A DNA stretch of 33,406 bases, taken from Baffinella frigidus (lineage: Eukaryota > Cryptophyceae > Cryptomonadales > Baffinellaceae). The notes under the pieces are model-generated. The model had not been told where the DNA came from and made no database searches. It saw nothing but the letters and a program-made list of their open reading frames with translations. Positions within the stretch are counted from its first letter, which is position 1. Every line of letters starts with the position of its first letter. Shown piece after piece: positions 1 through 33,406 of the stretch. The stretch spans positions 313,554 to 346,959 of the forward strand of contig MU646746.1 of assembly GCA_026770585.1 (NCBI GenBank), written 5' to 3'. The translations under genes were made by a program, and so were the position numbers.

Positions 1-112
1 GGGGTTTGGGGGATTTGGGGGTTCGGGTTTGGGGTTTGGGGTTTGGGGTTTGGGGTTTGGGGTTTGGGGTTTGGGGTTTGGGGTTTGGGGTTTGGGGTTT
101 AGGGTGTAGGGT
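1..112. repeat. Telomere-like TTTGGGG/TTTAGGG repeat
   Basis: Near-perfect TTTGGGG heptamers grade into TTTAGGG/TGTAGGG just beyond the last exon of the PB1/EF-hand gene. The same class of degenerate repeat recurs at 171-372, 2190-2420, 3955-4080, 8518-8815, 8880-9065, 11980-12455, 14715-14960, 15045-15140, 15361-15590, 16515-16590, 17405-17460, 20725-20815, 22440-22525, 23400-23640, 23700-23910 and 30330-30840, nearly all inside introns. Confidence 0.85.
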
Positions 113-1459
113 TTAAGGGTTAGGCACCGCGCCGCACAGCGCGCCGTAGTGAACTTTCGCTTCCTGCCCCTGGTTGAGGGTTTGGGGTTTGAGGGTTGTT
201 GTGTAGGGTTTGGGGTTTGAGGGCTGGGGTTCGGTTTCAGAGGGTTTAGGAGTTAGGGTTTGGGGTTGAGGGTTCAGGGTTTCGGGTTTCGGGTTTCGGG
301 TTTCGGGGTTCGGGGTTCGGGGTTCGGGTCCAGGCTTGAGGGGTTGGGATTCAGGATTCAGGGTTTAGGGTTAAGGGTGTACCTCCTCCCACCCGCGGAG
401 CTCGCCCGAGGCAGCGAGAAGGATGAGGGTTTCAGGTTGAGGGTTCAGGGTTTCGGGTCTCGGGCGTGGGGTTGAGGGTTCAGGGTTTAGGGTGTAGGGT
501 TTTGAGGTGTACCTCGCCCCCGCGCAGCGCGCCCGCGGCCGCGAAGAGGGATGTTGGGATTGAGACGCTGGAGGCTGCGAGGACCCCCTGGAGCTCCGAC
601 ACCGTGAGCATGCCCTTCCCCGCGGAGGAAGCGGCTTCGGCGGCCTCGCACGCGGCAAGGAGCTTGGCGTGTGCCTGGGTTAGTGTTTAGGGATAAGTGT
701 TGAGTGTTGAGTGTTGAGTGTTTAGTGTTTAGTGTTTAGTGTTTAGTGTTTATTGTTTAGTGTTTAGTGTTTAGTGTTTAGTGTTTAGTGTTTAGTGTTT
801 AGTGTTGAGGGTGTATGGGCTAGGGTTAAGAGTTTAGGTTTTAGGTTTTGGGTTTTAGGGTTCAGTGTTTAGTGTCGAGGGATGAGGGTGTAGGGGCGTG
901 TGCCTTGACGATTTGTAGTGCGGAGTCGCGCTCATGTCCTGAGCGGAAGACCCGCTCCGTGTCTACCGCAACGTTATCGCCAGAAACCGCCCCCGCAACG
1001 CCGAAAGGGAGGTGTTTGATCGTAGAGAGCATCGTCGTCTCGTCCTTTGTCAGCAGCTGCACGCGCGCTGCGAACGAAACGTAGTCCACCTGATAACAAA
1101 CGGATGCGATCAGTTAACTAGTTCTAGCTCTGCCTGACTCGGGTTGACTGATCGTTTTCACTAAAAAAGTTGAACGAGACATAGTCCACCCACGCACAAG
1201 CGGACGCGACCAGATACCGTGCGGCGGGTCGGTCCGTCCTAAGGGGGGGGGTCTCCTAGGGGAGCCCGGTCCGTGAGCCTCCACGTATAATGTTGGATCA
1301 TTCAACTGAAGGCTCTGCACGCGCGCTGCGATCGAGACGTTGTCCACCTGAGAACAAGAGGTTCGAACACGCGGTCGCAACTTACAAACAACCGTGTAAA
1401 ACCGCGGGAAAGAGGGGGGTGGTCCTGGAGTGACCCCCGAAAGTGCACAGCGACCACTA

Positions 1460-1526
<67 letters not shown>

Positions 1527-1661
1527 TTCTGAATCCAGCCCTCCCTGCCGGTGGGCTAGTGTGCGCACCCGACGTGCTGCGGTGTCAGGTGGACCGCAAG
1601 GTTTCGCAGGGCTGTTCGTACGTCCCCCAAACCCTTAACACTAAACCCCAAATCCTCAACC

Positions 1662-1701
<40 letters not shown>

Positions 1702-1950
1702 CTCTCCCCCTCTAGCCCTCGCTGCCAGCGTGCACACGCACCTGGTCATTTCCCACCCCGCTCCTCCCCGGGAACATCCCGACAAGCAATGCGACGATAG
1801 ACTGCACGTCAAATCGACAGCGGACCAATCCATTCTGGGTGTCTAACCAGTACTAACCCGCGGACGGACCCCGTCCGCTTTGTACCAGGAACAATAGAAA
1901 GACCGGTCGATTTGAGGAGCAGGCTATCGTCACGTGGCTAGCCCTCCCTG

Positions 1951-1994
<44 letters not shown>

Positions 1995-3254
1995 CCTCTC
2001 TCTCTCTCTCTAGCCCTCCCTCCCTGCGGGTACTCGCACCTGGTCATTCCCCACCCCGCTCCTCCCCGGGTACATCCCAACAAGCATCGCCGCCTCGTCC
2101 GCCTTGCACCCCACCACCGCGCTGATGGCCCCCGCGAGCGCCCCCGCTGACACCCGCCCGCTCGCTCCCGCGTCCGTCTGCCGCGGTTTGGGTTGAGGGT
2201 TCAGGGCAGGGTTTAGGGTTTAGGGTGTAGGGTGTAGGGTTTGGGGTGTAGGGTTGAGTGTTGAGTGTTGAGTGTTGAGTGTTGAGAGTTGAGGGTTTAG
2301 GTTTTATAGTTTATAGTTTAGGGTGTAGGGTTTAGGGTGTAGAGGTTAGGGTTTAGGGTTTAGGGTTTAGGGTGTAGAGGTTAGGGTTTAGGGTTTAGGG
2401 TTTCGGGTTTAGGGTTTATCTTCGGGATCAGCCTCAGGATCAGGGGGGGGGGGTCGTGGCGGGGGGCACGCGTTTAGTGGGGCGGTGCAGTGGGGCGCTG
2501 GGGTTGAATATGGACCGGCGGCGCGAGGCGTGCATGAACCAGGGCCCTGTTTGGAGTTCCATGCGATTCCCGGCAGGCTCCCAATTACGGCCGTGGAAAT
2601 CAGGGTGGAGTGCGTTGCAGCAGGCCACGCACTCCGGCCGCGTCAGAATGGCGAAAGTGCTCTCTCTCTTTGTCTCTCTCTTCCTCACTCTCTTCCTCTC
2701 TTTCTCTCTCGCTCTCTCGCGTGGTCCGCAACCCACGTCTCACGGGGCACCGCACCTTGCCACACGCCGCCACAAGCTCCACCTTCTTCGCAAACACCGT
2801 CGCAAGCGTCGCGTCCGCCACCACCACCACCGCCGCCGGCTTCACAGCCACGGCCTTCACAGCTGGCTTCGCCAAAGCTGGCGTCGCCGCGGCTGGTTCT
2901 GCCAGGGCGGGTTTGGCGGCGGCGGCGGCAGGCTTGGGGGCGGCGGCGGCAGCAGGTTTGGCAGGGGCGGCGGCGGCGGCGGGGGAGGGTGCGTGGGATG
3001 CGCCCTTGCGCTTGAGGTTGAGGCCGCAGATCTCGATTTCGAGGTGGCCCTTGATCTCCTTGGCGTCCTCTTTCATCATCATTAGCATGTCCTGCGAGGG
3101 GGGGGTTGTTAGGATGTGTCCTGTGCGTCACCACAGCGGATGTGGGATCACGCATATCATCCCATCGAAGGACTCTCCGGGCGGGCGCTCTGCCCTCTCT
3201 CTCTCTCTCACACACACACTCTCTCCCCCCCCCCCTCTCTGGCTCTCTCTCTGG

Positions 3255-3289
<35 letters not shown>

Positions 3290-5393
3290 TCTCTCTCTCA
3301 CACACACACGGATGGGCGTAGCCAGCTGCTCACTGCTCAGTTGAGATCAGCAGCGAGCGTTCGAGGTACAACTGTGTCGAGCTGCCACCAGAACTCAAAG
3401 CGTACTGTTGGAACCATCCACCCAGCCCGCTAAGCGTAAACCTTGCTACACAATGCAGGGAGATGCGCGTAGGTAGGGGGGTGATCGCAGGCAGATAGGT
3501 AGACAAGTGGGTAGGTAGGTAGATTGGTAGGTAGGTTGGTAGGTAGGTAGGTAGGTAGGTAGGAAGGTAGGTAGGTAGGTAGGTAGGTAGATAGGTAGGT
3601 AGGTAGATAGGTAGGTAGGTACGTACCTCCCAGTCGGTCTGGCCACGACAGGAAGGGTGCCATATCCTCTAGCCGGTTTTATAGGAATATAATCCCTTTA
3701 GTTGGAGCCATTTATACGACCTTTGGCCTGTAGTAAAGATCTCAAGATTTCATCGCAGCTCGATTTTTTTTAGCAGATTCTGGAGCTGAAGGCCAAATCT
3801 CGAGGATCTGCGCTTTCAGATTTCAAAAGGATGAAATTTAGGGGTGAAATTCAGCAGAATACCGGTAACCTCCATTTATGACTTACGAAATGAAACCGGC
3901 TAGAGGATAGTTTGACGGGTGTGGGGCAGGGTAGGGTAGACAGGGTTCAGTGTGTGTTGGGCGCTTGCGCTTTCGGGTTCGTGGTTTCGGGGTTTAGGAG
4001 TTCCGGGTTTAGGGGTTTAGGAGTTTAGGAGTTCCGGGTTTAGGTGTTTAGGAGTTTAGGAGTTCCGGGTTTAGGGGGTTCGGACCTCCCAGTCGGTTTG
4101 GTCGCGGCACTGGATATCCACGGCCTGCGTCGGGGGAAAGCGAGGTTCAACAAATAGTCAAACACTTTTAGTCAAACACGACCGCTGGTAACTTCAAACT
4201 GACAGGTGCATTCGTGAAATAGTCAAACACGACCGCTGTGCGTCAGAGGGAGACGCATCACGGTCAGACGGGAAAAGTCCCCGAGGGTTAGACATACATC
4301 CTCACTCATGGCTTTCCCATTCGTCCCCAAAAAGGCCATGCGCGCGTCTTGAAACTCTAGCTCTGCCTCAAGGTAGGACGAGACCTGTGGCCAATTTCAC
4401 CAAGGGATAGACCCTTAGGGTATATCGCCCAGGGGAAATCATTTTTTGAGATCGCTCGATTTGGTTCACTTCCTGTGGCTGGTGGGCAATAGCCATCCAT
4501 TGATTTCGACCTGTTCCCAAAAGTTGATTGTGTACCAAGATTGGGACTTCAGCTGACACAGACACCCCAGATCTGGGGTGTCTGCAAGGTGATTCTGAGG
4601 TCCGAAAATCGGCGATTTGGCCTTTCCGTGAGGGTTGGTGGAGGTGGGATGGAACCGTGTTCGGCCCGTACGTATCATCATACTTGATCCACTCCACCGT
4701 GCTCCCGTGCGAGAGGTGCGCGTCGTTCACCCTCTCCAGGAACTGCGCCCACGTGTCGGAGGGGGACACTGCCACGTGCCCCACCATGTCGTCGCCCATG
4801 AAGAGCGTCAGGGAATAGTCAGTTGACGCGGCTGCGGCGGGCTTGGCTGCGGAGGGGGCGGCGACGATCTCCACCTCGATTTCGCCCTTGATCTCCGCGG
4901 CGTCTTCCTTCATCATGTCGATCAGGTCCTCCCATTCCTCCTGCGACACCAGGACACCAGCAGCGCTCAGCACTGCAATTATCTGCGGGCCGCGCTAGAC
5001 GGAGAACGCAGCGGAGAGAACACCGGCACACGCGTGCGAATGGCCGGGCACTAGATACACGTGCAGGATCAACGTTGGCAGGTTCTGGTGCGGCAACATC
5101 CGGACTGATGGCGGGGCTTGTACCTTGGACTTGCACCGAATGTCCTGCTCCTTGTGCGGCCCGAAATCGTCGTCGTAGTTGACACTAACAATCTCGAACC
5201 CCACCTTGGCCTGCACCGCAGCCTTGAACCCCGCCCAGTCGATACTGGTCGCCACCGTCACTGCCCCCGCCGGGTTGTCCTGGTGGAAGAGCTCGAACTT
5301 GTACGTCTCCCCCCCCGCAGCAGGCTTCTTGGCGACGCCCCCAGCCTCCGCCTCGATCTCATCGATCAGGTCCTCCTCCTCGACACCCGCCAT
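113..5393 (-). CDS. PB1-domain / EF-hand-like protein, 8-exon model
   Basis: Eight exons, all phase 0, join to 490 codons: 5393-5124, 4940-4656, 4124-4086, 3091-2756, 2177-2040, 1089-904, 674-513 and 169-113 (stop TAA 115-113). The first three exons and the start of the fourth hold two tandem PB1-like units. Each has a YxxxLF first strand, an acidic OPCA-like stretch (NYDDDFGP, KYDDTYGP), then W-E-D with MMKEDAxEIKG and a last strand ExEI. The join DWE|DMLMMMKED reproduces EWEDLIDMMKED of unit one, which supports the splicing. Exon 4 ends in a long Ala/Pro/Lys linker. Later exons resemble two EF-hand pairs (DAGASGRVSAGAL; NDQ|VDYVSF; GKGMLTVSEL; AKVHYGALC) but lack most calcium ligands. PB1 domains mediate protein pairing; the partner is unknown. 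The start is the ATG at 5393; an upstream exon is possible. The last exon runs into telomere-like repeat before its stop, so the C-terminus is uncertain. Confidence 0.68.
383..426 (-). repeat. Broken copy of PB1/EF-hand exon 674-513 (3' end)
   Basis: On the minus strand this reads LLAASGELRGWE followed by a gtacac donor. It matches LFAAAGALRGGE|gtacac at the end of the real exon. It lies in the following intron. Confidence 0.7.
670..885. repeat. TGTTTAG/TGTTGAG tandem repeat in intron
   Basis: A run of about fifteen copies of AGTGTTT or AGTGTTG units follows the 3' splice site of the PB1/EF-hand exon 674-513 (it precedes that exon in the minus-strand transcript). It is related to, but distinct from, the TTTAGGG class. 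Confidence 0.8.
1124..1163. mobile_element. Element B end fragment
   Basis: CTAGCTCTGCCTGACTCGGG followed by TTGACTGATCGTTTTCAC matches the right arm of the 24259-24367 copy in reverse orientation. A second end fragment lies at 4357-4370 in the same gene. Confidence 0.6.
1172..1347 (-). repeat. Two broken copies of PB1/EF-hand exon 1089-904 (5' end)
   Basis: At 1347-1305, cag|GTGGACAACGTC gives VDNVSIAARVQSL, matching VDYVSFAARVQLL of the real exon and keeping the acceptor. At 1189-1172 a shorter piece reads VDYVSFN and is followed by element-B sequence. Confidence 0.7.
1463..1530. repeat. CT microsatellites in PB1/EF-hand gene introns
   Basis: CT runs at 1463-1530, 1663-1698, 1953-2012 and 2660-2720. 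On the transcript strand they are GA and begin about 30-60 bases after exon donors or after the donor of a broken exon copy. Confidence 0.9.
1742..1798 (-). repeat. Broken copy of PB1/EF-hand exon 2177-2040 (3' end)
   Basis: The minus strand reads LLVGMFPGRSGVGNDQ and keeps the CAG|gtgcgt donor, like LVGMYPGRSGVGNDQ of the real exon. Both copies are followed by the same GA-rich microsatellite. Confidence 0.75.
3195..3310. repeat. CT/CA compound microsatellite
   Basis: Alternating CT and CA blocks with a poly-C run, in the intron just before the exon 3091-2756 of the PB1/EF-hand gene. Confidence 0.9.
3480..3630. repeat. GTAG tetranucleotide microsatellite
   Basis: About 30 GTAG units with interruptions. 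On the minus strand it continues directly from the gtacgtacct donor of the broken exon copy at 3627, as if grown from the splice-site sequence. Confidence 0.9.
3627..3661 (-). repeat. Broken copy of the 39-base PB1 exon 4124-4086
   Basis: The minus strand ends CAGACCGACTGGGAG|gtacgt (QTDWE), matching the real exon. The donor leads straight into the ACCT tetranucleotide microsatellite. Confidence 0.65.
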
Positions 5394-5678
5394 GGCTTCT
5401 GCTGCTGGCTCCTCCTTCGCCGCTTCCTCCTGCCCGCCTTCCACGGGGTCCTTGCCACGGCACGGAATGCACGAAGCCAGTGTGACTGGTCCTGTGTGGG
5501 ACCCTGGCTGGAAATTTTCAAGGCAAATTTGAAAAAAAGGTCCTGTTTTAATTCAAATCAATTTTGTATTTTTTTCGCCCTCGGGAAATCAAAAGTCAAC
5601 CCTACAGGTAAATCCTCCCAAGTTGCGGGCCCATTAAAATTGAAAAAAACGCCCTTTCGCAGAATTAGGCAACTCGCA
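5394..5678. promoter_or_regulatory. Divergent intergenic (shared promoter) region
   Basis: About 285 bases lie between the starts of the minus-strand PB1/EF-hand gene and the plus-strand coiled-coil gene. The centre (5515-5660) is AT-rich compared with the flanking exons. I see no clear TATA box. A minus-strand frame stays open to a GTG at 5444, so part of this stretch could be 5' leader or coding. Confidence 0.5.
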
Positions 5679-6908
5679 ATGGTGCCGAAACGCGTCCTCC
5701 TCGGGGCCGGGGTGGGGGTCGGGGCAGTCCTGCTCCTGTGTGTTGCCCTCCAGCAACAACGGGCGCCGGTCGCGCTCCTCTGGGCGAAGACCTCGCACTC
5801 AATGACGGACCACTGGGGCGTCAACTCGGCAGCAACACGGGCGGTTGACAAGCTCGAACGCAGCGTGAAGAAGATGCGGTACCTCGACAACCCCGCGGCC
5901 GCGGCCGTGTCCGAGGAAATGGCGAAGGCTATCTCGACGGTGCGGACATTGGGCCCTGCCTCTCCCAAGGTTGTTCAGACGGCAAAGGTGCACCGCGGGC
6001 GGCACGTAAACTATGCGACGTTGGCCCACCCAACCGTGGCGGCGCCCTCTGGGCCCTCGGCTAAGCACATGGCTGCTGCGCGTGTTGCGACGAAGCTGGC
6101 GGGGAAGAAGATCGATCACGCGTCCGCGGTGGCGGAGGCCAAGGGGCTTGCCAAGGAGCTGACAGACGAGGACAGCCAGACGATGACTTCGGAGCTTTCG
6201 AAGCTGGTGGACACTGCGGACTCCCTGAACGAGGAGATGCGCAAACTCAAGCGGGAGCACAGGCTCCAGGGGACGGGCGAGGTGCAGCGGCGCGCGAAAG
6301 CGGTTGCTGAAGTCGGCAAGCGCGTCCAGGCGGCCGCCGGCATGCTGGTGATGAACAAGCAGCAGGTGGTTGCCCATGAGCTGGAGGTGGCGGACGCGAA
6401 GCTGCAGCAGGCTCGGGTGGCGGAGGGCGAGGCGCGTGAGGCGTCGGCGGAGGCGGGGAGGGCGGAACAGCTCGCTGCGGAGAAGCGTGCGGAGGCGGCG
6501 TCTGATGAGGAGGTCGCGCGGGTGCGCCGCGCGTCTGCGCGCCGCGCGCGCGCGATCGCGGCCAAGGGGAGCATCAGCAAGATCAAGGCTGCCATGGCGG
6601 CGGAGGAGAAGAAGGAGGAGGCGATCGCGCGGCGGCTCACGGCGGAGGAGGTGGCGGCTCGGGGGGCGAGGGAAGCTGCTGCTGCAAAGGAACGCGCCGC
6701 AGCGCGCAAACCGGTCAAGGAGCCGGTCGCGAAGGACACGAGTCCCGAGGAGATCCAGGGGTGCACGGACGAGATCGCGCAGCTGGGGTGCCTCTCGCTG
6801 CCGTTCGGGTCAAAGTGCGCCAAGTTCTGCGGGGCGGAGGGCGTGGCGGCCGAGAAGCGCGTGCTCGCGGACGGGGGCATGCCCGGGGCGCAGGTGGGAG
6901 ATCATCCT

Positions 6909-6958
<50 letters not shown>

Positions 6959-9698
6959 CTGACACTCGGGCAAATGCATTCTATTAGTCATCTGTGCCGC
7001 CAGCCAACTTACCATCCTGGACTGGTAGAGCGCTGTGCAGAGAAGTTAGCCACGGGAAATAATGGAAAATCGAGAAATTGCAGAGGGTGGGGTAGCAGAC
7101 CAAAAGTTGTCGATAGCTCCCTCGGAAAAGTTGGCAAAAGTGGAGGAAAACCTGTTTTTTCCCTCCGGATGAGCCCGCCTGGGTGAACTTTTTCTCGTCG
7201 CAGGCCGTTTTTGGAGATGTTCCCCCAATACCCACAAAAATCTGAGATCACATTTGAGGACCAACTTTCAATTCTGTTGTACAAATGTGGTCTCAGATTT
7301 TTGTGGGTATTGGGGGAACATCATGTTACCACACAAAACGCCTGCTACTCCACCCTCAAATTGCAGCCATTTTGTCAACTTTTGAGAAAATTAGTACCAT
7401 CAATTTCCAAAAAGTGGACAAAATGGCTCCAATTTTCCCATATTCCCATTCGTCGGTGGCCGACTTCTCTGCACAGGGCTCTACAGTCGATTTAATGGCC
7501 CGGTGTGAGACAATGCACTGAGCAGCCAGCGTGGTCGTCTTCGCCCGGATTTACGGGCGAGGTTCGCCGACTTTTGGCGAGTGCCCCGGGTTCGAATCAA
7601 CTTTGGACAGATTCCTGAAGTCACTGGTGTCTGCTAAGTGGCTTGGAGCATGCCTGGTGCGACGTAGGTGTGCCACTCCTGGAGGGGGGGGTAGGGGGGT
7701 GGAGATTCACTGACAACCGGGCAAATGCATTTCATCAGCCTTCTGTGCCGCCAGCCAACGTACCATCCCTCAACTCTGATACAGTCGATGTAACAGCCCG
7801 CGACAGGCTCATCCTAAGCTTGATGTGGGCTCATCCCAATGTTGAGGCGGGCGCGGCCTGACCCTGGTCCTCACAGCAGGGGGGGGGTGTCAAGGCGCGG
7901 AGCTACTCTGTGCACCACCGGACTGGGTTCTTCGTCGGGGATACGGGGAAGGATACGTGCGCACCCCTCCCACACCATGCAAGATTCTTGGGTTGAGCTG
8001 GGAGAACAAGTCGGTTCACACGGAATTTTTACCACCTTTCCGAAATTTCATTTTTTGTCTGGGGAGAATGTCCACGTATGAACTTTCAGAAACGCCACGT
8101 GTGGCGTTTGCTCTCATACGCCAGTCAGCTCTAGAATCAGCCATGGCACTCGCTCGCGTTGTGACCCTCCAAACCTCTGGCGCTCGCGGTGTGACCCTCC
8201 GCTGCTTGTCTAGCTGCAGTCAAACCGACATATTTGCTCTAGCTGCACACAAGGGACGGTCAGGTGTCTAGCTGCAGACTTTTTGCGCCAGGACGGCGGG
8301 GCTCGCACTCATTTTTTTCTGTCATTTTTTTACGCTAATTTAATATTTTTACGCACGCAGGTACCTGGACTCGGTGTTCGGCAACGCGCTGCAAACCTCG
8401 CAAGCGACGCTGCAAGCCGGGAAGGATTTCCTGGTGCAGCCGGGGGGGGACATTTCGTCGAATGGGCATGACCTCGGGGAGGTGCAGTCGTCTGAGGGGT
8501 TGGACCAGGAGGGTGTGGACCCTAAACCCTAAACCCTAAAGTCAACGCTAAACCCTAAACCCTAAACCCTAAACCCTACGCCCTAAACCCTAAACCCTAA
8601 ACCCTAAACCCTAAACCCTATACACTATACCCTAAACCCTAAACTCTAAATCCGAAACCCGAAACCATAAACTCCAAACCCTAAACCTTAAAGTTAACCT
8701 CACACCCTCAACCTTAAAAGTCAACCCTAAACCTTCAACCCTAAACCCAACACCCTACATCCCAAACCCTAAACCCTAAACGCTAAACCCTAAACGCTGA
8801 ACCCTAAACCCGAAACCAGGTAAGGTTCTCCACCGGGAGCAGGCTATGGCGCAGCGGCTTCAGGATGCGCTGGCGCAGGCAAAACCCGACACCCGAAACA
8901 CAAAGCACGAAACACGAAACCCGAAACACAAAACCCGAAACTCTATACCCTAAACCCTAAACCCTAAACCCTAAACACTAAACACTAAACCCTAAACCCT
9001 AAACCCTAAACCCTAAACCCTAAACCCTAAACTCTAAATCTCAAATCCTAAACCCTAAACCCTAAACCTTACTCCAGACGAAGATTGAGAACGTGAAACT
9101 GAGGAGCACGGTGAAGAGCCAGGCGCATTTGGTGCACCACCTGGCGACGTCGGTGTCGTTCGTCAACGACGGCGCGGACGAGGTACTAACTTCCTCGATC
9201 CTGAACAGTCCCAAACCCTCAACATTGTTTTCTTCGAGCAATCACTTTCTTGGGGGGGGGGGGTGAGGGGTGGCCCCGTGGTCCAGTTGGGCTCATAGGG
9301 TTGCATCACGGACCAATCTGCAGGGGTCCATGGCCATCAGACAGCACCCTGAGACTGGTTGAAAGGAGTTTGGTGTGCGTTTGCAGACATCCTCCACTTA
9401 GCAGCACGCGACGATTGCAGCCTGCTCTGTTGCCAGCAAGGTCGGGGCACGTGTTGAACTCGTGGTAGTTATTAATCGGCCAGCAAGAAATGATTAATCA
9501 GCGCAATTTCCTAAACCGGTGACGCGCTCGCAGGGCACCGTGGAGTCGGACGCAACCCCTCCTCTCCCCGCGTACAAGGCGTCTACACAGGACCTGAACG
9601 AGGTTCCGGCGGGGCACAGGCGCAGCGCGGTGCTGGTCCACAACCTTGACTCTGTGAACCGCGGGTTCCAGGCTAGCTACGATCCTATGCGGCCATGA
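5679..9698 (+). CDS. Single-pass membrane coiled-coil protein, unknown function
   Basis: Exons 5679-6893, 8361-8512, 8820-8878, 9078-9182 and 9534-9698 (TGA). The first exon encodes 405 residues: a hydrophobic segment near residues 7-25 (LLGAGVGVGAVLLLCVAL) preceded by KR, suggesting a signal anchor, then a long Ala/Glu/Lys/Arg-rich helical region with coiled-coil character and a four-Cys cluster near its end (CTDEIAQLGC…CAKFC). The last four exons join in phase and end QASYDPMRP. Intron 8879-9077 would use a GC donor. One problem: exon one ends in phase 0 but the next exon needs two incoming bases, so a small exon (length 2 mod 3) in 6894-8360 is missing or one boundary is wrong. I do not recognise the family. 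Confidence 0.6.
6910..6953. repeat. GA microsatellite next to a 5' splice site
   Basis: About 22 GA units starting 17 bases after the donor of the coiled-coil gene's first exon. Confidence 0.9.
6948..7018. repeat. Direct repeat with 7702-7768
   Basis: GGGCAAATGCATT and GTGCCGCCAGCCAAC-type sequence is shared with 7702-7768. Downstream, ACAGTCGAT…GGCCCG at 7481 and 7783 also match. The palindrome's border is therefore present twice. Confidence 0.7.
7019..7490. repeat. Palindromic element with a 40-base hairpin at its centre
   Basis: Inner arms 7216-7255 and 7283-7322 match at 39 of 40 positions around a 27-base loop. Outer arms (GTGCAGAGAAGTTAGCCAC near 7033 and the reverse of GTGGCCGACTTCTCTGCAC near 7455) match imperfectly over more than 150 bases. 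Confidence 0.82.
7972..8120. mobile_element. Element C relative
   Basis: Starts ACCATGCAAGATTCTTGGG and shares GGGAGAACAAGTCGGTTCAC and GAATGTCCACGTATGAACTT with element C. At the position of element C's palindrome it has another one with different bases (AAACGCCA-CGTG-TGGCGTTT, 8090-8109). The right end is not clear. Confidence 0.68.
8518..9065. repeat. CCCTAAA telomere-like arrays in two introns
   Basis: Two introns of the coiled-coil gene are almost wholly CCCTAAA with scattered variants (CCCGAAA, CACTAAA, CTCTAAA). Only the exon 8820-8878 interrupts them. The orientation is C-rich on the transcript strand. Confidence 0.9.
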
Positions 9699-9713
9699 TC
9701 AGGGTGTGTGTGC

Positions 9714-9752
<39 letters not shown>

Positions 9753-10127
9753 GAGAGTAGGTGGGGGGGGCGGGGAGGCGAGAGTGGATGGGTGGGGTGG
9801 GGGGGGGGGGTGATGAGTTTAATCAAGACTCCAGCCTCGGCAATCCTTGGGTTTCTGCACGTGCTTGCACAGATTGTATTCCGAGCATCCCGATTTATTT
9901 AGAGAGGTTCTCTGTTTCGCCAAACCCATGCAGAGGGGGCGGTCCGCGACCCTACGTCTAGAAGCGTCTTGGGAGCGGCGTGCCTTCATACACTTCTGGG
10001 AGCAGCGTGCCTACAGACCAAGCTGGGCCACACAGCGTCCTGGGAGCGGCGTGCCTACAGGGGTATCTGGGCTATGAAACCAGAACGTCAGAACACGGGC
10101 CGTATTTGGGGCCCCCGTTTTCTTGAT
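9699..10127. other. Convergent intergenic region with GT/GA microsatellite
   Basis: This lies between the stops of the coiled-coil gene (plus) and the TMEM14-like gene (minus). It holds a GT then GA microsatellite (9704-9753), a G-rich run, and three imperfect copies of a unit like GGGAGCGGCGTGCCT (about 9971-9985, 9999-10013, 10041-10058). No gene is evident. Confidence 0.5.
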
Positions 10128-11280
10128 TTACAGGCCGAGCTGAGCCACGGCGAAAAGCGCCGAGAAGGCGAGGCTGATGGTTCCCAGCACCCCCGCCGGC
10201 ATGATCTGCCACCGACAGGGGAATGCGGTGTGAGTTTGTTGGTGGTGTGAACAGCAGACTCAGCCAAATGATCGTGTCCAATTTCGATGATAATCGTTTC
10301 TAGCACCCCCGCTGGCATGATCTGCACCAGGGACATTCGGGTGTGCGGTTGGTGTGCCAGAAGTGTGAGGACCGGGTCCTGGACGGGCCCGCCTCGGGGG
10401 GAAATGGGTCTAAGGTCGGGCCATTAGATCGCCTAAAATTGGGGTAAGGCCTATTTTATTCCTCGCTCTGGAATGAAGGCATCACAGAATGGAAGCAGTG
10501 CCATGGTTCCACAAGATGGTACCATTGCGTACCAGCAACTCCTTTCACACAGGGCTGCGTTGGCGGGTGTAGTTTAAAGGGTGACGAACTAACTGCAGGG
10601 TAGTTAAGCCTACGGTGTTGACAACAGTACGATTAGGCCGTAGGGCACCTGTGCACGAGAAACCCGGGCCTAGCTAGGGCCCCCACGGCCTACCGTGGTC
10701 AATACCGTTGGCTTAATCCCCTTGAATTAAGGCCGTTGCCCTTTTCAAGTGCATGAAAAAAAACGCTCGGGGGGGGGCTTGTTCGTCTTGACAAAGCGGA
10801 TGGCGAATACCTAGCTCTGCCTCAGTTAATCTGGTCTCTTCATTTTGAACGTTTCCACTCCAAAAGTTGACGAATTTGTACCACACAACAGGGAAATCGA
10901 CTTTCGGTCTCCTCAAATGAAGAGACCAGAATAACTGGGGCAGAGCTAGAATACGCAAGCTTGTGGGGTGCACGTTTTTGGGAGGCAACCAAAATAGGCC
11001 TGCACCTTGTGTGTGGTTGGGTGTCCCTCGCGCCCCTTCAGGAATCAAGTACAGGGGTACCTCGCTCATAAGACCCCCCCCCCCCCTAAGACCCTACAGT
11101 AGGGCCCTATGGTGGTCCTAGGGGGGTTGGCGCTTTCTTATGAGCGAGGTACCCATGTAGCAGTGCATGCGAAAAGTGCCTGCTGCACCGCGCGTCTTTA
11201 CGGCCAGACGCCGCATTGGTGTCCCTTGGGGCCTAGAGAGGGAGATAGAGAGCGATGGAGAGCGAGCGACAGCGAGTGAG

Positions 11281-11320
<40 letters not shown>

Positions 11321-11333
11321 CGAGCGAGAGCGT

Positions 11334-11376
<43 letters not shown>

Positions 11377-12723
11377 TGTGTATGTGTGTGTGTGAGAGAG
11401 AGAGAGAGCGATCCTTTGGGGTCAGGACAGACCTTGTTAGTCTTGACAAAGCGGATGGCGAAGACGACCGAGAGCAGCGATGACGTGATGAGCGCAAGCA
11501 CGTTGAGCCCTTTCTGTGGATGGGGGAAAGGCGAGGTTTCTCAAGTTGACACGACCGCGGTAAGGTTGATTTTGTTGACCTACACGACCAAGTTATGGAG
11601 CCAGGGGGAGAGGTAGGCCGAGACGCGAGGGCTCTGACGCATACACAGCACGATCAGACGAGACACGCCCCCCAGGCTTAGCCATGCATCCTTACTTGGG
11701 GGCCATGCGTCCAAACGCATGGGCCCCGTGCGTCCCGACAAAGGCCATGAATGCGTCTTGAAACTCTAGCTCTGCCTCACTCGGGTTGAAAGAAAATTCG
11801 TGAGTTGACATGCTGGGTGTGCGTTACAACCCCCCCGACGAAGTGGGAAAGGAGCCCGAGCTCACCAAATTGGTGAGACCAAACAGACTCAAGACAGAGC
11901 TAGAAGGCCATGAATACGTCTTGCATCGATGGGTAGAAATCAAATAAACTCTACCCTTGAAAAGGTTGTCGGTCTTCAGGGTTCAGGGTGTCGGTGTGAG
12001 GGTTCAGGGTTTCTAAACCCTAAAGGGTTCAAGGTTCGGGGTTCGGGGTAGAAAACAAGTAACATTTTCTTTTGGTGAAGGTTGTTGGGGCCTGGGTCTC
12101 GACGGTTTAGGGTGCAGGGTGCATGGTTCAGGTTTTAGGTTTCAGGGTCTAGTGTTCAGGGTTTAGGGTTCAAGGTCCGGGGTTCAGGGTTTCAGGTTTC
12201 GGGTTCGGGTTTCGGGTTTCGGGTTTCGGGTTTCGGGTTTCGGGTTTCGAGTTTCGAGTTTCGGGTTTCGGGTTTCGGGTTTCGGGTTTCGGGTTTCGGG
12301 TTTCAGGTTTCGGGTTTCGGTTTTCAGGTTTCGGGTATCGGGTTTCGGGTTTCGGGTTTTGGGTTCAGGGTCCGGGGTTCAGGGTTCAGTGTTCAGGGTT
12401 CAGGGTTCAGGGTTCAGGGTTCAGGGTTTCGAGTTTCGGGTTTCGAGGTTCCGGGTTCGACCACGTAGGCGATGGCAAGGAGAACCGCGGCAACAGTCGA
12501 GGAGATGATCGACGGCTTTGAGCCCGTTTTCACACCTGTCCCGACGCGGTCAGCACGCGCAGTCTCGGGGAAAGGTCGCCGTGGGCACAGTAGGGCCCTA
12601 TGGTGGTCCTAGGGTGGTGGCGTTTTCTCATGAGCGAGGTACCCCTGTAGCAGTACATGCGAAAAGTGCCTGCTGCACCGCGCGTCTGTAAGGCCAGCAG
12701 CCGCATTGGTGTCCTTTGGGACC

Positions 12724-12770
<47 letters not shown>

Positions 12771-13110
12771 CGAGAGAGAGCGAGAGAGAGAGAGAGACAG
12801 AGAGAGAGCGAGAGAGAGAGAGAGAGAGGGCAGGTTGTTCACCAGCGCTGATTCCGCCAGCGCCGATCAGCACCCCGTACACCAGCGCCCCCGTCTTTGC
12901 CGCCTTGACAGCGAAGGACACCTCAGCGACCCCCGTCGCCATCCGCAGGGAGAGACCCGCCGTGCGGGGACGCGGTTGCAGGGGGAGCCCCTGGGCGGAA
13001 GGAGAGTGATGGGCGCGCCTGAGCTGAGCCATCGGGGCCGTGGCGGTGAAGGCATGCGTAGTGCCGAGCACGGACAGCAGCGCCGCGAGAAATAGCGTGG
13101 TGGCGCGCAT
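10128..13110 (-). CDS. TMEM14/FAX-type membrane protein, plastid presequence
   Basis: Four exons join in phase to 166 residues: 13110-12843, 12535-12462, 11513-11433 and 10205-10128 (stop TAA 10130-10128). The N-terminus is a signal peptide (TLFLAALLSVLG) ending THA|FTATAP, followed by a Ser/Arg/Pro-rich transit-like stretch. The rest matches the Tmem_14 family: GVLIGAGGISAG|VKTGSKPSI in helix one and its loop, then three further helices, one per exon (SSTVAAVLLAIAY, NVLALITSSLLSVVFAIRF, MPAGVLGTISLAFSALF), with the signature RFVKTNK|IMPAG. Family members include plant FAX proteins of the inner plastid envelope, implicated in fatty-acid export, and mitochondrial TMEM14C. I infer a plastid membrane transporter. 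Introns contain broken copies of exons 3 and 4. Confidence 0.87.
10297..10321 (-). repeat. Broken copy of TMEM14-like exon 4 (5' end)
   Basis: The minus strand has GGTGCAG|ATCATGCCAGCGG, reading IMPAGVLET, against IMPAGVLGT in the real exon, with the acceptor preserved. Confidence 0.75.
10778..10810 (-). repeat. Broken copy of TMEM14-like exon 3 (3' end)
   Basis: The minus strand reads VFAIRFVKTNK, identical to the end of exon 3. It sits directly against the CTAG end of element B at 10811 and has lost its donor (AAG followed by CCCC). Confidence 0.8.
10811..10949. mobile_element. Element B (CTAGCTCTGCC inverted ends), 139 bp
   Basis: It begins CTAGCTCTGCCTCAG and ends GGCAGAGCTAG, flanked by AATAC on both sides (10806-10810, 10950-10954), a 5-bp target duplication. 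The core has CTCCAAAAGTTGACGAATTT. No coding capacity, so a non-autonomous MITE-like element. Confidence 0.8.
11050..11159. mobile_element. Element A (CAGGGGTACCTCGCTCATAAG inverted ends)
   Basis: TA flanks a pair of inverted ends, CAGGGGTACCTCGCTCATAA and its reverse complement, around a CCTACAGTAGGGCCCTA core. Read outward through an end, the DNA encodes MSEVPLY. No coding capacity, so a MITE-like element with a TA target. Confidence 0.8.
11228..11410. repeat. GA/GT microsatellite in TMEM14-like intron 3
   Basis: GA tract with a GT patch. On the transcript strand (CT/CA) it starts about 20 bases after the exon 3 donor. Confidence 0.9.
11766..11903. mobile_element. Element B copy, 138 bp
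   Basis: Starts CTAGCTCTGCCTCACTCGGG and ends GACAGAGCTAG. Just outside, AAGGCCATGAATGCGTCTTG (left) and nearly the same sequence (right, 11904-11923) form a longer direct repeat. It lies in intron 2 of the TMEM14-like gene. Confidence 0.75.
11980..12455. repeat. TTTCGGG/TTCAGGG array in TMEM14-like intron 2
   Basis: A long array dominated by GGGTTTC units with TTCAGGG patches. On the transcript strand it is CCCGAAA. It ends at the donor of exon 2. Confidence 0.9.
12587..12649. mobile_element. Half copy of element A
   Basis: Only the right half is present (GTAGGGCCCTATGGTGGTCC to GGTACCCCTGTA). It is followed by about 100 bases nearly identical to those after the 11050-11159 copy (CATGCGAAAAGTGCCTGCTG…), so two introns of the TMEM14-like gene share a larger duplication. 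Confidence 0.75.
12723..12831. repeat. GA microsatellite in TMEM14-like intron 1
   Basis: On the transcript strand it is a CT run beginning about 12 bases after the exon 1 donor (gtgaacaacctgcc then CT). Confidence 0.9.
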
Positions 13111-13422
13111 CTGTGCGGGTGTTCGCAGCAGAACTTCAGAGACCCCCAGAAATGCGCAGGGTTGCAAGGCCACCTCTTCCTGGTGAGAGGATAATGGCAG
13201 GGGCTTTTCGTGTGTGCTGGTCTACATGGCGCACTCCCCAACTACCACAAATTGATCGTACTCAAGACGGAGAGGGGAGCAGCGAGGGGAGAGGCGTCAC
13301 AAAAACCTCTTCGTTTGCAGAGGTTTTGTCTTAAGTTGCTGGCTGTCCACTTTTGGCGAGGTCGCTCGAGCTGGGTCCACGAACAAGAACTCGCCTCGCT
13401 CGCTCCAAGAGAGGGGTTCGGC
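13111..13422. promoter_or_regulatory. Divergent intergenic (shared promoter) region
   Basis: About 310 bases separate the TMEM14-like start (13110, minus) from the WRAP53-like start (13423, plus). The two genes must share control sequence here unless 5' leaders are spliced. I see no TATA box or named motif. Confidence 0.5.
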
Positions 13423-15071
13423 ATGGCTGTTGAAGAAGCTGGGGCCGAGGCGAGCAACCGCGACCCGCAGGCTGGGACCGAAGGAGACGCGGGCGAAGAT
13501 GCAGCCATGCATGTGGAGGAGGCTACAGGCGGGGGAGAGACGGGAGAGGCGCTGTGGAGCCAGTTCCACGGGCACGTCCCTGGGAGATTCGTCCCGTATT
13601 CTGCGGCAGCCGGAGCGTTCCGAGGGGGGAAGCTGGAGAACAACTTCCTGAAGACCTGCAGATGGTCGCCTGATGGGCTGTGCGTGTTTGCGAGCACCGA
13701 GGACAACCAGATCCGCGTCTTTGAGCTTCCTCAGGGTGAGATTCCCTCATGAGCCTTCCCCCTCCGAGGTGCCGAGCGTGTTGGCAAAAGATGTTCACAG
13801 TGCACCGCCGGCTGGACTTTTTCTGGGTGGAGTAACACGCGGCCGCTGCAGACGACCCTCCACCTACATCGCATTGCGCTCATGAAGGTTTTCCTCGATC
13901 GCAGATGCGGACTGCGGCGAGAAGTGGGCGCCGGGGCACGACCAGATGAAGCCCGTGCTCTCTGTACTGGAGGGCGAGACCATCTACGACGCGGCGTGGC
14001 TCCCCACCATGTCGTCGTCGGATCCAGCGAGCTGCCTCTTCTTCTCCACGTCTCGCGACAACCCTGTGCACATCTGGGATGCCTTCACGGGCGCCTGCCA
14101 GGTCTACCTCCATGTTTTGTTCAAAAATGCGGGGGCGCCTATGGGAGGGTGGATCGTTGATCGTTGCTCTCCCAAGCCTCTCACCTTCTGCAGCACCAAC
14201 CCTATTTCTCCTTGCCCCAAAAGACTTGACAGCCAAGCCTGCCGACCGTGCGTGTTTTGCAACGTGAAGGGCCACCTTTATGGCGTTTGAATCGGCGGGG
14301 GGCTTTGCCGCTCCCTGGGACAGCAACCGCGTGTCAGACAGCAACCTTGAGTCAGAGGGTTCCTGAGACGCTCATCTATATCTAGTTTTCTAGCCTCACT
14401 GCGTCGGGGTTTGGCGCCGACATGCGGCTGGTTGCAGAGGAGCTAGTTCACGCGTACACATGTGTGAAGGTTCAGTGCGCGGTTGCAGAGTCCGCTATGT
14501 CAAACCCAGCATTTCGCGATTTATAGGTATCCAATAAATTTAATTTAATTTATTACAGAACATGGTTGCAGGGGAGCTACTGCGCGTACACGGATGCGGA
14601 GGAGCTTACAGCCGGATACTCGGTCGGCTTCGACAACCGCGCGCCGTACATCTACGTTGGTTTCAACAACCAGATCCGCGTCTACGCTATCGACCGCCCG
14701 GGCAGACAGGTGACCCTATATCCTCAACCCTAAACCCTGAACCCTAAACCCTAAACCCTAAACCCTCACAGCTAAACCGTGAACCCTAAACCCTAACCCC
14801 CAAACCCTAGACACTAAACCCTAAACCCTAAACCCTCAACCCTAAACCCCCAAACCTGACCAATAATTCCCAAACCCCAAACTCTAAACCCTGAATCATA
14901 TACCATGAACCATACACCATACACCATACACCACACACTATACACCATACACCATTAACCATAAACCATAAACCATAAACCCCTCAGGAAATACGTATTC
15001 ATGCAACCGTGGGGTACGCATGCACGTCCTCGCAAACCAGGGTTTGGGGTTTGGGAAGCAGGGTTGAGGAT

Positions 15072-15138
<67 letters not shown>

Positions 15139-17350
15139 GGCAGGCCCCGAGATTCCTCTGATCGCAAGCTGAAACTCGGCCGCCCCCCGCACATGGTTCA
15201 GACCCTGCACTCTACACCCTAATCCATAATCCATACTCCCTGAACTTCAGCACACATCGATCAAAACGTTCAAGCGGGCGAATCGCGAGACGACCGGGCA
15301 GCGCGGAATCGTCTCCTGCATTTCATTCAACCCCGACAAGTCCGGGCTTTTCGCGGCCGGGTCCTTAACCCTGCTCCATAACCCAGAACTCGGAACACGG
15401 AACACGAAAACCTAAACACCAAACACCAAACACCAAACCCCAAACACCAAACACCAAACCCCAAACCCCAAACACCAAACCCCAAACACCAAACACCACA
15501 CCACCCCACCCCACCCCCCCCATCCCCACACCCCACACCCCAAACCCTAACCATAACCCCTAAATCCTCAACCCCAAATCCCTTAACCAGGTCCTATTCC
15601 CGGAATGTCGGGTTATACGATGGCGGGACGGGGAAGCTGCTGTACAACCTGCAGGGGCACCGCGGGGGCGTCACCCAGGTTCGAATCTCCAGAGTGGATG
15701 CTTCCCAAAATTCAGGCCTCATACTTTCTCAGTTTTATAAGAAAAAAAATACCAGGATTGGAGTCCTGGTAAAAAAAATATACCAGGATTGGAGTCCTGG
15801 TTTTCTTGGTTTTGACCGTTTTTCGGTCCAAAAAAATGTTAGACCGCAAACTTTGGGAAGCAGAATGCACACCATCGAAATCCACTAAATCCAAAGCTCG
15901 AATCCAGAAAACTGTTGTAACCAGCATCGCGCTTGTGGTTAGTGCCATGGTTCCCACCTGGCCAGCTCACGGTCGATGGCTCAAATGTCAACTGCTGAAA
16001 TGTGGTGTGGTCAGGCGGGGTGTCTCGCGACAGGCCATACCTCTTCACCATACCTGAACCATGGCAAGACCTCTTGGCTGCCAATTCCTCTCACCATGGC
16101 TGCCAATACCTCTTCACACTACCTTTTCACACTACCTATTCACCATGGCGGAAGGAGGTATTGATCGTTGGGCAGGCGGAGTGGACTCGCGACGGACAAT
16201 ACCTCTTCACAGGGCTGCAGTCGATTGATGAGGCGGCGTATGGCGGTGTTGGGCGGGGCAACACGGGTCGCAAGTAGACCTAGTTGCGACCCGTGGTGCC
16301 CCGATCAACAACGCTCTACGCGTGGTGGCAGCGATGCGGGGTCTGACGCGAGAGCTCCCGGCAGGCGGAGTGGTCGCGCGACGGGCAATACCTCTTCACA
16401 GGGGGGCGCAAGGTTCTCTCCCAACCCTAGTTAACTTGTTACGGGGAAGGTACCCGACGCAGTTGACTGAAATGAGTTGAGTGAAACCAATTGAGAGGAC
16501 GACGAGATGCTGTGCTGGGTTTAAGGTTAAGGGTTGGTGTTCAGGGTTGACGGTTCGGGGTTGAGGGTTGAGGGTTGAGGGTTAAAGGTTTACCGTGCAC
16601 AGCTACACTTGGGAGTCATGCCGCCTGCAGAAGTTGACTAAAAGGAGTTGACTGAAATGAGTTGCCTGAAACGAGTTGAATGAAAATAGGTGGCTGAAAT
16701 TAGTTTACTGGTGCAGGACGACGAGATCCTGTGCTGGGACGTGCGCAACACGGGCGACGTCCTTCTTCGCTTGCCTCGGGTGCGCCCCCGACTCACAGAT
16801 CAGTTTATTGGGCTGACCAATTAAGTGAGCCCGGGCGCGTTGCCGCTCCAAAGTTGACGGATTTGTACCGCACGCCCAGGATGTCAACTTAAGAATAGTC
16901 GGTCCACCCGAGTGAGACAGCGCTAGGACTCGCGCAAAAGCAGCGCACTGCTTTCGTTGCCATAATAGAGGGAAGTGGGAGTCGTGAGCTGGTGTGGATT
17001 GGTGATACAGGCTTTCCTTTTGTTCTCTGGCTGACGCAGCCTGCGTCCCATGGCAGGCGGTGACGACAAACCAGCGGATCCTCTTCGACCTCGACCACAT
17101 GGTCTTACACAAACAGTCTTACACACACAGTCTTATCAAGATTCTTACAGGTGGTCATACAACAAAGAGTCTTAGCAAGGGTCTTACAGCCTGCATCGAT
17201 GGCAGGCGGTGACGACGAACCAGCGGATCTTGTTCGATCTGGACCACTCTGGACGCTTCGTCATCACTCCGTCCCTCTCTTCAGATCCTTCGCTTCTCGT
17301 CTACGACCTCTGGGCGCAGGCACTCGCTCTCTCTCTCCCTCGCCTTCTCG

Positions 17351-17389
<39 letters not shown>

Positions 17390-17424
17390 TCCCTATTTCC
17401 TGGTCTCGGTTTAGGGTCTAGGGT

Positions 17425-17456
<32 letters not shown>

Positions 17457-18184
17457 GGTATCAGCGAGGGAGGCAGGGTGGTGTCGGGTTTGACTGAGAT
17501 CTGGACCACTCCGGGCGGTTCCTCATCACGCCCACCCTCGCTTCCGATCCTTCGCTTCTGGTCTACGACCTCTGGGCACAGGCACGCCCCTTTCTTGCGG
17601 CCTCTCTCCGTCTCGCCCTCTCTCACACACACACCCTCTCGCTCTCTCCCTCTCTCTATCGCTCGCTCGCCCTCTGTCCCGGTCTCGGCGCGCGGGGGGG
17701 CAGGGTGTTGTCGGGGTTGAATGCGATGCACGATATGATACGCGGACGGATCGGAGCCGGAGTAACCCCGGTAGCACGAACCCTAAACCTCAAACCCCAA
17801 ACCCCAACCCCTAAACCCAGGTGTGTGAGGCCGGAGCGGAGCCAGTGGCGCGGGTACCGTGTAGATGGTAGGGGTTCCATCTGTATTCATGTGTAACCGT
17901 GGGTGTTTTCGCAAAACTCCCACGGGTACATATCAGCACGCCAAAATCCGGCGTGTGGTCTGCATGTGCGTGGCGTGTTGGCGAGTTACCCCGGCAGCAC
18001 GAAATCCCCAAACCCTAAAACCTGAACCCTGAAGCAGGTGGGTGAGGCAGGAGCGGAGCCGGTGGCGCGGGTACCGTGCCCCGCACTGGCCAACGGCGTC
18101 CAGGTACTCGCGCGCGCTCTCTCTCTCGCTCTCTCTCTCTCCATCCCTCTCTCTCTCACTCTCTCTCAGACACACACACACACA

Positions 18185-18218
<34 letters not shown>

Positions 18219-18838
18219 ATGCATGTTGCTCTCTATCTCTCTCGCGCTTGCTCTCCCTCTCGCTCTATCTCTCTCTCTCCAGTTTCCCTCCTGGCACCCC
18301 CCTGAAATCTCACCAGAGTATCGAGTGGAAATCAGGGTAGTTACGCCTACGGTGTTGACTACGGTAGGCCCAACGTGGCGCGGGTGCCGTGCCCTGCGCT
18401 GGTCAAGGGTCTACTCCGGGGATACCGCAAAGGGGTCCTAGGCAGGTCCTAGGGCCCTACGTCGGGCAAAAATGTTTTACGATCTTACTGGTATGAGCCT
18501 TCTGTATCCCTTTTTTAGTTATTATTTTTAAGCGCAATTAGCCTCGTCGAACCGGTGCCTGCGAAACACGCTCACTCACACTTCTGGTCGTGAGTCTGCA
18601 GATACACCCGACGCTCCCGCTCCTCGCCGTCTCCACAGGGGCCCGGCGCTTCCCTCTCCCTGGCGAGGACGAGGATGACGCCGCAGCGGCGGCGGCGGCG
18701 GCGGGGGGGAAGCGCGCGCGAGGGGAGGAGGAGGCGAAGTGCACGGACGCGGGGGAGCAGGAGGGGGAGGCGGGGCCGTTTGATAGCGCGTTGCTGCTCA
18801 TGCGGTATCCGCTTGATGCGGCTGCTGTGACCGCCTAG
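13423..18838 (+). CDS. WRAP53: WRAP53/TCAB1-like WD40 protein
   Basis: Ten exons join in phase to 457 residues: 13423-13735, 13905-14101, 14572-14709, 15251-15360, 15591-15678, 16365-16412, 16717-16779, 17206-17319, 18038-18103 and 18602-18838 (TAG). Family signatures appear in order: NFLKTCRWSPDG, VLEGETIYD, SRDNPVHIWDAFTG, FNNQIRVYAIDRPGR, RGIVSCISFNP, GSYSRNVGLYDGGTG, GHRGGVTQ, DDEILCWDVRNTGD, AVTTNQRILFDLDHSGRF and NGVQ|IHPTLPLLA. In animals this protein binds the CAB box of scaRNAs and telomerase RNA and delivers them to Cajal bodies; that role here is by homology. The N-terminus is acidic and the C-terminal exon has an Ala run and a GKRAR basic patch. Intron 17320-18037 uses a GC donor. 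Exons 6, 7, 8 and 9 have broken copies in the introns. Confidence 0.92.
14715..15590. repeat. Telomere-like and related arrays in WRAP53-like introns
   Basis: CCCTAAA (14715-14870), ACCATACACC-type (14905-14960), GAGGGTT in reverse orientation (15060-15140) and CCAAACA (15410-15500) arrays surround exon 4. Unit type switches abruptly between blocks. Confidence 0.85.
16176..16220 (+). repeat. Near-complete copy of WRAP53-like exon 6
   Basis: cag|GCGGAGTGGACTCGC reads AEWTRDGQYLFTGLQ against AEWSRDGQYLFTGGRK of the exon used in the model (16365-16412). Shorter echoes of ATACCTCTTCAC occur at 16035-16145. It has an acceptor but no usable GT at the matching position. Confidence 0.75.
16498..16520 (+). 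repeat. Broken copy of WRAP53-like exon 7
   Basis: GACGACGAGATGCTGTGCTG matches the start of exon 7 (DDEILCW) 219 bases before the real exon, then breaks into telomere-like repeat. Confidence 0.65.
17057..17102 (+). repeat. Broken copy of WRAP53-like exon 8 (5' half)
   Basis: TGGCAG|GCGGTGACG reads AVTTNQRILFDLDH and then diverges at CATGGTCTTAC. It matches exon 8 (17206-17319), including the acceptor. Confidence 0.8.
17322..17398. repeat. CT microsatellites in WRAP53-like introns
   Basis: CT tracts at 17322-17398 (directly after the exon 8 GC donor), 17618-17680 and 18110-18290 (directly after the exon 9 donor). Confidence 0.9.
17498..17581 (+). repeat. Broken copy of WRAP53-like exon 8 (3' part)
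   Basis: It reads DLDHSGRFLITPTLASDPSL then LVYDLWAQ and is followed by gcacgc, the same GC donor context as exon 8. It could serve as an alternative 3' portion. Confidence 0.78.
17821..17861 (+). repeat. Broken copies of WRAP53-like exon 9
   Basis: cag|GTGTGTGAGGCCGGAGCGG reads VCEAGAEPVARVP, against VGEAGAEPVARVP in exon 9. A second fragment at 18375-18407 repeats VARVPCPAL after the exon. The first copy keeps its acceptor. Confidence 0.78.
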
Positions 18839-19221
18839 TAGCGTGTGTGGGTATCTAGCTAGGCTCTACGTGCATTTAAGGACGTGAGGTTATGAGGACG
18901 CCAAAGTAGATTCACTTAGGCCTGCGAAGTAGATCCACTTAAGAGAGTTGACTGGAAACTCGGGTCCGTCTAAGAGAGAGTTGACTGGTAACGTCGGGCC
19001 TTCTAAGGCCTGCGCATCCTTTTGAGTAAACCTAACGAAAGACAGGATCCTCCTTGGGACTCGTGGGGCCTGTAGCGTTCAGAGATTATGAGCCATCATC
19101 TTCCTGACATAGGATCACACGCGACGAGATGAGCAGGGACGACCTGCCGTCGTTTCCGGAGAAATCCAAAGATGATTTCCCGCTGCACTACCGTCTGATG
19201 ACGACATGGGTCGCTGGTCAC

Positions 19222-19321
19222 AGGGATCACGCGAAAAATCCAGCATCTCTTCACCAAGTTCCCGGATGGGCACGTCACGATGGCGAAGCAGCAGCTCCTC
19301 GACGCACTCTCGAGCGACCAA
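19222..19321 (+). pseudogene. Coding-like fragment, EF-hand-like, cut by an element
   Basis: After an AG acceptor-like site (…GGTCACAG) the frame reads ITRKIQHLFTKFPDGHVTMA, then KQQLLDALSSDQ, which resembles half an EF-hand (helix, PDGHV loop, helix). The reading stops exactly where the CAGGGGTACC-type element begins at 19322. No partner exons or start were found. It may be a remnant of a duplicated gene or chance coding; the opposite strand is also open here. Confidence 0.3.
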
Positions 19322-19431
19322 TACAGGGGTACCTCGCTCATAAGAAACAGGACCCTACAGTAGGACTATGCCTAGGGCCCTACGGTGGTCCTAGGGGGGG
19401 GGCAGTTTCTTATGAGCGAGGTACCCCTGTA
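19322..19431. mobile_element. Element A, full copy
   Basis: TA-flanked inverted ends with an AAGAAACAGGACCCTACAGT interior and a CCTAGGGCCCTACGG core. A half copy follows at 19458-19523, sharing the right part only. Confidence 0.85.
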
Positions 19432-19698
19432 GTTCGTGCAGGGCCTGTAGCGTTCACATGCCTAGGGCCCTATGGTATCCCTAGGGGGGGGGGGCGGTTT
19501 CTTATGAGCGAGGTACCCCTGCACGGGTAGAATTTCAGGCTCTGTCGGGAGTTTTACGTATCCCGATCAAAGGGTGCGGGTGCTGCATGTACAAGAAAAT
19601 CACACGAACGTGTGGAAAGTGGACGCCACACCGAGCCACTGGGTTTCTGACTAAGAACACCGAGCCACTGGGGTTCTGACTAATCTTGGCTCTCTCCA

Positions 19699-19840
19699 GC
19701 AAATGGCTCCAACGTCAGCCGAGGCGGGCATATCCCCAGACAGTCCTCACAGAGCTTGCTTACGCGTGTACTCAAACGTACGTCCAATGGACGCCTTCAA
19801 AATGTCGGCCCACGCAAGCAGATCACGGGGCAGGCCCCGC
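19699..19840 (+). pseudogene. Possible exon remnant
   Basis: After a CTCTCCAG acceptor-like site a frame reads KWLQRQPRRAYPQTVLTELA and continues as YACTQTYVQWT before a stop near 19840. Composition is protein-like, but no family is recognised and no second exon joins it. It lies just before another CAGGGGTACC-type element, so it may belong to the same lost gene as the EF-hand-like scrap at 19222-19321. Confidence 0.2.
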
Positions 19841-19847
19841 CTGACTG

Positions 19848-19967
19848 TACAGGGGTACCTCGCTCATAAGAAACAGCACCCCCCTAGGACCCTACAGTAG
19901 GCCTATCTAGGGCCTTACGGTGGTCCTTAGGGGGGGGGCGGTTTCTTATGAGCGAGGTACCCCTGTA
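19848..19967. mobile_element. Element A, full copy
   Basis: TA-flanked inverted ends of over 25 bases, in the convergent gap between the WRAP53-like gene and TFIIA. Confidence 0.85.
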
Positions 19968-20177
19968 GCTTACAGGGCAACCTCTGCGCACATGATGCAT
20001 GATCCGTCATCCCCCATCCGTCCTTGGTCCCTCCATGGTCCCTCCCTACGGCAGGCCTAGCAAGGCTCTGGCAAGCACGGCGTGACTGTGGCGTGACTGT
20101 AGCGTGACTGTAGCACAGGGCAACCTCTGCCTGCATCATGCATCTGTCCCTCGCCAGTGATCGCCAGCGAGAGAGAA

Positions 20178-20300
20178 TACAGGGGTACCTCGCTCATAAG
20201 AAACCACTCCCTCCTAGAAACCTACAATAGGCCCATGCCTAGGGCCCTATGGAGGTCCTTGGGGGGGGCGGCGGTGTCTTATGGGCAAGGTACCCCCGTA
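20178..20300. mobile_element. Element A, diverged full copy
   Basis: The left end is intact. The right end is mutated (CTTATGGGCAAGGTACCCCC), and TA flanks are present. Confidence 0.8.
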
Positions 20301-20490
20301 CCCCCCCAACCCTGAACCCTCAAAAGTACATCCGTGGTTGTCGGCGTGTTGCCTTTTCCGCCTCATGCGGGACACCCGAGAAAAAGCTTGGACTCAAGCC
20401 ACGGCACGCCCTCTGCCCGTGTAGGATAGCCGGAGTGTCTTTGCACGGGACTGTGCCCCCAGACACCCGAGAGGCGCGAAGAGGCATCCC

Positions 20491-22482
20491 TCACGTGTTG
20501 GTGAAGTTCATGTCTCCGCTGCGAACGGACAAAAATCGTCAGTTTAGAGGGGGAGGGGGAGGGAGGGAGAGAGGGAGCGAGAGAGGGAGGGAGGGTGGGA
20601 GGGAGAGAGAGAGGGAAATAGGGAGAGAGGGAGATGGAGAGGGACGACAATCGTCAAGTGCAATTGATGGTTCGGTTCGCGTCATTGCCCAATCCTCTCC
20701 GTTTCAGGTTGAGCATCGTTTTCGGGGTGCAGGGTGTAGGGTGCAGAGTGTAGGGTGTAGGGTGTAGGGTGTAGGGTGTAGGGTGTAGGGTGTAGGATGT
20801 AGGGTGTGGGATGTAGAGAGCACTTGGCGCGGCTGAAGACGTACTCGAGGCGCGTCGACGGCCAGGGATATCCGCCCGAGGAAAACGTGGGACCGATCAA
20901 GAGTCGCCGGGNNNNNNNNNNCTCGGGCGGGGCGGGGCGGGTGCATATTTTTTGGTGTGAGGTTTAAGGTCACGACTGGGATAGTTTAAGGTGACGGCTT
21001 GAATGGTTAAGGGTTTCGGGTTTCGGGTGTCGGGTTTCGGGAGTACTTGGCGCGGTTGAAGACGTACTCGAGGCCGTCGACGAGCATGCACCCGTGCTTG
21101 AGATGCGCCTTCCACTTCGCCTTGGCGCGCGTCACCTGCAAGAACCCAAAACAGTCAGTTTCGCAGACGTGACCTCTGCTGATGACGGACGTGATCACGC
21201 CAACGCCACTTCGCCTTGGCGCACGTCACCTGTGCACAGAAACACCGTCAGTGTCAAGGACGCAGGTGTTGACTGCGGGACGCGAGCGTTAGGGATGGCA
21301 TCACCCAGTCTTGACGACATCGCCTGCACTCCAACATGGTGAGTTTCTTTCACAGACGCGATCACTCCAACAGTCAGTTTCGCGGACGTCAACACGCCAA
21401 CGCGGTCAGTTTCAGGGAGGGGAGAGGCGTTGATGACAACACCTGCACTCCCAACACGGTGAGATTCAAGGACGCGGGCGGTGTCGATGATGGACGCGCG
21501 CACGGGGGGGTGCTAGCGCGCGCCGGCGTCACCGCAGGGAGGCACGCCAGGCACGCCAGGCCCAAACACTCAACCTGTGAAAACTCACCCGAGACTCACC
21601 CCAGACGTGCATCTACCAGGAGCAAACGTTTGCTTACCCTCCCAGCAGTCAAGCACGTGATCTCGTGCCGAGCCGCCGAGCAGTCAAGCCGGGCGGGAAG
21701 GGAGCAACTCGGCAGTGTCAAAGATTTTCACCTGACACCGAGGCCAGATCCTTGGCCTCGAACTTTTAAAATGTGCCGAGTTCGCTCGGGAGCGGGGTTC
21801 AGGGTTTAGGGTTTAGGATTGAGGACCTTGTCGTACTGGCAGACGATGAGGTTCTCGGTCTCAGGCTCGTGCTCCTCCTCATCATCGTCTGACCCCAACT
21901 CCTCGTCGTCCAAGTCATCGTCGTCCCCTGCCCCTGTCGGTTGGTTTGCTGAGGTTTAAAGTTAGGAAACAAGGCCTCATTTCGGAAAACCTAACAATAA
22001 ACCATGGAGAGTTCCTCCTCCTCCTCTTCGCCCGAACCCAGTCATCGTCGTCCCCTGCTCCTGCAGGGAGCGCATCGTAGGGTTAGGAACCCTCAACCCT
22101 GCCTCTGAGAGGGGGAACCAATCAGAGCGAGCATGTAACCCGCCGCCTGCATAGAGCCGAAAAGAATGTACGAAAAGAATCTCTATAAACAAGCGTGCTC
22201 ATCGTCGTCTGACCCCAGCTCCTCGTCGTCCAGATCGTCGTCGTCCCCTGCACCTGCGTAGGGTTCAGGAATTAGAGTTAGGGTGGCCAGTGTGAGGACC
22301 GTGGCATGTATGTCTATTTCTCTCTCTCGGCAATGAACTAGGGAGATTTCCTCCTCCTCGTCGTGCGACCCCAACTCCTCATCGTCCAGATCGTCGTCGT
22401 CCCCTGCCCCTGTCCAACCAGGGAGAGCATCTTAAGGTTTAGGAACCCTGTACCCTGAACCCGCAATCCTCAACTCTCAACC

Positions 22483-22524
<42 letters not shown>

Positions 22525-25500
22525 AGGTCACACGCCCGCAGAGAGCCCATGCTCCATCTACAACTCAACCATCCCTGTCAGGGATGGTTGAGATCGGTGT
22601 TGCATCCCCTGCCTGAATGCTCGAGGCAGTGCGCACCAGGCACACAACTTGCTCAACGGCAACCGCAAAAGCAAATTACCCCCCCCCTTGGATCGACCGC
22701 TACAACACAACGTTTGCCCAGGGTCTCTCACCGTCCGCATCCCCGCCCGCACCCCCGTCGTGCCCCCCATCCCCATCCGTTTTCTCGTCATGCTCATCCG
22801 GACCATGTCAAAGAAAAGAGAGCTACACCAACGTTCGCGGAACATTGCTGCGACACAACGCTCGGGACAAGGTAACGCACCGTCCGCGCCCCCGCCCTCA
22901 CCCCCGTCGTGCCCCCCATCCCCATCCGTTTTCCGGCGCTTGTTCCCGCCCCCGGCCCCGCCCCCGGCTCCGTCCAGCTGCGAAATCCCGCCGCACACCA
23001 CCCCGCCCGCCGCCCCAGCGCCGTCCGCGATTTGCTCCGCTTCCGCCGAGGATGGCAGCTCAAGGCTCTCGAGGGTCGAGATCCTGGAGCACACGATTCC
23101 GCCCGCGGAGGAAGAGGATGGGAGTTCGAGGGTGAGCTCGACCTCCTCGCCCCGCCGGGGCTTGCGCCCGCCGAACAACCCGTTCCCTGCGAGGCGGGTG
23201 GGAGATTGAGACAGAGAGATATCGGTGTAAGTACCAACACGGCCGCGGTGTGTTCTCGCGGAACCCACGCACCGCCTGGCGGTCCGCCCACGCAACTGAT
23301 TTACTTTTTTGTGGAAAAATATTTGAAATGAAGGTGACCGCGTGGGGTTGCAGAGTATTCTACCGACTAGGGCACCCTTCAGCATGGCATATCAACACGC
23401 AGCATTCAGTGTGCAGGTATGGGGTTCAGGATTCAGGGTTCAGGGTTTGGGATTTGGGGGTTGGGATTGGGGTGCAGGAATCAGGGTTCAGGGTTCAGGG
23501 TTCAGGGCTCAGGGTTCAGGGTTCAGGGTTCATAGTTTGGAGTTTATTGTTGAGGGTGTATTAAGGGTTTATTGAGGTTTTTTTGAGAATTAATTGAGGG
23601 CGTATTGAAAGTTCATTGAGGGTTTATTGAGGGTTTATTTGGACCTAGCGGCGCCTCCTCGGTGCAGTCGCTGGGCCCGTCGGTCTGCGGCACCCCCGTC
23701 TGTGTTGAGGGGTTGGGGTTTAGGGTTTGGGGTTTGGGGTTTGGGGTTTGGGGTTCAAGGTTTAGGGTTTAGGGTTTAGGGTTTAGGGTGCAGGGTGTGG
23801 GGTTTAGAGTTTCAGGTGTGGGGTGTGGGGTTTGGGGTTTGGGGTTTGGGGTTTGGGGTTTGGGGTGTGGGGTTTGGGGTTGTTTGAGGGTTGAGGGTTG
23901 AGGGTTTAGGGTTGCCCCGTCGGGTCTGCGGGACCCGGGTCTGTGCAACGCCACCGCAGTGATGCTTGGCGCATATCTCCTTGGAAGCTAGGCACCCGAA
24001 CTCCACGTCCAAGTTCGAACCTCACTTGGTTTCCGAAACATGTTTCACGACGCGTGACGAATGAATCTCCTACGTTTCGGAGCTAGGTATCCGAAACATG
24101 TTTCACGTCGCCTGGCGAATGAAACTCCTATCGCCACCGTCGCGAACCAAATCGCCGCGCGCATCCCCGCCAAGACGGTTACAGCATGGCCCACAGCGCG
24201 GGTGTTCGAAACCCCCACAGATCATTTCCACAGGAGCTGGATCCGGGAATGTGACCTCCTAGCTCTGCCTCACACGGTTTGGACTCGCCAATCCCCCGGG
24301 GTTTTGGTGCAAATCTGTCAACTTTTGGAGTGAAAACGATCAGTCGACCCGACTCAGGCAGAGCTAGACCTCCGCCTTGATTCGGATCAGCGGCATGGCC
24401 ACACCGCCCCCCGCGAATCTCGGGGGCGCCCCCCCCCGCCTGCCCTTCAATAGCCCTATTTTAACGACGAGCCAGAGTAAAAGTCAGGCGGCGCTAGAAT
24501 GAGACCTCCGTCTTGACGCGGATCTGCGGCATGGCCACGCCGCCCCCTGCGAAGCTCGGCGGCGCCCCGCCCGCCGGCATGCCCGCCTCGCTCTTCACCT
24601 GCCGCGCGCTGCTGTTGCGGGGGGGGGGGGCGCGGTCAGCTGGGTCGGCCGGGACGTGGATACGGAGTGTCCACCGAAGGTCAACTGCTGCGGGTTGAAC
24701 GCATCACATCGCGCGGTGCTGCTGCGTGGGGGGGAGACGCGTTCAGGGCCGCCAGCACATCACATGTGCAAACCAAACTGCTGTCGGTTTGGACGGGAAA
24801 CACCGTCGCGAATATTGTGAGCAGGGGACAGGCAGGCGCTGAAGGGATCTGCAGGCTACGATGTGAACCACCAAACCCAGCAAGGCGTCCGCATCTTCCA
24901 CGGTGGGAGGGGGCGCTACCTGGAACCTGCTACTGCCCCGAAGTCAACACTCCCGCGGCCACCCTGCGCACAAAGCCTCAGGTCAGTACGCTAGTATGCC
25001 ACCATGCCAGCACCAACGACAGGACAGGACAGGATCGGATGCGTGTGCGAAGCGCACGTGTATGTGGCAGACCCTGCAGATGGGGAGCTCACCGCAGCGG
25101 ACCCACGGCCTTGGGCGCCATGATTACAGCAGCCGGACTCGCGCAGCTTGCTCAGCCACAGCTGCGGAAGGGTGGGCGAGACGTTAGAACTGTGACAACA
25201 ACTGCGGGCGGATCTGTCCATCGTGGAATATGGGAAGGATGGGTATTGCTTCAGCGCCACGCAGATCCCCTGGAGGGATCGCTCGACCCTCATACTTATC
25301 TCAAGTTTGATGCGACCTCTGATCCACCGCTTCCCCGACAAGGCACGCGCAGCAGCACTGGGGCTGGGTCATGGGGTGCACCGTCCTCAGCTCGTTCAGA
25401 ACGTTGGTGTCCAGACCCTGCCGACACGCTCAAAGTCAGCCCAGCCACCCGCCGGCCACCTCGGCCTCGCCGCCGCGCTCCGGTGAGCTCACCACCAAAG

Positions 25501-25629
25501 CGCCGTGTGCCGTCTTTGTGGGGCCGGGGGAGGGCGCAGGATCACCTCGTCGACGAACTTGTCGCGGGAGCCTTCGATCACCGCGCCGATGATCTGGCTG
25601 TACAGCAGTCCCGTCTGGTTCTGGCTCAT
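20491..25629 (-). CDS. GTF2A1: TFIIA large (alpha/beta) subunit
   Basis: Nine exons join in phase to 286 residues, close to the length of yeast Toa1: 25629-25546, 25417-25382, 25161-25093, 24598-24506, 23699-23645, 23186-22881, 21927-21827, 21135-21047 and 20518-20491 (TGA). Exons 1-3 give the N-terminal helical bundle (LLYSQIIGAVIEGSRDKFVDE|GLDTNVLNELRT|LWLSKLRESG). Exons 4-6 form the variable linker, with a Q-L-D-G motif at about residues 182-185 and a basic NKRRK. Exon 7 is the acidic stretch ending ENLIVCQYDK. Exons 8-9 complete the C-terminal beta-barrel (VTRAKAKWKAHLKHGCMLVDG…YVFNRAN|GDMNF). With TFIIA-gamma it stabilises TBP on promoters. The start has an AG acceptor immediately upstream, so the 5' leader may be spliced. 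Exon 4 is the least certain boundary. Confidence 0.93.
20548..20644. repeat. GGGA/GA purine tract
   Basis: On the TFIIA transcript strand this is a pyrimidine tract about 30-125 bases upstream of the last exon's acceptor, so it may help 3' splice-site recognition. Confidence 0.85.
20822..20870 (-). repeat. Broken copy of TFIIA exon 8 (3' end)
   Basis: The minus strand reads RLEYVFSRA then AAgtgctc, against GLEYVFNRA AAgtactc at the real exon end. The donor is preserved. Confidence 0.8.
20912..20921. other. Assembly gap (10 N)
   Basis: Ten unknown bases in the intron between TFIIA exons 8 and 9, between a broken copy of exon 8 and the real exon. The true gap length may differ from ten. Confidence 0.95.
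22041..22406 (-). repeat. Three broken copies of TFIIA acidic exon 7
   Basis: Copies start at 22056, 22247 and 22406 on the minus strand. Each begins cag|GGGACGACGA. The longer two read DDDDLDDEELGS before diverging (SDDDEHA, SHDEEEEIS). All keep the acceptor and phase of the real exon (21927-21827), giving four tandem acceptors. Confidence 0.82.
22731..22795 (-). repeat. Broken copy of TFIIA exon 6 (3' end)
   Basis: The minus-strand DNA closely repeats the 3' end of exon 6 up to GCGGACG|gtgag. The donor is kept. Confidence 0.72.
23911..23940 (-). repeat. Broken copy of TFIIA exon 5 (5' end)
   Basis: The minus strand has gcacag|ACCCGGGTCCCGCAGACC (TRVPQT), against cacag|ACGGGGGTGCCGCAGACC (TGVPQT). 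The acceptor is kept. Confidence 0.68.
24259..24367. mobile_element. Element B copy, 109 bp, at an AG|GT junction
   Basis: Ends CTAGCTCTGCCT…AGGCAGAGCTAG with ACCTC on both sides (24254-24258, 24368-24372). On the coding strand that is GAGGT. The left copy supplies the donor GT of the broken TFIIA exon 4, and the element's own terminal TAG could act as acceptor. Confidence 0.82.
24370..24447 (-). repeat. Broken copy of TFIIA exon 4 abutting element B
   Basis: The minus strand reads FAGGGVAMPLIRIKAE|gtctagctct, against FAGGGVAMPQIRVKTE|gtctcattct in the real exon. The donor GT is immediately followed by the element-B end. Confidence 0.83.
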
Positions 25630-25879
25630 CCTGGATGCCGCCGCCGCCCCCAAGCTCCTCTCCGCGTCGTGATCGAATGACTTTCGGTGCTGAAGTGGAC
25701 GTCCAAAAGTGGACACCGACGTCAAAGGTCAATTTTTTCACGTGCTGCGCGGGGGAGGAAAGACAAGCAAAGATGCAGCAGCAGGTCGACGACAAGGAGT
25801 TCGGGGATGGAGGACAGGAGGAGGAGGAGGAAAATCAGGAGCCCCAAGGTCGTGTTCCGTGCGATCGGATCCGGTCACC
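25630..25879. promoter_or_regulatory. Divergent intergenic (shared promoter) region
   Basis: About 250 bases lie between the TFIIA start (25629, minus) and the most likely HGH1 start (25880, plus). A CAG acceptor abutting the TFIIA ATG suggests a 5' leader intron in this stretch. No TATA box is visible. Confidence 0.45.
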
Positions 25880-28800
25880 ATGAAAAGGGCTGGCTCCTCC
25901 GGAAAAAAATGTGGGGGAGAACATGATGGTGCTTCCATTTGCTCGGCACGCGGCGCCTTGGCAGCGCCACAGCCGCTTCCAGAAGGCGCCATGCATGTAA
26001 ATGCGTTTCATCGGTAGCACTGACATCACAGGGTGGCTTCGCAGAGGTTGCCGAGCCCGCGACAGAGGAGGAAACGCTGGTGCTGAGCAAGCTGGAGGAG
26101 ATGGCGCTGGAGGAGCTGATGCGGATGCTCGAACACAAGGCGAGCACCCACACCATTGTTTGAACATGACTCCAGGATCGGCGATCGTTCATCGATGCCC
26201 AAACCTGCGATCGTTCATCGATTGCTAGGCATAACGCGGTCCTGGGTTCGGGTTGAGGTGTGTCAAACCAACACAAACGTCTCCCCGAGCACTCAAAGTA
26301 TTTTCTGAACACGACGCCAGGATCTGGACCCAATCCTGCGAGCGTTTATGGGTAGCTAGGAATAACGCGCCCTGGGTTAGCTCGAACACAAGGCGAATAC
26401 TCAATCCCTACCGTGCAGAAGACGCCATACTCCCACCAGCCACCAGAAGTGAACCAACTCGAAGAATGACAAAAGTAGATTTCCCCTGCAGGCTCAACCC
26501 TAAGGGTTTAGTCCTCTGCTTTTTTTTTGGTTCACTTCTGGTGGCTGGTGGTCTGGGCCCACACCAGTGTTGATGGGTTGCTAGGAATAACGCGGTCCTG
26601 GGTTCGGGTTGAGGTGTGCTTTGTCAAACCGACACAAACTTCTCCCCGAGCACTCAGACCATTCTTTGAACCAGACGTCATGATATGGGCACAAGCCTAC
26701 GAGCGTTCATGGGTTGCACGGAATCGCACAAGGCCCTGGGTTAGCTCGAGCACAAGGCGAGCAAGCAAACCATTATGTGAATAAGACGCCAGGATCTGGA
26801 CCCAAGCCTTCGAGCGTTTATTGGTTGTTTATTGGTTGCAAGCAATAACGTGCCCTTGGTAAGCTCAAACACAAGGCGAGCACTATGGCGTCTTCTGCTC
26901 ATGAATACTCTGGTCCCACACTTGCGAGTGATCATGGATTGCTAGGAATAACGCGGTCCTGGGTTCGGGTTGAGGTGTCAAACCAACACAAACTTCTCCC
27001 CGCGGGAAACTCTGGGGAGTGTCAACCCCCCAGCGACTGACCCTACCGGCACTCGCACACAGTCGGCGATCGTGCGCTCGGGGGCGATGGCCGTGGTGGC
27101 GGGGCTGTCGGTGACGACGCAGGGCCGGATGGCAATCATCGCGCAGGAGCCTGACATCATCCCGATCCTCGTGGAGAAGGTACCACGCCAGATTCCTTGA
27201 AAGGGGCCGCCAAATGTCAATTCACCGGTAGGAATAGGGGGAATTCGTTGCCTTCGGGGATGGTTGGGCGCCCGAAGTCACTTTAGCCAGATCGGGCTAA
27301 GATAAGACAGTCGTTTCCCTCGAGCCCTCTGGCGTGGTGGCGGGGCCGTCGGCGATGACGCAGGGGAGGATGGCAATCATCGCGCAGGAGCCTGAAATCA
27401 TCCCTATCCTCGGGGAGAAGGTCTAGCTCTGCCTCAGTTTTATTCTGCCTCGTCCTAAAGGCTGAAAGTGCGTGCAACGAGTCGGAGGCGCTGCACGCTA
27501 TCCATCATTTCGCGAGGCGTGAACGCGTCAAGTGAGTAGGAACTTTCCATCACGGTTCAGGGTTCAGGGGTCAGGGAACAGGGTTCAGGGGTTAGGGGTT
27601 ACGGTGTAGGGTTTAGGCTGAGGCGACCCTAACCCGAAAATGGGAGGGTCGCGTACTTTCTAGATCTGCTGAGTTTCTTTCTGGCTCGTTCTGACACGTA
27701 TTTAAGAACAAAAAGTTTTATGCTGCCTCGTCTTAAAGGCTTTATATTCGCCCTTTTGTACTGGCGTTATGTTCTTAAATACGTGTCAGAACGAGCCAGA
27801 AAGAAACTCAGCAGATCTAGAAAGTACGTGACCCTCCCATTTTCGGGTAAGGGTCGCCTCAGCCTAAACCCTACACCGTAAACCCTAACCCCTGAACCCT
27901 GTTCCCTGACCCCTGAACCCTGAACCGTGATGGCAAGTTCCTACCACGCAAGATTGTAGGGCTGACCTGGGAAAACAAGCCAGTTCACACGGAATGTGTA
28001 ACAACTTTCCGAATTTTCGATTTTTCTGTGGGAAGAATGTCCACTTATGAACTTAAGAAATAGTAGAATTCTACTATTTCTCCTGTGGGTCACTCTGCCC
28101 TACACTCTTGCGTGGTACGCACTTGACGCGTTCACGCCTCGCGAAATGATGGATAGCTTGCAGCGCCACCGACTCGTTGCACGCACTTTCTGTGTCTCGG
28201 TTCTGTTTCTCAAGGTCTCTGTTGCTCACTTCTTTTTCTTACAGTCCACCCTGGAGGGGACTTGCGGCCAATCCCGAATAACCCTTTATCGTAAAAGTTG
28301 ACATGATTTATACCACTAAAATACATATTAGACCTTTTTGTACTAGATCCGTTCATCACGGGGGCGCCACATTGTGGCGCCATCTCCAAGGGGAGTTGAC
28401 TTAAGAATGCTCAAAATATCATAATGTTCCATCCAGGGTGGCTCTGTTTCTCACATCTAGCATATGACATCTCGCAGATTGGCGGGCCGAGCATTGCAGT
28501 GGAACTGGCGGCCTCGATCCTTCCACGCCTCGTGAAATGAAGGATGGCGTGAATCTTTGCACCGAACCCAGTCTCTGCGTTTCACATGATGCTGATGTTG
28601 GTGTTTCGGGGGTCACAGATCGGCGGGCAGAGCATTGCGGTGGAGGCGGCGGCGTCGATGGCGCTTGTCAACCTTGCAGAGGTAATCCCCGCGCCACATT
28701 CTTGGAAGGGGACGCCAATACCCCGGAAGGAATAAGTGGATTTTTTTGGCTTTTCGGAAAGAGACGAACCCCCGCGAGCAATCTGGCGTGGCTTCTCCCA

Positions 28801-31800
28801 CACCTCAAGCCTCTCGCTCGTGATCGTCATTGAATTTTGCCTGTGTCTCGTGATCCTGACGCCCAATCATGCCAAACCATTCAACATCCCCCCTCGTCTC
28901 TACCACCGCCTATCGTCCTCAACAAGCATTTCGGGTGGAGCATGCTGGGAAACTAGCGTCCGTAAAAACGTTCTAGCTCTGCCTGAGGATTATTCTGGCT
29001 CGTCCTGAAGGCTTTCTATTCGCCCTTGTGTGCTGGATTTCTGCTCTTAAAAACTTCCAAGGACGATCCATAAAAAAACTCAGGCAGGCAGAGCTTGACG
29101 GTGCGGGTGGTGTACGCTGAAAAACGGGCTTCCACCCGCAGGATGAGGCAGCAGCGAAGCGCGTGGTGAAAGCGGGGGCGGGGCAGAAAGCCATGGAACG
29201 GATCCTGACGTGCGGGGCGGACCAAGGCTCGGTGCGGGAGACGGCTGCGAAGCTGCTGGTGAACGTGTCGCGGATCGCAGAGGGGAGGCGGGCGCTGGCG
29301 GGGTATGTGGCGGATGGGAGCGCGGAGATCCAGCGCAAGCTTCTGGTCTAATTCCCAGATCTTTCCTTGTGGCCGGGTCTGACCGGACTCGCAGATCTCC
29401 CTTTCGATCTGGACTTGCGGATCTCCCTTTCCCCACCGGGTCCGATCCGGACTCTCTCTTTGATGTGCGGAGATCTAGCGCAAGCTGCTGGTCTAACCCC
29501 GAAACCCGAAACCGTAAAGACTAAATTGGGAGCTGAGATGATTTTATGTCGAGGTTGAGGCGGCTAGTCTGGTTCCTTAACCGCAAGAAGTAAGTTGGGA
29601 GCTGAGATGACTCGGTGGTGGGGTGTGTGGCGGATGGGAGTGCGGAGATCCAGCGCAAGCTCCTGGTCTCACTCCCAGATCTTTCCTTGTGACCGGATCC
29701 GACCGGACTCGATCTGGGCTCGCAGATCTCCCTTTCCCCACCACGCCAGGTCATAAGTTCCTGTTTCACACACAGTTGGTCGCGCTCAAAGTGTTGAGAT
29801 GGCTTATCGTGGTAATTTTTTTTTTAATCCGGACGTGTTCCGCAGGGCAAGAGCTCCAATTCCCATAACTTTTGGCGTGTTTCCCGGGTAGAATCAACTT
29901 TACTCGAAAAAAATATCAGTTTACTACACGATCTTGAAAATTCAACTTGAGACCTGGCGCGGCCGGGTCCGATCTGGACTCTCTCTTTGATGTGCGATTG
30001 CACATCAAAGAGTGAGATTGTCTGGATTGTCTCCTTCTAGAAGGCCTCGATCTTCTCACATTCCTGGAGACCTTGACCAGACACCGTTTTTCTAAGGTTT
30101 TACGGTTTTCAGGGGTCAGTGTTTGAGGTTTAGGGTTCAAATCCCAAACACCCGGGGCGAGGATGGCACTGAAGGGTTGGCCCTCGATCGTTCAGCCCTA
30201 AACCCCTATCCCCCTGGATCAGACGCTGCTGGTTACAGAGTACGAGAACTCGCGGAGAATCGGGGGAGATCACCTGGCGAGCCTTGCCTTCTTCTTCGAG
30301 AATATGGCTCAGGAGGTCCGTTTCTCCCACCAACTCAACCCTAAACCCTGAACCGTGAACCCAAAACCCGAAACCCGAAAACCCTGTCCCAGAACGCAAC
30401 ACGCAGGACTCCTGCACACTACGGTCCTCCTGTATTCCGAGAAGGCGAATCTCCATGATGCGTGTGTCTGTATAATTTCGGGGTTTTGATGATTATGGGA
30501 CAACAGGTGACGGGGGCGCTGGTGCTGTGCAACGAGGAGGACTTCTTGCTCGGACGCATTGTCAAGGACCTCGCTGGTACCTACACCCTGCCCCCTACAC
30601 ACTGCACCCTACACCCTACACCCTACACCCTACACCCTACACCCTACACCATACACCCTACACCATACACCCTACACCATACACCCGGACCTAAAAACTA
30701 TGAAGTATACACCCCGGACCCTAAACCCTAAACACTTAACCCTAGACCCTCATCCCCAAACCCAAACCCCCAATCCCAAACCCCCAAACCCGAAACCCGA
30801 AACCAGAAACCAGAAACCCGAAACCAACAACCCGAAACCAGGGAACAATGGGGATCGGAAGCTGGGCGCGGCGGGGACGATGAAGAACTGCTGCTTCCAC
30901 CAGGAGCTCCACTCCGCCATGGCATCCCACAGGTCCCCCCCCCATTCCGTCCCCGCTAGGATTCACGCGGGAATCGTGGTATGTAGTTGTACCTTTCAGG
31001 ATTGCTGCTTCCACCAGGAGCTCCACTCCGCCATAGCCTTGCACCGGTCTCTACCGCGATGTCCCTCCGCTTGCATTCTTCTTCTTCGTTGTTACTCTCA
31101 TGCCTGGATATAAGTGGCCCAAACGCCAATGATCCGTAAGACGGGGCTGATTATTTCATTCGCGCGTGACTCGTTTCAAGTGGCTGCAGCATTCACGCTG
31201 GGCCCTGTGGCAAATCGGGTGTTTGGAACCTGTGTTGGAACGGGGGGGGGATGGAACCGGAGCGTCCATTTTGCCTGGAAATGCAGGCGGAGCTTGGGAT
31301 GTCCGATGAATACCTCACCCTAGAGTCCTGCGCGGCGGTCAACCGCAGTGTCAGTTCGGAAGCAGAAGCGTGATGCAGCCAAGCACCTTTGATCGGGAAA
31401 CTCCAGTCCTAGGACCTGCAGTGCTCAATGCCGCAAAGTAGCACAGAATAACCTGCGATGAATAGCTCTGAAAACAAATGCGATGCAGGGACCTGGCGGT
31501 ACTACTCTGCCTGAACCTGGTCGGGACAAGCGACGAGTTCCTAGGACCTGCAGTCCTCAATACTGCAAAATAGCTCTGAATAACCTGCGATCGATTGGCT
31601 CTCAACATCGAATAATGCAGGGACCTGGCGGCACTACTATGCCTGAACTTGGTCGGGATCAACGAGGGATTCGACGACGAATAGCTCTGCATAACCTCAA
31701 ATAGCTCTGAATCCATGAACCTCGAATAGCTCTGAACATCCAATAATGCAGGGACTTGGCGGCACTACTCTGCCTGAACCTGGTCGGGACAAGCGATGAG

Positions 31801-31874
31801 TTCGACGATGAAGACCGGGAGGGCATGTTTGCGGGCCTCGCCACCAAGTGCCGAATGGGCGGCAAGGTCCACCT

Positions 31875-31916
<42 letters not shown>

Positions 31917-33406
31917 CTATGTGGGCCCACCAATTTTATGAGCCCGGGCTCTTTTCCGCTCCAAAGTTGACGGATTTGTACTGCACACCCAGCATGACAA
32001 CTTGAGAATTCGACGAGGAGGACCGCGAGGGCATGTTTGCAGGCCTTGCTACCAAGAGCAGAATTGGCGGTAAGATTGAAATCTTTCCACTTGGTACCAA
32101 CTAATAGTGTCACGTGCCTCTCGAAAGTCTCTTAACTTTGTGGGTTGTCAGAATGGGCGGCAAGGTCAGCCTCTGCCTCACTCGGGTTGTCTGTCAGACT
32201 ATTCGCAAGTTGACATGCTGTGTGTGCGGTACAAATCCGTCAACTTTAGAGCAGGAAAGAGCCCGGGCCCACCAAATTTGTGAGCACAAATAGACCGAGA
32301 CAGAAGATCCGCGCCATTCCGCCTCTGGGCTGAGAAAAACGTTGCTTTCTGATAAAGGTTTCGCTTGCTCCTGGCAGCTCCGAACCGTGTGAGAATGTGC
32401 ATGTGGCTACTGAAACCCCCAAATTATTACGTAATACATACGTAATAAATAAATGAATAAACGTACGTTTCTCTCAGGTAACCGAGTCAGCGGAGCTGCG
32501 CAAAACGATCTACGAGGCCTCGCGGATGCTCACTCTCACTCTTTTTGTAAAACGCGGCGCGCCTGTACAGAAACGTTCACACCCTACCCTCCAACTCTAA
32601 TCCCCTGGGCAGGTGACTGAGTCAGCAGAGCTGCGCAAAACGATCTACGAGGCCCTGCGGATGCTCACGCGTTCCCGCATCGGACGGGAGTATCTCCGCC
32701 AGGAGAAAATCTACCCGGTACAATACCCCCACACACAGCGGACTTTGAAGGGATTTCCTGAATACCCCACACGTGAAAAATCCACAGGCCCTACGGTAGG
32801 CAATACCGTAGGGGCATAGGAGGGTTCGTACGGATAAGCTAACGGAACTTTGAAACTATCTACGAGGCCCTGCGGATGGTGTCCCGCTCCCGCATCGCAC
32901 GCGATTATCTCCGCCAGGAGAAAATCTACCCGGTATCCTCCGACCCATAATCCTACACCCTAGCCTCCCCGTAAAACCCAAACCCTACTCGGTGCCTGCC
33001 CAACCCCCCTAAACTCCTCCCCTCAACCCTAAACGAGAGAACTTCATTTTGGGTGGGGGCTGCGGGCGAATCTGAGGTACAGTGTGGAACCACCGCGCGT
33101 TGGGTACGGGAGTTGCAATTGAGGGAGTTGACTTTCTTGAAAGTGTTCAGCGTTGAGATGTTGGGGTTTGGGGTGTAGGGTTTAGGTTTTCGGTTTAGGT
33201 GTGCCAGCGGAAGCAGCTGGAACGCGCTTCCAAACTCCTCTCGAGAGAAGTCTCCAAACTCTAAACCCTAAAACGGTTGCGGCAGGTGCTGCGAGAGGTG
33301 CACAAGTTTGAGGAGTCGTTCGAGGTGCCCGACGAGGACCTCATCGAACTCCTCGAACTGGTCCTGCCCCCCTCCTTCTCTCTCGCTCCCTCCCTCCCTC
33401 CCTCCC
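25880..33406 (+). CDS. HGH1: HGH1-family armadillo-like protein (3' end beyond window)
   Basis: Exons join in phase: 25880-25996 (tentative), 26032-26139, 27063-27179, 28619-28681, 29142-29345, 30223-30315, 30507-30576, 30842-30932, 31752-31866, 32613-32717, then 33286 onward. The first ten give 361 codons. HGH1 signatures: AVVAGLSVTTQGR, AASMALVNLAE, RETAAKLLVNVSRIAEGRRA, DHLASLAFFFENMAQE, LGAAGTMKNCCF, DLAALLCLNLVGTSDEFDDED, TIYEALRMLTRSRIGREYLR and IYP|VLREVHKFEE. In yeast Hgh1 is a chaperone adaptor for translation elongation factor eEF2; the role here is inferred by homology. Exon 1 is weak: its intron would be only 35 bases. Intron 26140-27062 would start with GC. Exon 11 may end at a GTCCTG donor near 33348 or run on. 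Confidence 0.9.
26140..27000 (+). repeat. Tandem units echoing the HGH1 exon 2 donor
   Basis: The motif GCTCGAACACAAGGCGA at the end of exon 2 recurs at about 26380, 26743 and 26863. The accompanying phrases AGGAATAACGCGGTCCTGGG and GGTTGAGGTGTG recur at about 26230, 26345, 26585 and 26945. The intron looks built from diverged repeats of the exon-2/intron junction. Confidence 0.75.
27325..27420 (+). repeat. Broken copy of HGH1 exon 3
   Basis: It reads ARRMAIIAQEPEIIPILGEK-like sequence from a block closely matching exon 3 and ends GAGAAG|gtctagctctgcc, so the donor is followed directly by an element-B end. Confidence 0.82.
27463..28190. repeat. Large near-perfect palindrome in HGH1 intron
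   Basis: The left arm 27463-27705 is matched in reverse by 27770-27944 and 28116-28190. The arms include the telomere-like stretch, ACTTTCTAGATCTGCTGAGT and GAACGCGTCAAGTGA. Element C interrupts the right arm. The outermost part recurs diverged at about 28520-28600. Confidence 0.85.
27944..28115. mobile_element. Element C (CCACGCAAGA inverted ends), 172 bp, nested
   Basis: Ends CCACGCAAGA…TCTTGCGTGG flanked by TA, inserted into the right arm of the large palindrome, whose two halves rejoin when it is removed. It carries GGGAAAACAAGCCAGTTCAC and a perfect 26-base palindrome at 28056-28081 (arm AGAAATAGTAGAA). Confidence 0.83.
28478..28520 (+). repeat. Broken copy of HGH1 exon 4 (5' part)
   Basis: cgcag|ATTGGCGGGCCGAGCATTG reads IGGPSIAVELAAS, against IGGQSIAVEAAAS of exon 4. 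The acceptor is kept. Confidence 0.8.
28973..29096. mobile_element. Element B-like copy, 124 bp
   Basis: Starts CTAGCTCTGCCTGAGG and ends AGGCAGGCAGAGCTT. The interior (GGCTCGTCCTGAAGGCTTTC) resembles the centre of the palindrome at 27463-28190, linking the two. Confidence 0.65.
29465..29664 (+). repeat. Two broken copies of HGH1 exon 5 (3' end)
   Basis: At 29465-29490 and 29617-29664 the DNA repeats GCGGAGATCCAGCGCAAGCT…CTG|gtct. Both keep the CTG|GTCT donor of the real exon end at 29345, and following intron sequence (CCCAGATCTTTCCTTGTG) is repeated too. Confidence 0.8.
30999..31050 (+). repeat. Broken copy of HGH1 exon 8 (3' part)
   Basis: tttcag|GATTGCTGCTTCC gives NCCFHQELHSAIALHR-like sequence, against NCCFHQELHSAMASHR. 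An acceptor-like CAG precedes it. Confidence 0.78.
31488..31683 (+). repeat. Two broken copies of HGH1 exon 9 (5' part)
   Basis: At 31488-31541 (DLAVLLCLNLVGTSDEF) and about 31622-31683 (DLAALLCLNLVGINEGFDDE then a stop). Each is preceded by ATGCAG and matches exon 9 (31752-31866). Confidence 0.82.
31878..31914. repeat. CT microsatellite after HGH1 exon 9
   Basis: About 18 CT units starting about 12 bases after the exon 9 donor. Confidence 0.9.
31915..32007. mobile_element. Element B fragment in HGH1 intron
   Basis: Contains the family core CCGCTCCAAAGTTGACGGAT and flanking GGGCCCACCAATTTTATGAG, but the CTAGCTCTGCC ends are missing. Its right edge abuts the broken exon-9 copy at 32008. A related fragment lies at about 16795-16926, ending AGACAGCGCTAG. 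Confidence 0.6.
32008..32072 (+). repeat. Broken copy of HGH1 exon 9 (3' part)
   Basis: It reads FDEEDREGMFAGLATKSRIG followed by a GGTAAG donor-like site. A further scrap at 32152-32164 (RMGGK|gtcagc) is followed directly by an element-B end. Confidence 0.8.
32167..32307. mobile_element. Element B copy after an exon-9 scrap
   Basis: Starts at CAGCCTCTGCCTCACTCGGG, directly after GGCAAG|gt, and ends near GACCGAGACAGAAG. The core has GTACAAATCCGTCAACTTTA in the opposite orientation to the 31915 copy. Confidence 0.65.
32478..32535 (+). repeat. Broken copies of HGH1 exon 10
   Basis: The 5' copy (32478-32535) reads VTESAELRKTIYEASRMLT with its acceptor. Another copy at 32854-32932 reads TIYEALRMVSRSRIARDYLR then QEKIYP with a CCG|gtatcc donor. 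The complete exon (32613-32717) lies between them. Confidence 0.85.
32784..32817. repeat. Short hairpin CCCTACGGTA
   Basis: Arms CCCTACGGTA and TACCGTAGGG surround GGCAA. Related sequence (CGGCCTACCGTGGTCAATACC) is at 10686-10707, and GTAGTT-ACGCCTACGGTGTTGAC-type blocks are at 10601 and 18339, indicating another small dispersed family. Confidence 0.55.

Follow-up and report, generated by a model that had tools for sequence, protein, structure and literature searches.

Partial exon copies lie beside their source exons in the introns of a Baffinella frigidus locus and probably derive from local duplication at exon edges

Introduction

How introns lengthen and where decoy splice sites come from has elsewhere mostly been inferred from old, blurred sequence. 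Several kinds of local duplication that bear on both questions have been described. In vertebrates, repair-mediated duplications capture proximal DNA and leave closely linked copies that measure at most a few hundred bp. Some of these include parts of exons together with intron splice sites, and the copies are attributed to the repair of breaks, with filler or microhomology where the breaks lay (PMC2671141). In the potato RdRp gene the duplicated unit spans an intron-exon boundary and the splicing signals are inherited (PMC4974935). The direct repeats found in the introns of Daphnia neointrons have been read as repeated repair of staggered breaks giving longer introns (PMC4202315). Furthermore, adjacent nicks on opposite strands can produce overhang breaks that end as direct repeats of the overhang (PMC5730883, citing Vaughn and Bennetzen 2014). 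For these four sources the comparison holds for the portions of text covered. A different route is represented by the introners, which are introns derived from DNA transposons (PMC9860276); a word search of the main text of that paper did not find cryptophytes, Guillardia or Baffinella named there.

The locus described here, from the cryptophyte Baffinella frigidus, resembles each of these systems in part. It differs from the human data, in which partial exon/intron donors account for 4 of 824 cases (Table 2 of PMC2671141), by 27 exon-end copies in about 21 kb of intron, all on the same strand and in the adjacent intron. In potato the duplication was the site of a new intron, whereas in Baffinella the copy lies within an existing intron and many exons are hit. 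The repeats shared with exons in Daphnia measure 4-12 bp, compared with 15-88 nt of exon, in some cases with flank, in the present copies. The nick data are from mouse stem cells, and a splice-junction bias is absent from the text covered. A resemblance to introners is seen in the Baffinella MITEs, which have inverted ends and short target duplications and of which two stand right after AG|GT, but the exon copies themselves are gene-specific and local and are therefore not introners. The kind of event is known already, while its density and its junction bias look new.

Sequence, gene models and alignments

The window, i.e. the whole stretch of DNA analysed, comprises 33,406 nucleotides of contig MU646746.1 (assembly GCA_026770585.1) with a single assembly gap of 10 N at 20912-20921. 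Three of its six genes have spliced models that match annotated proteins of B. frigidus exactly (D 457/457, E 307/307, F 368/382, the remainder of F lying outside the window); five of the exons (F exon 2; E exons 4, 5, 9 and 10) were fitted to these proteins, so that the agreement is not independent there. The models of genes A and C are unsupported by annotated proteins. Gene B, a coiled-coil gene, is firm for exon 1 only and partly masked as repeat. No related locus was found among the genome contigs or viral contigs searched.

Forty-two exons of five genes were aligned with 38 introns. A copy was catalogued at a score of at least 30 against the adjacent intron, and a score of at least 34 was required for the comparisons between exon/intron pairs.

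The catalogue of exon copies

The catalogue contains 30 copies (A 3, C 2, D 8, E 7, F 10), derived from 19 of the 42 exons and hosted by 17 introns including the open-ended stretch 1-512. They are given below together with two matches outside the catalogue.

386..425, minus strand: gene A exon 7 (513-674), 3' end copy, downstream in sense; score 38; flank similarity through telomere-like repeat
1315..1347, minus strand: gene A exon 6 (904-1089), 5' end copy, AG kept; score 51
1742..1788, minus strand: gene A exon 5 (2040-2177), 3' end copy, GT kept; score 79; inverted-repeat arms 1785-1939 touch its inner edge
3627..3661, minus strand: gene A exon 3 (4086-4124), 3' end copy, GT kept; score 28, below the cut-off
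10285..10321, minus strand: gene C exon 4 (10128-10205), 5' end copy, AG kept; score 39
10778..10810, minus strand: gene C exon 3 (11433-11513), 3' end copy, GT lost; score 56; adjoins MITE 10811-10949
16015..16048, plus strand: gene D exon 6 (16365-16412), 5' end copy, AG kept; score 41
16104..16118, plus strand: gene D exon 6, internal piece of 15 nt; score 30
16176..16214, plus strand: gene D exon 6, 5' end copy, AG kept; score 63
16498..16519, plus strand: gene D exon 7 (16717-16779), 5' end copy, AG kept; score 39
17057..17098, plus strand: gene D exon 8 (17206-17319), 5' end copy, AG kept; score 59
17498..17581, plus strand: gene D exon 8, 3' end copy, GC donor kept; score 113
17821..17861, plus strand: gene D exon 9 (18038-18103), 5' end copy, AG kept; score 67
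18375..18409, plus strand: gene D exon 9, copy of inner and 3' part, 7 nt short of the end; score 45
20824..20860, minus strand: gene E exon 9 (21047-21135), 3' end copy, GT kept; score 60
21206..21229, minus strand: gene E exon 9, 5' end copy, AG kept; score 43
22037..22058, minus strand: gene E exon 8 (21827-21933), 5' end copy, AG kept; score 39
22198..22251, minus strand: gene E exon 8, 5' end copy, AG kept; score 83
22349..22409, minus strand: gene E exon 8, 5' end copy, AG kept; score 82
22732..22784, minus strand: gene E exon 7 (22881-23186), 3' end copy, GT kept; score 91
24370..24436, minus strand: gene E exon 5 (24506-24611), 3' end copy, GT kept; score 89; MITE 24259-24367 at its GAG|GT
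26380..26399, plus strand: gene F exon 2 (26045-26139), short 3' end copy, part of a tandem array with further ones at 26744-26763 and 26863-26882; outside the catalogue of 30
27333..27420, plus strand: gene F exon 3 (27063-27179), 3' end copy, GT kept; score 136; MITE end right after, at 27423
28478..28518, plus strand: gene F exon 4 (28619-28681), 5' end copy, AG kept; score 47
29467..29490, plus strand: gene F exon 5 (29142-29345), 3' end copy, GT kept, in-frame stop; score 38
29613..29665, plus strand: gene F exon 5, 3' end copy, GT kept; score 81; similarity extends about 77 nt into the next intron
31003..31037, plus strand: gene F exon 8 (30842-30932), 3' part copy; score 65; gapped alignment continues across the GT
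31489..31540, plus strand: gene F exon 9 (31752-31866), 5' end copy, AG kept; score 89; unit of the ~132-bp tandem array
31621..31681, plus strand: gene F exon 9, 5' end copy, AG kept; score 72; second unit of the same array
32006..32074, plus strand: gene F exon 9, 3' end copy, GT lost; score 83; dispersed-repeat match 31929-32009 stops at its inner edge
32478..32533, plus strand: gene F exon 10 (32613-32717), 5' end copy, AG kept; score 87
32853..32932, plus strand: gene F exon 10, 3' end copy, GT kept; score 115

Each of the 30 copies is partial, lies clear of all exons and stops short of at least one exon end. Their alignments contain three gap positions in total. Broken exon copies in introns beside their source had been reported in a preliminary description of this DNA. 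Of the 13 places named there, 12 are catalogued copies, and the last, 3627-3661, falls under the cut-off yet matches an exon end by eye; the places were right, with coordinates off by a few bases. More than twenty copies had been mentioned there; to the named places the catalogue adds, for instance, 17498-17581, 20824-20860, 22732-22784, 32006-32074 and 32853-32932. It had also been stated that five genes are affected and that no copy was seen in the coiled-coil gene. This agrees with copies in five of the six genes (A, C, D, E and F), and self-alignments of the whole window show, for the exons of gene B, no local copy on the same strand, as far as its one firm exon and its masked parts allow. 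The wording "nearly every multi-exon gene" needs qualification: it refers to five of six genes in a single window. In gene A, the 5' end of exon 6 has a weaker third copy at 1172-1216 in the window self-alignment.

Locality and strand

The distance between copy and source ranges from 70 to 623 nt with a median of 152 nt, well inside the limit of 5 kb between donor and copy that is used for repair-mediated local duplication. On the same strand, 24 of 75 adjacent exon/intron pairs contain a copy, compared with 0 of 75 on the reverse strand. Among non-adjacent pairs there was none on the same strand and one on the reverse strand (0/1,521 and 1/1,521); for non-adjacent introns within the same gene the values are 0/276 and 1/276, and between genes 0/1,245 on each strand. 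These counts support the earlier proposal of a recurrent duplicating process, which would act here strictly locally and on the same strand. Tandem units can continue into the intron, as in gene F (29293-29437 and 29613-29742), and three successive diverged units form the ~132-bp array at 31407-31812. An origin as introners was rejected on the between-gene counts. Processed retrocopies, which would carry neighbouring exons spliced together, were rejected as well, since every copy derives from a single exon, in some cases with adjoining intron.

Exon edges and splice sites

Twenty-seven of the 30 copies reach one exon end to within 3 nt, where random placement would give 6.0; in 200,000 draws a count of 27 was never reached. 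Copies of exon starts always lie upstream of their source and are always preceded by AG (15/15 each). Copies of exon ends always lie downstream (12/12), and their next two bases are GT in eight, GC in one and neither in three. This is the pattern of exon end plus AG or GT first noticed in the preliminary description. Its term "live" for the splice sites holds only as far as the intact dinucleotides go; in D, E and F the annotated gene models take up the intact exon only and none of the copies, and most of the substitution evidence, with one contrary result, points to dead copies. One of the three end copies without GT or GC, 386-425, looks like an alignment slip.

Tandem duplication followed by selection explains the position of AG copies upstream and GT copies downstream, and also much of the junction bias, because duplications inside an exon break the protein. 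We regard the copies, with fair though not firm confidence, as fossils of recurrent local same-strand duplications that arose from break repair near exon edges and then decayed neutrally. A staggered break, or locally templated repair, would presumably have been filled in on both sides, and some 20-200 bp spanning an exon-intron junction would have been doubled, sometimes with filler in between (simple repeats, telomere-like repeats, pieces of MITEs). Where the junction was included, one exon copy would remain whole and the other would lie inside the intron and be spliced out, and the event would survive; a duplication wholly inside an exon would break the protein and be lost. The copy would later decay, leaving an intron lengthened by copy and filler.

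A uniform process plus selection predicts, in the detection test, roughly three times as many intron-only events as junction events (2.99 with a hand-entered list of unit lengths in which one value had been altered, 3.05 with the unaltered list). Only 18 same-strand intron-only hits at most 700 nt apart inside one intron were found, compared with the 24 exon/intron pairs with a copy (p 0.0016 to 1.4e-9, according to the number counted, 7, 10 or 18, and the masking correction). In one identical self-alignment 30 exon-touching hits stand against the 18 intron-only hits (p 0.00005). The expectation of 0.338 was obtained by correcting 0.25 by hand to allow for masking and detectability, about a quarter of the intron sequence being masked in the intron-only count, and five to seven of the 18 hits were judged by eye to be independent. 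With intron-only duplications fewer than predicted, uniform repair and selection are not the whole story, and an extra bias to exon edges beyond selection is likely, perhaps from breaks that are commoner in or beside exons. The earlier idea of junction duplication is thus upheld as an enrichment at exon ends that probably exceeds selection alone, although much of the bias follows from selection.

The same deficit is what would be seen if transcription or splicing aimed breaks or template switches at the boundaries, e.g. through R-loops at the exon/intron composition step, so that before any selection the junctions would be duplicated much more frequently than the interiors of introns or exons. 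The anchored extension of similarity, which stops 0-6 nt into the intron in 11 of the 27 junction copies, also points this way. However, many intronic flanks no longer align (with repeats masked, only 5 of 25 compared flank pairs still align at a score of at least 12), so that intron-only events may be under-counted, as they may through masking, and the hits are not all independent and come from one window. Such targeting is considered an unlikely, but not a negligible, alternative. Some short-flank cases, but not all, are explained by a junction MITE or by indels in minisatellites (F exon 3, D exon 7). The 11 copies were not kept as a separate class with exact splice-site break points, since some have related flanks past gaps or a MITE at the junction. 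A genome-wide junction bias, if it exists, would connect splicing or transcription with breakage of the DNA, and would help in understanding why genes in such algae are hard to annotate.

Filler and MITEs

Twelve of the 30 spacers between exon and copy include 20 or more masked bases of simple or telomere-like repeat. Some spacers contain MITE or hairpin sequence. A MITE family with CTAGCTCTGCCTCA ends recurs in these introns; it stands directly after AG|GT at two places, 24367 (in sense) and 27423, and at a third, 32167, with mismatches. Ends of elements or repeats touch inner copy edges at 1785-1788, 10810 and 32006-32009. The MITE-end sequence had no match in the viral contigs searched. Insertion or excision of such introner-like elements at or near AG|GT might have duplicated tens of bases of exon edge, and both the junction positions and the contacts with copy edges would suit this. 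Yet the clear target duplications are just 5 bp long (GAGGT at 24259-24367, AATAC at 10811-10949) and exon copies occur in the adjacent intron only, which makes a MITE origin improbable.

Divergence and decay

Copies and exons differ at 143 of 1,378 aligned bases (10.4%), with 0 to 19% per copy. Self-alignment and divergence per copy were the check foreseen in the preliminary description, which had called the copies diverged. Such graded divergence beside 19 exons could make rate, break points and splice-site decay directly measurable.

The differences comprise 84 synonymous and 59 replacement changes. For genes D, E and F, 47 replacement differences could be considered, of which 18 fall on the copy side, 7 on the exon side and 22 are uninformative (18 vs 7, p 0.04). 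Over all sites the third-position share (85/143) lies above 0.459, the share taken by assumption for the case that the copy is neutral and its exon evolves synonymously (p 0.0014), and this excess vanishes only with the CpG split: non-CpG differences fall on the three codon positions as 24/17/37, i.e. 37 of 78 at the third (p 0.82). Differences between copies number 11/11/21 over 108/106/104 positions, from pairs that are not independent. Coding constraint on the copies, suggested by the 84 vs 59 ratio, was dropped, since the copy-copy differences, the copy-side excess and the CpG split fit neutral decay better; the all-site excess remains. Judged from these substitutions, neutral decay of the copies is supported but not settled.

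An assembly artefact, with diverged haplotypes or misjoined reads set side by side, would also yield local same-strand tandem copies with few indels. The height of the divergence and its wide variation between copies, the replacement changes mainly on the copy side, the copy with a stop, the successive diverged units at 31407-31812 and the single short gap in the window make this improbable. Least credible is a regulatory role in splicing, with the copies acting as alternative or mutually exclusive parts of exons: it would fit the AG of all start copies, the GT or GC of nine of the 12 end copies and the synonymous excess, but every copy is partial and lacks one or both exon ends, the three annotated models skip them all, replacement changes are mainly copy-side and kept dinucleotides are expected from descent.

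Intron length and intron gain

The stretches from exon to copy make up 5,536 of 20,688 intron bases. The 16 copy-bearing introns have a median length of 732 nt, compared with 307 nt in the 21 others (p 0.0005), which supports the link to intron growth drawn in the preliminary description. Local duplication by break repair may thus be one possible route for introns to grow and gather false splice sites. A more far-reaching idea, to which we attach a low probability, is that junction-directed duplication is the main source of intron growth: breaks linked to splicing or transcription would repeatedly duplicate the edge with its signal and insert filler such as telomere-like DNA and MITEs, introns would be layers of failed junctions, and filler inside an exon would give new introns.

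Intron gain by tandem duplication of AGGT, which would place a copy of the following exon's start at the 5' end of the intron and a copy of the preceding exon's end at its 3' end, was rejected as a general route. The copies lie beside their own source exon, and boundary repeats at the splice sites of 37 introns are not above shuffled pairing (mean 3.2 vs 3.0, p 0.07). One clear exception, with repeats across both splice sites, is the intron at 675-903.

Genes of the window

Six genes, A to F, lie in the window:

Gene A, from 5393 past 513, minus strand: clean frame over 7 exons
Gene B: coiled-coil gene, first exon modelled
Gene C, 13110-10128, minus strand: Tmemb_14 protein (Pfam match)
Gene D, 13423-18838, plus strand: 10 exons; translation of 457 residues identical to an annotated WD40 protein of the cryptophyte Baffinella frigidus
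Gene E, 25629-20491, minus strand: 10 exons; annotated TFIIA alpha/beta subunit
Gene F, from 25773, plus strand: 11 exons in the window; DUF383 and DUF384 domains

The model of gene A is based on its reading frame and that of gene C on frame and Pfam match; neither gene A nor the first exon of gene B gave a Pfam match above cut-off. Among the relatives listed for gene D, many carry the name telomerase Cajal body protein 1. The built part of gene F (368 of 368 residues) matches an annotated Baffinella protein of 382 residues, and its two domains are those of HGH1. The final model of gene E agrees with the annotated protein in 307 of 307 residues; one small exon, the longer start of one exon and the last exon were placed in the DNA after the annotated record had been seen.

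Exon copies in neighbouring introns

For genes A, C, D, E and F, 42 exons were aligned with each of 38 introns on both strands, the sample being one window of one assembly. At a score of at least 34, same-strand copies (partial second versions of an exon) are present in 11 of 37 pairs of exon and upstream intron and in 13 of 38 pairs of exon and downstream intron. At this score the reverse strand of adjacent introns gave 0 of 75. Within a gene, pairs with introns that do not adjoin the exon gave 0 of 276 on the same strand and 1 of 276 on the reverse strand, and pairs between different genes 0 of 1,245 per strand. Because the matches concentrate in adjacent same-strand introns and are nearly absent from these controls, the copies are real and strictly local.

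A score of at least 30 gives 30 copies from 19 source exons in 17 introns, including 12 of the 13 places named in the preliminary description; the 13th (3627-3661) lies just below the cut-off. That the copies cover an exon end and mostly keep AG or GT was described correctly: 27 of 30 reach one exon end, with 6.0 expected for random placement along the exon. Copies of exon starts lie upstream (15/15) and all 15 keep the AG; copies of exon ends lie downstream (12/12), of which eight carry GT, one GC like the donor of its source exon, and three neither (GT or GC in 9/12). The distance from copy to source is 70-623 nt (median 152). Five exons (D 8, D 9, E 9, F 9 and F 10) are flanked on both sides, by a start copy upstream and an end copy downstream, although the end piece of D exon 9 falls 7 nt short of the exon end.

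Some copies are parts of tandem units extending into the intron (29293-29437 and 29613-29742; a three-unit array at 31407-31812), and some retain little past the splice dinucleotide. Of 27 anchored alignments extended beyond the junction, 11 end within 6 nt and 16 continue for 14-104 nt; simple repeats make up part of the longer extensions. Gapped alignment finds a related flank in at least one of the 11 short cases (D exon 7), and with simple repeats masked 5 of 25 compared flank pairs align at a score of at least 12. Spacers contain at least 20 masked bases in 12 of 30 cases, and hairpins or MITE pieces in some. Intron 2 of gene F contains a degenerate array (26127-27002) in which end copies of exon 2 recur with its GC donor.

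Probable decay of the copies

The splice sites of the copies had been called live. Their dinucleotides are indeed mostly intact, but in the annotated models of D, E and F no copy is used, only the intact exon. Exons and copies differ at 32/26/85 of 459/460/459 sites by codon position, with 84 synonymous versus 59 replacement differences, which at first sight suggests constraint. When the replacements in D, E and F are polarised with relatives, 18 fall on the copy side and 7 on the exon side, with 22 uninformative. Leaving out CpG sites gives 24/17/37 by codon position, near the expectation assumed in the analysis for a neutral copy next to an exon that evolves synonymously (p 0.82), and copies differ from each other at 11/11/21. 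These three results speak for decay; over all sites the third-position excess is still significant (p 0.0014), so doubt remains.

Probable break repair and intron length

The data directly show that the copies are local and on the strand of their source, that start copies lie upstream and end copies downstream, that most dinucleotides are retained, and that the annotated models lack the copies. The sequence form of the copies and known precedents suggest that they probably arose by local same-strand duplication in break repair; neutral decay would have followed. If a staggered break formed close to an exon edge, or repair there used a local template, the edge would be duplicated, sometimes with filler captured as well. 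In mouse stem cells tandem duplications arise from breaks with overhangs (PMC5730883), repeats of Daphnia neointrons are read as products of repeated staggered-break repair (PMC4202315), a tandem duplication crosses an intron-exon boundary in a potato gene (PMC4974935), and telomeric repeats can insert at breaks in mammals (PMC2246262). Human repair-mediated duplications also include splice sites, but partial exon/intron donors are rare among those reported (4/824; PMC2671141). A review lists seven proposed mechanisms of intron gain (PMC3443670). Unlike the introners surveyed in PMC9860276, the exon copies are not multi-gene families. No paper on Baffinella introns was found by title in the open-licence literature searched by organism name, and among the matches listed by further searches no title concerned junction-biased duplications in cryptophytes.

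Growth of introns by duplication had also been proposed. Introns with copies are longer (median 732 nt, n=16, versus 307 nt, n=21; p 0.0005), but this is an association only, since longer introns give copies more room. Measured from each exon to its most distant copy, the spans add up to 5,536 of 20,688 intron bases; at most, roughly a quarter of the intron length in the window could be due to the process.

Bias toward exon edges

A tandem duplication within an exon would break the protein; one spanning a junction would leave one exon whole and the other piece buried in the intron. Duplication plus selection would thus place copies at exon ends and on the observed sides. For units averaging ~80 nt, 75 junction sides and 21.2 kb of intron, the null of uniform duplication plus selection predicts about three intron-only events per junction-spanning event; of simulated intron-only pairs of equal age lying in stretches not mostly masked, 87-97% would be detected. 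The masked self-alignment gave, within one intron and up to 700 nt apart, 18 intron-only same-strand matches versus 7 inverted ones, most of the 18 being, as judged by eye, by-products of exon copies or of a single array; at the same distance limit 30 same-strand matches touch an exon. The junction excess has p 0.0016 to 1.4e-9 for 24 exon/intron pairs versus 18 to 7 intron-only events, their independence partly judged by eye, and p 0.00005 by the single method (30 versus 18). A real additional bias toward exon edges is therefore likely. It would fit a duplicator targeted at junctions, which we consider improbable; intron turnover, masking and non-independent matches could be behind part of the excess.

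Repeats and mobile elements in the introns

Telomere-like words are present in introns of all six genes (e.g. 1-512, 8512-8820, 8880-9073, 12104-12460, 14713-14987, 23702-23920); the label telomere-like is our assumption, and the organism's own telomere repeat may differ. By an ad hoc word list, with approximate introns for gene B, C-rich (CCCTAA-like) words on the sense strand number 414 versus 49 G-rich ones and prevail in 6 of 6 genes, three per strand; single introns (1090-2039, 26140-27062) show the reverse. Intron 675-903 consists largely of telomere-like sequence, its donor is GC, and a direct repeat of 9 bp, GCACACGCC, lies across its two splice sites, a match that no shuffled donor-acceptor pair equals. 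It resembles an insertion that became an intron. A weaker case is intron 15361-15590 with GTCCT at both splice sites (P 0.019, within chance for 37 introns).

Two families with characteristic ends are present:

10811-10949, 11766-11903, 24259-24367, 28973-29097: MITE family with CTAGCTCTGCCTCA ends
1124, 4357, 16926, 27423, 32167: single CTAGCTCTGCCTCA ends of this family
11054-11155, 12627-12645, 19326-20296: second family, GGGGTACCTCGCTCATAAG inverted ends, clustered between genes D and E

The MITE family has exact 5-bp target duplications at two copies (AATAC and GAGGT). It begins right after AG|GT at 24367 (sense) and 27423 and may therefore be introner-like. A 20-nt direct repeat (11741-11760 and 11904-11923), exceeding the 5-bp duplications elsewhere, brackets the MITE at 11766-11903. 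In gene F, the starts of intron 3 (27183-27254) and intron 4 (28689-28752) resemble each other weakly (71% over 72 columns, E 0.08), possibly by intron-to-intron copying or by chance. Intron 3 also contains a long inverted repeat (27536-27944) with 178-nt arms, 97% complementary, and a 53-nt spacer.
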